From the IMG/VR virus record IMGVR_UViG_3300017922_000005, positions 1 through 44,457 of that record: 44,457 nt of DNA; one strand, given 5' to 3'. The notes under the pieces are model-generated. The model was not told the origin of the DNA, did no database searches, and worked only from the letters and a program-made list of their open reading frames with translations. Each line of letters opens with the position of its first letter. Positions within the stretch are counted from its first letter, which is position 1. Positions 1-44,457 of this stretch are shown piece by piece. Source of the stretch: a virus. A program made the position numbers and the translations under genes.

Positions 1-138
1 CATTTTATGCAGCATTCGTTCTTGAACACAATGTGTATCATCACGTAGATAAACTGTATCTGTATGCCATTCAATTCCCACAACTGTCCACATCCTTTTC
101 TCAATTGTATCCCATGCTCTGAATTTAAGTTCTCTCAA
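1..138 (-). CDS. YopX-family protein, partial (runs off the left edge)
   Basis: The visible N-terminus reads LRELKFRAWDTIEKRMW, the typical opening of YopX-type phage proteins, whose molecular role is not well established. It starts at TTG (138-136), which overlaps the TGA of the upstream gene in a TTGA junction, with GGTGAT just before it. The C-terminal part lies outside the window. A second, complete YopX gene lies about 750 bases upstream in the same operon, so this is one of two diverged copies. Family assignment is by motif only. Confidence 0.8.
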   Translation of the reverse strand, partial: MRELKFRAWDTIEKRMWTVVGIEWHTDTVYLRDDTHCVQERMLHKM

Positions 139-527
139 ATCATCACCCCATAAGTTATATCAAACTCTTTTATATCAATGATTTCTATAAGTCCAGCATC
201 GTGAACACAATGTTGTTTTTCAATCTGCTCTCGAAATATTGATGCAGCCTCATGCATATTTGGGGCAACAATTGTCTTATCGAATTCTTCTGATATTACA
301 TTATACATCTTCAATTTGCGCCCTTTATGAGTAGCATCAGTATCTTTTGTTTTCTCATCTTTCTGCCTCTCAAGATATTTATCATACACATCATTACTCA
401 TACGACATACTTTCACATCCCAGTCCATCGACTAAACCATATACCCATACTCTTTTACAAGATTCTGGATAAAATTATGTATCTTGCTGTCAATTTCTTT
501 TGATTCATTTACTTTAATATTGCTCAT
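135..527 (-). CDS. Unknown protein with an in-frame TAG codon
   Basis: This gene is open from ATG 527 to TGA 135 only if the TAG at 434-432 is read as an amino acid (residue 32 of 130). The 31 codons before the TAG start with a plausible ribosome site (AGTGATTGA before the ATG) four bases behind the preceding gene. The ATG two codons after the TAG has no comparable site. The product is hydrophilic with mixed charge and no motif I recognise. The extended frame ends in a TTGA overlap with the next gene, as elsewhere in this operon. The alternative is two separate peptides of 31 and 97 residues, or a nonsense mutation. Confidence 0.7.
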
Positions 528-531
528 TCAA

Positions 532-888
532 TCACTCTTCCCTGTATAGGACGATGGTTGTCATCTTGTCATGTACATATGAAAGTACTTTGCTAATCCC
601 CATTACCGTTGTAACGAAAATCACGGCGAGTCCTGTCGAAAGAGGAAGGGCCTCAGTAATTGTTCTTTTTGGGATGTTATTTGTGGCAAATATCCACCAT
701 ATAGAATATATTACTGAATATATGACGAATATAAGCACTAAAGAAAAGGCGATCCCTCTCAAAATACTCCACGGAGTGATGAAAATATCTCTATCAGGTT
801 CTAATCCAGTATATATTCTATAAGAATATAACATCTCTTCTCCGAATATTGCTAACAATATGTTTTTAACTTTATCTGCAATTTTCAT
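532..888 (-). CDS. Small membrane protein, two predicted TM helices
   Basis: The 118-residue product has a hydrophobic segment near residues 46-68 (containing SLVLIFVIYSVIYSIWW) and a second near 84-101 (containing GLAVIFVTTVMGI). Basic or polar ends flank both. The start codon overlaps the stop of the upstream YopX gene (ATGA), so the two are likely translationally coupled. No enzymatic motif is visible. A role at the host membrane is only an inference from the helices. Confidence 0.75.
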   Translation of the reverse strand: MKIADKVKNILLAIFGEEMLYSYRIYTGLEPDRDIFITPWSILRGIAFSLVLIFVIYSVIYSIWWIFATNNIPKRTITEALPLSTGLAVIFVTTVMGISKVLSYVHDKMTTIVLYREE

Positions 889-1322
889 TCAATCAACTCT
901 GGATTTTCGTAGATGTTTCCAATTATTTCTACTTCGCCTCGTGAAATATATCCACCTGCACAGGAATCTAATGTGACAAAATCACCGTTGCCTACTTCTA
1001 CTGCCCACCTGCCACATTCCCATACAACATGTCGGATACACCACTGTTTATCATTACCGTTCAATGCTATTTTCACAACATCCCCTTCGTAAATCTCCTT
1101 GCCGTTTTTATCACGAAGTCCGGTGAATTGTCCAATTGTTTCAGGTTTGACTACATGTTTTACAGTACCAACAGCCAATGACTTTGTATCGTCATTATCA
1201 ATAATCCATGTGTTATGGGGATCTTGTAGAACTCCTGAACCGTGCACCATTTTGGATTCAAATTTATGCCGCCCAAAATTTTTCGGCGGTTTTGTCATCG
1301 CTCTGAATTTAATTTCTCTCAT
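885..1322 (-). CDS. YopX-family protein
   Basis: The product begins MREIKFRA and carries the family's conserved C-terminal pattern, with IGQFTGLRDKNGKEIYEGD near the middle and IIGNIYENPEL at the end. YopX proteins are common in phages and prophages, but their function is not firmly known. I place the start at ATG 1322, which has GGAGAT at good spacing, rather than the in-frame TTG at 1331. It overlaps the HAD-like gene upstream by 14 bases and the membrane-protein gene downstream by 4. Confidence 0.9.
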   Translation of the reverse strand: MREIKFRAMTKPPKNFGRHKFESKMVHGSGVLQDPHNTWIIDNDDTKSLAVGTVKHVVKPETIGQFTGLRDKNGKEIYEGDVVKIALNGNDKQWCIRHVVWECGRWAVEVGNGDFVTLDSCAGGYISRGEVEIIGNIYENPELIE

Positions 1323-1620
1323 TTTTTCCAATCTCCTTCCATGTTTCCAGTGTAAGTTCTACAGAATCCCAATTTGAAACTGCACGGTCGTCTATATAAA
1401 TAGTTGCCCTGGGTTTGTCAAGCAGGATTTCATCATATGGAATCTCATGTGCAATAAGAAATCCCAATATTTCATTGTATCTCTCTACATTATTGGCAGT
1501 CCATATAGTTATATGCCAGCCTTCTTCACGGAGTTTCTGCATCATGGATTTAGAACGTGGGATTAACTCCCACGTATCTTCATCGCAGATTATTCCATCA
1601 AAATCTACAACCGCTCTCAT
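1309..1620 (-). CDS. HAD-like phosphatase, small single-domain form
   Basis: Motif I is VVDFDGI with Asp6 as likely nucleophile and Asp8 as general acid or base. Motif II is IWTA with Thr41, followed by Lys69 and by YIDDRA with Asp77 and Asp78 as motif IV. This is the HAD superfamily core without a cap insertion, in 103 residues. Such proteins usually hydrolyse small phosphate esters such as nucleotides or sugar phosphates, and the substrate cannot be read from the sequence. The start has GAGGGAAC before the ATG. It sits in an operon with YopX and unknown genes. Confidence 0.85.
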   Translation of the reverse strand: MRAVVDFDGIICDEDTWELIPRSKSMMQKLREEGWHITIWTANNVERYNEILGFLIAHEIPYDEILLDKPRATIYIDDRAVSNWDSVELTLETWKEIGKNERN

Positions 1621-1626
1621 GTTCCC

Positions 1627-2004
1627 TCATACCTTAATGTTATAATCTTCAAAATCCAGTTTTTCCTTGGACATAATTTCAAGTACAACATCCTCGGTTT
1701 CTCTATCGAAATTCCGAATCTCCGGATTGATTTCATCTATATCACAACCAATGCGCCTGTGCCGATCTATGTTAGCCAATCCGGCTTCTTTTTTGAGTGC
1801 AAATATTTTGCCTTCAATTGGTTGCTTTTTGACTTTCAGGTCTTCAATTTGCTGGTTGATTTCATCTCTCTGTTCATAAAGGTCAGCGTTATTCTCTTTG
1901 AATTCTTGTAATTTGGATTTTACAAGTTCGCATCTTTTTTGTTCCCTACGCTGTCTGTACAACCTTTTTATGGATTCTCGCTGGTATTTGGGTGTTTTTG
2001 CCAT
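1627..2004 (-). CDS. Unknown coiled-coil protein
   Basis: The product is 125 residues and strongly charged. It has a basic N-terminus rich in Arg and Lys (residues 5-30) and a long heptad-like stretch around residues 30-75 (QRDEINQQIEDLKVKKQP). That pattern predicts a coiled coil and a basic tail that could touch nucleic acid. No family is recognised. GGAAGC precedes the ATG, and the gene lies two bases behind its upstream neighbour. Confidence 0.7.
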   Translation of the reverse strand: MAKTPKYQRESIKRLYRQRREQKRCELVKSKLQEFKENNADLYEQRDEINQQIEDLKVKKQPIEGKIFALKKEAGLANIDRHRRIGCDIDEINPEIRNFDRETEDVVLEIMSKEKLDFEDYNIKV

Positions 2005-2005
2005 A

Positions 2006-2305
2006 TTATTGCTTCCTTATTGGTTCGAAATCTTTGAAAATTTTGAATATTCCATCTTCTGATAAACGTACTTCGGTGTGTCTGGATTCAGTTTCAGAGA
2101 TAAATAAGGTAATTCCTTTCTTATCAACATGCAAGAATGGATACCTATGTTTGTTCTCTATCTCTGCCCTCATTACATTCAGGCAGTTCTTACAGGTTAC
2201 TTCGTCGGGTTCCTCATTGATGAGGGCTTTCTCATTTAAATGAGCTCCGCACAATGCAGCACCATTCCTATTCATGTGTACCTTACGTACATGATTGCTA
2301 GTCAT
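2006..2305 (-). CDS. Putative zinc-binding protein
   Basis: The N-terminal half shows an HxnC...CxxC arrangement: His10 in KVHMNRNG, Cys19 in ALCGAH and Cys38 and Cys41 in VTCKNCLN. This layout recurs in small phage zinc-binding proteins of unknown role. The C-terminal half (about residues 55-99) looks like a small beta-rich domain. GGAAGAT precedes the start. The function is not known. It lies close to other zinc-ribbon genes in the same operon. Confidence 0.65.
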   Translation of the reverse strand: MTSNHVRKVHMNRNGAALCGAHLNEKALINEEPDEVTCKNCLNVMRAEIENKHRYPFLHVDKKGITLFISETESRHTEVRLSEDGIFKIFKDFEPIRKQ

Positions 2306-2307
2306 AT

Positions 2308-2568
2308 TTAATCTTCCTTCTCCAATGGTTCAAACGTTTTTCTGCCAATGGTTACCTTCTCCTTGGTTTCTTCTGCAAAGAAATTGAGCACTTTGGCAAG
2401 GAAAACTACCTGTTTCTTTTCAATAGCAGTTTCCCATTTAATATAATCATTTTCCGTCATACCAATAAGTATTTTACCACTATCATCTTCCTTTACAAGA
2501 ATACTGCGATCTCCATGTCCAGAAGATACCATTACCTTGTTCCTATATTCATCTGGATTCATTTTCAT
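2308..2568 (-). CDS. Unknown small protein
   Basis: The 86-residue product is soluble and mixed-charge and shows no cysteine cluster, signal or membrane segment. The ATG overlaps the stop of the zinc-ribbon gene upstream (AATGA), which argues that it is a real member of the operon. No family is recognised. Confidence 0.65.
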   Translation of the reverse strand: MKMNPDEYRNKVMVSSGHGDRSILVKEDDSGKILIGMTENDYIKWETAIEKKQVVFLAKVLNFFAEETKEKVTIGRKTFEPLEKED

Positions 2569-2717
2569 TTTCTTTTCTCCGGTTCTTCAAATTCAGTCTT
2601 ACATTGCCTACATCTATACTTGGGTTGTTTACGTACCCTTATGCGGAAATCGGCAGACTTACAGTTTGGGCAGGCAAGTCCGGAACTGTAAAGTTTGCCC
2701 TTTCTGAATTTTATCAT
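2565..2717 (-). CDS. Small zinc-ribbon protein
   Basis: This 50-residue gene is locked between neighbours: its ATG overlaps the TGA of the polymerase gene and its own TGA overlaps the next ATG. It carries CPNC at residues 16-19 and CRQC at 36-39, a CxxC-x16-CxxC zinc ribbon, in a basic protein (RIRVRKQPKYRC between the pairs). Such ribbons bind nucleic acid or act as transcription-factor-like adaptors. The link to the polymerase by overlap is suggestive only. Confidence 0.8.
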   Translation of the reverse strand: MIKFRKGKLYSSGLACPNCKSADFRIRVRKQPKYRCRQCKTEFEEPEKRK

Positions 2718-5062
2718 GTTAAGAAATCCGCCAATGATCGCTGTCCTATCAATCCATTAATATCCCAGCCCATGGAGGAATACAAAAATTCCAGCTTTTT
2801 CATTGTAGCATCTCTCATTGCTTTATAATCTACAACTACTCCATCGGGTAGTGATGTATCCTCATCCACGGCAATGTAATTGGCTGGTGGATATTTGGAA
2901 GCTACCTTCTTGACCTTCACATAAAAGGGTTTGGTGCCTTCCTTGAAGTTCGTATTCAGGTTCTCATTTGACCACATGGCTGCCACTGCACGGTAGTAAG
3001 ATTCCGGATAGGCGTGCAAGGGCTTCTTGATTTCTGCCGGAACTCCAATCTCGGTTAATGGATATTGTCCTTTTTCCACTTTTTTTAATTCAGCAGAATA
3101 CTTCATATCCAATTCCCTCTTGGGCTTATAATTCAGAAGGTCAAGGATTAGTTCCTTTTGCAGGTTTCGTGCCAGAGTGGAAGAATCTGAACGAATAGCA
3201 TCAAAACCCTTCACTTCTAGCGCAGAAGGATCATCCTCATCAAAGGTGGTACCGTCAATCCACCAAAGTTTGATGGCGTATCTGGTCTTGCCTGAAAAAA
3301 TGCCGTTGCGTGCAACCTTTTCAAAGTCAATGTTCATCTTTGCATGTTCATATGGTATGTTGTATTGGCGTAGATGGAGAGGGAATTTACTATTCAGGTG
3401 TTCCTTGACTTCATTGCCGACTTCAATCAACTTCTTGAGACTATTGTATTTGGTTACGAAACCCACCGAATCCGTGTGCCCGAATACCCACTGATATCCA
3501 AGTTTGTTGACCTCATGTCCGCAGAAGTCAATTACACCACGGGTAATGTGTGTTACAGCATTGGCAATCCTCACATCATAAAACTTACAATGCTTATCGG
3601 CTACATCGCCATATACCGTGTTAATTGCTACCTTGTAGGCTTCACGGATTGCATTGGCAACCTTCCATTCTTTGGATTTATACTTTTCTTTATCTCGTTT
3701 CTTACCCCACTCGTCTTTCTTTTGAAAGATATCTTCAAGGAACGTCACGTATGCTCCCTTACGCACACGGTGTGGCATGAAGCACGTACCCCCGATATCA
3801 ATACAATCGTCAAGGGACACGCCTTCTGGGAGATTGGAGCCATCTTCATTTACCAATGTTTCTACAGACATATTACCGGACATCATGGAGAAGGGATAGG
3901 CAGAGGTCAAATCCTCAAATATAACATTCTCATGAAGTCCTACAACTGGTGGTCGGGGTTCGGCACCTTTTACCTTGCCATGCTCGGAATCGTGGGATGG
4001 GTATATGAACTGTGGCATTGCCCTACTCATGGCGGTTTCTACCATCTTGCCCGAATACAGGGTGTCTTCCAGATTGCAGCCAAAAATCCTATGGAAGGTA
4101 ACATGAGAACTCAAGATTGAAAGTTCCCTGTCAAGGAGCATCATCTTGTCCACATCATGATAATTATACTCCAATACTTCATCCGGATTCCTTGCCCATG
4201 CACGAGCAAGATATGCTGCATTCAATCCATCATATTTGGCAAGTCCAAGTTCCCTTTCCAGAATATCATTCAGGGAATTTTTAATATATTTGCGCCTCTT
4301 CAGTCTCAAATATCCAGCTCTGTAATCAAAGAGTGCTACTCCTTTAATCTTGGCTTTGGGATTCCCATTAAAGTCCACGTTCACACTTACCGACTTCATT
4401 GGACTTATTGGGCTAATGTCAATATTCAAAGTGTTACACCGTCTGATTATGTAAACAATATCATAACCTAACAGGTTAAACCCTGCAATGACATCCGGAC
4501 CGAATTTAGCAATATACTTTATCCAAGCATTCAACATCTCGGTCTCTGTGGGATACCAGTATTCAATCCTGCCTGCAGTATTGAACTTCTGGGCTTCCTT
4601 GATTGATGAGTGAAAGCAGAACTGCACGACCTTGCTGGAATGATTGAACTGGAAACCGATTATAATTATAGGCTCCGGTGCATCCATCATATACTTATTC
4701 GTGATGGGGGTATTATTGGAAGCTACCTCAATATCCAGTCCACAGACCAGAGGATCAGCTTTTTCTTCAAATCCTTCCTCTACTCTATCAATCCAGTATC
4801 GTGTGGTAAAAGGAGTCTTGGCTTCGTAGTGTCTATCACCACGTAATTTGCCAATGTCCTGTGCCATCTTACATTCGACTTTCTTGACTTTCACGCCATC
4901 CTTGGCAGTATAAACATCTCCCTCTTTGCATCCTTGCGGAGTAGGAACATCTACCGGAAGATAGAAGTAGGGGTGGAAATCCCACACTTCGTAGGACTTG
5001 CCTCCCCACGGAAATACTACAATTCCCGATCTATCGTTCTTGACAACCTGCTCGATCTGCAT
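2714..5062 (-). CDS. Family B DNA polymerase with 3'-5' exonuclease domain
   Basis: The 782-residue product carries the complete motif set. The exonuclease motifs are Exo I GLDIE (Asp110, Glu112), Exo II FNLLGYD (Asp201) and Exo III YNYHD (Tyr299, Asp303). The polymerase motifs are A DLTSAYP (Asp384), B KVAINTVYG (Lys477 to Gly485) and C GHTDS (Asp531). It is the likely replicative polymerase. Motif C has His where most family members have the first Asp of DTD, while the catalytic second Asp is kept. It lies in an operon with the RecA-like ATPase and putative ssDNA-binding protein. GTGAGG precedes the ATG. Confidence 0.97.
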   Translation of the reverse strand: MQIEQVVKNDRSGIVVFPWGGKSYEVWDFHPYFYLPVDVPTPQGCKEGDVYTAKDGVKVKKVECKMAQDIGKLRGDRHYEAKTPFTTRYWIDRVEEGFEEKADPLVCGLDIEVASNNTPITNKYMMDAPEPIIIIGFQFNHSSKVVQFCFHSSIKEAQKFNTAGRIEYWYPTETEMLNAWIKYIAKFGPDVIAGFNLLGYDIVYIIRRCNTLNIDISPISPMKSVSVNVDFNGNPKAKIKGVALFDYRAGYLRLKRRKYIKNSLNDILERELGLAKYDGLNAAYLARAWARNPDEVLEYNYHDVDKMMLLDRELSILSSHVTFHRIFGCNLEDTLYSGKMVETAMSRAMPQFIYPSHDSEHGKVKGAEPRPPVVGLHENVIFEDLTSAYPFSMMSGNMSVETLVNEDGSNLPEGVSLDDCIDIGGTCFMPHRVRKGAYVTFLEDIFQKKDEWGKKRDKEKYKSKEWKVANAIREAYKVAINTVYGDVADKHCKFYDVRIANAVTHITRGVIDFCGHEVNKLGYQWVFGHTDSVGFVTKYNSLKKLIEVGNEVKEHLNSKFPLHLRQYNIPYEHAKMNIDFEKVARNGIFSGKTRYAIKLWWIDGTTFDEDDPSALEVKGFDAIRSDSSTLARNLQKELILDLLNYKPKRELDMKYSAELKKVEKGQYPLTEIGVPAEIKKPLHAYPESYYRAVAAMWSNENLNTNFKEGTKPFYVKVKKVASKYPPANYIAVDEDTSLPDGVVVDYKAMRDATMKKLEFLYSSMGWDINGLIGQRSLADFLT

Positions 5063-5071
5063 TTTATTTCC

Positions 5072-5257
5072 TCACGCACTTGTAGTATGTCCATTAAATG
5101 GATATTCTACATTTACAATGGCAACACTGGCTTCAATGCCATCTTCCTCAAGGGCTTTTTTCAACAATTCCCTGATGTATGCTGGTGCGGTGTTTTCCTC
5201 GCCACCTTCTTCTATCCGTAGATCGAAGTACATCATATCACCTTTTGAGGACTTCAT
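5072..5257 (-). CDS. Unknown small acidic protein
   Basis: The gene encodes up to 61 residues between the RecA-like ATPase and the polymerase and overlaps the end of the former. Two internal ATGs at 5236 and 5233 sit directly behind an AGGTGAT, so the true start may be one of these and the protein about 53 to 54 residues. The middle (AYIRELLKKALEEDG) predicts an amphipathic helix. No family is recognised. Position suggests a replication accessory, which is inference. Confidence 0.6.
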   Translation of the reverse strand: MKSSKGDMMYFDLRIEEGGEENTAPAYIRELLKKALEEDGIEASVAIVNVEYPFNGHTTSA

Positions 5258-6128
5258 TCACTTTGTCTCTCACAAAGGAATCCATCATCTGGAAGTCTGG
5301 CATTTCCAGTGTATCATAACAATGCTTGCCCAGCATCTTCTCGAAGGTTGCATAATGCACCTTTTTACCATCTACCATGTCGGAGTGGAGTTTCACGATA
5401 TTCTGGGTATCAAATGCCAGATTCTTTTCTGACCTGATTTCCCTTGCCTTGGCATTGGAATCTGTGTCATTTCTCCTTGCAGAATAAATGATATTGATTC
5501 CCTTGGAACGCAGAGCATTGAGCTGGAGTACCAGATTCTTGTGCTTCTGCTTGATATCCGACCATTCAATGTTACCATCCTGTGCAAGTTCAGTTATGGT
5601 CTTACCAGCCATCTGTGCCTGCTGTCTCTTACCTTCATATTGAATCTCATCCCAGAAATCGGACATTGATTCAACAGCAACGATAGAACCTTCAGGTACT
5701 TCTCCCTCTTCTACCAGATCGCAAAGTTGGGTTACGAACTTGTTGGTCTGGTCGAGGGTAACTTCTATATCCATTACGCTCTTGTATTCTCCATCTTCCA
5801 TTACCCTTTTCATCACTACAGGCTCGACCACATTGATATCATACTTCGTGTCCGGAAATTCTAGAAGGCTTGTATCCTGTGCTCGAAATTCTGTATCGAT
5901 AATGAATACCGGAGCTATATTGGCTGCCGAACAGATAGTATAAGTCTTGCCATCTCCGGTATCACCATACAGAATCCAGTTCATTCCTTTGAAGATTGTC
6001 CTCTTGGTAAAGAATTTCTTCAAGGAATCCAGCCCCTTCTTGGAAGGAGCCTTGGGTGGATTTTTCTGTGCTTTCTTCTTGGATGTCTTGTCTTCGGATA
6101 GTGCGTCCCAATCTGCAGCTGTCGCCAT
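5238..6128 (-). CDS. RecA-like AAA ATPase, Sak4-type recombinase family
   Basis: The product is 296 residues with a basic, low-complexity N-terminus (residues 12-35). The P-loop is LYGDTGDGKT, with Walker A at about 55-62, and Walker B is VFIIDTE at about 74-80. This compact layout matches the RecA-fold ATPases of phages, often called Sak4 or AAA_24, which assist strand annealing and recombination-dependent replication together with an SSB. The neighbours (polymerase, putative OB-fold protein, Hjc-like nuclease) fit this. GGTGATGTAAG precedes the ATG. Confidence 0.88.
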   Translation of the reverse strand: MATAADWDALSEDKTSKKKAQKNPPKAPSKKGLDSLKKFFTKRTIFKGMNWILYGDTGDGKTYTICSAANIAPVFIIDTEFRAQDTSLLEFPDTKYDINVVEPVVMKRVMEDGEYKSVMDIEVTLDQTNKFVTQLCDLVEEGEVPEGSIVAVESMSDFWDEIQYEGKRQQAQMAGKTITELAQDGNIEWSDIKQKHKNLVLQLNALRSKGINIIYSARRNDTDSNAKAREIRSEKNLAFDTQNIVKLHSDMVDGKKVHYATFEKMLGKHCYDTLEMPDFQMMDSFVRDKVNEVLKR

Positions 6129-6129
6129 C

Positions 6130-7365
6130 TTACATCACCGCCACATATTTTGCGTTGTCGTTGAGTTCGATTTCACCATTCATTACCAATTCGTTCAGGG
6201 CGTTTTTTACGGATTCAGTATCGTATCCATTGCTGACTGCCTGTTTGACTGCTTCTTCACTGGAAATACCATCTTCTCCAGCGTACATTACGACTTTTAC
6301 CATCAGGGAAGGTGTGGCAGTCTTGGTCTCCTGATCATCACCAATGTCGGCAACTTCTTCCTTGTCGTTGGATGCAATTTCTTCATCATCGGGCTGGTTA
6401 TAATCAATTGCCTGATCAAAATCTTCCACATCTTCGGGGTTGTACTTGAATTCAGGTATTGCCCAGATTCCCATTGCGGTCATGGTTGGTCCATAATCTC
6501 CTTTGCCCTTCTTGGCAGAGGCAAATACTATGATTCTGGACATCTCACCAAAGTCAATTGGTGTGGATTCCGGTACAAAAACATTCTGTCCGTATTCGGT
6601 CTCATTGTCCAGTTTAATTGTACGGGAGCCACCTGCATTAAGTTCCATGTCCACGGAAATTACATCGGCTTCCGTTATCAGGACATCTTTCTTGCCATGT
6701 GTTTCCACCCATTCGGGCAGTTTCTCAATCTCGATTTTGAGGTCTTTGAGATTCTTGTCCACGTATTCGTCAACCCTGATTTCGTCCCCATCAAGGATTT
6801 GCATCTTGGTGGACTTGGTACCATTCCAGACTCCATTCTTGCCAAGTTTACCATTGAGCCGGATTTGAGTAAACATTGGAATTTCCATATTCTTGGCTTG
6901 GTCTCCCTTGAGAATGAAAGTCGTAGGCTTCTTCTCCTGCAGGTCAACACCCCAGAGAATACGCATCCAATTTGGTTTCATTGGTTTACCAAAGTTACGA
7001 TTTTCCATCGTTTTGTTGTAATCAAGAAATTTGTCCCTATCCAGTGGAGTTCCGGATTCGTCGGTATAACCTTCTGCAATAGCCTTCTGGGGGTTGGACT
7101 GGAACAATTTTATTGCGTCTTCCCTTGCGTTTGCACTGGAGTCAAATGCATCTTTCTGTCCGAAGACTAACATATCCAGGTTTTCGGTGGGAGCACCAAT
7201 GGACTGTTTTTTGAATCCCAGCTGGAGCAGCCTCATTGCTCTTTTTTCGGCAGTTGGTTTTTCAAATCCCTTGCCGAGTTCGGTCTCAAGGTATTCATTG
7301 AATTTTGTCTGCGCTTCATCTACACTTACGGAATATTGCTTTGCTAGTTCTTCTACGGTTGTCAT
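6130..7365 (-). CDS. Putative ssDNA-binding (OB-fold) protein with C-terminal winged helix
   Basis: The 411-residue product has three visible parts: a helical N-terminus, a beta-rich centre (about residues 130-300), and an acidic linker (about 320-350) leading to a terminal domain of about 55 residues. That terminal domain reads like a winged helix (SSEEAVKQAVSNGYD, then VKNALNELVMNGEIEL). An OB-fold core, acidic linker and winged helix recall RPA-type proteins. The gene directly precedes the RecA-like ATPase and polymerase in the operon, the usual place for a viral SSB. I see no decisive OB motif, so the role is inferred. Confidence 0.55.
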   Translation of the reverse strand: MTTVEELAKQYSVSVDEAQTKFNEYLETELGKGFEKPTAEKRAMRLLQLGFKKQSIGAPTENLDMLVFGQKDAFDSSANAREDAIKLFQSNPQKAIAEGYTDESGTPLDRDKFLDYNKTMENRNFGKPMKPNWMRILWGVDLQEKKPTTFILKGDQAKNMEIPMFTQIRLNGKLGKNGVWNGTKSTKMQILDGDEIRVDEYVDKNLKDLKIEIEKLPEWVETHGKKDVLITEADVISVDMELNAGGSRTIKLDNETEYGQNVFVPESTPIDFGEMSRIIVFASAKKGKGDYGPTMTAMGIWAIPEFKYNPEDVEDFDQAIDYNQPDDEEIASNDKEEVADIGDDQETKTATPSLMVKVVMYAGEDGISSEEAVKQAVSNGYDTESVKNALNELVMNGEIELNDNAKYVAVM

Positions 7366-7408
7366 TTAATCACCTAAGTCACGTCGAGCCACGTGCTGTG
7401 ACAGAAGG

Positions 7409-7801
7409 TTATCGGCTGTCACCCACGCTGCTTATATTGTTGGTCTCTTCATCCAGCAAACCGTCATCTTCACGGATAACTGGATAAAGCATCTGCATTA
7501 CCTGCATAGGTAAGATTGTCCACACATTGCCTGTGGTATCGCCTTTGAATTGAAAGGCAAGCATCGGAATTTTGTCTTCACGCTTGGCTTCATAGATCAT
7601 CTCATCAAGCCATTCCTTCTTGATCGTTATCTGTTTACCACCCTTGGAATCTTTTATGCCGGAGTATTTGACTTCGATATAAAGTTCGTCATGTAAGGTG
7701 TCAGAGGCGGTGTGCCTTGATGAGGAGCCAGAGAGGGGAGTTCTGAATGTACCAAATGTCTTGGCAATTCTACGCTCCAATTTTTTCCATGCTTTACTCA
7801 C
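7409..7801 (-). CDS. Hjc-like / PDDEXK-fold nuclease, probable Holliday junction resolvase
   Basis: The 130-residue product shows the resolvase-type order: Glu9 in KKLERRIAK, a Ser/Arg-rich stretch, Asp34 (or Asp38), and ELYIEVKYS giving Glu43-x-Lys45. These match the E, D and ExK catalytic set of the PDDEXK fold as used by archaeal Hjc. It would resolve branched DNA made during recombination-dependent replication. The start is GTG, with GGAGG seven bases upstream, and it overlaps the upstream gene by 8 bases. Confidence 0.8.
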   Translation of the reverse strand: MSKAWKKLERRIAKTFGTFRTPLSGSSSRHTASDTLHDELYIEVKYSGIKDSKGGKQITIKKEWLDEMIYEAKREDKIPMLAFQFKGDTTGNVWTILPMQVMQMLYPVIREDDGLLDEETNNISSVGDSR

Positions 7802-8417
7802 TTAATGCCTCCTTCTCCTGGAGGAATCTGGCTTCCGGAGATTCTGGGCATTTTTCAGCGATCTGCTGATAAAGTTCCTTAATCTTTCTCTCCTGAAACT
7901 CAGTACGACATTCTTCGGGTACCTTTTCATAAGTGGATAGCATATTCCTTAAGACATCCGGACTTTCCACCATCTCATTAAATGTCATGTCCTGTACCTG
8001 CTGGTATTGCATCTTGTTGTATTCAATGAGGGCTGTCTTGAGTTCGTCTATGCGTCTGCGGTTCTGCTCTATCCGGTCTCCCTTGGTGTGCCTGTTCTCA
8101 TTCAGGAGCTTGAGCCACTCTTTCACGAAATCTATAGGCTCGCTGTTCTTCCGGATGTCATTGCTAACGTGCTCCAGTAGGTCACGTAAAATGCTTGGAC
8201 CAAGGATAAGGAATGCCTGTGATCCTCTACTCTTTATTCTGCCTCCACCAATTTCGTCTCTCAATTCATGGGCTTTGGCTTTGTTATCTGCCCTAATCCA
8301 TGCAGAGGGAACTGGACTTGCCCTGCCTACATTAGAAGATTTGAACTTTGCATTATCAATAAGCTTCCTCCATTTGAGCATGAGCCGACCATCATCAAGT
8401 CTATCTTTTACTGTCAT
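7794..8417 (-). CDS. Unknown helical protein in the replication operon
   Basis: The 207-residue product is charged and mostly helical by pattern, with a coiled-coil-like part around residues 112-140 (RIEQNRRRIDELKTAL). No catalytic motif or cysteine cluster is seen. The start overlaps the stop of the next upstream gene (ATGA). The position between nuclease and unknown gene suggests an early function, but I do not recognise the family. Confidence 0.7.
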   Translation of the reverse strand: MTVKDRLDDGRLMLKWRKLIDNAKFKSSNVGRASPVPSAWIRADNKAKAHELRDEIGGGRIKSRGSQAFLILGPSILRDLLEHVSNDIRKNSEPIDFVKEWLKLLNENRHTKGDRIEQNRRRIDELKTALIEYNKMQYQQVQDMTFNEMVESPDVLRNMLSTYEKVPEECRTEFQERKIKELYQQIAEKCPESPEARFLQEKEALSE

Positions 8418-9076
8418 TTACCATACACTTCCTTCATGAACCCTTTACGGGCATCGCCCATTTTAAGTTGGACTAAATCCTGTTCGGTTCGTATATACTT
8501 TCTTGCTTTAATGTTTTCACCCATCTTGTCAAAAATTCTCTGTTCGAATTCATTTTTCATATCGGTCATAGTTTGAGGCGGTTTGGTTCTCGCCTGTCTG
8601 TGTTCATAATAAACTACGCACCTTATATGAAACTCATTAAGAAGCTCTCTCAATTCAGTCAGGAAGGTATAAAGACTGATGTGCCTCTTCTTACAGAGTT
8701 CAGCCTCAACTTTTGTGGCGTAGGCAACATACCAGTTGCCATAACCTTTGACATCGAACTGGAAAGTCCTATGAAAATCATCTACTTGTGTAAGGATTGA
8801 AATATATTTGGAGAGAGTACGCATTGAAATACTCCCTCCATAATTGTTCTCTGCCTTACTTATTATGCCATACTCTTCCCGTAAAGCATCCGGAATATCA
8901 CTCGTACACATTATCTTCTTGTTGAGGAGAAGATCATATAGTGCAGCCAGTGTTTCATAGTCCAGATGCCTTTTACGTTTAAAACTTTCAATCCGGTCAA
9001 GTTCTTCTTCAAGGTCAATGGTCATCCTAATGACCAATGGATTCTCTTTCTTCTCGTTCATTGGTCTTAAAGACAT
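8414..9076 (-). CDS. Unknown protein, possibly a regulator
   Basis: The 220-residue product includes ALYDLLLNKKIMCTSDI and a later SISMRTLSKYISIL, which resembles the helices of a winged or HTH domain near residues 40-100. The C-terminal half contains a beta-rich segment and a basic tail. A DNA-binding role is a guess from this pattern. GAGGTG precedes the ATG at good spacing. It lies directly downstream of the DUF932 gene. Confidence 0.65.
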   Translation of the reverse strand: MSLRPMNEKKENPLVIRMTIDLEEELDRIESFKRKRHLDYETLAALYDLLLNKKIMCTSDIPDALREEYGIISKAENNYGGSISMRTLSKYISILTQVDDFHRTFQFDVKGYGNWYVAYATKVEAELCKKRHISLYTFLTELRELLNEFHIRCVVYYEHRQARTKPPQTMTDMKNEFEQRIFDKMGENIKARKYIRTEQDLVQLKMGDARKGFMKEVYGK

Positions 9077-9085
9077 CTTTGCACC

Positions 9086-10135
9086 TCATTCTATCTTTAC
9101 CTTGATATTCTTTTTAATGTTTTCGTCCTCCACTTCGACGAATTTATCTTGCAACTGTTCCTTCTCCTGAATGTCCAGCATATCCGATGCTATGTGTTCC
9201 AGTGTGTCCTTTACTCCATGGCTTGCATCATGAGAGGACACGGAAGTTATGGCGTTTATAATACCCCACAGGTTGTCGGCATGAGCCCCGTGCATCCTGT
9301 CGTTTATGCGCTTCTTGACTTCCGTGGCTATTTTGCCAGACATCTTTTTCTCCAAGACGTAGTGATCTATCAAGTTGTTGGCTTCCTCTTTGGTAACAAG
9401 GATACTCTTTGCCCTGTCAATGCTTTCCAGTACGTTCCAAGCATTGTCTAATATTTCGCCTACCTTGATAGTAAACTCTTCCAAGAGTTCCTCTTTATTA
9501 CCCAGATGAGTCTCTGTGATGGATTCTTCTGTCTTGTAGGATACCATACCATTTTCGCATTCCAGTCTCTCAAAATAAAGGGAAACTGTTATGCTTCGTG
9601 TACCATATTCATTGTTCTTGATCTGCAATCCGGTAGAGATTATATCCCCGACCTCACCATCCGAAACATTGTCTTTGATAACGTATCGGGTAACATCATA
9701 ACCTCTGGGATAGGTTGTCTTGTACCTCATGGAATCTACTTGAGTTACACCTTCCTGAATCATTATCTCTTCGGCATAGTGTTCCAGTTCTTCCATGTCG
9801 ATAGGTACATAACTACTACCAACAACAGACATGATATCTCCGGTATCCTTCAATCTCCTGAAGATAAGAGGATTATTGTCCTTCCTCATGTGCAGCATCT
9901 CAAGGAATTTGGCATTAGTATTTGGGCAAGCACCATCCTCTTCCATTTCCTTGTCAAAGATTGACTTATACGCTCCGGTCATTCTAAAAAGTTTGGTCAC
10001 TGCAAATCCTTTGAGTTCAAGTGGTCCGTGTACAGTATCCAAAAGCATGTGGTTGTCTCCCACATACTTGGCATCTTCAATCTCGCTTCCCTTAATTTCT
10101 ATATTTTCCCATTTAGTCTCCGGTGGATAATCCAT
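9086..10135 (-). CDS. DUF932-family phage/plasmid-like protein
   Basis: The 349-residue product shows the family's features: VVGSSYVPIDMEEL near residue 110, a central block ending ITVSLYFERLECENGMV near 185-205, then ETHLGN, and a C-terminal WGIINAITSVSSHDAS near 295. DUF932 proteins are frequent in phages, plasmids and archaeal viruses and are tied to DNA metabolism, but their activity is not established. The ATG has GGAGTAAGAGC upstream. Confidence 0.85.
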   Translation of the reverse strand: MDYPPETKWENIEIKGSEIEDAKYVGDNHMLLDTVHGPLELKGFAVTKLFRMTGAYKSIFDKEMEEDGACPNTNAKFLEMLHMRKDNNPLIFRRLKDTGDIMSVVGSSYVPIDMEELEHYAEEIMIQEGVTQVDSMRYKTTYPRGYDVTRYVIKDNVSDGEVGDIISTGLQIKNNEYGTRSITVSLYFERLECENGMVSYKTEESITETHLGNKEELLEEFTIKVGEILDNAWNVLESIDRAKSILVTKEEANNLIDHYVLEKKMSGKIATEVKKRINDRMHGAHADNLWGIINAITSVSSHDASHGVKDTLEHIASDMLDIQEKEQLQDKFVEVEDENIKKNIKVKIE

Positions 10136-10140
10136 TGCTC

Positions 10141-10365
10141 TTACTCCTGTGGTTCTTCTTCGTAGCCTATTCCTAAGAAATACTTCATCATTGCTATAGC
10201 CAAGCCCAGAAAGCTAAATAATATAACAATGAGTCCAATCACAAAGATCGGTGTAACTCCAATCCCTGCACCTATTATGCAAAGCACGACACCAAGCAAA
10301 AACATTGCCCAGCCCTGTACCCACATTATTCTGGGGTCTGTTGACCTAAAGTTCGTGTAATCCAT
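10141..10365 (-). CDS. Small membrane protein, two TM helices
   Basis: The 74-residue product has helices at about 15-35 (GWAMFLLGVVLCIIGAG) and about 39-60 (IFVIGLIVILFSFLGLAI). It ends in an acidic tail. GGAGGTATGAA precedes the ATG. It lies between the DUF932 gene and an HTH/zinc gene. No specific function can be read. Confidence 0.75.
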   Translation of the reverse strand: MDYTNFRSTDPRIMWVQGWAMFLLGVVLCIIGAGIGVTPIFVIGLIVILFSFLGLAIAMMKYFLGIGYEEEPQE

Positions 10366-10366
10366 T

Positions 10367-10870
10367 TCATACCTCCGTTATTACTCTGTTACAGGCAGGA
10401 CAAAGCACCACCGATGTTTCACCTTGTAGGGTAAACACCACGCACCTTACTTGAAGGAACTTTGGTATATTACCACAAAAGTGACATCTGTGGAAATCCT
10501 GTCTGAGCGGTTCTCGGAATCTAAGGACACTAAGGGAATTGAAAGGTATCCCTACGGTTCCCTTATCATTCCTCACCACGGCAGGTATGGGTTTACTGGC
10601 TTCCCTGAAACGGTATACCCCACGTTTGGAATCTGCATACTCGATCAGGTGGGCTTCCAAGGATTGCTTAATTAAAGCTTTACATCTTCTTCTAGTCTTA
10701 TGATAATCCTCACCAGATTGCCTGCTGAAGAAGGTTGCCATCCTTGTTAAATTCCATCTGCGTGTTCCCATAACCAGCTTGAAATGCTTCAACATTTCGC
10801 TGCTGGTTAACGAAGATGAGGAGTAGTCCTCATCCACGTTTTTGTCCTCTCCATCACACATCAACATCAC
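10367..10870 (-). CDS. Putative DNA-binding protein (winged helix plus zinc cluster)
   Basis: The 167-residue product has an N-terminal part that reads like a winged helix (LVMGTRRWNLTRMATFF, then CKALIKQSLEAHLIEY). Its C-terminal half carries HRCHFCGN and VVLCPACN, a CxxC pair set for one zinc. A regulator or nucleic-acid adaptor is likely. The frame opens with GTG at 10870, but ATG 10867 and ATG 10861 are possible. It overlaps the upstream gene. Confidence 0.7.
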   Translation of the reverse strand: MMLMCDGEDKNVDEDYSSSSLTSSEMLKHFKLVMGTRRWNLTRMATFFSRQSGEDYHKTRRRCKALIKQSLEAHLIEYADSKRGVYRFREASKPIPAVVRNDKGTVGIPFNSLSVLRFREPLRQDFHRCHFCGNIPKFLQVRCVVFTLQGETSVVLCPACNRVITEV

Positions 10871-11436
10871 TTATCGTCGCTACCCCTATACTTTAACTCT
10901 GCACCAAGTTCCCATAATTCCTTGATGAGGGGGTGAGCATTGGTGCGTGTGCCAGTGTACCAGAGTTGATCTCCCTGATACTCCGGTTCCTTGCCCAATG
11001 CAAGTACAGATTTCAGGAAGACAGCTTCAATACGTACCTTGTCTCCGGATTCATCAACACCTTCCCATCCAGCACCGTTCCATGCTGTGGCTCCTGTTTT
11101 CTTGATGATTCTCTTTATCTTGTTCTTGCTGTCGTGGTAGGTTCCTTCAGGGAGGAGGAAACCAATGGTAACCTCTTCCTCCCCTTCCTCCATAAGCGAT
11201 TCATACAACTGCTTTTCTTCTGCTGTCCTTTCAAACATATTCTCTTCCTCTTCTAGATTTTCCCATCTTATAGGAGCAGACAACCTGCCCCTTGCATGCC
11301 AATAATCATACTCTTCCTTTTCAAATGTCCGGTGACTCCCGCATTTCGGGCAGTGGTACTGAAGGCGTTTAACCTCAATATATATGCCTTCCCAGCCACA
11401 GCCCACACAAATCACTGGTGTCTTACTGTTCGCCAT
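10867..11436 (-). CDS. Unknown protein with N-terminal zinc ribbon
   Basis: The 189-residue product starts with VICVGCGWEG and YHCPKCGSH, a CxxC...CxxC ribbon within the first 35 residues. An acidic stretch and a compact mixed domain (about residues 85-185) follow, with no known motif. AGGAGG lies ten bases before the ATG. It overlaps the gene upstream by 14 bases. The function is unknown. Confidence 0.72.
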   Translation of the reverse strand: MANSKTPVICVGCGWEGIYIEVKRLQYHCPKCGSHRTFEKEEYDYWHARGRLSAPIRWENLEEEENMFERTAEEKQLYESLMEEGEEEVTIGFLLPEGTYHDSKNKIKRIIKKTGATAWNGAGWEGVDESGDKVRIEAVFLKSVLALGKEPEYQGDQLWYTGTRTNAHPLIKELWELGAELKYRGSDDK

Positions 11437-11659
11437 CCATGTCTAGCCTCCTATTTTTATATGCTAGGACTGCCTGTTGAAGCACTTTGGAACTTTGAAC
11501 GCATACTTCTGCACCAGCAGTCATAGCATCTATGTCTTCATTCTCCAGTTCCCGTTCAATGATATTGCAAAGTTGCCTAACTCTGGTAAGGTCTGCAATA
11601 ACATTGCTTCTGCTTGCCGATACTGCCAATTCTCTCATTATCTTTTTTTGTTTGCTCAT
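11423..11659 (-). CDS. Unknown small helical protein
   Basis: The gene encodes 78 residues starting MSKQKKIMREL. I chose this ATG because it overlaps the TGA of the zinc-ribbon gene upstream (ATGA); the longer open frame upstream of it lies inside that gene. The sequence is helical (ADLTRVRQLCNIIERELEN) with two scattered cysteines. No family is recognised. Confidence 0.7.
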   Translation of the reverse strand: MSKQKKIMRELAVSASRSNVIADLTRVRQLCNIIERELENEDIDAMTAGAEVCVQSSKVLQQAVLAYKNRRLDMDGEQ

Positions 11660-11877
11660 ACAAATTCTCCCTGTTCCATCATTATTGTTTCCAGTAGTCC
11701 TTCTGAATCTATCGTAAATTCCAGTCCACAGTCCGGACAGCAGAGCACGGATTCCATGCCCTCGTAAATCTCTGCCGGATCGTGGTTGAAGTATTGAACC
11801 TCTGCCATGCATTTTGGACAGTACACCGGATATTCAATGTTTATTCTCTTACCGATTATTGCGTAGTCTGTTCCCAT
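11656..11877 (-). CDS. Small zinc-ribbon protein
   Basis: The 73-residue product has VYCPKCMAEV at about 19-27 and LCCPDCGLEF at about 45-53, a two-knuckle zinc ribbon, followed by an acidic end. GGAGGAATAAG before the ATG is a strong ribosome site. It is one of several zinc-ribbon genes in this operon, which suggests a set of nucleic-acid or protein adaptors, though none has a known role. Confidence 0.8.
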   Translation of the reverse strand: MGTDYAIIGKRINIEYPVYCPKCMAEVQYFNHDPAEIYEGMESVLCCPDCGLEFTIDSEGLLETIMMEQGEFV

Positions 11878-11878
11878 C

Positions 11879-12184
11879 TTATTCCTCCTTGAGGTAGTAT
11901 CCTCTCTTGTTTATTTCATCTTCCAGTTCGGAGATGTCTGCATCATCAAGGGCTTCTTGCAGGTCTTCGTAGCAGTTTATACTATCTCTCTGCACTACCT
12001 CATGCAGGATTTCGTCATCATCTGCATCCAGTAAGGCATCCACACGGGCATAATAAACCTCGTCCTCGGTCATCTCTATTACTTCCCGTGCCTCTTCTCC
12101 ATCAAGAGTGTCCTTAATTATCTCAAGTCCGTATTCGTCAATTGCCATTCTGATTACTTGCTTTGCAAAATCCTTTCCATACAT
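11879..12184 (-). CDS. Unknown acidic protein
   Basis: The 101-residue product is very acidic (DALLDADDDEILHEV, EALDDADISELEDE) and helical. Small acidic viral proteins can act as DNA mimics or inhibitors, but nothing here proves that. GAGGTATGAATA precedes the ATG. It is one of the most acidic products in the operon. Confidence 0.7.
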   Translation of the reverse strand: MYGKDFAKQVIRMAIDEYGLEIIKDTLDGEEAREVIEMTEDEVYYARVDALLDADDDEILHEVVQRDSINCYEDLQEALDDADISELEDEINKRGYYLKEE

Positions 12185-12243
12185 TATTCATACCTCGTGT
12201 CTTTGGTCTGCCTGTCCCAATGATCCTTGTCCTTATAAATCAT
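12184..12243 (-). CDS. Possible 19-residue peptide gene
   Basis: This short frame begins ATGATTTATAAGG and ends in TAATG, overlapping the next gene by one base and the preceding frame by 11. The peptide is hydrophilic (KDKDHWDRQTKD). The tight junctions favour translation, but there is no clear ribosome site, and the sequence TTTATAAGG could instead be a TATA-like element. Low confidence. Confidence 0.3.
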   Translation of the reverse strand: MIYKDKDHWDRQTKDTRYE

Positions 12244-12535
12244 TGCGCTTTGCCACTAGTTTATAATAACTGTTGTTCCTATCAATGTATTCCTTATTAA
12301 ATGAAATACACCAACCCCTTTCTAAAAAAAGAAAGAAAAAATAAATTAGCATCTTTTTTATATTTTTTCTTTTCTTTTTTGTATTTGGTACTATTGCTAT
12401 TATCTCATTATCTCCTGTTTCTACAATACTGAAACCTTTCTTTTGTAGTTTATCTTTCAAGTCCTCTGTAGTTCTGGTTCCCAAGGACAAGGGTTTCTGG
12501 CACCCTCGTCGTTCGGGCTGAAGGTTTGGGATCAA
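12233..12535 (-). CDS. Unknown protein with TTG start
   Basis: The 100-residue frame starts at TTG 12535, with GGAGG seven bases upstream, and overlaps the TGA of the TAG-containing gene before it (TTGA). The centre (LKDKLQKKGFSIVETGDN) reads as real protein. After a Lys-rich stretch it passes through an A/T-homopolymer tract (IYFFFLFL), which on this strand is T-rich and could also be a terminator, so the C-terminal third is doubtful. A frameshift within the tract is possible. No family is recognised. Confidence 0.45.
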   Translation of the reverse strand: MIPNLQPERRGCQKPLSLGTRTTEDLKDKLQKKGFSIVETGDNEIIAIVPNTKKKRKNIKKMLIYFFFLFLERGWCISFNKEYIDRNNSYYKLVAKRNDL

Positions 12536-12780
12536 TCATCTGCCTCCACGATGTCCACCATAAACATTGTTATTCTACGTGCCTCTTCCAATTTGTCGGT
12601 TTCCCTCTTGAGTTCATTGACCTTCTAACCGATTGCCTTGTCTAGTTCCACGATAAATTCACGGGTGCTGTTTGTCCTCCGTGCTGTCTGTTCAATCAGC
12701 CAAGGCATGTGCTGGGATTGTGCTGTGGCTTCTCCAAGTACGGTATAGACCGATTCAAGATTAATGTTTGCTTTTGCCAT
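12532..12780 (-). CDS. Small helical protein with an in-frame TAG codon
   Basis: The start is ATG 12780, with AGGTGATATC upstream, beginning MAKANINLES. The frame reaches TAG at 12627-12625 after 51 residues and continues in the same frame for 30 more codons (KVNELKRETDKLEEARR...) to TGA. The continuation forms a charged helix that extends the helix before the TAG (FIVELDKAIG). Its end is joined to the next gene by a TTGA overlap, and that gene's GGAGG lies in the continuation. Read with TAG as sense, the protein has 82 residues. The role is unknown. Confidence 0.7.
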
Positions 12781-12784
12781 GATA

Positions 12785-14296
12785 TCACCTGTTGTTGAAT
12801 GCTTCAAGTACCTCGTTCTTTGATCTTATAAACAAATTGTTCCAGTCGTTCCATTGTCTCCCCATCAAGCGCAAGACAAGTCCTTCCCTGCTGGCAAAGA
12901 GTTCATTGTGTTCGGAATACCAGCAGTGAGTATATTCATGGGCAGCCAGCATAAAAATTTCGATTCCGGTGGCTATTTTGCCCTTTGTACTCTCCACGGC
13001 ATTTGGATTGATAAGAAAAACTCTCTTGCTATCCTTCCTGAAGACTTTAGCGTTGCATTCTTTGTCAAAAGTAAATCCAACACCGATTTCTACGTTCTGG
13101 TTGAATTCTTCTTCTATCTTGAGGATTATGTTTGTCCAGTAGTGTAGGATGGTTTGAAGCTTCTTGGAATCTATCTTCATCGGATAGTTCTTGGTGTCTT
13201 CCCTTCTTTCCACCATGAACTCGTATCCCATTGGTCCAATTTCATGCTTGCTTCCTTCCAGCATGTCACTAACCAGCTGTCCAAGTTCCGGAAAGGTGTC
13301 GGATACTTGTTCTTCCACGGCTTTATAGTTAGTTATTCCGCTTGTGGTGTTCTGTGCTGTGATAGCTTCAATAAAGTCCTTCTTATGGTCTGTTACCTCC
13401 GGATGATGAAACTCATTCAGTTTGTCCATCACATTCAGTCCAGCAAAGGTGTCAATTACCATCTGCGGTTTCTTCTCCGTGGCTGATCTGGGATCAACGA
13501 TCATCTCGTTTATCTTTTCATCCAGTTTAGACCTGAATGGATAGACAAGATTATCCCTGTTGGCAGCAAGGAAATTGACGGACTCGCCCTTGAGTTCCAC
13601 ATAAACCGTGGACTCCAAGTTCGGCATCATTCTCCAAAACATAGGAATGCCACGGAGTCTCACGACCATTTTGCTACTCTCAAAGTCCTTGTCCACTATG
13701 AAATCCGCAAGTTCACTGCTCTTCAGAGTACCTTTGACCTTCTCGCATTTGACCTCTTCTCCATCAAGGCAAATTGTTGCCTCTGTGGAAAGGAAAGATA
13801 AAAAGTGTTCAACTTTGTATTTCCAGAAGCCAGCATCATAAATAGAGCCTTCTTCGTACAAATTGATTGATATCTCGGTGCCAATTTTGCATTCAGTCTC
13901 AATGCACCTAATTGGTTCCTTGCCAATCATTTCGTTGTTTATCTCATACAACGTCGTTCCGTCTTGAGAAGATTTAATCGACCATTGACTCCATGCAAAG
14001 AAAAGGATTTCCTTTGCCTTGCCGAATCCGCCAACGGAACCTTCCTTCTTCTGGGAACCACCAAGCACAAGTAACTTGTCACGAATAATGTTTGCGTTCA
14101 TTCCGCAGCCATCATCCACGACAGTTATCGTGTTGGCTTCCTTATCAATATCAATGCTTACCTAACTGGCTCCAGCATCCAGACTGTTCTGAATCGCTTC
14201 ACGAATCCATACCGTTGGTAGATCGTTTGAATAATCTGCTCTGGCATTTTTGCGGAAATAATCAGCACCTATAACAATATCTGCTACTTCTTCCAT
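12785..14296 (-). CDS. GHKL (Hsp90/MutL-type) ATPase fused to an HExxH domain, with an in-frame TAG
   Basis: The gene starts at ATG 14296 behind AAAGGAGGTTTATA, a near-perfect ribosome site, and encodes 503 residues if TAG 14164-14162 (residue 45) is sense. The N-box is REAIQNSLDAGAS with Glu33 and Asn37. Directly after the TAG come VSIDID and the DDGCGM box (about 61-66), then GGFGKA (about 89-94). The C-terminal part holds AAHEYTHCW, an HExxH motif at about 453-457, with SEHNE about 8 residues later, as in zinc metallopeptidases. Without readthrough neither fragment has a whole ATP site. Partner and target are unknown. Confidence 0.85.
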
Positions 14297-14308
14297 TATA
14301 AACCTCCT

Positions 14309-14434
14309 TTAAATCCCAAAAGAAGACATCTCTTTTGGTCTGCTTGTCGCATCCTTATGCTGTGTCCAGTCCATGCTCTCGATGTCAAGGGAGTCGCTCT
14401 CTTTGGCTCCCTTGGCTATCTCCGGCTGGCTGTC
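14309..14434 (-). other. Open frame after a TAA, possible small gene or extension
   Basis: Directly after the TAA of the HTH gene the same frame stays open for 41 codons and ends just before the GHKL ribosome site. The composition is protein-like (EIAKGAKESDSLDIES, then MDWTQHKDATSRPKE). An internal ATG at 14374 could give a 21-residue peptide but has only a weak GAGAGC upstream. It could be a peptide gene, decay of a longer HTH gene, or chance. Confidence 0.35.
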
Positions 14435-15112
14435 TTACTCTTCTGGTGGATAGTCGTATTCGAACCTATCCATGGATTCCGCAACTGCTTCGTCAAATTT
14501 ATCGTTGTTGGCATTCTTGCGGAGTTTGGGGAAGGCTACAGTAATTATCGCTGTTTTGACTTTGCCAAAGTCTTCTCCAAATTTGGACTCTCCCATGAAG
14601 ACTGGTGCGATTCCCTTGATAAAGATGTCTTCAAGGTAGTTGGTCACCTGTTCCAGTTTGTCTTCTGGAAATTCTGCTTCCTCAAGGTATTCCCTGACCT
14701 CCGTGTCAAGGTCTGCGAAAGAATCCTTGTCCTCGGATTCTTCCGGTTCTTCTGTCTTGGGTTCCCTTTTCAGTTCTTTGGTTTCCTTCTCTGCCTTAAC
14801 TGCCGTGGTCTGTGTTTCCACCCTTGCCACCGTAGGCTCACTGAAAGGAGTTGGGAACACATCGTGGAGTTTGACTGGCTCTCCATTTTCATCAAGATAA
14901 TGCTTCTCCTCTGATCTGATATGTCTGCGAATGTTCTGTGTGGAGCACCCGAAATGCTTGGCAATGAGTCTGTAACCCCATGCCTTGGGTTCTTCCATCT
15001 TGTTCTCTTTTCTGTCGTAATAGTTGAGTTCATGCCTGCCAACATAAAGGTCAACTACTTCCTTGTGGTTGATACCGATATGTCCAGATTTTGTGGTCTG
15101 CTCGTTTGTCAT
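14435..15112 (-). CDS. HTH protein with acidic C-terminal part
   Basis: The 225-residue product has an N-terminal helix-turn-helix (GYRLIAKHFGCSTQNIRRHI, about residues 46-65), typical of terminase-small-subunit or regulator HTHs. A Lys/Glu-rich linker (about 105-140) and a compact C-terminal domain (about 145-215) follow. A DNA-binding regulator is likely. GGAGGAACG precedes the ATG. After the TAA the frame stays open for another 41 codons up to the GHKL ribosome site, described separately. Confidence 0.75.
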   Translation of the reverse strand: MTNEQTTKSGHIGINHKEVVDLYVGRHELNYYDRKENKMEEPKAWGYRLIAKHFGCSTQNIRRHIRSEEKHYLDENGEPVKLHDVFPTPFSEPTVARVETQTTAVKAEKETKELKREPKTEEPEESEDKDSFADLDTEVREYLEEAEFPEDKLEQVTNYLEDIFIKGIAPVFMGESKFGEDFGKVKTAIITVAFPKLRKNANNDKFDEAVAESMDRFEYDYPPEE

Positions 15113-15142
15113 ACTCGTTCCTCCAATTCACTAAAGAATCAC

Positions 15143-15316
15143 TTAGAAACTCACCTGAATTTCTACTTCATCCGGAACCTTGCCCTCAAAGGCAGTCTTC
15201 CTGATGTAAAGTTGCCCGATGATCTCATCTTCACCCTTCACGGGCACTTCAGAGAATCTCACGGTATTCTTGGTTTCCTTGTTCTGTACGAAAGTCCTTG
15301 TGGTAGTATTTCCCAT
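15143..15316 (-). CDS. Small unknown protein, paralogue of the gene at 16449-16643
   Basis: This 57-residue gene starts ATG behind AAAGGTGAGAG. The product reads MGNTTTRTFVQNKETKN..., then VRFSEVPVKG and a beta-rich end (VEIQVSF). Small proteins of this look (a TKNTVRF-like core followed by beta strands) recur in prokaryotic viruses without known function. The gene at 16449-16643 shares the opening MG...FT(V), TK..V.FS and the beta-rich end, so the two appear to be diverged copies. Confidence 0.75.
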   Translation of the reverse strand: MGNTTTRTFVQNKETKNTVRFSEVPVKGEDEIIGQLYIRKTAFEGKVPDEVEIQVSF

Positions 15317-15354
15317 TTTCTCTCACCTTTGCGTTTATTCAGACGTTTATCTGT

Positions 15355-15405
15355 CCTGACTGATACCAGTCAGGATTCCAGTAAACGGAGGGAGGAATCT
15401 CCCTC
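15355..15405. repeat. Two tandem perfect hairpins
   Basis: CCTGACTG (15355-15362) pairs with CAGTCAGG (15367-15374) over a 4-base loop. GAGGGAG (15388-15394) pairs with CTCCCTC (15399-15405) over a 4-base loop. They lie in a stretch without a confident gene between the Cys-rich gene and the 57-residue gene. Possible roles are an mRNA processing or stability element or an attenuator. There is no T-tract behind them, so they do not look like a bacterial-type terminator. Confidence 0.6.
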
Positions 15406-15592
15406 ACAAATACGATATCGGAATCGTTGAACCGCATCCATAAACATTCTTACTTGCTAACTAATCCTCCATGCATTCCTTACATGAATCGCAATCAACT
15501 CCGATATGCCCTTCAGGTGCCCCACAATCCTTACAAGCGTAGCACTTCCGCACTGCATAACATTGCAATTTATAAGGGCAAGGTTTATGCAA
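15404..15592 (-). CDS. Cys-rich zinc-binding protein, ending at or reading through TAG
   Basis: The gene starts at TTG 15592, with GGAGTGAT five bases upstream. The product has nine cysteines within 40 residues, including KCYACKDCG and DCDSCKECMED, a two-zinc arrangement. TAG at 15463-15461 follows CMED. The frame then runs 18 more codons (including VYGCGSTIP) to TGA. CMED is a natural-looking C-terminus, so here TAG may be a true stop (15461-15592, 43 residues). The extension is short enough to be chance. I give the longer span because TAG is read as sense elsewhere. Confidence 0.55.
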
Positions 15593-15722
15593 CCGAATCA
15601 CTCCTTAACTTTCTTAAGATTGCTGGGAGATCATCCCCATCGGGGAGCTCACGATTGAAGACTTCATCCTCTACGTCATGATCAACTTTCTTGCGCCTGT
15701 GTGGAGACAATCCTTGCCTCAT
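15585..15722 (-). CDS. Unknown small charged protein
   Basis: This 45-residue gene begins MRQGLSPHRRKK and has an acidic centre (DHDVEDEVFNRELPDGDD). Its ATG overlaps the TGA of the upstream gene (ATGA), and its end contains the ribosome site of the Cys-rich gene. No family is recognised. Confidence 0.6.
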   Translation of the reverse strand: MRQGLSPHRRKKVDHDVEDEVFNRELPDGDDLPAILRKLRSDSVA

Positions 15723-16000
15723 TGTTTTCTTCTCCTTGCTGTTAGTGAAATTATCTTGGAATCAAAGACATTATTGGTTGAACATTCGACATGCCAGCCT
15801 TGCTCTCGCATCTTCTTGGCAAGGAAATTCCTGATTCTTTGATTCTTTTTGTGTTCATCGTACTCCTTGGAAACCCATGATCCGATCACGATATCGAATT
15901 CATTCACGACCTCCGATGGATAAAGTCGTCCGGTGGCATTTGCGTTGCCACCTTCCTCCTCAATAACATCCTCCCACCATTCCTTATCCTTGTATTCCAT
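15719..16000 (-). CDS. Unknown small protein
   Basis: The gene encodes 93 residues starting MEYKDKEWWEDVIEEE, chosen because GGAGTGATTC lies directly before this ATG; an open frame reaching further upstream lies inside the neighbour. The C-terminal half is basic (IRNFLAKKMREQGWH, ending TARRRKQ) with an alternating strand and helix pattern. No motif is recognised. Confidence 0.65.
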   Translation of the reverse strand: MEYKDKEWWEDVIEEEGGNANATGRLYPSEVVNEFDIVIGSWVSKEYDEHKKNQRIRNFLAKKMREQGWHVECSTNNVFDSKIISLTARRRKQ

Positions 16001-16005
16001 ATGAA

Positions 16006-16449
16006 TCACTCCTCCAGTAATCCGTGATTCCCACGAATTTCGTATGTTGATTTGCCAAATTTGCGTGCCCACTTAAATATCTGGTCTGCGCAATCCGGTT
16101 TATTTATATCGTCCTTTATGCAATGAATGCTGTCAGAATCAAATGGCTCGTCAAAAGGGATGCATGCTGTATCAATTCCGCATTCCTCGACCAAATCGTA
16201 TAAGTCCTCACTGCGCATCTCATCAAGCGTCATTGCCCTGCCTATCAAGTCTGCCCATGCAACTTGGGCAATCTCGTCATACACGGAGTAACCCACGAAT
16301 TGAAACTTGACCTCCGACATTTCAATAAAAGTTGGCTCATGGCAGATGCCCACATCGACATCATCACCATTATGCAAACGGAATCTCAAAATGTGTGTGG
16401 CAACTTCGTCATATCGATAATACCCACGATCCTTGTCCTCATTATTCAT
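16006..16449 (-). CDS. Unknown acidic protein
   Basis: The 147-residue product is acidic and contains four cysteines, spread rather than paired (for example EECGIDTACIPF and NKPDCADQ). No domain is recognised. GGAGGATGCATA precedes the ATG, which overlaps the TAA of the gene upstream by one base. It belongs to the part of the operon closest to the control region, so it is probably expressed early. Confidence 0.65.
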   Translation of the reverse strand: MNNEDKDRGYYRYDEVATHILRFRLHNGDDVDVGICHEPTFIEMSEVKFQFVGYSVYDEIAQVAWADLIGRAMTLDEMRSEDLYDLVEECGIDTACIPFDEPFDSDSIHCIKDDINKPDCADQIFKWARKFGKSTYEIRGNHGLLEE

Positions 16450-16643
16450 TATGCATCCTCCATTATAATCTCGACTACGGTTTCACCAACATCGCCTGCT
16501 GGATCATCCTCATCACGGGTGAACACACGAATTTGTTTCACGCCTGCAAGGGAATCCTTGTTCAGGTTAAATTCATCATGCTTGTCGCTGAAAGTCACGT
16601 GCTTGGTGACTTGCCTAACTGTAAATTGACGTTTCTCTCCGAT
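16449..16643 (-). CDS. Small unknown protein with apparent ATC start
   Basis: The frame is open from a TAA at 16664 to TAA 16449 and has no ATG, GTG or TTG except an internal GTG at 16598. AGGAG lies nine bases before ATC 16643. Starting there gives MGEKRQFTVRQVTKHVTFSD..., which matches the opening of the 57-residue gene at 15143-15316 (MG, a TK..V.FS core). This supports ATC as the start. A sequencing difference (ATG to ATC) is the alternative. The product has 64 residues with a beta-rich end (TVVEIIME). Confidence 0.6.
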   Translation of the reverse strand: MGEKRQFTVRQVTKHVTFSDKHDEFNLNKDSLAGVKQIRVFTRDEDDPAGDVGETVVEIIMEDA

Positions 16644-16690
16644 AGTTTCACGCTCCTGTTGTTAATTTCACGGTTGCTTCATGCTTCACT

Positions 16691-16822
16691 TCACGCCTGC
16701 GATTTCACGCAATCGTGAAGGACGTCCGAATGCGCAACCACACGCATCCGGATTCCGTCCCATGAATCCTTGTCCTCGTGAATGAATGGGGTCAGATCAA
16801 ACTGCCCCACCATTCGACTCAT
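16691..16822 (-). CDS. Unknown small protein
   Basis: The gene encodes 43 residues (MSRMVGQFDL..., then EDKDSWDGIRMRVV). It starts seven bases after the upstream stop, with no strong ribosome site (ACTCAGA). It lies in a stretch where coding DNA is rich in CGTGA and GAATTC-like words, unlike the rest of the operon. No family is recognised. Confidence 0.5.
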   Translation of the reverse strand: MSRMVGQFDLTPFIHEDKDSWDGIRMRVVAHSDVLHDCVKSQA

Positions 16823-16828
16823 TCTGAG

Positions 16829-16987
16829 TCAAATGAATTCATCCCTGTGGGATGAATACCAATCGTCCCGACGATATTCTGACCTCACGTGACCAGAATC
16901 CATGACGAATCCCATGGCACCATTCTTCTGAATGAACGTGCGCACAATTCTGCTATTGTCGCTGCAATGCTTGGCTGCTGGTTTCAT
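16829..16987 (-). CDS. Unknown small basic protein
   Basis: This 52-residue gene has GGGAGGTTCAGCC before the ATG, a strong ribosome site. The product starts MKPAAKHCSDNSRIVRTFI and is rich in Arg, His and Ser. No motif is recognised. Confidence 0.6.
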   Translation of the reverse strand: MKPAAKHCSDNSRIVRTFIQKNGAMGFVMDSGHVRSEYRRDDWYSSHRDEFI

Positions 16988-17018
16988 GGCTGAACCTCCC
17001 AGTTCAGCCAGTTTGAAT

Positions 17019-17246
17019 TCACAAATTCAAACATAACTGATCCTCACCAAATTCGACATTCCTGACAGTGGTTCCAAACCGATTCAGGAACAATTCATGC
17101 ACATTGTCGTGGATGTTCTCGGCAATTGCGCTGGTCAATTCTTTCACGCCATTGTGGTCAATCCTGTCGCTCACATTCACGACCACGGTTTCACGTGCAT
17201 GCCTGCCATGATCATTCATGACATCAATTTGGATGTTGAGTTGCAT
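17019..17246 (-). CDS. Unknown small protein
   Basis: The 75-residue product starts MQLNIQIDVMNDHGRHA, with GGAGCGAT upstream. The first half is beta-like (ETVVVNVSDRI), followed by an amphipathic helix (GVKELTSAIAENIHD). No cysteines, membrane segment or known motif are seen. It is the second gene of the leftward operon counted from the control region. Confidence 0.65.
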   Translation of the reverse strand: MQLNIQIDVMNDHGRHARETVVVNVSDRIDHNGVKELTSAIAENIHDNVHELFLNRFGTTVRNVEFGEDQLCLNL

Positions 17247-17279
17247 TTCAATCGCTCCAAAAAAGTGAATTGGTTGGGC

Positions 17280-17618
17280 TCATTGCCCAACCTGTGACTC
17301 TAATTCAGCAATGCGCTGCTTGAGCAATTCCTCCTTGGATGGCTCGTGCATTGCGTCATCAATGACATCCTTGAGCTGCATTGCTACCAATTCACCCACG
17401 AATTCCTCTGGGGTTGGTTGCAATTGCGCTGCTGACTTGACTGACTTGGATCGCTTGAGGTCACGTGGCGCTGGTTCCTTGATTCCCAACCTCACCAACC
17501 AGCGTCGTGCATTCTCTCTGCTGCATTCCAATTCCTTGGCAACTCCAGTCACGGATTGCCTCACGTCCCATGCGTCACGAACCGATTGCTCGTCAATTCC
17601 TTTGTGGTTGCTGCTCAT
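17280..17618 (-). CDS. HTH DNA-binding protein, first gene of the leftward operon
   Basis: The 112-residue product has an HTH near residues 20-45 (SVTGVAKELECSRENARRWL), a basic segment (PRDLKRSKSVKSAAQ), and a C-terminal coiled-coil-like helix (EELLKQRIAELESQ). GTGATCAAGT precedes the ATG. As the first gene beside the repeat-rich control region it is a good candidate for an autoregulator or origin-binding protein, which is inference from position. Confidence 0.72.
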   Translation of the reverse strand: MSSNHKGIDEQSVRDAWDVRQSVTGVAKELECSRENARRWLVRLGIKEPAPRDLKRSKSVKSAAQLQPTPEEFVGELVAMQLKDVIDDAMHEPSKEELLKQRIAELESQVGQ

Positions 17619-17639
17619 ACTTGATCACGTCCTGCCATG

Positions 17640-17850
17640 GATGGGAGCGGGTTGCGCTGATCCGGAACCGAACCGGAACCGAACCAGCATGCCGCCCCAT
17701 CCCTCGGCAATCAACCCGATGAGGTGGGCGCTCGTGCTGTGATCGCTATCGGGCGCCATCGGCAATGGTTTGCTGGTGCTATGCGATGGCGGCAGAGGTC
17801 GGTGGCGGGGTTGAATCGGCATCGGAATCCGATGTCCGGTGGGGTTTGCT
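17640..17850. other. GC-rich palindromic segment of the control region
   Basis: This stretch is far richer in G and C than its surroundings and has no credible gene. CGCCATCG (17754-17761) pairs with CGATGGCG (17784-17791), with an inner GCAA/TTGC stem. CATCGG (17820-17825) pairs with CCGATG (17829-17834) over three bases. It lies upstream of the first leftward gene, so it could be a structured leader RNA, an operator cluster or part of an origin. Confidence 0.5.
17662..17683. repeat. Tandem 11-base direct repeat
   Basis: CCGGAACCGAA occurs twice in direct succession. The CCGGAA core recurs in the AT-rich half of the control region, so the whole region may share one binding motif. Confidence 0.7.
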
Positions 17851-17891
17851 AGAGGAAATAAGAATCTGATTGCCGATATTCGTCGTTTGTG

Positions 17892-18086
17892 AAACCGGAA
17901 AAATAATTCTAATTGAGTACAAAAAAGGGGAACCACTTGTTTGATTTTACAAATGTAGTCAGCAATTTAATTCCGACATAATAAGAAACCGGAATCTGAT
18001 TGCTGTTTGTATTTTCGTAAACCAAATAAAAGAATTAGTTAACTAGTAAACCGGAAATTAAAAAATAATTAACTAGTAAACCAGAA
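17892..18086. repeat. Iteron-like AAACCGGAA repeats
   Basis: AAACCGGAA occurs at 17892, 17986 and 18048, with the variant AAACCAGAA at 18078 and AAACCGATT at 18121. Copies at 18048 and 18078 are embedded in a 14-base repeat, TTAACTAGTAAACC, at 18039-18052 and 18069-18082, exactly 30 bases apart. GAATCTGATTGC also occurs twice (near 17864 and 17993). This density fits an origin or regulator-binding array in AT-rich DNA. Confidence 0.6.
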
Positions 18087-18160
18087 AAAGGTTGCCGATT
18101 TACGAGCAGTCAAATATCGGAAACCGATTGCCGAAAATATGAAAATGAGTTGGTAATACA

Positions 18161-18250
18161 TATGAAATATTATATAGATTAGGTACTTCGTAATAATGAG
18201 TTTATAGGGCGTATGAAATATTCTATAAATTAGGTACTTAGTGGTAATTA
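18161..18250. repeat. Direct repeat of about 38 bases containing TATA-like boxes
   Basis: TATGAAATATTATATAGATT (from 18161) and TATGAAATATTCTATAAATT (from 18212) each continue with AGGTACTT. The copies are 51 bases apart. On the minus strand they contain CTATATAATA and TTTATAGAATA, which resemble archaeal TATA boxes. They may be a duplicated promoter for leftward transcription or part of the origin. No reliable gene overlaps them. Confidence 0.55.
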
Positions 18251-18321
18251 TTTTGATTCTCATTCTAAGTGAGAACATACACAATACATCAAATCTTACA
18301 AAAAACAAAACCTTCTTATTT

Positions 18322-18468
18322 ATGAAGTGTCTTATTATACATAATTATCAAGGACAAGGAATTAGAGCATATTATGCTGAAAATATGAGTACACACCCAT
18401 CAATCGATTTAATCAAGTGTTATGCGTTTGATGGGGATGATCTATGTGGGTTATTTACGGTTAAATAG
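18322..18468 (+). CDS. Unknown small protein, apparent TAG stop
   Basis: The 48-residue product (MKCLIIHNYQGQGIRAYY...) looks protein-like and has three cysteines. No clear ribosome site precedes the ATG, which follows an AT-rich stretch, so it could be leaderless. The frame meets TAG at 18466-18468, then a second TAG three codons later, and TAA after 11 codons. If real and terminated here, it is a counter-example to TAG being sense throughout. It overlaps the end of a minus-strand frame. Confidence 0.45.
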   Translation: MKCLIIHNYQGQGIRAYYAENMSTHPSIDLIKCYAFDGDDLCGLFTVK

Positions 18469-18741
18469 ATAGGATAGCATAATTCCTTCAACAACAATTA
18501 AACATGCAAATGCTACACCTATTAATGGATTATTTGGATCATATTTCAATTCAGAAAATTGAAATAAAAATAATGCTTGTATTATTTTATATATCATGTA
18601 AAATACTAAATCTCATGAAATTCCATGAAATACAATATAATATGACCCCATATAATCCCACATGGCACCAATAAATATTGCACCAATAAATACTACACGA
18701 TATTTTATTAGGTACCCAAGGGTATTTCCTATTACCAGCAT
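18451..18741 (-). pseudogene. Membrane protein gene interrupted by TGA
   Basis: The frame from ATG 18741 to TAA 18451 has 96 codons with one TGA at 18615-18613 (codon 43). On both sides the translation is strongly hydrophobic: VVFIGAIFIGAMWDYMG before, LVFYMIYKIIQALFLF and IGVAFACLIVVEGIML after. This predicts three membrane helices. A Trp codon changed to TGA (GIS-Trp-DLVF) would explain it. Most other genes here stop at TGA, so readthrough is unlikely and a decayed gene is the simpler reading. Confidence 0.5.
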
Positions 18742-18800
18742 ATGTCCAGAAAGATTAACTCAAAGTACGTACGTAAAAATAATTTATAAGGACATGGAAT

Positions 18801-18947
18801 ATGACGATAGCACTTGAAGACTTAAAAATGGAAGAGATTGAATTATGGTTTGACTCCCTTGATGGGGATGAAAGACAGGAAGTGATTGATTATGCAAAAG
18901 GAATGAAACCACCAATAGATATGGTACTTGAAAAGGTGAATCAATGA
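18801..18947 (+). CDS. Unknown small acidic protein
   Basis: The 48-residue product (MTIALEDLKMEEIELWFDS...) is acidic and helical. AAGGA lies eight bases before the ATG, within ATTTATAAGGACATGG, which also resembles a TATA element. Its TGA overlaps the ATG of the next gene. It opens the rightward accessory block. Confidence 0.6.
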   Translation: MTIALEDLKMEEIELWFDSLDGDERQEVIDYAKGMKPPIDMVLEKVNQ

Positions 18948-19159
18948 CACAGTATATAAGTGATAATGCCAGAGAATGGTTATATGAAGTCAAAAATTGG
19001 TTAAAAGAACAGGGGATACAAAAGTTTGCATACTGTGAATTACCATCTCATCTAAAAAATTATAAGAATTTTAGAAAGGCTGCAGTTTCATCATTGATAA
19101 ATAAAGATGGTAGAAAATATGTGAATAATTCATGGATTTGTATCTGGAGGATAAATTGA
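18944..19159 (+). CDS. Small unknown protein, first of two tandem paralogues
   Basis: The 71-residue product (MTQYISDNAREWLYEVKNW...) shares with the next gene the pattern W-x3-V-x2-W, a central F...LP..L.N.K, then LI.K.GR and a final W.I. The gene starts in an ATGA overlap and ends in a TGATG overlap with its paralogue. The helices and the terminal beta hairpin resemble a small winged helix, so DNA binding is possible but unproven. Confidence 0.65.
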   Translation: MTQYISDNAREWLYEVKNWLKEQGIQKFAYCELPSHLKNYKNFRKAAVSSLINKDGRKYVNNSWICIWRIN

Positions 19160-19440
19160 TGACCAAGATACCTACATATGATTTATTATGCTGGATACAT
19201 AAGGTAGATAAATGGATGCAGAAAAATGATCTGGAATATTTTATGACTTATACATTGCCCGAATATTTGTATAATAAGAAGTATGCAATGTCTGCATCAC
19301 AACAGGGATTGATTGAAAAATGTGGTAGAGTACCACTTAATGGTCACAATGTAAAACAATGGATGATACCGCCAGAAACTAAATTAAAGGTTAAAAGGAG
19401 AGTATTAGGTGTTACCAAAGCCAAGGAACTTGCTTGTTAA
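19159..19440 (+). CDS. Small unknown protein, second of two tandem paralogues
   Basis: The gene encodes 93 residues from MTKIPTYDLLCWIHKV. I chose this ATG because it overlaps the upstream TGA and has GGAGG ten bases before it. It matches the preceding gene over about 65 residues (WIHKVDKW, TLPEYLYNKK, LIEKCGR, QWMI) and adds a basic tail (LKVKRRVLGVTKAKEL). Confidence 0.68.
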   Translation: MTKIPTYDLLCWIHKVDKWMQKNDLEYFMTYTLPEYLYNKKYAMSASQQGLIEKCGRVPLNGHNVKQWMIPPETKLKVKRRVLGVTKAKELAC

Positions 19441-19510
19441 AATACTATTAATGTATGTAATACTATACATGATTGCTCTCTTTATTGTAGGGGTTGTTGC
19501 GGTGAGGTAA
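19409..19510 (+). CDS. Small single-helix membrane peptide
   Basis: GTG 19409 with AGGAG seven bases upstream opens a 33-residue frame inside the end of the previous gene. It ends in a hydrophobic helix (VILYMIALFIVGVVAV). Later starts at TTG 19430 or ATG 19451 keep the helix. Its TAA lies directly before the next gene. Small membrane peptides of this type are common in viral early regions, but the function is unknown. Confidence 0.5.
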   Translation: MLPKPRNLLVKILLMYVILYMIALFIVGVVAVR

Positions 19511-19512
19511 AT

Positions 19513-19797
19513 ATGGAATTATATGATATATTAAAAAATAAATTTTGGAATTGTATGGATTACATAATGCTGAGCTCCTTACGCAGGGTTTACTCTATTT
19601 CCTTTGATTGTAAATGCATGTGTAATGATGTTGATTTTGAAAAGAAATGGAGATTGTATAATGATCAGGAAGTTTACAGATGCCCGAAGTGCGGAACCAT
19701 TATAAGGTGTGGATTTACGTTATACAACAAAAAAAGAGCGAGAAAAATCAAAGACAACGACATTTACGAGGATATGGAATATGACAGAAATGGGTGA
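19513..19797 (+). CDS. Putative zinc-binding protein
   Basis: The 94-residue product has CKCMC near residues 34-38 and YRCPKCGTIIRCG near 56-67, giving enough cysteines for one zinc ribbon. The C-terminus is basic then acidic (NKKRARKIKDNDIYED). GAGGTAAAT precedes the ATG. The function is unknown. Confidence 0.68.
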   Translation: MELYDILKNKFWNCMDYIMLSSLRRVYSISFDCKCMCNDVDFEKKWRLYNDQEVYRCPKCGTIIRCGFTLYNKKRARKIKDNDIYEDMEYDRNG

Positions 19798-20002
19798 ATA
19801 CCTTGGATATGAGTATGAAGTGTATTATGATGCTATTGGTGAGGATAAGAAGGTACAACACACTCTGACAGTTTACATAGATCATCAACATTATATAACC
19901 ATGCCCAAAGCCAGTGGTAAGTGGAGTATAAGTGAAATCAAGCAAAAAATTCAAAAAATATCTGACATGATGACCCCTAATAGTTACAAGTCAGTTCAAT
20001 GA
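19781..20002 (+). CDS. Unknown small protein
   Basis: The gene encodes 73 residues from MTEMGEYLGYEYEVYYD. This ATG has GAGGATATGG upstream and overlaps the end of the zinc gene; the open frame continues upstream only inside that gene. Beta-rich first half (LTVYIDHQHYITM) and a helical end. The TGA overlaps the next ATG. Confidence 0.6.
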   Translation: MTEMGEYLGYEYEVYYDAIGEDKKVQHTLTVYIDHQHYITMPKASGKWSISEIKQKIQKISDMMTPNSYKSVQ

Positions 20003-20082
20003 CAAGACTGGGTATTGAAGGTGATATAGTACCTAATGGGGAGTGCGAGACACTCTTCAGGTGGTACTTATATACAAAGTAA
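19999..20082 (+). CDS. Possible 27-residue peptide gene
   Basis: The ATG overlaps the TGA of the preceding gene (ATGA), the usual junction in this operon. The peptide (MTRLGIEGDIVPNGECETLF...) has no motif. Supported only by the overlap. Confidence 0.4.
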   Translation: MTRLGIEGDIVPNGECETLFRWYLYTK

Positions 20083-20086
20083 AACA

Positions 20087-20206
20087 ATGAAAGATGCGGT
20101 AAAGGGTTCCGATGCCATTATACTTACAAATGAGGATGCCCATATTCAAATGCTCCGTAAGATGATGCATAATGGTGCCGGAACTTTTTGCCTTTGTCAC
20201 GATTGA
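20087..20206 (+). CDS. Possible 39-residue protein
   Basis: The short frame begins MKDAVKGSDAIILTNEDAHI, is protein-like and ends CLCHD. The ribosome site is weak. It fills the gap between the peptide gene and the thymidylate synthase-like gene. Confidence 0.4.
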   Translation: MKDAVKGSDAIILTNEDAHIQMLRKMMHNGAGTFCLCHD

Positions 20207-20242
20207 GGGTGAAATCCCCTCATTTTATTAGGAGGAATTTAT

Positions 20243-20995
20243 ATAACAACACCAGTAAGAACATTTCACTGTAAGACAGGAAATATAAATAGAATACATG
20301 AAGTAATGGTGAGAACCATCCTGAATGAAGGCGAAGATATTGTCTTTGGAGATGCAAAAGAGCAGAAACACGCACGAAATATTTATGGTATACTGATTCT
20401 GGAAAGACCAGCCATTGTAAAAGCCATAGATAAAACTCCGGAAATGTATCCATGGGGAGGCAAGAAAGCCAGAATATTTAGGGATGAATTCCTTGCTGAT
20501 TGTAGGAGACTGGAAGTAAGCAAACAGGGATTTGATTACACATATCCAGACCTATTGAAATGCTTCCCTGCTAAGAATTCAGAATATGGAATGAATCAAT
20601 TTTACGTATCCCTCGATAAATTGAGAGAGGATATGAAAACTGGCATTAGCAGCAACAGAAATATTGGTGTACTCTATAATCCTTGTACTATGTATGAAAT
20701 GAAAAATCTTCCATGTTTCAATGAATTCCAAATAGTATATGAAGGCAATGCAAAAGGTTCTTTGAGACTGACTTTCCGTTCCCATGATTGGGGAACTGCT
20801 GTATGGGCGAATGTAATGTCCATTGCCAATGCTTTCAATGAATTGGTATTTAAGCCAGCAGACTGTAAGCTTGATAATATTATTATTAATTCTTATTCTG
20901 CCCACATATATAAAAACGATATGGGGTATTATGAAAAGATGTTAAATTCTAAAACTGCAAGAATGAAACAGGCAATATCCAGGACGATAAAATGA
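20243..20995 (+). CDS. Thymidylate synthase-like protein with apparent ATA start
   Basis: From ATA 20243 the product has 250 residues. Visible family features are LPCFNEFQ with Cys158 as likely nucleophile, FRSHDW (Arg179, Asp182) for phosphate and dUMP contacts, WANV with Asn190 in the position that favours dUMP, and SAHIY near 219-223. It would make dTMP from dUMP, or hydroxymethylate a pyrimidine nucleotide. AGGAGG lies seven bases before the ATA. The next in-frame ATG (20306) has no site and would remove PVRTFHCKTGN and the first helix. The end overlaps the MazG-like gene. Confidence 0.8.
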   Translation: MTTPVRTFHCKTGNINRIHEVMVRTILNEGEDIVFGDAKEQKHARNIYGILILERPAIVKAIDKTPEMYPWGGKKARIFRDEFLADCRRLEVSKQGFDYTYPDLLKCFPAKNSEYGMNQFYVSLDKLREDMKTGISSNRNIGVLYNPCTMYEMKNLPCFNEFQIVYEGNAKGSLRLTFRSHDWGTAVWANVMSIANAFNELVFKPADCKLDNIIINSYSAHIYKNDMGYYEKMLNSKTARMKQAISRTIK

Positions 20996-21306
20996 ATAGA
21001 TTATTACACGAAAAAGTGATTGAAGATACCGTAACACTCCGGAGTACGGAAGAGCATGAAAGAGCCGTACACGAAGAAACTTCTGAACTTTCCATGACCA
21101 TTGCTCATCATGCCCGTGGAAGAACTACTCTTGGTGAAGTCATGAAAGAAGTGGCAGATGTAATTCTTGCATGTGAAGTCTTTCTGGCTGCTAATAATAT
21201 AGATCAGGAAAGTTTCGACCTTGTAATGAATGATGAATTGAAACGCATGGACATGAAAAATAAGTCACTCAAAGTCCAGAAATCAGGACCTACCTTTTCT
21301 GATTGA
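20992..21306 (+). CDS. MazG-like NTP pyrophosphohydrolase
   Basis: The 104-residue product shows the all-alpha NTP-PPase core: HEETSEL (Glu29, Glu32) and KEVADVILA (Glu53, Asp56), the E-x2-E and E-x2-D set that binds magnesium. Such enzymes cleave dNTPs or alarmone-like nucleotides to monophosphates. Next to a thymidylate synthase-like gene it may supply dUMP or shape the nucleotide pool. The ATG overlaps the upstream TGA. Confidence 0.82.
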   Translation: MNRLLHEKVIEDTVTLRSTEEHERAVHEETSELSMTIAHHARGRTTLGEVMKEVADVILACEVFLAANNIDQESFDLVMNDELKRMDMKNKSLKVQKSGPTFSD

Positions 21307-21464
21307 TGATGTCGTGTGAGCAGGGAGATATAGTTGGAGTGTCAGCCGGAAACTGTGGTTCTACCTACAGGCAATCTGCACGCTCGGAGGATGGTTCTAT
21401 TCTCCCAACCCCCCAATCTCTCACCAAAACCATCCTCCACATTTCCCATGGAGATCAAAAATGA
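21306..21464 (+). CDS. Unknown 52-residue protein
   Basis: The frame begins ATGATG in a TGATG junction and ends in an ATGA overlap with the next gene, so it fits the operon. The peptide is Ser/Thr/Gly rich (GVSAGNCGSTYRQSARSED). The second half contains a long inverted repeat in the DNA. The protein-level evidence is modest, and the RNA structure may be the main function. Confidence 0.45.
   Translation: MMSCEQGDIVGVSAGNCGSTYRQSARSEDGSILPTPQSLTKTILHISHGDQK
21386..21438 (+). repeat. Inverted repeat, 11-base perfect stem
   Basis: GGAGGATGGTT (21386-21396) is perfectly complementary to AACCATCCTCC (21428-21438). The 31-base loop is C-rich and contains CCCAACCCCCCAATC. It lies about 20 bases before the start of the next gene and could control its translation or attenuate transcription. 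Confidence 0.6.
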
Positions 21465-21766
21465 AAGTAACTGTAATGCCCAATAAAGACATGGTATATT
21501 TTTCGGCTAGATTAGCTTTACGTAGACAAGGAGTCACTCATCTGGCTGAAGAAAAGTTGAGTGCTGAAGAAATAATTTTCAGAAAGATTGAAGAGAATAA
21601 AGTAGGTAGAAGTATTGCCTATCCTCTTATATATAATAAGAAAGTCAAACGTCAGCATGGACTTTTGAAAAACAAGCGTCTTTGTCAATTCATGGAAACT
21701 GTAAACGAATCCAATAAATGGATTGCCCAAGACTCCGGTGATAAGATAATCCTTATCCCCCAATAA
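21461..21766 (+). CDS. Unknown basic protein
   Basis: The 101-residue product (MKVTVMPNKDMVYFSARL...) is basic (NKKVKRQHGLLKNKR) with a beta strand at each end. No family is recognised. It is the last gene before the packaging genes and is followed by a T-rich stretch. Confidence 0.65.
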   Translation: MKVTVMPNKDMVYFSARLALRRQGVTHLAEEKLSAEEIIFRKIEENKVGRSIAYPLIYNKKVKRQHGLLKNKRLCQFMETVNESNKWIAQDSGDKIILIPQ

Positions 21767-21806
21767 TCTTTGTTATTTCTGTTTTACTTATACTTATTCT
21801 TTTTAT
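21767..21806 (+). promoter_or_regulatory. T-rich terminator-like tract and AT-rich promoter candidate before the packaging genes
   Basis: The gap holds TCTTTGTTATTTCTGTTTTA, which resembles an archaeal T-rich terminator, then TTATACTTA and TTTTTATA directly before the ATG of the terminase small subunit. This suggests a transcription boundary between early and late genes. The exact start site cannot be read. Confidence 0.35.
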
Positions 21807-22370
21807 ATGACTGACGATAAAATTTCTGATGTTACAGATGCTATAAAGGCTCCTAATTGTAGGGTATGTAACCATCCCAGAAGGTCAGATATTGACCAGA
21901 TGCTTATCCTGGGTGTCAGATATAAGGACATAATCAAAAATCTGGGAGCTGAAGGCAGCGAACTGAATACCAAAATTCTGTCCAATCACAAGAACAAACA
22001 TATAAATGTAGATCAGGTTCCGGATGTAATACCAAGTACCGTACAGGCTGGACTGGTGGATGCCCATCAAAGGGCGTTTGAATTACAATTTGAAAACCAA
22101 CGTCTGCGTTCCGAAAATATGCTTGCTGACCAGAAAATGAGAATGACACAGCAGGCTGCAGTTTGTTTAACTATTATAGACCAGTTGCCACAGGTACTTG
22201 AAACAGCAACAGTAAAAGATGTTCTGAATGCGACCAAAATGCTCTCCGAGATATGTGGGGATAGAGTGGAAAAGCACGAACATCAGATTGATGTAGTTGC
22301 TGACATGAACATGGATGAAGATACTCTCAAAGCAATTGGAGATATTTTAGCCAGTGGCAAGAAGAAGTGA
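21807..22370 (+). CDS. Putative terminase small subunit
   Basis: The 187-residue product starts with a Cys/Arg-rich HTH-like part (NCRVCNHPRRSDIDQML, then VRYKDIIKNLGAEGS). It continues with a long helical region (AFELQFENQRLRSENML) suited to oligomerisation. It ends in a TGA overlapping the terminase large-subunit region. Position and architecture fit the DNA-recognition subunit that delivers viral DNA to the motor. Confidence 0.75.
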   Translation: MTDDKISDVTDAIKAPNCRVCNHPRRSDIDQMLILGVRYKDIIKNLGAEGSELNTKILSNHKNKHINVDQVPDVIPSTVQAGLVDAHQRAFELQFENQRLRSENMLADQKMRMTQQAAVCLTIIDQLPQVLETATVKDVLNATKMLSEICGDRVEKHEHQIDVVADMNMDEDTLKAIGDILASGKKK

Positions 22371-22378
22371 GGCACATC

Positions 22379-23908
22379 ATGGAAATGAATGATGCCACCG
22401 AAATACTCCTGAAGACCAGTGAAGGTAGAAGAGCCCTTGCCAAAAATTCTATTTCTTTTTTCTTGAGTTATTATCTGGGATTGGATATTGATAAGCATCA
22501 TGAAGAATGGATATCCAGAATATACATTAAGAGATTGCATTACGAAGCCCCCCGTGACCATGGAAAATCTACAATCTTTTCTTTTGGATATCCATTGTGG
22601 TTACTTTATCATGTACCAAATGTAAGAACACTGGTCGTATCCCGTACAGGAGGTTCTTCCGGTGTTTCTACAAAGGTTAGGGAAGCCATAATTGAGGAGA
22701 TGAAGACCAATAATCGCCTTCTAGAAGATTATGGTAAGATAATTACCAAAGAGAAGGGAGGAAATATATGGGTTAAACGTACCAAACGAGGTATAAAAGA
22801 CCCCTCACTAGAGTCTGTGGGTGTGGGTGGTTCAATTACTGGTGGTCACTACGATTTTATTCTGGTGGATGACTTGATTGATCCCAGCAACTCCCGAACC
22901 CAGACCATGAGGGATTACGTAGCTGACTGGTTTAATGGTACCCTGATGGAACTTCTGGAACCGGATTCCCAGATCATTGTGGTTGGTACCCGTAAACACT
23001 GGGATGATTTATATAAATATATACTGGACAACAAATTGTGGAACAGTTATATAGATAAAGCCATAATCAGATATCCAGATCATTATGAAATTATTGCGCC
23101 CGATGAAGAAACATATGAAGATATGACATTTGAGGAAGCCGACAGGCGTGGCGGAGAACTCAAGATCATTAATGATGTCAAGGTATATGTTGAAGGAGAC
23201 TATGAAGTCCTCTGGAAAGAAAAATGGGATATATTCCAGTTATTGTATAATAAATACGATATTGGCTCCATTCTTTTTAACAGGGAAAAACAAAATGATC
23301 CATCCGGCATGCAAGGTAAGATTCTGAATGTAGAATGGTTACAATTTTATGAAAAGAAAGACTTGCCCAATGATTTAATTGTTTATCAGGGAGTGGACTT
23401 GGCAATCTCTGAAAAGGAAACTTCCGATTATATGTCAATCTGTACGGTAGGATACTCCCCATCAAAACAGATCGTCTATGTTCTGGAGTTCTGGAGAGGA
23501 CATCGCACATTCCCTGAACAAATCGGGATGATTGAACGATTTGGTAATAAATGGGACCCCATACGGATAACTATCGAATCTAACGCATACCAGAATGCAA
23601 TGATACAGTACCACCACGCTGTCAATATGTTACCCGTTGTGGGTTCCCCAACTACAAAGGATAAAACAACAAGGATGCTTGCCATTTCTCCACAGATCGA
23701 GAATGGTAAAATTCTATTTAACAGAGATATTCCTTATTATGAAAATTTTGAAGAGGAATTTGTACAATTCCCATATGGAGCGCATGATGATACTTTGGAC
23801 AGTCTGGAAATTTGTGTAAGACCTATTTTTCAGGTTGGTCAGATACATATTGGTGATTGGTCAACTGGTAAGGATGTTGCAGGAGAAAAAGGATGGTTTT
23901 CAATATAA
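22379..23908 (+). CDS. Terminase large subunit (ATPase and nuclease)
   Basis: About 509 residues. Walker A is APRDHGKST (about 57-65), Walker B is FILVDDLID (about 160-168) and the coupling motif is VVGTRKHWDD (about 201-210). The C-terminal nuclease shows QGVDLA (Asp340), ITIESN (Glu400) and HDDTLDSLE (Asp470/471). It cuts and pumps DNA into the procapsid. I place the start at ATG 22379, with GAGG eight bases upstream; an in-frame GTG at 22367 overlaps the preceding stop and is the alternative. Confidence 0.95.
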   Translation: MEMNDATEILLKTSEGRRALAKNSISFFLSYYLGLDIDKHHEEWISRIYIKRLHYEAPRDHGKSTIFSFGYPLWLLYHVPNVRTLVVSRTGGSSGVSTKVREAIIEEMKTNNRLLEDYGKIITKEKGGNIWVKRTKRGIKDPSLESVGVGGSITGGHYDFILVDDLIDPSNSRTQTMRDYVADWFNGTLMELLEPDSQIIVVGTRKHWDDLYKYILDNKLWNSYIDKAIIRYPDHYEIIAPDEETYEDMTFEEADRRGGELKIINDVKVYVEGDYEVLWKEKWDIFQLLYNKYDIGSILFNREKQNDPSGMQGKILNVEWLQFYEKKDLPNDLIVYQGVDLAISEKETSDYMSICTVGYSPSKQIVYVLEFWRGHRTFPEQIGMIERFGNKWDPIRITIESNAYQNAMIQYHHAVNMLPVVGSPTTKDKTTRMLAISPQIENGKILFNRDIPYYENFEEEFVQFPYGAHDDTLDSLEICVRPIFQVGQIHIGDWSTGKDVAGEKGWFSI

Positions 23909-26157
23909 ATGGTTTAGTAGAGAGATTACGGGATTTCAATCCCAATCGTGTCAAGCACTTGGAAAATCAATTGGCTAAGACAAGTAACGAATTGGACAAG
24001 ACCATGCAAATGGTAGAAAAGCCACAGCATAATGTATATAGCAGGGAGATCGGTATCCAGCACATGAATCTGCCTTTGCGGATTCGTGATATATATAATG
24101 TGGCTGCCTTCAATTCAGTATTACGTACAGCTATTCATAATATAAAGAGTGAAATTTTCAGACAACCCCCAGTGTGGAAGGCAAGGTTTGTCAGAAAGTG
24201 TAGTGAATGCGGACACGAACACATGAAAAGTGTTGATAAGTGTGAGGCGTGTGGAAGTACATCCCTGCAAGAACCGGATATCAATCAGACCGCCCGATTT
24301 GAGGAATTTGTACAGAATGCAAACAAGAACGGACAGACTTTGAAGGAAGTCCTAAAAGAATGTGAACGTGATCTTGAAATTATCGACGATGCCTATGTCG
24401 TGCTTGTCAAGAGTTATGCTGTTGGTAAAGATGGCATCATGTATGAAAGAGTCAACGAGATCATCCGAGGCAACCCAGAAAGGATACGTATCGTGTCCAA
24501 CGACAGGGGCGAGATCGGTGGTAAATGGTGGGTGTGCCCCTTACACCGTGAACCCAAATTTGAAACTGAAAAAGACCCCATGAAGCGTAAACATGGTAAA
24601 GTTTATGAAAATCCTGGGCATTGTGAAATCTGTGGAAGAAAACTTTACGAAGTACATCATGTATCAATAATGGGTACCGATGCTTCCGCAGCAGCCGAAC
24701 AATACTTTATTGAAGGCGAGATTATTCATGGTTCCAAATACAGTCCATCCCTGCTTTATGGTTACAGTCCGGTAGTTTCCCTCTGGAAGGAAGCTTCCAC
24801 CCTGCTGAACATGGCAAATTACATTAACGAGTATTATAAATTCCAGCGTACTCCCAAAGGTGCCATCTTCATCAATACCATGAATCCGGAATCCATGTAC
24901 AAGAAATGGGATGAAATCAATGAAAGAATGAGAGTTGATCCCCACTACATACCCATGATTGCTACGCAGGGAGATTCCAATTCCAAGAACAGGGCGGATT
25001 TTGTAAAATTCTCCGATACCCTGCAGGAAATGGGATATTCAGAAGGCAAGGATGAACTTCGACAGAGGATTTCTGCATTCTACGGTGTTACCAATATACT
25101 TATGAATGATGCTACGTCATCGGGAGGCAGTAATAATGAAGGACTTCAGATCAAAGTGACTGATCGTGCGGTAGAAACTGGACAAAATGTCTGGAACGAG
25201 AAATTCTTCCCGAAACTCATGAAAGCATTCTCCATAACGGACTGGAATCTTGTACTTCAACCCAACGAAGAAACTGACCAGATGAAACGTATTCAACTGG
25301 AAACTTCCAAAGCCCAGCACGCACAACTCATGCAACAGATGGGATTCAAGGTAACACTGGATGCGCAGGGTGAATTTGAATATAGTGGAGAAGCCATGGA
25401 CTTATCTGCACAACAGGAAGAAATGATGGGAGAAGACGAAATGGGTGAAGGTGATCCTGAATATGATGATGGGATGGTGAATCCGGATGAAGAACCGGAT
25501 GACCTTTTCATGGATGCCGATGATGAAGCCGAAGGTGGACAATATAGAGAACTCTTCTTCGATGCCGAGGAGGATGGTAGAAAAAATAAGAGTGACTCCT
25601 CACCTATAACTATTGATGGGGAGTTAACAAAGACAGTACCATGGAGAAGGAGTGCCGCCAACGGTTATAGAAAGATCGAGATTACCAGACGAGATGGAGA
25701 AAGACAGGCAGTCTGGGTAAAGATGCATTCTGATAGGGAACTTGGTCAAAAACGTGATGGAGAATCCATGGATACCCATGAACTGTTTGGTGAAGACAGA
25801 GATAGATGGAATATCCAGCGCAGACCATCTGAAGAAATTAAGAGGGATAACTACTCTACCAGATGGGAGCAGGAAGAAGGCGTCAAGAATAAGGAGACTC
25901 CACTACCACCGGAGAAAGCTAAATTGAGGACAACATTCCAAGAAGCTCATAATGATGTGGTCGTCAATATAATAGGTAGGGATGCCGACCAGATGAAAGA
26001 AACCGCGGAAGATGATCCTTTGCAGGGACACATGGCAGCCTTCAATCCGGACACCAAAGAGTTGAATATTGATAGTAACATTACAACCAGCCAGATGAAG
26101 CAGGTTTTCGAGAAGTATCATGATATGTTGAGGAAGCAAGATGAAGAATCTAAATGA
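23893..26157 (+). CDS. Portal protein with two zinc-binding insertions and a C-terminal extension
   Basis: 754 residues. The core (about 55-540) is portal-like, with a stem region around SPVVSLWKEASTLLNMANYI. Two Cys clusters interrupt it: KCSECG...KCEACG (103-120) and WVCPLH...HCEICG (215-247). After an acidic linker (about 520-575) comes an extra domain of about 180 residues without known homology. The protein forms the vertex ring for DNA entry and tail attachment. AGGAG lies before the ATG, and the gene overlaps the terminase gene by 16 bases. Confidence 0.9.
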   Translation: MVFNINGLVERLRDFNPNRVKHLENQLAKTSNELDKTMQMVEKPQHNVYSREIGIQHMNLPLRIRDIYNVAAFNSVLRTAIHNIKSEIFRQPPVWKARFVRKCSECGHEHMKSVDKCEACGSTSLQEPDINQTARFEEFVQNANKNGQTLKEVLKECERDLEIIDDAYVVLVKSYAVGKDGIMYERVNEIIRGNPERIRIVSNDRGEIGGKWWVCPLHREPKFETEKDPMKRKHGKVYENPGHCEICGRKLYEVHHVSIMGTDASAAAEQYFIEGEIIHGSKYSPSLLYGYSPVVSLWKEASTLLNMANYINEYYKFQRTPKGAIFINTMNPESMYKKWDEINERMRVDPHYIPMIATQGDSNSKNRADFVKFSDTLQEMGYSEGKDELRQRISAFYGVTNILMNDATSSGGSNNEGLQIKVTDRAVETGQNVWNEKFFPKLMKAFSITDWNLVLQPNEETDQMKRIQLETSKAQHAQLMQQMGFKVTLDAQGEFEYSGEAMDLSAQQEEMMGEDEMGEGDPEYDDGMVNPDEEPDDLFMDADDEAEGGQYRELFFDAEEDGRKNKSDSSPITIDGELTKTVPWRRSAANGYRKIEITRRDGERQAVWVKMHSDRELGQKRDGESMDTHELFGEDRDRWNIQRRPSEEIKRDNYSTRWEQEEGVKNKETPLPPEKAKLRTTFQEAHNDVVVNIIGRDADQMKETAEDDPLQGHMAAFNPDTKELNIDSNITTSQMKQVFEKYHDMLRKQDEESK

Positions 26158-28807
26158 TATGAAACGAAATGTGAAGGCGTGGGAGCGTGAGCACAAACCC
26201 TCCAAAAACCCTTCTCCTCATGAATCACCAAAAGAGGAACCCGCAAAGGATGCACCTATCAATCAACGGGAACAGGCTAACCAAAAGGTGGAAGAGAATA
26301 AAAAGAATATTGAAGCCAGAAGAAAGATTGGTGCCAATAAACGTAAATATAATGAATTACGTAGGAAAGTAAATTACAAAGAACAGAAAGAGAATATTGA
26401 AGCTGGTAAGACTCCCGTAGGAAACAAAGAAGAGTACAAAAAACCTACCAAGGGGCATGATCTGGTAGAGGCTGCGAAGCCTCGACATAAATTGGCAAAT
26501 TACAGGCAACCTGCATGGAACAAAGGTATAAAGAGGGAGATGGTTCCGGAAGGCAAGTATATAAAACATCAAATAGATGCTCAAGGTAGAAGAAATGTAA
26601 ATTTTGCCAATACGCCTCTTCCTAATGATGCCAAGGATGCCGACGGAGCCAAACGTGCCCGACGTGTGAACGATGATATTCAGGAACAACAGGCAGAACG
26701 TGCTCATATGGATAGGGGCATGCGTGGAATGGGTGAACAAGCCAAGCGTCGGTTGAATCCGGACATCAAAGACCTTATCGTGCAGGGTAAGAAAGAACTT
26801 GATGAATTAACGGACAAAAATCTGGAAGATGATGATGGGCGTGCCATGAAAGAATGGGCAGAAGATATGAAAGAGATTCTGCTCAAATTCGGTCATGATG
26901 AACTTGCCGAACAGGTACCAGACCCCGAAGATACCGAAGCCATGCAAAAATTTGTGAAACTTGCTTATAAAAGGGCAGGTTTTCACTATCCCACACCTAT
27001 TCCGGACTTGGAAGTTGGAGAAATTACCAGAAGCGATGGTGTTACTCAAAGAGTTTACCATATTCCCAAATCTCCGAAAAAGGACAAATTAAAAATTAGA
27101 CCTGGATTTGTGCAGGAAGACAGGGAACGCCCTCATGGACACGAAGGTAGGGATGATAATGTAACACAAAGAATCTGGAAGAAGGATGAAGATTTCAAAA
27201 TTAAGAATGTAATAAATCAGGGAGACTGGAAATTTGATCCTGATCAGCAGATTACAAAAGTCACCAAGACAAAAGGAAATCAGGGGTTTGAATTTGGTGG
27301 AGTGAATCCTTCTGCATTAGTTACATATGAAGATGGTTCCCGTGCCTTCTTTAAATCCGAACAAGAACATGAACATTTTGCCATTGATCCTCAACAGAGA
27401 ATGAGAAATGAATATGGTGTATCCAAATTCTTCCACCAGAACTTCTCTGATAAATTTTCTTTTAATATTCCAAGGTCTAATATCATTTCTTTAAACAAAA
27501 TAGATAATGAAGAACTTATAGATATACTTGGAGTAGAAGAGGGAGAAGTTTTAAGGAATGAATTTATAAATGGATATCCCATAGATATTATCCATGATAA
27601 AGAATTCATTGATAAAGTGGATGAAAAAGGATTAATTGAATCTGTAATCTTCAATTATGCTATAGGTAATAGTGATTACCATGGTGGAAATGCCTTAATA
27701 GATGAAGAAGGCAAAGTGAATGTTATAGATACTGCTTCATCAATACTTTCAATCCTTGATCCGGAAGAAGAAGATATTGAATTTAATCTATCTGATAATA
27801 CTCTCCTGTGGAATTATCTAGATAATGTATATGATGGAGAGATAGAAGTAGATGATGAAACGGTGCGGGGTTTTCTGGATGAAGAAGACATACAGGAATA
27901 CATTAAAGATTCTATAAATACTCTTCTGGAAATGGAACCGGAAGAATTTGCAAGAAACCTTTTACAAAACACCGAACTTTCTGATGAGGAATATGAAAAG
28001 AAAGCCGGAATTATAAAAGAAAATCTTGGTGTTTTAAAAAATTTTGTTCTGGAAGAAGATGAGGAAGAACAAGAAAAATGGAACGAATGGTGGCAGACTG
28101 TAAGGGAAGATAGACTTGCTGAATATAAAGAACAACAAGCCAAAAAAGATGCAATAAAAGAAGAGAAAGAAGGCAAATTCAGTGATGATGAAGATTTGCA
28201 AGCCATTCTGGAAAGGGTAGCTGCTGGTGAATCTGCAGAAGAGGCAATGGAAAGTCCGGAGGAACCCGCAAATAAAGAACCCGAACACAATATTGCAATG
28301 CCCAAGCCAGTAAAAACCAGCGAATACACCATGCAAGACCTCTTCAAAGAAAATCAAGCAAGAAGAGCCGAAGGTCTGGAACCTCTAAATTCAATTGAAG
28401 AACTTGCAGCAAGCAAACTCCCTAAACCTACGGAAGAAGCAGTGATTTCCGAGGACGAGGAGAAGGGTTTCCAAGAGTGGGCAGAACAGAACGAGCCACC
28501 AAAGGTTAAATTGGGTGCTATTCCGGAAGAAGAATTCCAAAAATTGATTGATAAGGGTATTCTTGCACCGAAACCCGAAGATGAAAATGAAGAATCTTCT
28601 TCAAATTTCCAAGAAGAGCCCACGGAAGAGCCAAAAAAAGAGTCCGACCAAAGCGTCGTAGAAGCTTTTGAAAACGCAAAGCGGACGACAAAAGAAGCTC
28701 CCAGACCTATCTCTGACAAAGGCAAGCGCTCTGCAAACACCCTCTTCATGGAAGATGCAGATGATGAACCGCACAAGATACAGGGCTGGAAGCCCAATAC
28801 TAAATAA
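26141..28807 (+). CDS. Large head-module protein with kinase-like catalytic core
   Basis: 888 residues. Residues 1-280 are charged and helical. Residues 380-640 look like an atypical kinase: GGVNP (glycine-rich loop), AFFKSE (Lys405), RNEYGVSKFF (Glu424), GNSDYHGGNALI (Asp512, Asn517) and VNVIDTASS (Asp530). This is the HipA/PI-kinase-style catalytic set. The C-terminal 250 residues are acidic and low-complexity. Position behind the portal suggests a head-morphogenesis or ejected protein. GAGGAAGC precedes the ATG, and it overlaps the portal gene by 17 bases. Confidence 0.75.
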   Translation: MKNLNDMKRNVKAWEREHKPSKNPSPHESPKEEPAKDAPINQREQANQKVEENKKNIEARRKIGANKRKYNELRRKVNYKEQKENIEAGKTPVGNKEEYKKPTKGHDLVEAAKPRHKLANYRQPAWNKGIKREMVPEGKYIKHQIDAQGRRNVNFANTPLPNDAKDADGAKRARRVNDDIQEQQAERAHMDRGMRGMGEQAKRRLNPDIKDLIVQGKKELDELTDKNLEDDDGRAMKEWAEDMKEILLKFGHDELAEQVPDPEDTEAMQKFVKLAYKRAGFHYPTPIPDLEVGEITRSDGVTQRVYHIPKSPKKDKLKIRPGFVQEDRERPHGHEGRDDNVTQRIWKKDEDFKIKNVINQGDWKFDPDQQITKVTKTKGNQGFEFGGVNPSALVTYEDGSRAFFKSEQEHEHFAIDPQQRMRNEYGVSKFFHQNFSDKFSFNIPRSNIISLNKIDNEELIDILGVEEGEVLRNEFINGYPIDIIHDKEFIDKVDEKGLIESVIFNYAIGNSDYHGGNALIDEEGKVNVIDTASSILSILDPEEEDIEFNLSDNTLLWNYLDNVYDGEIEVDDETVRGFLDEEDIQEYIKDSINTLLEMEPEEFARNLLQNTELSDEEYEKKAGIIKENLGVLKNFVLEEDEEEQEKWNEWWQTVREDRLAEYKEQQAKKDAIKEEKEGKFSDDEDLQAILERVAAGESAEEAMESPEEPANKEPEHNIAMPKPVKTSEYTMQDLFKENQARRAEGLEPLNSIEELAASKLPKPTEEAVISEDEEKGFQEWAEQNEPPKVKLGAIPEEEFQKLIDKGILAPKPEDENEESSSNFQEEPTEEPKKESDQSVVEAFENAKRTTKEAPRPISDKGKRSANTLFMEDADDEPHKIQGWKPNTK

Positions 28808-28835
28808 TCCTTATCCTTATAAATGAGGCAATAAA

Positions 28836-29084
28836 ATGGGTAGAATAGCAGTAATTTCAATGGTAGGAAATTCAGGTGAATACGAGGATGTTGCTATAAT
28901 TGCACAAGATGATTATGGTGAATTCTCTGTTCACGGAAGAGATAAAGTTATAAAGAAGAGTCTCGAAAGAGATGTTAAGAAAGGAATCAACTTCAAAGGG
29001 CACACATGGAATAAGGACAACCTTATTGATGGGGTGCTCGTCAAATATAACAGACCACCACAAATACAAGTAAGAGAGGATTAA
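28836..29084 (+). CDS. Unknown small protein of the head module
   Basis: 82 residues (MGRIAVISMVGNSGEYEDVA...), beta-rich first half and basic centre (VIKKSLERDVKKG). The function is unknown. The gap before it holds CCTTATCCTTATAAATGAGG, with GAGGCAATAAA as ribosome site. Confidence 0.65.
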   Translation: MGRIAVISMVGNSGEYEDVAIIAQDDYGEFSVHGRDKVIKKSLERDVKKGINFKGHTWNKDNLIDGVLVKYNRPPQIQVRED

Positions 29085-29086
29085 AA

Positions 29087-29335
29087 ATGCAACTATGTAC
29101 AGACGCAGGCATGAGAAGTAATGGAAAACCATTTACCGGACCGGATTATACACAAGCCCCGATAGCACCTCTTCCGATTCAAAACCCATCAAGGGAAGGA
29201 AAGGAAGACCCCAATGCTGGCAGGGAGACCGGAAATGTAATTGGTGGAAATGATCGCAATCTCGGTGTACGTACCCAGAAGCCCAACATGAACAGAATGA
29301 TTGTGGGTACTTTGGGTATTGAACGTATAGATTAA
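29087..29335 (+). CDS. Unknown disordered small protein
   Basis: 82 residues rich in Pro, Gly and Asn (TQAPIAPLPIQNPSREG), so probably disordered. It lies two bases after the previous gene inside the head operon. A structural or scaffolding accessory is possible. Confidence 0.6.
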   Translation: MQLCTDAGMRSNGKPFTGPDYTQAPIAPLPIQNPSREGKEDPNAGRETGNVIGGNDRNLGVRTQKPNMNRMIVGTLGIERID

Positions 29336-29352
29336 TTCACAAGGACAAGGAT

Positions 29353-29898
29353 ATGAGCTGGCAGGACGTAGAGCTCAAGTACATCTTGGAAATTGACGAG
29401 AAATATATCGATGCATTTCCAAAAAAGATGAAGGAAGCCATAAAGATAGGTATTCGTGAAATTGCCAGATTTATCAGGGATCAGTGGAGAGAGAACGTCC
29501 ATAATTTCGGACTGGAAGTGAGTGGTACAGCATATCACTCTATCCGGTTCAGAAAGATAAACGATTTCAAATATAAAATCTTTTCCGATGGCACGGCTCC
29601 ATATCTTAAATACCACGAATGGGGTGCTGGTGTCAGTCATGAACCAGACCCCCATGATCCTTTCTTTCCACCACCGGATAAAATCAGGCAATGGATTGAG
29701 GCTAAAGGTGTTTATGCATATGATGCCAATGGCAGACTTATAAATTCCAAACGTCTTGCCTTCTTAATTAGTAGAAGCATATTTAAGCGAGGATTATATC
29801 CAAAACCATGTTTCAGACCTGCAGTGGCTTCAGGCGAGCGGGTTTTCCGACAATATATTAATGATGCAATAGCTGAATATTACGGGTTGAAAAAATGA
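29353..29898 (+). CDS. HK97 gp10-like head-tail/tail completion protein
   Basis: 181 residues. It has a helical N-terminus (KKMKEAIKIGIREIARFI), a central YHSIRFRKINDFKYKIFSD, and the characteristic end YPKPCFRPAVASGERVF. This pattern is typical of gp10-type proteins that complete the tail or head-tail joint. AAGGACAAGGAT precedes the ATG. Its TGA overlaps the next ATG. Confidence 0.75.
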   Translation: MSWQDVELKYILEIDEKYIDAFPKKMKEAIKIGIREIARFIRDQWRENVHNFGLEVSGTAYHSIRFRKINDFKYKIFSDGTAPYLKYHEWGAGVSHEPDPHDPFFPPPDKIRQWIEAKGVYAYDANGRLINSKRLAFLISRSIFKRGLYPKPCFRPAVASGERVFRQYINDAIAEYYGLKK

Positions 29899-30218
29899 GC
29901 GTAGAACAACATACGGTAGGACAGAAAAAGACTTATTTCAAAAGACAAAAGGGTTGTCTGGGTGAGCGTGGGCTTGGTACCTGCAATGATTGTATAAAAA
30001 ACTTTCCAGAAATGGCTCTGGGTTGCAAAAATATGGGAGATTTCCTTCCTAAGAAGGACTGGAACCGTATTTTTAAGAACAGTCCACTGTATAACAAGGA
30101 TGTCAAACCCCGTCACGAATTATCCGAAGAATGGTATGAAGATAAACCCATGGGATATAATCGTGCTGGTAAAAAAGTAAACCGTTTTGGACTTCCAATA
30201 GGGAGGAACGGTATTTAA
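29895..30218 (+). CDS. Unknown Cys-containing head-module protein
   Basis: 107 residues, basic, with cysteines at 21, 30, 33 and 44 (GCLGERG, TCNDCIKN, LGCKN) that could bind one metal. The C-terminus is basic (GYNRAGKKVNRFG). It starts in an ATGA overlap. The function is unknown. Confidence 0.62.
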   Translation: MSVEQHTVGQKKTYFKRQKGCLGERGLGTCNDCIKNFPEMALGCKNMGDFLPKKDWNRIFKNSPLYNKDVKPRHELSEEWYEDKPMGYNRAGKKVNRFGLPIGRNGI

Positions 30219-30219
30219 A

Positions 30220-30232
30220 TCTTTTCTTTTTT
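30220..30232 (+). terminator. T-rich archaeal-type terminator candidate
   Basis: TCTTTTCTTTTTTC follows directly after the TAA of the upstream gene, and an AT-rich gap leads to the protease gene. There is no hairpin, as is usual for archaeal T-tract termination. Confidence 0.45.
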
Positions 30233-30283
30233 CAATGTTAAATTCTGATAGCTGTGATTTGTAAATGTTCATATAATTATTAA
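30233..30283 (+). promoter_or_regulatory. AT-rich promoter candidate before the protease gene
   Basis: The gap contains TGTTAAATTCTG and TTCATATAATTATTAA before the ATG, with no ribosome site. A TATA-like element and leaderless or near-leaderless start are possible. The start site cannot be fixed by eye. Confidence 0.3.
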
Positions 30284-31786
30284 ATGCTCAATGTCGATGA
30301 AAATACTAGAACTGTTAGTGGCTATGGTACCGTAGAGATTGTCGATAATCAGGGCGACTACGTACCCATCGATGTTGTTTTGCGCTTAATGGATACCTAC
30401 ATGAACAGGGGCGGTGTGCTTGTCGATACACATACCAACCGCCATGTAGGTAAAATTCTCCATTGGGAACCCAAAGAAAAAGATGGGAAAAATGCTGTCT
30501 GGTTACAGGCTCAAATCTTTGATGATTATTCAATCGATGATATGATTTGGGATGCTATAAAGGAAGGGCATTATACTGGATTTTCATTTGGGGGCAGGGG
30601 TTTGGACAAGCACGTAGTATGCAATGCAGAACAGGGCTGTTTCAACCATATAGACGACATGGAAATTTGGGAATGGTCAATAGTTCCCAAGCCTGCTAAC
30701 AAAGAATCGACTATAGACGAATTCAATAAATTAGCAAAAGGTGATAAGTTGACAGATGCCATGATGCCAGTGTTGAACTCAAAAGGAAATATCGAATATA
30801 TGGAAGTAGAACTTTTACAGAAAGCCGAAAAGGAAAGTCCTGAAGAAGAAAAAGCATACCTTGAAGAGGATGTTGATCTCGCAGAAGGTGAAGAAGCTGA
30901 TTGTCCATTGAAAGAGAAAGAAAAGGCAATGGGTAATCGTGAAATGAATCCTGATTCGGACAGACCTCTTCAATATTATCGAGATGCCAAGCATTCTGAA
31001 AGGGTAAAACCCGATAGAAGGAACAGGCGTAAATTGAGTTCAACAGAAATAAAAGACGCACGCAATGTAGCCGAAGCTGCTAATGATCCCAAGCAGAATA
31101 TTGGAAAGGACGACATTCCGGAATATATGATGCATGATGGACATGGTGAATCTAGTAAGGCAACTAAACGTGCAATTCGTTACGCTAATAAAGGAGAACA
31201 AAATATGACTGAAAATGAAGTAGAAATCCTTGTTCCAATGGAGAAATCTGATGGAACTACATCATGGGAACCTATGATAATAGGAGAGGATGCACTTGAA
31301 AAAGCAGGAGATGAAGTACCAGTGACACCCCCAGCAGAAGAATCCGATTCCCCAATGAATCAGATACTCAAGAAACTTGAAGGTATTGAGAGCAGGATAA
31401 CCAAGCTCGAAGGTACCTCCGGACAGCCAGAGATCGAATCTGGAGAGACAGAAAAAGCCGAAACCCCAAAGAAGGTAACGCTTCCAGAAGCCGAACAGAC
31501 AAACGATACTACCCACGCAACTGACGATCATCAGATTCAGCAGGGCAAATCCAAGACCATGAACAAATCAGAAGAGCTTGCTTCCGTTGTTCAGAATGAA
31601 CTGCAGAAAGCTGGATATACAGAAACACCCAGACCTGCAGCACAGTCAGACCAGCCATTCATGGACAATGATGCATCAACCATAAAGGATGTCCTTATGA
31701 AATCCGATGAAGGTGGTTTCGACATGCACAAGGCACTTGCCAACAAATCATTTGATGATCTCAACACCCTCTTTGGAGGAGAATAA
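30284..31786 (+). CDS. XkdF-like prohead protease fused to a scaffold domain
   Basis: 500 residues. The N-terminal 145 match XkdF-type proteases: GYGTVEIVDNQGDYVPID, VDTHTNRHVGK (His50), YTGFSFGGR (Ser101) and WEWSIVPKPANKES. Residues 145-420 are acidic and low-complexity, with a short coiled coil (MNQILKKLEGIESRITKLEG), as in scaffolds. The C-terminal end is a short conserved-looking helix-rich block. It would cleave scaffold and capsid precursors during maturation. It lies directly before the capsid gene. Confidence 0.88.
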   Translation: MLNVDENTRTVSGYGTVEIVDNQGDYVPIDVVLRLMDTYMNRGGVLVDTHTNRHVGKILHWEPKEKDGKNAVWLQAQIFDDYSIDDMIWDAIKEGHYTGFSFGGRGLDKHVVCNAEQGCFNHIDDMEIWEWSIVPKPANKESTIDEFNKLAKGDKLTDAMMPVLNSKGNIEYMEVELLQKAEKESPEEEKAYLEEDVDLAEGEEADCPLKEKEKAMGNREMNPDSDRPLQYYRDAKHSERVKPDRRNRRKLSSTEIKDARNVAEAANDPKQNIGKDDIPEYMMHDGHGESSKATKRAIRYANKGEQNMTENEVEILVPMEKSDGTTSWEPMIIGEDALEKAGDEVPVTPPAEESDSPMNQILKKLEGIESRITKLEGTSGQPEIESGETEKAETPKKVTLPEAEQTNDTTHATDDHQIQQGKSKTMNKSEELASVVQNELQKAGYTETPRPAAQSDQPFMDNDASTIKDVLMKSDEGGFDMHKALANKSFDDLNTLFGGE

Positions 31787-31788
31787 AC

Positions 31789-32934
31789 ATGACGTACAGA
31801 AACTCAATACAGACAATTGGAGACCTTGAATCCCTCTACTATGGAGACCTCTTCTCCAAGCAGTACATGCAGAAAAGCGATGCGCCAATGCTTACTTCCA
31901 CCTCTGGTATTTACAACCAGATTTATGGTGCAAAGGTTTGGGTAAACCTGAATCTTGAAGCCAATGCATTTGGTATGTTGAACAAGACTCCTTGGAAACA
32001 GTCCGGTTGGAGGCTTATCACAACCCGTGCTCTCGGAACTTCTGGAAGCGGTGGAGTTGCTGAAAATGCTGCACTTCCAGATACCACAAAACCCACCTTC
32101 AAAGAGGTCGCTACCAAACCCAAGACCGTTGCACACACCTTCGACAGTTCCGAAGTCATGCAGTACATGGGTACAGTGGACGATTCCCTTGGAGATGTTA
32201 TGGGAGTTCTGCGTGAACACATGGCAAAGGAACATGCAGAACAGATCAACAAGATGCTCCTGAAAGATGCTTCTGCTGAAGCCGCAGCAGCCAGTGGAGA
32301 CCGTGCTGCAGCCGACATGTACAATATCGAATCCCTTGACCGTATAGTGTCCAGTGATGCAGAAGAAGACGCATTTGGTGGAACCTATAATGGTTGGTTC
32401 GATGTATTCAGCCTTGATAGGGATTCCACAACTGACTACGATGCACAGGTCAGCCACAACTCTGGTACAGACCGTTCCTTGTCCTTGTCCCTCATTGATA
32501 GTATGTTCACCAACCTGTGGACTGCTGGTGGAAATCCAAAGGTCATTATGACCGGATATGACTCCCTCATGGCAACCCAGCAACTCTTGCAGGCACAGCA
32601 GAGATTCATGGACACCAAGAGAGTAACACCTTCCGTAAACGGTATTAAAGGTGTAGATGGTGTGGATGCAGGATTCGTTGTTGCAACATACAATGGTGTT
32701 CCATTCATACCATCCAAAGACATGTGTCAGGATACCCTTTCAAGGATGTTCTTCCTCGATACCGACTATCTGGAAATGAGAATTGCAAAACCAACCCAGT
32801 ATTTCGAGTCCGGTATCCTTTCTGGAAACCCCTTCGGAATTAACCGTCTTGGTCAGGAAGGACTTTACCGTACAATGGGTGAAGCAACCTGCCAGTGGTT
32901 TGGCGTACAGGGTAAGATCAGGGATTTGCAGTAA
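31789..32934 (+). CDS. Major capsid protein (HK97-fold type)
   Basis: 381 residues, following protease-scaffold as usual. Features include an N-terminal arm (IQTIGDLESLYYGDLFSK), a Gly/Ser/Ala-rich region (RALGTSGSGGVAENAAL), a long spine-helix candidate (MGVLREHMAKEHAEQINKML), and KVIMTGYDSLMATQQLL near the middle. The codon usage is the most even and GC-rich of the late genes, as expected for a highly expressed protein. GGAGGAGAATAAAC precedes the ATG. Confidence 0.9.
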   Translation: MTYRNSIQTIGDLESLYYGDLFSKQYMQKSDAPMLTSTSGIYNQIYGAKVWVNLNLEANAFGMLNKTPWKQSGWRLITTRALGTSGSGGVAENAALPDTTKPTFKEVATKPKTVAHTFDSSEVMQYMGTVDDSLGDVMGVLREHMAKEHAEQINKMLLKDASAEAAAASGDRAAADMYNIESLDRIVSSDAEEDAFGGTYNGWFDVFSLDRDSTTDYDAQVSHNSGTDRSLSLSLIDSMFTNLWTAGGNPKVIMTGYDSLMATQQLLQAQQRFMDTKRVTPSVNGIKGVDGVDAGFVVATYNGVPFIPSKDMCQDTLSRMFFLDTDYLEMRIAKPTQYFESGILSGNPFGINRLGQEGLYRTMGEATCQWFGVQGKIRDLQ

Positions 32935-32968
32935 TTGCATCCCCATCAATCCTTTTTGGAGGATTTAG

Positions 32969-33289
32969 ATGAACGATCCAATAGCGACTGTAAAATATAT
33001 GGGCACTCTGGATGGGTTAACACATAAGAACCCAATAACCGGAAATGTCCATAAATTTGCAGGTAAGAATGTCCCTGCGAAATTGTACGATTCTCGTGAT
33101 GTCGATTATTACAAGACTAAAAATCATTTCAAGGTAACACTTATTGAGAAAAAGGAAGAACCTGCTCCAATTTCTAAAGAAGATACCAAGGAAGACACGA
33201 AGAAGAGTGCCCAGACCAGACGTTCCAGTACAGCCCGAAAGACCAAAGCGAGCAAAACAAAAAGCTCAACGAAGGCTAAAAAGGAGTGA
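32969..33289 (+). CDS. Unknown small head protein with basic Lys/Ser tail
   Basis: 106 residues. A compact N-terminal domain (TVKYMGTLDGLTHKNP, then FKVTLIEKKEE) is followed by a tail of about 35 residues rich in Lys, Thr, Ser and Arg. The tail resembles histone-like or DNA-binding tails, and the gene lies directly after the capsid gene. A head-joining or DNA-contacting role is inference. GGAGGATTTAG precedes the ATG. Confidence 0.65.
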   Translation: MNDPIATVKYMGTLDGLTHKNPITGNVHKFAGKNVPAKLYDSRDVDYYKTKNHFKVTLIEKKEEPAPISKEDTKEDTKKSAQTRRSSTARKTKASKTKSSTKAKKE

Positions 33290-33295
33290 TGACAG

Positions 33296-33562
33296 ATGGC
33301 TTTTGCATATGAGGTAACAGACAGAGGTGTATTTGGAGATAAAAAGTACACCAGAGGCACTTATACTAATGCTTCCGGAGATACTGGTGGAGATATAAAC
33401 ACCGGACTCGGACTTTGTGAAATGCTTATACTTCAGCCCACAGGAGCGTCCGCAATTGCAACTGCACCTGTAGTAAATGAAATCCTGCCTGTAGATGGTT
33501 CTGCTGTAACTGTTGTTACTGCAGACGATGAAGATGGTATGTGGATCGCATTTGGTAACTGA
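33296..33562 (+). CDS. Putative capsid-decoration or minor head protein
   Basis: 88 residues, Gly/Ala/Thr rich and beta-like (YTNASGDTGGDINTG, then EMLILQPTGAS). Size, composition and position after the capsid gene fit a decoration protein, but no family is recognised. Confidence 0.6.
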   Translation: MAFAYEVTDRGVFGDKKYTRGTYTNASGDTGGDINTGLGLCEMLILQPTGASAIATAPVVNEILPVDGSAVTVVTADDEDGMWIAFGN

Positions 33563-33587
33563 CTAATGCGATTCTGTTATACCACAA

Positions 33588-33600
33588 TCTTTCTTTTTTT
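33588..33600 (+). terminator. T-rich archaeal-type terminator candidate
   Basis: TCTTTCTTTTTTT lies after the minor head gene and before the next gene, which has its own ribosome site (GGAGAACTGATAG). It probably marks the end of a capsid transcription unit. Confidence 0.45.
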
Positions 33601-33627
33601 AGAAACTAATATGGAGAACTGATAGCA

Positions 33628-34200
33628 ATGACTATATCACTGGTATCTGAAATTTTTACACACGAAGAACTCAAAGACGGAACTGCGGAGGCTTGGATAA
33701 ACACCCAAGACCCCCAAAATATATCATCTGTAATGCAAACACAGGCTGGTAATGCTACAGTAACCCTTACCCTTGTATTTGGGGAAGGAATAGGGATAGG
33801 AGAAGCATACAACACAGCCATCAATAGTTTAAATGTTGTAGAAAATGCTCCACTTGATCAGCAGCCACTTGATGAGACACCTCTGAATGCAGTAACTACT
33901 GCCCAAACATCCACATATACAACTGTTCTTGATAAGCAGAGACTTACAGTGATTGTGAATGTTACATCTGGTACAACTGGTGGAACAATTACATTGAAGA
34001 CCAAGAACAGTGCTGGAATAGCAATTAATGTACCTTTCATTGACACTGCTGATGATTCAATAAATACATCAAAAGTATGTACTACTGGTTCTTATATATT
34101 CAAACTTCCAGCAGACATCACTATAAAAGAACTTGCAGTAGATTTGAGTTCTGTTACAGATGGTACATTTACAGTTGATATCCTTGGAGGTGCTCTGTAA
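33628..34200 (+). CDS. Putative structural protein, beta-rich
   Basis: 190 residues, Thr/Val/Asn rich with alternating strands (ATVTLTLVFGEGIGIG, TVIVNVTSGTTGGTITLKT). Such composition is typical of virion surface proteins. It begins the group that leads into the LamG genes. No family is recognised. The TAA overlaps the next ATG. Confidence 0.65.
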   Translation: MTISLVSEIFTHEELKDGTAEAWINTQDPQNISSVMQTQAGNATVTLTLVFGEGIGIGEAYNTAINSLNVVENAPLDQQPLDETPLNAVTTAQTSTYTTVLDKQRLTVIVNVTSGTTGGTITLKTKNSAGIAINVPFIDTADDSINTSKVCTTGSYIFKLPADITIKELAVDLSSVTDGTFTVDILGGAL

Positions 34201-34580
34201 TGACACTTGATATAATAAAACCTGTACCAAAAACTGAACAACCAGACATTTCTGGAATTGATTTAGGTGTAATCATAGCAGAAGGTGTAAATTCTGGTGA
34301 TATTGAAGATTTGCACTCATGTGTAGAATTTGTAAACACCAAAATTGACCCTGATATTGGTGGTAATGAAGTTCAGGGAATATTCAAAAAAGTTGTAAAA
34401 GAAGCCAAAGAGATGAGTAGTAAAGCCGATAGTATGGCAAGAAATGGTGCTACTGTTACTGAAATGGCTGCTGAAATCACTGGTGACTATTTCACATTTG
34501 ACGACATCAAACAAATGAAAATCGAAGTGTATGGAACTGTAACTGAATGGAAAAATGCAATGACAACAGATGAGGTATGA
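34200..34580 (+). CDS. Unknown helical structural-module protein
   Basis: 126 residues, acidic and helical (FKKVVKEAKEMSSKADS). It is joined to the upstream gene by TAATG and followed six bases later by the first LamG gene. It may link the surface proteins to the head. That is inference. Confidence 0.6.
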   Translation: MTLDIIKPVPKTEQPDISGIDLGVIIAEGVNSGDIEDLHSCVEFVNTKIDPDIGGNEVQGIFKKVVKEAKEMSSKADSMARNGATVTEMAAEITGDYFTFDDIKQMKIEVYGTVTEWKNAMTTDEV

Positions 34581-34586
34581 TATTCC

Positions 34587-35273
34587 ATGCCTCGTACTGT
34601 TTTACCTGTTGAAAATTGTGTTTTCAGATTAGACTCCAAGTATGGGTTTAATCAGCAGTTCCCGATGACATTCAATGATGTTGAATTATCAGAAGATGGG
34701 TTTGAATTTGATGGCATAAATAGTTGGATTTCTTTTCCTAGTATCCCTACACGAATGTGGGATATGACTATCCATTTAAGGATGATTTGGAATGGAAATG
34801 GTAATGACAACGATAGTCTCCAACAAATAATAGGGAATAATGATAGGTACAATGAATGGATAGCAATACAGGAGATTGATAACGGTTATACATATATGGA
34901 AGATGGTATGAATTCAAATGCATACCAGTTAGATACTTATACACTTCGGATAGATGTGGGTGTTATTTATGATATATTCATAAGTTTAGGAGAAAATAAT
35001 TATAAAGTACTTCTAAATGGTGAATTTGTAAGGGAAACTGAAAAAGCAGATAGATATAATTTTAATATTAATGCAATTGGTGGAAGGCCAGATGATAGAC
35101 GTTTTGAAGGAATTATATCACTTGTAGAAATATATTATCGTGCATATACCGTGCAAGAAATGAAAGACAGATACAACCAGAGTACATTCTTATTCCTGAA
35201 TAATACACCAACACCCACCCAGCAGGCATATCTTGACTGGCAGAATAGCAGAATAATTGGGAGGTCACGATAA
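34587..35273 (+). CDS. LamG/concanavalin-like surface protein, copy 1
   Basis: 228 residues with a jelly-roll-like strand pattern: GFEFDGINSWISFP at the start, GNNDRYNEWIAIQ in the middle, YKVLLNGEFV, and EIYYRAYTVQEMKDRYNQ at the end, the usual LamG closing strand and helix. LamG domains bind sugars or host-surface ligands. It is the first of three such genes in a row. Confidence 0.75.
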   Translation: MPRTVLPVENCVFRLDSKYGFNQQFPMTFNDVELSEDGFEFDGINSWISFPSIPTRMWDMTIHLRMIWNGNGNDNDSLQQIIGNNDRYNEWIAIQEIDNGYTYMEDGMNSNAYQLDTYTLRIDVGVIYDIFISLGENNYKVLLNGEFVRETEKADRYNFNINAIGGRPDDRRFEGIISLVEIYYRAYTVQEMKDRYNQSTFLFLNNTPTPTQQAYLDWQNSRIIGRSR

Positions 35274-36034
35274 TGACACGGACACTTGAAGAATTGAGAG
35301 AATATTTGGTTGGAGAATGGAAATTTGATAATAACTTCCTTGATACATCTGGAAATGGTAACCATGGTACTCCTACTGATATTGAATGGAAACCTACAAG
35401 TAGAGGGCTGAAACCACATATTAAAATAGGAAATACTGTGTCTATGAATGAAATTGTGTTATCTCCTAATGATTCCACAATTTCACTTTGGGTTGCCAAT
35501 TTTAAAAAAATTGATAGTAATTATAATGACCATCATTATATTTTATCTAAAAATGATAGATATAGAAATTATATTGCAATCAGTTCAACTGGAAGTATTG
35601 CAATTGAATCTGATGTTAATGGGGATATATTTGGAATTGCAACTACAGGAACATTTCCATTTGACTTCAGGCCACATCAAATAACTGTTACTGCATCAAA
35701 TGCTGTAACCCAAATTTATTTGGATGGGATACCTGTTAATATGACTGGTATTAATGCAGATGCAGAAGTTAAATTGACAAACATTGGTTGTATCACGGAA
35801 CAAAATGATACGTCTCCTGATTGTACAGTATGTGGCATATTGCACTATTCCACTGCCCTAACATCAGATGAAGTCCTCAACCTATACAACTCCACCAAAA
35901 ACGCTGTCGGTGTACGACCTGCCGAAAGAAGTTTTACTCACAGACTGCAACCTGACGTAGATGACAACACCGTATTTGCTACTGACATGAGTACCAAGAA
36001 TAGCGATGGTACGCTCATGGATTTAAGTTGGTGA
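35273..36034 (+). CDS. LamG/concanavalin-like surface protein, copy 2
   Basis: 253 residues. LamG hallmarks are LVGEWKFDNNFLDTSGNGNH at the start, SKNDRYRNYIAIS in the middle (matching copy 1), IYLDGIPVN, and YSTALTSDEVLNLYN near residue 200. A second opening (VFATDMSTKNSDGTLMDLSW) sits at the C-terminus and reads like the first strand of another LamG domain, which the next gene continues (MGNNHATVYGAA). It is joined to copy 1 by TAATG. Confidence 0.78.
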   Translation: MTRTLEELREYLVGEWKFDNNFLDTSGNGNHGTPTDIEWKPTSRGLKPHIKIGNTVSMNEIVLSPNDSTISLWVANFKKIDSNYNDHHYILSKNDRYRNYIAISSTGSIAIESDVNGDIFGIATTGTFPFDFRPHQITVTASNAVTQIYLDGIPVNMTGINADAEVKLTNIGCITEQNDTSPDCTVCGILHYSTALTSDEVLNLYNSTKNAVGVRPAERSFTHRLQPDVDDNTVFATDMSTKNSDGTLMDLSW

Positions 36035-36038
36035 TATA

Positions 36039-36842
36039 ATGGGGAATAACCATGCTACTGTTTACGGAGCCGCTCGTTCCGGTGGATACCTAACAGACGG
36101 ACTAAGGATGAATGGATCGAATAACTATCTGGGAATTGGTGACACAGAAACAGATATTAAAACAATTGAACTTATTGTACAATGTTCTTCTGATACAGAA
36201 TATTTGATTGATTTGAATGGAACTGCAAATATAGATGTATCGAGTGGTATGATCAGAGCAAACAATATAGCAAATCCAACCATATATATTAATGGGGAAG
36301 AAAATAGTGCAATAACCGAAGACAAAATAAATCACGTAGTTGTTACAACTGAGACTCCAGTAACGGCATCATCAGTTGAAATTGGTAAAGTTGGAAGTAA
36401 TTATGGGAATTTAGTGATATTGCAGGGTGCTCTTGATAGCAGTGCTCTTACACTTACGCAAATCAAATCACGCTTCAACTCCCTCGCTACACTTCCACTA
36501 TACACATTCGATGCCAGCAAGTATCCGACAAGTGACGGCTGGACTACAAATGTACCATACAGCAGTATGTCGATAAGTTCTGGCGAGTTCTCATTCACAG
36601 ATGATGGACAATTACAATGTGACAGTGCAGGTTCATTTTCACTTCGGAATTCCCATCCCTTCGATGCTGATGAATACATCAAATTGACAATCAATGGTGT
36701 CGAATATGCAGGTACAGGTAGCATCACTCAAGGTACTGTCACTGTATCCCTGACACAAGGCAGTAACAAGATTAGTGTCAATATGGGTACGGGTGATGTG
36801 ATTGATGGTATTGATATACAATTCAGAGAACCTGTGGAGTGA
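36039..36842 (+). CDS. LamG/concanavalin-like surface protein, copy 3
   Basis: 267 residues beginning MGNNHATVYGAARSGGYL, the second strand of a LamG repeat, so its first strand may lie at the end of the previous protein. The LamG part ends near LTQIKSRFNSLAT (about residue 150). It is followed by a beta-rich domain of about 110 residues (TVSLTQGSNKISVNMG). Receptor or glycan binding is likely. Confidence 0.72.
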   Translation: MGNNHATVYGAARSGGYLTDGLRMNGSNNYLGIGDTETDIKTIELIVQCSSDTEYLIDLNGTANIDVSSGMIRANNIANPTIYINGEENSAITEDKINHVVVTTETPVTASSVEIGKVGSNYGNLVILQGALDSSALTLTQIKSRFNSLATLPLYTFDASKYPTSDGWTTNVPYSSMSISSGEFSFTDDGQLQCDSAGSFSLRNSHPFDADEYIKLTINGVEYAGTGSITQGTVTVSLTQGSNKISVNMGTGDVIDGIDIQFREPVE

Positions 36843-36846
36843 GAAC

Positions 36847-37383
36847 ATGGTTGACTACGAACTCAAAAAATTTAAGGGAAAGATACTCCTTATGTGTCAG
36901 TCCAATGCTAAAGATATAAAAGAACACACAGGCATTATGACACAAAAGATTCAGAAACTTGACGACAAGATACGTCAATTTGAAAAGAACGATAAAATAA
37001 GAAAGGAGATCGTCAATCAAACCAGAAATCATCTAGGTGAACTCCAGAATTTTAATAAAAGGATGGATGAAATGTACGAAGAAATGGAGAATTTTGTAAA
37101 GAAAATGAGAGAAAAGACTTCCAAACTGGAGACCAATAACTCCAAAACCGATGAAAGAGTCCTTTTCCTTGGTAATCAAATAAAGAAAGCAAAAGAACAA
37201 TCCGCAGAAGAGAAAAAAATTCTTGAAAAGCGGATTGATGGGGATTACGCCAGAGTGGTAGAAGAACTACAGGAAATAAAAACCCTCATCAAGGATATGG
37301 AAAGGGAAAATATAAAATGGAGAGAGGGACATCTCCAGACACATGAAGAGAACAAAGGAATTCTAAAGAGGATATTCAAATGA
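36847..37383 (+). CDS. Coiled-coil protein of the structural module
   Basis: 178 residues, almost entirely charged helix (KIQKLDDKIRQFEKNDK, EMYEEMENFVKKMREK). I chose ATG 36847 because GGAGTGAGAAC precedes it; an upstream ATG at 36802 lies inside the LamG gene. It may form a fibre-like or linker rod for the surface proteins. The TGA overlaps the next ATG. Confidence 0.7.
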   Translation: MVDYELKKFKGKILLMCQSNAKDIKEHTGIMTQKIQKLDDKIRQFEKNDKIRKEIVNQTRNHLGELQNFNKRMDEMYEEMENFVKKMREKTSKLETNNSKTDERVLFLGNQIKKAKEQSAEEKKILEKRIDGDYARVVEELQEIKTLIKDMERENIKWREGHLQTHEENKGILKRIFK

Positions 37384-37592
37384 TAAATTTTGATGTAAAC
37401 ACCGTTGCGATGGTAACTGTTGCTATAAGTGGATGGGCAGTAGCCTTTGGTAAGCACGCATATGATTGGTGGTCTGAAAAGTCCAAATCTACAAGGGTAA
37501 AGATCATTGATGAAATCCAGGAATCTATCAGGGATGGTGTGATTACCAAGGAAGAGGGTTTTGCCATAATCAACGCTGCGATGGAGAAATAA
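37380..37592 (+). CDS. Small protein with one TM helix
   Basis: 70 residues with a hydrophobic segment at about 8-24 (TVAMVTVAISGWAVAFG) and a charged helical C-terminus. It could be a membrane-anchored accessory or a holin-like protein. Nothing further supports lysis. It starts in an ATGA overlap. Confidence 0.6.
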   Translation: MINFDVNTVAMVTVAISGWAVAFGKHAYDWWSEKSKSTRVKIIDEIQESIRDGVITKEEGFAIINAAMEK

Positions 37593-37593
37593 A

Positions 37594-38220
37594 ATGGCTG
37601 ACTATTGTACGGCACAGGATGTAGCAAAATTTATAGGAATAGATGTGGGTGTAGATACTATTCCAGATACCAGTACAGTAGAAGAATTTATTGAAGAAAG
37701 TGAAGACGAAATTGATTTCTACACCCACCATGCGTGGAGAACCGTGAGGAAGGAAAATGAACACTACAACTTCCATGGATTTGTCGCACAAAGAGAAAGA
37801 TTTGGAGATTGGTCTGATAGGGCAAGAATTTACCTCAAGAACCGCAATATTCAACAACTCGTCAAGCTCGAAGTCTGGGATGGTTCTCATTGGGAAGAAT
37901 TCGTCGGGAATTACACCGAAGATCGATATGGAGATTATTGGGTGGACTATGACAGAGGAATTATTCACTTTGCTAACAGATACCCGTGGAGAATGCGACA
38001 TTCTATACGAGTGACATACGACTACGGTCTAGACTCCGTGCCTAAAGATATCAAAAGAGCCTGCACATTGCTTACAGCAAGTTATATGATACAGCAGGAC
38101 GACTATTCTGTCCTCTTGCCCGAAGGTACTTCCAACATCCCACCTGTAAATAAAGCCAAGATGTGGGAAGAAAGGGCATACAAAATAATGGATAGGCATG
38201 TTGAAATTAAATCGTGGTGA
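37594..38220 (+). CDS. Head-tail connector protein (gp6/gp15-like)
   Basis: 208 residues. The opening YCTAQDVAKFIGIDVGVDTI, the helix EEFIEESEDEIDFYTHHAW, the beta part and the closing helices (IKRACTLLTASYMIQQDD) match small connector proteins that seal the portal after packaging. The order connector, tail terminator, tail tube follows. Confidence 0.8.
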   Translation: MADYCTAQDVAKFIGIDVGVDTIPDTSTVEEFIEESEDEIDFYTHHAWRTVRKENEHYNFHGFVAQRERFGDWSDRARIYLKNRNIQQLVKLEVWDGSHWEEFVGNYTEDRYGDYWVDYDRGIIHFANRYPWRMRHSIRVTYDYGLDSVPKDIKRACTLLTASYMIQQDDYSVLLPEGTSNIPPVNKAKMWEERAYKIMDRHVEIKSW

Positions 38221-38224
38221 TTAA

Positions 38225-38665
38225 ATGACTTCACCAGATATAGATATTGTAGGAGTCATTCTGGATTTTTTGAATACCAACTGGAATACAGACAATTGTC
38301 CAAAGCCCATAATCAAGAGGGTTGAAGAGGTCAAACGTATCAATGTGAAGAGTAGTGCTGGATATATCTTACTCTATGAGAGTTCCGGACTTCACATTTC
38401 CAGAGGCGATGTTCAGTGGGATTCCAGAGATTGGGCAGGTTCCGTATCTGCAGACATTCGTACAGTGAATGGTGTGGATCATGTAAACCAAATTTATACT
38501 GAACTTGACAGACTCTTACTTACCTTGAGGAGGGATGTGACAGGCACGGGATGGCATAAACTTGAGGGTACTGACCGTATGAATCTCACTAATAAGGCTG
38601 TGGGATTATGGCGGTATGTTGTTGAAATAAAACTTGTTGCACGTAAAAAACTAATAGGAGACTAA
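38225..38665 (+). CDS. Putative tail-terminator protein
   Basis: 146 residues with an alpha/beta pattern: DIVGVILDFLNTNW, GYILLYESSG, SVSADIRTVNGVDHVNQIY, and a closing VGLWRYVVEIKLVARK. The size and the place between connector and tail tube fit the protein that caps the tail tube. The assignment is mainly from position. Confidence 0.65.
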   Translation: MTSPDIDIVGVILDFLNTNWNTDNCPKPIIKRVEEVKRINVKSSAGYILLYESSGLHISRGDVQWDSRDWAGSVSADIRTVNGVDHVNQIYTELDRLLLTLRRDVTGTGWHKLEGTDRMNLTNKAVGLWRYVVEIKLVARKKLIGD

Positions 38666-38667
38666 AA

Positions 38668-39684
38668 GTGAGTATATTCAGAAGTGAGCAATATAGACTT
38701 GCTCTAACACCATGTGAAAATGCATTCGGTTATAAAACCGGAACTACAGCATGGGGAGTTGCCGATGGAGCTTATCCGGTTGGACTCCTCAAAGGATATG
38801 AACCTCCAGACCCCGAAATCGAATGGAAGGATTTCAAACAGATAGGTGTAGCCTCTAGTAGGAACATTGAGACTTTGGTTCAAGGTCCATTTTCTCTATC
38901 CGGCAATATTCCATTCACCATTCAGGATGCCCGTATGATTGCACTGGCATTTGGTTCCGATTCTGTGTCAGGTTCAGCTGATCCATATACCCACACAATC
39001 AAACCTGCAGACGAACTCCCAAGTTTCGGAGCAGTAGTCTCCAGACTTACATCCGGAGTCGGTAATGATTATAACCGGATTTATTCCGGACTCAAAGTTG
39101 ATCAATTAAGTCTTGCTGCCGAATCTTCCGGAGAGCTTAAAGCTTCGGTTACGGTACAGGGACAGAACGTCACCCAAGACAATGCTTCCGATGCTCCGGA
39201 CGTGACCGCCCTTGACGACGAGCCATATTGGTTCTATCAGTCCACCATAACTTTCTGGTCAGCAGAGATTGGTAGATTACAATCCTTCGAAATGACACTT
39301 TCCAATAATATTGATGGAAAAAGATACTTCAAGACCGCACCAGTAAATTCCGTTTCCGAACTTCTGGAAGGTGGAAGACAATTCTCCCTCAAAGCAGATA
39401 TCGCAATTGATGATATGACCATATATGATAAACTCATCAATGGCACCAACTTTGATATCTCCCTGTACTTTGAAAGGGCTTCCGGAGACACCTTAAAAAT
39501 CAGTTCCGATATTTCCCTTGATATGCAGACCTTAGACGGGGGAGCCAATAACTGTTATATTAGCAAAGCACCACACAGCGTGCCCGATTCCAATGAAGTG
39601 GTCGTACCTGTAGAAATAATCATGAAGAATGCTTATGCAGTAATCGAAAACGATTACGCAACATCATACGTAGCACTCGCATAA
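38668..39684 (+). CDS. Major tail tube protein
   Basis: 338 residues starting with GTG behind AGGAGACTAAAA. The middle is rich in strands (IETLVQGPFSLSGNIPFTI, SGELKASVTVQGQNVT), and it ends in a long beta-rich part (VVVPVEIIMKNAYAVIEND), as in phage tail tube proteins. The position before the frameshifted chaperone genes supports this. It is larger than usual, so it may carry an extra surface domain. Confidence 0.82.
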   Translation: MSIFRSEQYRLALTPCENAFGYKTGTTAWGVADGAYPVGLLKGYEPPDPEIEWKDFKQIGVASSRNIETLVQGPFSLSGNIPFTIQDARMIALAFGSDSVSGSADPYTHTIKPADELPSFGAVVSRLTSGVGNDYNRIYSGLKVDQLSLAAESSGELKASVTVQGQNVTQDNASDAPDVTALDDEPYWFYQSTITFWSAEIGRLQSFEMTLSNNIDGKRYFKTAPVNSVSELLEGGRQFSLKADIAIDDMTIYDKLINGTNFDISLYFERASGDTLKISSDISLDMQTLDGGANNCYISKAPHSVPDSNEVVVPVEIIMKNAYAVIENDYATSYVALA

Positions 39685-39711
39685 ATAAAGTAAAACAAAG
39701 TAAGTGATAAT

Positions 39712-40074
39712 ATGAGTGAAGATGTTCAGAAAATGGAAGACGGGATTTTTGCAGATTCCCGTGTCAAGAAAAAACCTTTCTTTTTTAGAGGAAAGGAGTA
39801 TGAATTTCAGGTAAAAGAAATTTCCTGGATGGAAAAACAGCGTATTGTATCCAATTGTATGTCTGCCAATAAAAAGGGTATGGGTATAGATATTGCAAAA
39901 TACAATAAAGAAATACTCCTGAAAATCCTTGTGGATACTGACGGACTCTTCCGTGTCGATGCCATGGATATTATGAGGCTCTCTGATGAAATGGGTAATG
40001 CCCTCACAGAGCAAATAATCCCCGATGCAGATGATATGGGCGGACTTGACGAGGAAGAGTCAAAAAACTGCTAA
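39712..40074 (+). CDS. Tail assembly chaperone, short form
   Basis: 120 residues from ATG with weak upstream AAGTGATAAT. Acidic and helical (EISWMEKQRIVSNCM, LSDEMGNALTEQII). It ends DEEESKNC, with the slippery codons AAA AAC just before the TAA. It is the abundant product when no frameshift occurs. Confidence 0.82.
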   Translation: MSEDVQKMEDGIFADSRVKKKPFFFRGKEYEFQVKEISWMEKQRIVSNCMSANKKGMGIDIAKYNKEILLKILVDTDGLFRVDAMDIMRLSDEMGNALTEQIIPDADDMGGLDEEESKNC

Positions 40075-40271
40075 AAGCTATGGAGGGAGAACGTAATGAA
40101 TTCTCCCATTATATTATTCAATATAATTTAATTACCATGGGTTTTAGAGTAGATGAAATCGAGCGCATGTCCAGTAAGGAAATAGATATTTATTCTACTA
40201 TTGGATATCAGCAAAATAAGGATATAAAGAAGCAGACAGAACAACTCAAGGATGTAAACACTGGAGGATAA
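39712..40271 (+). CDS. Tail assembly chaperone, -1 frameshift fusion product
   Basis: Translation of the 120-residue gene (39712-40074) shifted back by one base at 40068 continues through LLKAMEGERN into the frame of 40080-40271. This gives a fusion of 187 residues. Such paired products (G and GT types) guide tail-tube protein onto the tape measure in siphoviruses. The slippery site and a hairpin are listed separately. Both the normal stop and the second frame are intact. Confidence 0.8.
40062..40068 (+). promoter_or_regulatory. Programmed -1 frameshift site A AAA AAC
   Basis: The heptamer A AAA AAC sits in the correct phase (TCA AAA AAC TGC TAA). Sixteen bases behind it GGGAGAA (40085-40091) pairs with TTCTCCC (40101-40107) over a nine-base loop, which may stimulate the shift. 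The -1 frame runs straight into the second chaperone frame. Confidence 0.85.
40080..40271 (+). CDS. Tail assembly chaperone, second frame
   Basis: 63 residues (MEGERNEFSHYIIQYN..., ending KDVNTGG). Its own ATG is present but has only a weak ribosome site (AAAAGCT), so translation is expected mainly through the frameshift. Length and position match the T domain of G/GT chaperones. Confidence 0.7.
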   Translation: MEGERNEFSHYIIQYNLITMGFRVDEIERMSSKEIDIYSTIGYQQNKDIKKQTEQLKDVNTGG

Positions 40272-40272
40272 T

Positions 40273-41628
40273 ATGTCATTAGAAGATTTGAATGGTGAAC
40301 TGAAAAAACTAAATTCTCTTTCTAAAGAAGATTTAAAAAACTCCAGTGAGAATGCTCAAGAAAAGAATAAACAAGCCAATGCTGTAGAAAAACTCACATC
40401 CAAATACGAAAAGTATTTTAGGATGATGGATAAATACGTAAGTAAAATTCCTGGATTTGGAAGCGATTCAGGTGGTGAAGCTCCCCCACCAATAAATACC
40501 GGAAATGGTGAAGCCACTGGAGCACCTTCCGGAACACCTGCCAAAACAGATAAGGTAGAAGATAAGAACAAAGACCTGAATCAGGGTTTGATAAAGCAGG
40601 GCGAAATCCTCATGAATGTGAGGGCAAAATGGAAGGAAATGACTGGTGCAGTCATCGGTTCTTTTTATACTCTTGCAAAACTTTCTCCTCTTTTTGCTTC
40701 TTATATCTCGGAATTTGGTGGAGTCCTTGGATATGTCTATGATACAGCAATAATTCCATGGTCTGATGAGATTGAAGGATTACTTGATAAATTATGGGCA
40801 ATGGCTGATTGGTTTGATAGCCAATCCGAAACAGTGAAAAAATTTGCTGGTGCAGTAATGATTGCAATTCCAGTCATTACCGGAATAGCTGTTGCAGTAT
40901 CTATATTCTTGGCTACCGTGGGCTCTCTTGCATCCGGTGGAGTAATTTCTGCTGGTATCGGGGCTATAATGGGATTTTTGGGAGCCATTTCTGTGACTAC
41001 AGTAGGTATAGTAGCCCTTATTGCAGTCCTTGGATATCTTATAGTTAAATATACTGATTTAGATGAATTATTCGTTAGGTATGTCAAAAATTGGATTGAT
41101 AAATTTAAAGAATTCTTTTCTAATGTAAAATCAATTGCAGAATCTATATACAGTATCCTGAAAACTACTTGGGACAAAATGCATAACGATACAGAATCCA
41201 TATGGTATAAAATGTATCAGCCAATCAAAAATTTTGTTGAAAAAGTTAAGGATGCTATTGGTGATCTCATAGATTATATGCCAAGTTGGTTAATAGGTTC
41301 GGATGCTTTTAGTATGAGTAACATAATAGTAAATGCATCTGGTGGTGTGGCAGACTATCTTAGTGATTATGCAGACAGTTATTCAAATTCTTATGCAACT
41401 GGTGGTTCAATCACACAGGATGGAATATATAAACTCCATCAGGGTGAAACTGTAATTCCTGCAAGTCAGAGTTCCAGAAATACCAACAACACATCAATAA
41501 CCATTTCGCCCAATGTAACTATAAATGGAAGTATTTCTTCATCCTTGGATATAAGAAAGATTGCAGATGAGATGTCCAGATATTGGAAAGAAGATATTAA
41601 GAAGTACGCAGGAGGTTCTCTTAGATGA
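40273..41628 (+). CDS. Tape measure protein, short
   Basis: 451 residues. It begins with a charged helix (KKLNSLSKEDLKNSSENAQ). It carries hydrophobic segments near 130-150 and 190-265 (AVMIAIPVITGIAVAVSIFL, GIVALIAVLGYLIV) and ends in a helical and glycine-containing tail (ATGGSITQDGIYKLHQGE). The place after the frameshifted chaperones and before baseplate genes is diagnostic. The short length predicts a short tail. Confidence 0.85.
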   Translation: MSLEDLNGELKKLNSLSKEDLKNSSENAQEKNKQANAVEKLTSKYEKYFRMMDKYVSKIPGFGSDSGGEAPPPINTGNGEATGAPSGTPAKTDKVEDKNKDLNQGLIKQGEILMNVRAKWKEMTGAVIGSFYTLAKLSPLFASYISEFGGVLGYVYDTAIIPWSDEIEGLLDKLWAMADWFDSQSETVKKFAGAVMIAIPVITGIAVAVSIFLATVGSLASGGVISAGIGAIMGFLGAISVTTVGIVALIAVLGYLIVKYTDLDELFVRYVKNWIDKFKEFFSNVKSIAESIYSILKTTWDKMHNDTESIWYKMYQPIKNFVEKVKDAIGDLIDYMPSWLIGSDAFSMSNIIVNASGGVADYLSDYADSYSNSYATGGSITQDGIYKLHQGETVIPASQSSRNTNNTSITISPNVTINGSISSSLDIRKIADEMSRYWKEDIKKYAGGSLR

Positions 41629-42062
41629 GTAATGGCACATTTCCAGTAGATTTGTGGAACCCAACAGGAACCACAAATTTAAATTTGCAGATAGAAAGAG
41701 TAGATATAAAATTTACAAGAGAGCCTTTTGAATATAAAAGACAGGAAGTCAGACGTGTAAATGATCGTGGTTTTATGACCACAGTATTTGTCCTGACTGG
41801 CTATTACAGAGGCACAGGAGCTACTCCGGAAGACGCTAAGAACGACACGGACAACTTTTTGGCTTCCATGCAGACCGCTATAAAAACTTGGTATGACGAA
41901 AACGACGGACTATGCCTCTTTCCGTATCGCTGTGGTGATGGAACTCATACCGTGGATGGAAATAATGCTTGGCAGGTAGTAATCAAAAGTGCAGACTTTG
42001 TGGAACATGCTGAATTCAGTAACTTGCTGGAGTACACAATAACTCTGCTGGAGGCACAATGA
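41625..42062 (+). CDS. Putative distal tail / baseplate protein
   Basis: 145 residues, beta-rich (LNLQIERVDIKFTREPFEY, GFMTTVFVLTGYYRG). It lies between tape measure and the large tail-hub protein, where siphovirus distal tail or baseplate-hub adaptor proteins sit. It starts in an ATGA overlap. Assignment is from position. Confidence 0.65.
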   Translation: MSNGTFPVDLWNPTGTTNLNLQIERVDIKFTREPFEYKRQEVRRVNDRGFMTTVFVLTGYYRGTGATPEDAKNDTDNFLASMQTAIKTWYDENDGLCLFPYRCGDGTHTVDGNNAWQVVIKSADFVEHAEFSNLLEYTITLLEAQ

Positions 42063-43954
42063 GTTATACATTAACAGTAGATGGTACCTCCTTTGGTGAA
42101 GTATATAGATTTTCAGCAAAGAAAGAAAATAATCAGGTCAGTGAAGCCGAAATTGAATGTTATGATTTAGATGCTACACAGGAAGGCAAAATTGTATACG
42201 GTAATTGGGTTGTTCTCAATAATGGCACACGAGACATGTGGAAAGGCATCATCGTTGATTATAAATATGGTGTGGATGGTGATGTATATCTGCTCAAATG
42301 TGAAGGTTTCGAAGTCAAACTCTTCTCCCGTATAAGTTATGACGAAACATCCACTGATGGAAGGATGGAATGGACAAACACATCTATGAATACAATCATC
42401 ACTGAACTTATTGATGGGGTGATATCCATAGGTACACTGGATGCAGACCTTCCAGCAATTTCTTTCCGTGCTGAATATGATTCCATTCTCGGTGCCCTTT
42501 CCGGTCTAGCAAGAATTGCTGGCAAAGACTGGTGGGTTTCCGAATCTGCAGGTATTCTGTATTTTAATATGTCAGACAGAGGTTCTGCAACTTCCCAGCA
42601 AACCTTTACCATGGGTAGTGATTCACACAGGGAAGAAGAAGAACAGAATCTCAATGATGTGTATAATGTATTATATGTCTTGGGTTATGGAGATGGAATT
42701 AATCAATTACGTGGACAAGGATTGGGAGCGGTTACGGACAGAGCCACTTTGAGTGCCGACATAACGGAGACTGATACTTCTTTAACTATATCGGACACAT
42801 CCTTTTTGAGTGTCGGAGATACTATTTGGATAGGTAGAGAAAAATGCGAAATTGCAAGTGTGGTTTCTCCTACAGAACTCACCGTAACCAGAGGTGTCAA
42901 CTCCGATAAGATAAGTCCTTATCCTCATAAATCAGGAATCCTTGTGTACAGTGCTGAATACACGGAATCTACCCCACAAACATCCTCATCAATCGACGTT
43001 AATGGGATTCAGGAAAATCGATATATTGATAGGTCAATTACAGACCAGAATACCATAGATAGACTTGCCGATAAATTAATTCAAAAATATGAAGATTCCG
43101 GAATATCCGGCAAATTTGAATATCTGGGAGATAATTTATCTGCTGATGTGGGTGATGTAATAACCATTGTGGATTATGATGGTTCATCTACAGAAAGAGT
43201 TCTCAAATCTTGGTCATATTCCGAAGAGACTGCAAGTTTTGAAATTGTATATATAAGTAAGGGAGTCTTTGAAGATAAGATTGTTTCTCTGGAAAAGAAT
43301 ATGGATGTTAACAATCCATACGGTCAGGGTTCCACAAATATTTTCCAGATTCAATCTTACGAAAATTGCGATTCTTCATCGCCCTTGCACGTACGATTTA
43401 GGATACCTGATGATGTTATTGCTATAAATAAAGTATTACTTTCCTTTAAGAGACAGCCCTTTCGTTTGTATTCAAAACAAATAACTTCCGATGGTGACCA
43501 TAACCATAATTCGTATTTTAGTATGGCACCTAAAGGTTCCAGTGATTTTGATCAAGCAAGTGATATTATATATCTAATGGGAGCAATAGATAATTATAGT
43601 GGTATAATCGTATCTGGTAATGATACTAGTATATCTAAATCAGTTGCCAACGCTACTTCCAATGTTTCCCACACACATCCAATACTACTTGGTATAAATA
43701 ATGACACAGGCTTTTCTACCACTCATGGAGTAATTATAGAAGCTGGAGAAGATGGTAGTGTTACATCTGTTTCTGGTTCTCCATTTACAACAGATGAAAA
43801 TGAAATAAATATACTTTCTCATGTAGGAGAGGCTGGCAAATGGTATGATATAGTATTTACACCAGAACAATATGTTAGTGGTGAAAATACTTATGATAGG
43901 ATAATGAGAATAGAAGCCAATGTATATGTGAAATGTTTTATTAGGAGCAATTAA
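42059..43954 (+). CDS. Large tail-hub / baseplate protein
   Basis: 631 residues. The N-terminal 380 look like a phage tail hub: strand-rich opening (YTLTVDGTSFGEVYRFSA), FEVKLFSRISYDETST, GIIVDYKYGVDGDVYLL, and DRLADKLIQKYEDSG before GDVITIVDYDG. The C-terminal 230 residues are beta-rich with repeated small turns and several His residues (SDGDHNHNSYFSM). These may belong to a receptor-binding or chaperone-type domain. It starts in an ATGA overlap. Confidence 0.78.
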   Translation: MSYTLTVDGTSFGEVYRFSAKKENNQVSEAEIECYDLDATQEGKIVYGNWVVLNNGTRDMWKGIIVDYKYGVDGDVYLLKCEGFEVKLFSRISYDETSTDGRMEWTNTSMNTIITELIDGVISIGTLDADLPAISFRAEYDSILGALSGLARIAGKDWWVSESAGILYFNMSDRGSATSQQTFTMGSDSHREEEEQNLNDVYNVLYVLGYGDGINQLRGQGLGAVTDRATLSADITETDTSLTISDTSFLSVGDTIWIGREKCEIASVVSPTELTVTRGVNSDKISPYPHKSGILVYSAEYTESTPQTSSSIDVNGIQENRYIDRSITDQNTIDRLADKLIQKYEDSGISGKFEYLGDNLSADVGDVITIVDYDGSSTERVLKSWSYSEETASFEIVYISKGVFEDKIVSLEKNMDVNNPYGQGSTNIFQIQSYENCDSSSPLHVRFRIPDDVIAINKVLLSFKRQPFRLYSKQITSDGDHNHNSYFSMAPKGSSDFDQASDIIYLMGAIDNYSGIIVSGNDTSISKSVANATSNVSHTHPILLGINNDTGFSTTHGVIIEAGEDGSVTSVSGSPFTTDENEINILSHVGEAGKWYDIVFTPEQYVSGENTYDRIMRIEANVYVKCFIRSN

Positions 43955-43955
43955 T

Positions 43956-44303
43956 ATGGCAGTAATACCAAAAAGTAATATAAAATTTCCGGATGGTTCA
44001 ACATTACAAGATATATATGATGCTATAAATAGCGGTAGCGGTGGTGTCACTGTTTGTACTTCTACTACTAAACCTACATCACCGTCAGAAGGTGATCTAA
44101 TTTATGTCACAGATAATGCGGCAGGTAAAGAACTTGAACATTATGATGGGTCATCATGGCAAACAGTAAATGACAATTCTGGGCTTGTACAGAACCCAAT
44201 GACATCTGATTTAGATACTGGTGGTTACAAAATATATAATGATAGTGGTGCTGTCACATTTGAATCAAGTATAGGTGTATTTACATTCCAAAAGAGTTCC
44301 TGA
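43956..44303 (+). CDS. Putative tail-fibre-type protein
   Basis: 115 residues, Gly/Ser/Thr rich: FPDGSTLQDIYDAINSGSGG, then TKPTSPSEGDLIYVTDNAAG and YDGSSWQTVND. This is the sort of sequence found in fibre or fibre-tip segments. It lies two bases after the tail-hub gene. The receptor is unknown. Confidence 0.65.
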   Translation: MAVIPKSNIKFPDGSTLQDIYDAINSGSGGVTVCTSTTKPTSPSEGDLIYVTDNAAGKELEHYDGSSWQTVNDNSGLVQNPMTSDLDTGGYKIYNDSGAVTFESSIGVFTFQKSS

Positions 44304-44309
44304 GGTTAA

Positions 44310-44457
44310 ATGATGGTTTTATATACGGTTGGGTCAAAGGCTAACGTTGGTTATGTACAGGTACTACATGAACCGGGTGACAGTTGTGACTATTACGGTA
44401 CACTTATATCTGCATCAAATAAATATTGTCTATTTGTAAATACAAAAAATCCTTCCA
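44310..44457 (+). CDS. Unknown protein, partial (runs off the right edge)
   Basis: The frame opens at ATG 44310 or ATG 44313, behind GAGGTTAA, and stays open to the edge. It reads VLYTVGSKANVGYVQVLHE and is likely another tail or fibre protein from its place. Confidence 0.6.
   Translation, partial: MMVLYTVGSKANVGYVQVLHEPGDSCDYYGTLISASNKYCLFVNTKNPS

Follow-up and report, generated by a model that had tools for sequence, protein, structure and literature searches.

A gene of a tailed archaeal virus interrupted by an in-frame TAG codon that is probably read as host-supplied pyrrolysine

The sequence analyzed here was IMGVR_UViG_3300017922_000005, positions 1–44,457 (44,457 nt, one strand), and that whole stretch is called the window below. 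At its left end, on the minus strand, a small protein is encoded between an upstream neighbor and a YopX gene. This gene (gene 1, 135–527), delimited by ORF, SD and spacing analysis, has 130 codons and runs from an ATG at 527–525 through 31 codons to a TAG at 434–432 (codon 32), a TCG, an ATG at 428 that opens 97 codons, and a TGA at 137–135. There is no TAA or TGA within the frame 527–135, and the two segments are in phase, as the earlier note had stated; an in-frame TAG inside an otherwise open gene is the arrangement looked for in a pyrrolysine-decoded gene. Gene 1 starts 4 bases downstream of the end of its upstream neighbor, and its own end forms a TTGA overlap with the YopX gene, whose start (TTG 138) is preceded by GGGGTGATGAT. 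The YopX gene (1–138, minus strand) is truncated by the window edge; its full-length copy in L003, which with L002 is one of two records from other metagenomes ~98% identical to the window, matches Pfam YopX with an E value of 1e-18, and both the overlap and the identity of this downstream gene agree with what had been described before. The TAG of gene 1 is identical in L002 and L003, which makes a sequencing error unlikely; as the records that share it are near-identical, its conservation says little about selection. When the window is compared with a relative, codons of gene 1 downstream of the TAG differ nonsynonymously in 9 cases and synonymously in 4, so that purifying selection is not apparent there. 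The single-sequence fold model of the product was poor (pLDDT 49).

Examination of start signals confirmed that the TAG divides a start segment with an SD match (ATG 527, with GTGAT, a 5-base match to the SD core, lying 3 bases upstream) from a frame whose ATG at 428 has only GGT. A 3-base SD match is the commonest value among all ATGs of the window (47%), and at 50 of the 58 gene starts in our gene models (the sets of 58 and 68 models, and the spacing analysis, were picked by eye) the match has at least 4 bases. The codon score of the gene 1 leader exceeded that of 112 of 116 off-frame controls and fell inside the span of scores of true gene starts, with 24 of the 58 below it. These data bear on the alternative that the TAG is a normal stop, such that a short peptide of 31 residues would terminate at 432 and a distinct gene for 97 residues would begin at ATG 428. 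An ATG is indeed present two codons past the TAG, and the join is unproven by any homologue; however, the SD match of that ATG is at background level, the leader scores above nearly all off-frame controls, TAG must be read in another gene of this virus, and a stop here would be a rare TAG end in a virus with none among its long ORFs (both described below). A normal stop at this site is thus unlikely in our view.

TAG-joined frames also occur elsewhere in the window, where the earlier note had counted the TAG of gene 1 as the third; they lie at 14164–14162, 12627–12625 and possibly 15463–15461, and these three TAGs are kept in two relatives (L005 and L006). Gene 2 (12785–14296, minus strand) encodes a GHKL-type ATPase protein; its ATG at 14296 lies behind AGGAGGT, and its TAG (14162–14164) is codon 45, within the domain. 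The site reads REAIQNSLDAGAS-TAG-VSIDID...TVVDDGCGM, in which we take the motif before the TAG to be the N-box and that after it to be the G1 box. The read-through product matches Pfam HATPase_c_3 (E 9.5e-10) over residues 31–117, a stretch that spans the TAG (residue 45); searched alone, the segment downstream of it gave zero Pfam matches. Matches to gene 2, reported without internal stops, were found in 51 of 111 Methanosarcinaceae genomes, and NCBIfam MutL matches together with sequence suggest that these cellular homologues are MutL. In a tblastn comparison of gene 2 with 15 cellular homologue loci, 14 aligned, all 14 ungapped at the TAG site, and the residues opposite the TAG, all from sense codons, were D in 7, E in 6 and Q in 1. 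This means that the TAG must be read in gene 2, as its cellular homologues run ungapped across the site and the domain needs both sides of it. Downstream of the TAG, 11 synonymous and 3 nonsynonymous codon changes separate gene 2 from a relative. Near its C-terminus, the gene 2 product also contains HEYTH, which fits the HExxH pattern, in addition to the N-terminal GHKL ATPase domain.

Gene 3 (12532–12780, minus strand), defined by SD and spacing, has 82 codons, of which the TAG at 12627–12625, found in the ORF list and kept in relatives, is codon 52. Its start, ATG 12780, has AGGTGAT upstream. Reading the TAG adds 30 codons up to a TGA overlapping the start of the following gene (TTG 12535) by 4 bases, and would in this way restore tight gene packing. 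A possible fourth TAG-containing ORF is cysteine-rich and lies at 15404–15604 on the minus strand; its TAG (15463–15461) could alternatively be its plain end.

The use of TAG as a terminator in this virus was also considered. By a mechanical longest-ORF rule, none of the 46 ORFs of at least 100 aa in the window ends in TAG, and the same rule gave zero TAG ends in the near-identical loci L003, L006, L008, L011 and L017–L021. More distant capsid-related loci of at least 4 kb had at least one TAG stop in 43 of 43 cases, several of these loci being near-duplicates of one another. Among 68 gene models, the terminators were TGA in 36, TAA in 30 and TAG in 2, and both of the latter are read-through candidates that continue in frame to a TGA. 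In all, the in-frame TAGs number three or four, to be set beside 12280 codons for the 58 other gene models. The chance of finding no TAG among 46 ends is, by simple arithmetic, ~2 in a million at a TAG rate of 25% and ~0.12 at a rate of 4.5%. TAG stops are reported at ~4–5% in Methanosarcina, 1.6% in Ca. M. alvus and 20–30% in pyrrolysine bacteria (PMC4153887). At ~0.12 for a 4.5% rate, the count of 0 in 46 fits a pyrrolysine host and is insufficient by itself to prove full reassignment.

The 68 gene models were also scanned for in-frame leaders that begin at an SD-bearing start of their own and are separated from the gene by a single stop. This returned TAG twice, TGA once and TAA zero times, which is more than chance would give for TAG; the earlier note had argued that a third, unrelated case made three chance mutations less likely. 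The scan is relevant to the alternative that genes 1, 2 and 3 are decayed and carry nonsense mutations. Since the records sharing each TAG are near-identical, one event per TAG would suffice, and the changes in gene 1 after its TAG, which lack a signal of purifying selection, would be compatible with decay. Against this, no gene in the scan was broken by TAA, the sole TGA case has a 6-base SD at its own start, change in gene 2 after its TAG is purifying-like, and mutation leaves the absence of TAG stops unexplained. Decay of these genes is highly improbable.

Homologue searches with gene 1 itself returned little. In viral contigs no homologues were found beyond two near-identical loci, and against phage records there were zero matches at E values up to 10. 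The read-through product had weak matches to PHROG (E 0.02 or worse). One match in the 111 Methanosarcinaceae genomes, to part of a frame of 623 residues with 27% identity (E 0.003), was discounted. The earlier note had looked to homologues with a single uninterrupted frame for support, and to homologues beginning at the ATG after the TAG for refutation; none carrying a sense codon in place of the TAG was found, so that this support did not materialize, and none starting at the post-TAG ATG was found either. As gene 1 is without an informative homologue, its read-through rests on context, and from the pattern across the virus we consider that read-through likely. A single gene across the TAG, as first proposed, is the best reading of gene 1, given the 0 of 46 TAG ends, the ATPase domain split by a TAG in gene 2 and the packing of gene 3.

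Profile matches identified a major capsid protein of archaeal-virus type (31789–32934, plus strand), a terminase large subunit (22367–23908, plus strand) and a family B DNA polymerase (2714–5062, minus strand), which on sequence grounds indicate a tailed virus (Caudoviricetes). An HK97-type capsid, terminase, portal and protease are all present, with archaeal-virus kin, as in archaeal tailed viruses; for the portal, the Pfam match itself is weak (E 7e-4). All 9 phage records that matched the capsid protein are archaeal viruses. Haloarchaeal viruses were top among the matches listed for the polymerase, which many bacterial phages match too. The GC content of the window is 41%. The two ends of a 56.5 kb relative match overlapping stretches of the window, which suggests that this relative is a complete version of it in circularly permuted form. 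In the tail region, 34715–35866 is variable: the near-identical records match it over just 147 bases, at 76%, and match its flanks closely. L003 has ~11 kb that are absent from the window, within which an anaerobic ribonucleotide reductase (NrdD) is encoded at L003:15460–17412. A thymidylate kinase is at L003:13851–14423, and an adenylosuccinate synthetase at L003:14423–15475 scored 226 bits with PurZ (cut-off 300) and 242.5 bits with PurA (cut-off 368), both below cut-off; if it is PurZ, this would be a hint of modified DNA bases.

Parts for decoding TAG were sought in the virus. ARAGORN found no tRNA in the virus records, and so no CUA suppressor tRNA; in a control it recovered tRNA-Pyl in 6 of 17 cellular PylS-motif loci. 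There were zero RNA family matches to Rfam in six sources, and zero matches of a PylS model to four virus records. These results bear on the alternative that TAG specifies another amino acid, for example glutamine as in code 15 phages, via a suppressor tRNA of virus or host. TAG-recoding phages do exist (PMC9523058), and the homologues of gene 2 have D, E or Q at the site. However, neither ARAGORN nor Rfam revealed a suppressor tRNA in the virus records, TAG is rare in the genes of this virus, and the virus is of an archaeal type, sense TAG in archaea being described as pyrrolysine (PMC8211752). Another amino acid is distinctly unlikely. Pyrrolysine is instead the most likely residue at the TAGs of this virus. 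We hypothesize that gene 1 is one gene for a 130-residue product in which codon 32, TAG, is translated, and that the tRNA-Pyl (CUA anticodon) of a host archaeon would read TAG as pyrrolysine in genes 1, 2 and 3. The virus would bring no decoding parts and would rely on the PylS and tRNA-Pyl of its host, terminating its own genes with TGA or TAA. That pyrrolysine is supplied by the host at the TAG of gene 1, and at those of genes 2 and 3, is probable.

The host is likely a methanogen of the Methanosarcinaceae, and perhaps a Methanohalophilus. Of 237 genomes of the class, one yielded a capsid homologue, on contig L178 in the bin Methanolobus sp. Soudan_27, which also contains a PylS-motif locus. 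Positions 1–20000 of L178 are virus-like and match the terminase, portal, protease and capsid of the window plus two later genes, in identical order. L178 may be wrongly binned. One of its 25 ORFs appears to end in TAG, so termination at some TAGs may persist in its host. A capsid profile run against genome contigs gave zero relatives, the Methanolobus-bin one coming from the separate genome search. The capsid profile and a DNA search applied to the order of a Methanomassiliicoccaceae genome gave 0 of 147, an empty answer that is uninformative there. One record near-identical to the window comes from metagenome 3300006807, which a study on fractured shale lists (PMC5497025). Methanohalophilus is reported as dominant in the later fluids of one shale well (PMC6920513), and is described as having ~42% GC and a tRNA for pyrrolysine (PMC6491703).

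Short DNA matches to the virus occurred in 14 of the 111 Methanosarcinaceae genomes at E values up to 0.01, mostly near 12350; as just 2 or 6 candidates were scored per genome, spacers may be missed in these searches. Four other short matches, including one at 446–472 inside gene 1, were considered as spacers, had no visible repeat array and were treated as chance. The best-matching of 281 unique Methanohalophilus spacers agreed at 27 of 35 bases, and a reversed-sequence control reached 25 of 35. This spacer aligns at 34353–34387, where 20 of its first 21 bases match and several of the differences are in-frame synonymous changes. Its target may be a related virus, and as a link to a host it is a weak lead. 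No convincing spacer link to any host emerged from the short matches in Methanosarcinaceae, the search of 147 genomes or the Methanohalophilus spacers.

Pyrrolysine TAG genes of methanogens include the methylamine methyltransferases, and 16 further genes were predicted in Ca. Methanomethylophilus alvus (PMC4153887). As in those organisms, in-frame TAGs are found here in otherwise ordinary genes and there are few or no TAG stops; unlike them, the genes are those of a tailed virus, decoding parts of its own were not found, and pyrrolysine is what we infer. Smacoviruses assigned to Methanomassiliicoccales have TAG stops in 4.25% of coding sequences, which was interpreted as adaptation to a pyrrolysine host (PMC6336856). 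The window likewise comes from an archaeal virus that avoids TAG stops, but in smacoviruses, which have small single-stranded DNA, it is stop avoidance that is reported (PMC6336856), whereas here TAG is inside viral genes. TAG is also a sense codon in the genes of code 15 crAss-like phages, as glutamine (PMC9523058). The virus studied here resembles them in that respect and differs in that TAG is rare, a suppressor tRNA was not found and the virus is of archaeal type. In code 15 phages TAG is frequent inside genes, and some of them may lack a suppressor tRNA. The capsid protein family is shared with the haloarchaeal viruses HVTV-1 and HCTV-1 and with the Methanofastidiosa virus vir519, and the window polymerase is related to those of haloarchaeal viruses; capsid identity to these three viruses is 28–33%, however, and their loci contain TAG stops. 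In the literature searched, by title and abstract opening, there was no prior description of TAG inside the genes of a tailed archaeal virus. As far as these searches show, in-frame TAG in such a virus's own genes is new and extends the TAG-stop avoidance of smacoviruses.

Most known cases of pyrrolysine are in methylamine methyltransferases, with some in other cellular genes. A 2025 report is said to describe an archaeal code in which all TAG codons are pyrrolysine. A broader reading of our data, that this is a tailed virus of a methylotrophic methanogen using a 21-amino-acid code throughout, with every genic TAG read as pyrrolysine and one of them inside an ATPase domain, is to us an evenly balanced proposition. 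Standard annotation truncates genes of this kind, and in gene 2 the ATPase domain goes undetected if its TAG is taken as a stop. The combination of TAG-stop avoidance with in-frame TAG could aid host assignment for uncultured viruses. If our interpretation is true, the expansion of the archaeal code would be open to mobile elements, and the virus may be tied to pyrrolysine hosts. On the broader reading, its full-length proteins, and hence infection, would depend on the pyrrolysine supply and methylamine metabolism of the host.

Follow-up and report, generated by a model that had tools for sequence, protein, structure and literature searches.

Rare TAG stops and in-frame TAG codons in a probable methanogen virus suggest reliance on the pyrrolysine machinery of its host

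The stretch of viral DNA analysed here (the window; 44,457 nucleotides, IMG/VR record IMGVR_UViG_3300017922_000005) raises the question of whether its genes avoid TAG as a terminator and use it as a sense codon, as a first-pass annotation had proposed. We counted stop codons mechanically, with the coding strand defined as minus below 18.1 kb and plus above. None of the 60 coding-strand ORFs of at least 80 aa ended in TAG (25 TAA, 35 TGA), compared with 7/57 on the opposite strand (Fisher p = 0.005). At lower thresholds TAG ended 3/81 (at least 60 aa) and 8/122 (at least 40 aa) coding-strand ORFs, and four of these eight were taken as noise, lying within or across larger same-strand ORFs (Table 1). 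A second count used a purpose-written codon-usage gene caller, which under the standard code called 68 genes in the window. Only three ended in TAG, and all three continued in frame to a TGA. The near absence of TAG stops noted in the first-pass annotation was borne out by both counts. Re-calling the genes with TAG as sense, a check that the annotation had put forward, raised the total score from 2181 to 2198 (1818 with TGA and 2010 with TAA as sense), and gave 5 in-frame TAGs in 13,335 codons, 2 of which fell in an ORF of 36 codons that is itself doubtful.

The same pattern extended to the complete 56.5-kb relative, in which 3/84 genes ended in TAG under the standard code, at the same three sites as in the window and no others, each again with an open frame beyond it. 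In the segment of this genome that is absent from the window, none of the 18 called genes ended in or contained TAG. Distantly related viruses ended 12/80, 5/46 and 8/60 called genes in TAG (11-15%). Many genomes use TAG least of the three stops, and chance or this ordinary rarity might account for the counts; we regard that as very unlikely. At the opposite-strand rate, zero TAG ends would have a probability of 4e-4 in 60 ORFs and 2.5e-5 in 81, the comparison with two distantly related viruses gave Fisher p = 1.5e-4 and 8e-4, and the TAG found within an ATPase domain (below) would be left unexplained. Base composition was rejected as the cause of the depletion because, of the stop triplets in intergenic regions of the window, 17.5% were TAG.

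The gene content was that of a tailed virus. Pfam and PHROG families matched the terminase, portal and HK97-type capsid protein (22367-23908, 23893-26157 and 31789-32934), and the presence of all three places the virus in the Caudoviricetes. Its major capsid protein was 28-33% identical over 95-98% of its length to those of HVTV-1, HCTV-1/5 and Caudoviricetes sp. vir519, and its family B DNA polymerase is related to that of the haloviruses among these. Unlike the window virus, vir519 ended 8/60 called genes in TAG. Both the capsid relatives and the gene content point to archaea. In our view the window covers the greater part of a head-tail virus genome, and the virus probably infects salt-loving methanogens. 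The likeliest host is a methylotrophic methanogen of the genus Methanohalophilus or a near relative within the Methanosarcinaceae.

A CRISPR link to pyl-bearing methanogens, which the first-pass annotation had suggested seeking, did not emerge. None of the 69 spacers of genomes G049 and G043 fully matched the virus; the longest match was 18 bases with one mismatch (spacers being 35-37 bases), and the reversed-spacer control reached up to 13 bases. A 40-base, 85% match in genome G045 was rejected as a spacer, as its surroundings look like normal coding sequence and show no repeats. Searches of the virus DNA against 111 genomes of the family gave only short and weak matches, and among 237 genomes of the class only G063 held a relative of the capsid protein. 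Because no spacer matched, we infer the most likely host from site, gene content and codon usage. One relative of the virus came from a fractured-shale metagenome, and viral codon use correlated with that of genome G047 at 0.955 and with that of G063, another family member, at 0.948.

The likely host genus has the genes that the first-pass annotation had named. PylS was found in 8/8 Methanohalophilus genomes, and pylT, pylS, pylB, pylC and pylD were found together in G049, a full cluster where this was examined. Two Methanohalophilus genomes ended 3/187 (all three in-frame sense) and 4/218 called genes in TAG, and in G049 four TAG ends had no coding signal past them. Scarcity of TAG stops is a trait that belongs to the host and is not peculiar to the virus.

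The strongest evidence for TAG as sense came from the GHKL (MutL-like) ATPase gene (Table 1). Read through the TAG, its protein matched PF13589 over residues 31-117 (E 9.5e-10), and in an alignment with MutL codon 45 fell within the ATP-binding domain, where MutL has Arg. The conserved ATPase domain is intact only with read-through. The next in-frame start past the TAG, GTG 14119, had no Shine-Dalgarno sequence, and the upstream ATG 14296 had a strong one. The part 3' of the TAG showed 4 nonsynonymous and 11 synonymous changes, a ratio indicating purifying selection. No homologues of the protein were found in phages. Matches occurred in 52 of the 111 family genomes, with a strongest E of 1e-5; nearly all were short and lay in the ATPase motif region, so that no close homologue showed which residue stands at the TAG position. 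An AlphaFold model of the read-through protein made without an alignment was uninformative (mean pLDDT 31). Among the three in-frame TAGs this is the best and the sole compelling case, and the codon (14164-14162) is most likely decoded as pyrrolysine.

For the other two genes no homologues were found. The TAG of the 82-codon gene, whose TGA end overlaps the ATG downstream, is probably read as sense, and that of the 130-codon gene perhaps so. The latter is the weaker case because an ATG (428) comes one codon after the TAG; no SD-like site precedes this ATG. A search of further records for another codon at these positions returned just two other contigs per pattern, all with TAG, and the relatives that retain the three TAGs are near-identical strains. 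The claim that standard-code callers break several genes stands for one gene surely and for three probably.

Table 1. TAG-containing and TAG-ended features of the window
Feature	Coordinates	Strand	Remarks
GHKL (MutL-like) ATPase gene, 503 codons	12785..14296	minus	in-frame TAG at codon 45
In-frame TAG of GHKL gene	14162..14164	minus	TAG in every record compared
Shine-Dalgarno GGAGGT	14302..14307	minus	upstream of ATG 14296 of GHKL gene
Small gene, 82 codons	12532..12780	minus	in-frame TAG 12627-12625; extension score 9.5 over 30 codons; SD AGGTGAT
Gene, 130 codons	135..527	minus	in-frame TAG 434-432; SD-like site before ATG 527
TAG-ended standard-code call	432..527		
TAG-ended standard-code call	12625..12780		
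TAG-ended standard-code call	14162..14296		
Small Cys-rich ORF ending in TAG	15461..15601	minus	ambiguous; not taken by caller; no Pfam or PHROGs family
Small TAG-ended ORF	18322..18468	plus	ambiguous; overlaps convergent ORF; not taken by caller; no Pfam family
TAG-ended ORF, noise	11709..11837	coding	
TAG-ended ORF, noise	17779..17922	coding	
TAG-ended ORF, noise	32783..32968	coding	
TAG-ended ORF, noise	38714..38845	coding	

Several further TAG-sense candidates were rejected: 885-1490 (three TAGs read through) overlaps gene 1309-1620, the extensions of 9086-10324 and 32783-33289 cover neighbouring genes only, 18162-18272 spans 36 codons, contains 2 TAGs and scored barely above threshold, and 18241-18501 has a pair of TAGs at the end. 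The two small TAG-ended genes that the first-pass annotation had set apart (stops at 15461 and 18466) proved to be genuine ambiguities. Both may truly end in TAG, and a true stop is possible for the Cys-rich ORF.

The three in-frame TAGs could instead be nonsense mutations in a virus whose avoidance of TAG stops is driven by its host, with the GHKL gene broken or shortened and the others being short ORFs beside separate genes. The cases number just three, the strains that retain them are almost identical, and the ATG that follows the TAG in the 130-codon gene has a parallel in the related virus contig of G063. In that contig 1/28 genes ended in TAG, apparently a true stop, and the frame past it ran into another gene, one that has an ATG of its own and that we take to be DUF2829/Tad2-like. 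Since this frame enters a separate gene, coding signal after a TAG is insufficient proof of read-through. However, the selection acting downstream of the GHKL TAG and the lack of a Shine-Dalgarno sequence at GTG 14119 speak against nonsense mutation, and a pyrrolysine-using host would in any case translate past a TAG in any gene that is expressed. We consider the nonsense explanation improbable.

A third explanation would have a suppressor tRNA insert Gln, Lys or Tyr at TAG, in the manner of recoded bacteriophages. TAG-to-Gln recoding is common among gut phages, and the Arg of MutL at the GHKL position would fit such a reading. However, ARAGORN found no tRNA genes in the window or the complete relative, the in-frame TAGs are very few for a recoded phage, in which they are not so scarce, and the capsid relatives and gene content indicate archaea. 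We give this explanation hardly any weight, as little as chance.

We therefore favour, with good confidence, a methylotrophic-methanogen virus that has no suppressor tRNA and relies on the pyrrolysine machinery of its host to read TAG as sense. We infer all three of its parts, the host, the read-through and pyrrolysine as the residue. Host PylB, PylC and PylD would make pyrrolysine, PylS would charge tRNA-Pyl (anticodon CUA) with it, and the host ribosome would place it at UAG of the viral mRNA. A TAG terminator in such a host would yield extended proteins and would therefore be purged as a stop in virus and host alike, and TAGs arising inside viral genes would be tolerated as sense. This would hold for at least GHKL codon 45; the TAG at 12625-12627 is a probable further case and that at 432-434 a possible one. 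The first-pass proposal of pyrrolysine-style TAG use agrees with the rare TAG ends, the TAG in a conserved ATPase domain and the pyl genes of the likely host group; neither of the outcomes it had named as contrary, a host without pyl genes or an amber suppressor tRNA, or many TAG-terminated genes, turned up. We lean with less assurance towards a wider reading, in which the whole viral genome follows the pyrrolysine code of its host: TAG ends no gene, occurs in frame in the virus's own genes and is decoded without any viral tRNA.

If TAG is read as pyrrolysine, the virus would depend on hosts that produce this amino acid; on the wider reading, pyrrolysine and with it the pyl genes would act as an obligate host factor and lock the host range. 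Expression of viral genes would hang on an amino acid tied to methylamine use in the host. The sequence of a virus with in-frame TAGs would then suffice to assign it to a pyrrolysine-using host, and methanogen viruses would have to be annotated with an extra pass in which TAG is sense.

Bacteria are known to have recoded viruses, and archaea to have pyrrolysine codes. A literature search, judged by titles and abstract openings, found no paper describing pyrrolysine in viral genes. Kivenson and colleagues reportedly described in 2025 an archaeal genetic code in which all TAG codons mean pyrrolysine, with TAG as sense genome-wide in methanogens; that report is said to concern cellular genomes. 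TAG-recoded bacteriophages use code 15, with TAG as Gln, and like the window virus they avoid TAG stops and hold TAG in frame. The window virus differs from them in having no suppressor tRNA, very few in-frame TAGs and a likely archaeal host with pyrrolysine machinery. PMC4153887 gives TAG stops of 4-5% for Methanosarcina spp. and 1.6% for 'Ca. Methanomethylophilus alvus', and describes in-frame amber codons in conserved genes beyond the methylamine methyltransferases in pyrrolysine-decoding archaea. These archaea resemble the window virus in combining rare TAG stops with in-frame amber codons in conserved genes, but they are cellular organisms that encode pyl genes themselves, whereas the virus has none and would rely on its host.

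With a minimum length of 80 aa, we found no TAG ends among 60 ORFs on the coding strand, as against 7/57 on the opposite strand (Fisher p = 0.005). A codon-usage gene caller made for this analysis returned 68 genes in the window under the standard code, with stops of 35 TGA, 30 TAA and 3 TAG, and each TAG-ended call continued in frame to a TGA. These counts bear out the first-pass annotation, which had claimed that TAG is nearly absent as a stop. The triplet itself was available, since TAG accounted for 17.5% of the stop triplets between genes and occurred 357 times off-frame within them. The same caller gave TAG ends for 12/80, 5/46 and 8/60 genes in three distantly related viruses (G009, G007 and vir519, respectively).

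The relative G001 (IMGVR_UViG_3300006807_000001; 56,499 bases) was 93-99% identical to the window across aligned pieces, and we take it as a complete genome because it carries a perfect 123-base terminal repeat. It showed TAG ends in 3/84 genes, the same three as the window, and none of the 18 genes in the part absent from the window ended in or contained TAG. The relative thus gave no sign of many TAG-ended genes in the rest of the genome. Two ORFs of the window, one of them Cys-rich, may be true TAG-ended genes.

Coordinates of the features discussed
Feature	Record	Coordinates	Strand	TAG-ended standard-code call
Gene with in-frame TAG	window	135-527		432-527
Gene with in-frame TAG	window	12532-12780		12625-12780
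GHKL ATPase gene	window	12785-14296	minus	14162-14296
Cys-rich ORF	window	15461-15601		
ORF	window	18322-18468		
Thymidylate synthase gene	window	20306-20995		
MazG-type match (weak)	window	20992-21306	plus	
Tail-module genes	window	34715-35866		
Adenylosuccinate-synthetase-like protein	G001	L019:13454-14503	minus	
DUF7289/DUF7308 protein; GNAT acetyltransferase; DinB-type (IMS) polymerase, each with in-frame TAG	G047	L123 16297-16545; L125 5204-5452; L127 1883-2590		
Gene 3' of TAG-ended tail gene	G063 contig C48	L103 16012-16701		

With TAG read as sense, the GHKL ATPase showed HATPase_c_3 at residues 31-117 (E 9.5e-10), the TAG being residue 45, and the MutL alignment was continuous through the TAG, which lay opposite an arginine. 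A blind PF13589 search of the record gave one match with one TAG within it, and the outcome was the same in both other records carrying the gene. GGAGGT stood at the proper distance before ATG 14296, and no Shine-Dalgarno (SD) site was found for GTG 14119, the first start past the TAG. Strain differences past the TAG were 4 nonsynonymous (~1100 sites) and 11 synonymous (~274 sites); the 3 nonsynonymous and 2 synonymous differences ahead of it were too few to judge. Pyrrolysine, a lysine derivative, would be chemically plausible where MutL has arginine, and there was no sign of a catalytic role for the TAG-encoded residue. The protein also has an HExxH-type motif (HEYTH) close to its C terminus, possibly a metalloprotease-like part.

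Gene 12532-12780, which has no known homologue, was preceded by an SD site (AGGTGAT) and retained coding character for 30 codons past its TAG, up to a TGA overlapping a downstream ATG. In gene 135-527 one codon separated the TAG from the next ATG, and an SD-like site was present only at the start preceding the TAG. We give this gene less weight because a like arrangement on a contig of G063, another Methanosarcinaceae genome, appears to be a true TAG stop ahead of a new gene. The gene directly 3' of the TAG-ended tail gene on that contig is one we take to be DUF2829/Tad2-like, with a possible anti-defence role. All three sites were TAG in every examined record covering them, these records being near-identical strains.

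The window is a single virus record of 44,457 bases. Its genes lie on the minus strand in the first ~18 kb, switch to the plus strand beyond that point, and include terminase, portal, prohead protease, SU10/HK97-type capsid protein, minor tail protein, family B DNA polymerase and thymidylate synthase. Only 9 records in the phage collection matched the capsid protein (28-33% identity), 8 from haloarchaeal viruses and 1 with a Methanofastidiosa host. For thymidylate synthase the best model was the methanogen TIGR03283, scoring under its cut-off. Between the two strains this gene differed by 33 nonsynonymous and 63 synonymous changes in 227 codons, far above its neighbours, which suggests exchange by recombination. 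The tail-module genes at 34715-35866 did not align to G001 at the DNA level, other genes taking their place there; they may form a hypervariable module, perhaps for receptor binding.

Beyond the window, G001 carries the gene for a short adenylosuccinate-synthetase-like protein whose motif reads GSEGKG, as against GDEGKG in host PurA; this Ser-for-Asp change is a hallmark of the Z-genome type. It scored 226 bits with the PurZ model NF038379 (cut-off 300) and 242 bits with the archaeal PurA model PRK04293 (cut-off 368), and matched phrog_1211, described as 2-aminooxy adenylosuccinate synthetase. Together with the weak MazG-type match, these features hint at a methanogen virus with a 2-aminoadenine (Z) genome.

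The source metagenome of G001, 3300006807, is among the accessions of a hydraulically fractured shale paper (PMC5497025), which reports a pyrrolysine tRNA in Methanohalophilus and a G+C of about 42% for the genus; G001 has 40%. The genus name of the G049 group would follow from the CRISPR repeat given there for M. euhalobius and strain RSK. PylS exceeded the curated cut-off in 8/8 genomes examined of this genus, and in G049 tRNA-Pyl, pylS, pylB, pylC and pylD lie together. Relative synonymous codon use correlated with that of the virus at r = 0.955 for G047, 0.948 for G063 and 0.927 for G049, and so backs the family more than the genus, since G063 also correlates highly. G063 also contains a viral contig whose capsid protein is 41% identical. 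Against this host assignment, a family-wide DNA search with the window minus its last 4.5 kb gave short weak matches only, and the spacer comparison suggested in the first-pass annotation gave no match to the virus among 69 spacers. The host genus is likely Methanohalophilus, and a Pyl-bearing Methanosarcinaceae host is more likely still; neither is proven.

No tRNA was found in the window or in G001, and decoding must therefore be host-supplied. In the simplest account, host tRNA-Pyl would insert pyrrolysine at each UAG. TAG stops would be selected out because of the extended proteins they would yield, and rare in-frame TAGs would persist because they are read as sense. Neither half is new alone, archaeal pyrrolysine codes and phages recoded at TAG both having been described before. 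The combination of the two, a virus that depends on host pyrrolysine for its own genes, appeared in no title or abstract opening of the open-licence literature searched.

Host stops were counted with the same caller in ten 20-kb stretches per genome. TAG ended 3/187 genes in G047 and 4/218 in G049. All three G047 cases were in-frame sense codons, so no sampled G047 gene had a plain TAG end. In the four of G049 no coding signal followed the TAG, and these may represent either genuine stops or errors of the caller. The candidate host genus fits the pattern of other Pyl archaea as described in PMC4153887, where TAG stops make up ~4-5% in Methanosarcina and 1.6% in M. alvus, 16 further M. alvus genes carry in-frame amber codons, and an in-frame amber codon is remarked to turn into a stable mutation.

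Follow-up and report, generated by a model that had tools for sequence, protein, structure and literature searches.

An in-frame TAG codon, probably read as pyrrolysine, in the GHKL ATPase gene of a putative archaeal tailed virus

Pyrrolysine is known chiefly from methylamine methyltransferases and from scattered host genes. Archaea that use it, such as Candidatus Methanomethylophilus alvus, ISO4-H5 and Methanosarcina, carry pyl genes in their cellular genomes, have TAG strongly reduced as a terminator and show in-frame TAG codons in cas1, cas3, adenylate kinase and insertion sequences. TAG stops constitute 4-5% in Methanosarcina compared with 20-30% in pyrrolysine-decoding bacteria, and in Candidatus M. 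alvus, with 1.6% TAG stops, 16 extra pyrrolysine proteins are predicted; Cas1 is one of several proteins predicted to contain the residue (PMC4153887). In ISO4-H5 there are in-frame amber codons in 46 genes, ten of which are insertion sequences (PMC5011839). The locus described here resembles these cases in its in-frame TAG codons and in the reduction of TAG as a terminator, but it belongs to a virus without a detected tRNA, and here no confident gene ends in TAG at all.

The window, that is the whole stretch of 44,457 nucleotides that was analysed, is the IMG/VR virus record IMGVR_UViG_3300017922_000005. An earlier note on this DNA had described a single minus-strand frame that starts at ATG 14296, passes one TAG and ends with TGA at 12785, with the TAG between the N-box of a GHKL ATPase and the DDGCGM box. 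Translation confirmed this frame (Table 1): read from 14296 to 12785, the minus strand gives MEEVADIVIGADYFRKNARADYSNDLPTVWIREAIQNSLDAGAS, then the TAG, then VSIDIDKEANTITVVDDGCGM and onwards. The TAG is the only internal stop in the 1512 bases, and the 458 codons after it stay open. Its position relative to the boxes was also as claimed, with the N-box residues E33, N37, D40, A41 and G42 upstream and G1, G2 and G3 all downstream, G1 (DDGCGM) at residues 61-66 and G3 (GT) at residues 139-140. All four boxes of the ATP site, including the N-box (ExxxNSLDAG) and G2 (GGFGK), are present in the order of the GHKL ATPases, and by these boxes the protein belongs to this group; the complete set requires that the TAG is read through. 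When the TAG is taken as a residue, Pfam HATPase_c_3 matches residues 31-117, spanning the TAG, with an E-value of 9.5e-10 and above the cut-off, and HATPase_c matches with an E-value of 9.5e-6, barely above the cut-off. A six-frame search of the record with HATPase_c recovered this match too and flagged "1 TAG" within it.

Table 1. Positions in the window of the features discussed, with strand and remarks
Feature	Position	Strand	Remarks
Third candidate in-frame TAG	432..434	-	Same codon in sister strain
130-residue gene, including in-frame TAG	135..527	-	Weakest of the three cases
Family B DNA polymerase	2714..5062	-	Best matches are haloarchaeal tailed viruses
Following gene	12233..12535	-	TTG start overlapping TGA of the 82-residue gene; GGAGG 7 bases ahead
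Gene after the ATPase gene	12532..12780	-	82 residues including TAG; ATG 12780, TGA 12532
Second in-frame TAG	12625..12627	-	Good case; same codon in sister strain
GHKL ATPase gene	12785..14296	-	503 residues including TAG; profile match and selection
HEYTH, HExxH metallopeptidase-like motif	12926..12940	-	Near the C-terminus of the GHKL protein; direct reading
Strong RNA hairpin	14055..14141	-	Starts some 23 bases past the TAG of the GHKL gene
In-frame TAG, codon 45	14162..14164	-	Between N-box and DDGCG box
Ribosome-binding sequence AAAGGAGGT	14302..14310	-	Ahead of ATG 14296
Portal protein	23893..26157	+	Matches are haloarchaeal viruses and a Methanomassiliicoccales virus
Major capsid protein	31789..32934	+	Phage-collection matches solely archaeal viruses

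If the TAG is an amino acid, its column in an alignment with other GHKL proteins would be a variable sense position, as the earlier note had pointed out. This was found to be so among 16 remote homologues, which are proteins from bacterial genomes and mostly MutL. The column is variable and polar, with Arg in five sequences, Asn in four, His and Lys in two each and Ser, Asp and Thr in one each; the aligned residue in E. coli MutL is Arg. Two AlphaFold models, whose confidence is too low (mean pLDDT of 33 and of 45) to judge a Bergerat fold or to support a fold search, tentatively place codon 45 in a turn joining the N-box helix to the next strand. The placement is common to both models and lies in their best-scored part.

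The ATP-site boxes and their spacing, within residues 22-140, are shared with MutL, Hsp90, the phage protein rIIA and restriction enzymes of the HgiDII/BbrUII type, but the protein scores below every specific NCBIfam cut-off (MutL, Hsp90, restriction enzymes). The MutL equivalog TIGR00585 gave 34.2 bits, where the cut-off is 180, over residues 31-68 only, which does not identify a MutL, and the family models recognised neither a MutL nor a nuclease C-terminus. The protein is predicted to be an active ATPase. The HExxH motif near its end gave only Pfam WLM with an E-value of 0.12 and was confirmed by no family model; a GHKL domain joined to a metallopeptidase-like end would be an unusual fusion if real. 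We guess that the ATPase is of the conformational kind, carries an effector region at its C-terminus and possibly acts on host DNA or defences.

Two other IMG/VR contigs, IMGVR_UViG_3300006807_000001 and IMGVR_UViG_3300006634_000006, have an open frame of the same length, 1512 bases, with TAG at the same codon. They are identical where they overlap and were therefore counted as one further strain. This sister strain is 98.9% identical to the window and about 1% divergent at the GHKL gene. The two strains differ at 15 synonymous and 5 nonsynonymous positions over the whole frame (dN/dS 0.086), and the synonymous divergence is about 5% (15/309 sites). After the TAG there are 12 synonymous and 3 nonsynonymous differences (dN/dS 0.064, neutral binomial P 1.2e-6). 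The 3 and 2 differences before the TAG are too few for a firm test, and the 20 codons from the TAG to ATG 14101, with zero differences, are uninformative either way. The frame is under purifying selection, and the TAG lies inside one conserved coding frame. That the TAG has been kept across a dS of about 0.05 between close relatives is modest evidence for a sense reading.

Since the second strain shares the TAG and selection on the frame is purifying, a sequencing or assembly error, or a gene in decay, is very unlikely. The assembly is metagenomic and a single base change turns AAG (Lys) or CAG into TAG, but the deficit of TAG stops extends across the genome. Searches with degenerate DNA patterns, in which each TAG was replaced by NNN, gave no contig with a different codon at that position, and neither these nor protein searches gave a homologue in a related virus with a sense codon at the TAG. 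The protein scan for the 130-residue gene likewise gave no homologue with a sense codon.

Two products might instead be made from the frame, a 44-residue peptide and then, by re-initiation past the TAG, a protein of 438-444 residues. In-frame starts for the latter exist at GTG 14119 and ATG 14101, but neither has a Shine-Dalgarno sequence ahead of it and ATG 14101 scores 0. Both products would lack the Asn of the N-box, the Mg-ATP ligand, and the product from the ATG also the Asp of G1. Homologues that start after the TAG, which the earlier note had named as evidence against a sense reading of the TAG, were not found in the protein searches. Re-initiation is highly improbable.

Probable in-frame TAG codons are also present in two other genes of the window. 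The 82-residue gene has 30 codons after its TAG with a coding score of 12.9 bits, and its TGA shares four bases (TTGA) with the start of the following gene; this 4-base overlap joins 10 gene pairs of the window, more than any other type of junction. The differences between the strains in this gene are too few for a selection test. In the 130-residue gene the TAG is probably read through, but an ATG follows soon after it, so that a later start is possible.

A simple codon-usage gene finder called 65 genes in the window with TGA or TAA as the stop and 3 apparent TAG ends, and all three of these frames run on in a coding-like manner past the TAG. Among confident genes TAG terminators are absent from two gene sets of the window (0/58 and 0/54) and from the sister genome (0/68). 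Elsewhere in the window TAG constitutes 11% and 26% of the stop triplets in the shifted frames, 20% on the antisense strand and 16% between genes, and the deficit of TAG terminators against these out-of-frame, antisense and intergenic shares has P values from 1e-3 to 3e-8. Past 52 real stops, the next in-frame stop was TAG 11 times. As a sense codon TAG occurs only 3 times among 12,916. TAG is thus rare both as terminator and as sense codon, as would be expected of a genome adapted to TAG decoding. The claim that this TAG stands for an amino acid is supported by the alignment column, the second strain and the absence of TAG terminators, and there is little doubt that TAG is a sense codon in this virus. 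TAGs at 1359-1485, 10214, 10346, 11443, 11464 and 32966 of the window precede plausible starts and were left uncounted.

TAG stops are used by every fetched capsid relative with at least 10 called genes. The nearest of them, with 51% capsid identity, has TAG at the end of 5 of its 22 genes, and a Methanofastidiosa virus of like GC content at the end of 5 of 51. The difference in TAG stops has a Fisher P of 1.6e-4 against six pooled relatives, but of only 0.013-0.024 against the Methanofastidiosa virus alone. Because the nearest capsid relative stops at TAG, the loss of TAG stops is confined to this lineage, and the TAG-using relatives place the change in code use within this archaeal virus group. 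BK063666.1 and IMGVR_UViG_3300035698_005782 are capsid relatives that both use TAG stops. In-frame TAGs in the capsid relatives were considered as signs of a code in which TAG is sense and rejected; with many TAG terminators there, they are most simply run-ons.

The hairpin that follows the TAG of the ATPase gene has a folding energy with z -4.3 against dinucleotide shuffles and z -4.6 against synonymous recodings, none of 500 being as extreme; of 612 coding windows, only 2 fold as strongly. It is retained in the sister strain. The hairpin possibly aids decoding of the TAG, or it is incidental. No such hairpin was found at the other two in-frame TAGs; since it stands at one of the three only, the idea that decoding requires a PYLIS-like signal was rejected. 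Pyrrolysine insertion has itself been described as a competition with the release factor in which an extra mRNA motif is unnecessary (PMC9499178). Both the hairpin and this competition would suit a leaky or regulated stop that gives mostly a 44-residue peptide and some hairpin-helped read-through to the ATPase, but a switch in one gene leaves the genome-wide loss of TAG stops unexplained and the other two TAGs have no comparable hairpin. We consider a leaky stop decidedly unlikely.

The missing TAG stops are compatible with any sense reading, including that of a standard amino acid inserted by a viral or host suppressor tRNA, such as Gln in code 15 phages. Code 15 genomes use TAG freely. In these phages, as here, TAG is a sense codon in a virus genome, but it is abundant in them and very rare in this virus, with 3 TAGs in comparison with 422 Gln, 1008 Lys, 487 Tyr and 189 Trp codons, and the closest relatives of this virus are archaeal viruses. 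ARAGORN, which can miss unusual tRNAs such as tRNA-Pyl, and Rfam detected no tRNA in the window or in the 56.5 kb sister genome. Neither the frequent in-frame TAG of code 15 phages nor a viral amber suppressor tRNA was thus found, and membership among these phages was rejected. To our knowledge there is no archaeal reassignment of TAG besides pyrrolysine. Recoding of TAG to Gln is established in crAss-like phages (PMC9523058), but a standard amino acid at these codons of the present virus is unlikely. The small number of TAGs among the sense codons is unlike a reassignment to a common amino acid and fits pyrrolysine, which is the simplest reading of the residue and a likely one.

With pyrrolysine at the TAG, codon 45 of the viral ATPase would be decoded by the pyrrolysyl-tRNA of the infected host (pylT, charged by PylS). 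The result would be one protein of 503 residues with a complete ATP site, carrying the pyrrolysine side chain at a variable turn where homologues have Arg, Asn, Lys or His. The same decoding would take place in the downstream 82-residue protein and probably in the 130-residue protein. Since no viral tRNA was found, although ARAGORN may have missed a tRNA-Pyl, the decoding would have to come from the host. We propose that the viral genome has lost its TAG stops and uses TGA and TAA because the host terminates unreliably at TAG. Some archaea reportedly, in an account from 2025, read all TAG codons as pyrrolysine, and a virus without TAG stops fits a host of this type. An archaeal tailed virus in which TAG is sense, most likely pyrrolysine, and decoded by the host is, as a whole statement, probably correct.

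Within the phage collection the capsid protein matches only tailed viruses of haloarchaea and one Methanofastidiosa virus, and the terminase is of a general tailed-phage type. Capsid, portal and polymerase sequences together point to an archaeal tailed virus (Caudoviricetes). The capsid protein is 28-33% identical over 95-98% of the length to those of Druskaviridae (HCTV-1, HVTV-1) and of vir519 of Methanofastidiosa, and the portal and family B polymerase are related to those of the haloviruses HCTV-1 and HVTV-1. Druskaviridae and Caudoviricetes sp. vir519 stop at TAG, unlike this virus, and a GHKL relative was not detected in their searched records. The portal is also related to that of Caudoviricetes sp. 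vir335, which has a Methanomassiliicoccales host and TAG at 3 of 107 stops. These few TAG stops give weak support to the link with a pyrrolysine host, as vir335 has 58% GC and a high GC content favours TGA. No credible in-frame TAG was found in vir335; a candidate second case there was rejected, the extension being an Arg-rich shadow of an overlapping coding sequence.

Compared with the window, the sister genome is a circular permutation that carries roughly 11 kb of additional sequence. It contains a gene for an anaerobic ribonucleotide reductase, and an anaerobic host fits for this reason. The natural host would be an anaerobic archaeon, probably a methane-making one; we infer a methanogen, or an archaeon that decodes pyrrolysine.

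More tentatively, and with somewhat less than even chances, this may be a virus lineage living in the archaeal pyrrolysine code, with no TAG stops, at least two pyrrolysine proteins of which one is a GHKL ATPase, and an infection tied to the host's supply of Pyl-tRNA. If true, infection would depend on charged pyrrolysyl-tRNA, that is on growth of the methylamine type, and the pyrrolysine code would bind not only the host but also its parasites. Pyrrolysine use would then hinder the infection of hosts in which TAG terminates, and the absence of TAG terminators would allow viruses to be assigned to pyrrolysine-decoding hosts from sequence alone. Ordinary annotation splits TAG-bearing genes in two. 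No report of a pyrrolysine-bearing viral protein was found in the literature searched, which lay mostly outside the subscription journals, and a viral enzyme in the pyrrolysine code would be new to that literature.

Some other parts of the genome also stand out. The stretch 17600-17860 of the window has 60-66% GC and very strong folding (to -52 kcal/mol per 100 bases), and it directly adjoins a gene-poor stretch with 26-30% GC at 17900-18800, between two divergent gene arrays. The region 17600-18800 is possibly an origin or control region. A short near-identical repeat is found in the AT-rich part at 18161-18188 and 18212-18239, and the two copies cross-match each other's places in the sister genome. 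The window has 9 copies of TTTATATA, a sequence similar to an archaeal TATA box, where 2.6 are expected (for example at 18586-18593 and 44318-44325); as a TATA-box signal this excess is only a hint, several sites being intragenic. A protein of unknown function at 9086-10135 resembles the DUF932 / LGT_TIGR03299 proteins of phages and plasmids. The sister genome has at 13454-14503, in a part absent from the window, a gene for a PurA/PurZ-like adenylosuccinate synthetase beside one for a dTMP kinase. The PurA/PurZ-like protein matches NF038379 with an E-value of 5.8e-67 yet below the cut-off, and its phage relatives are about 31% identical; judging from these similarities, adenine in the viral DNA might be modified.
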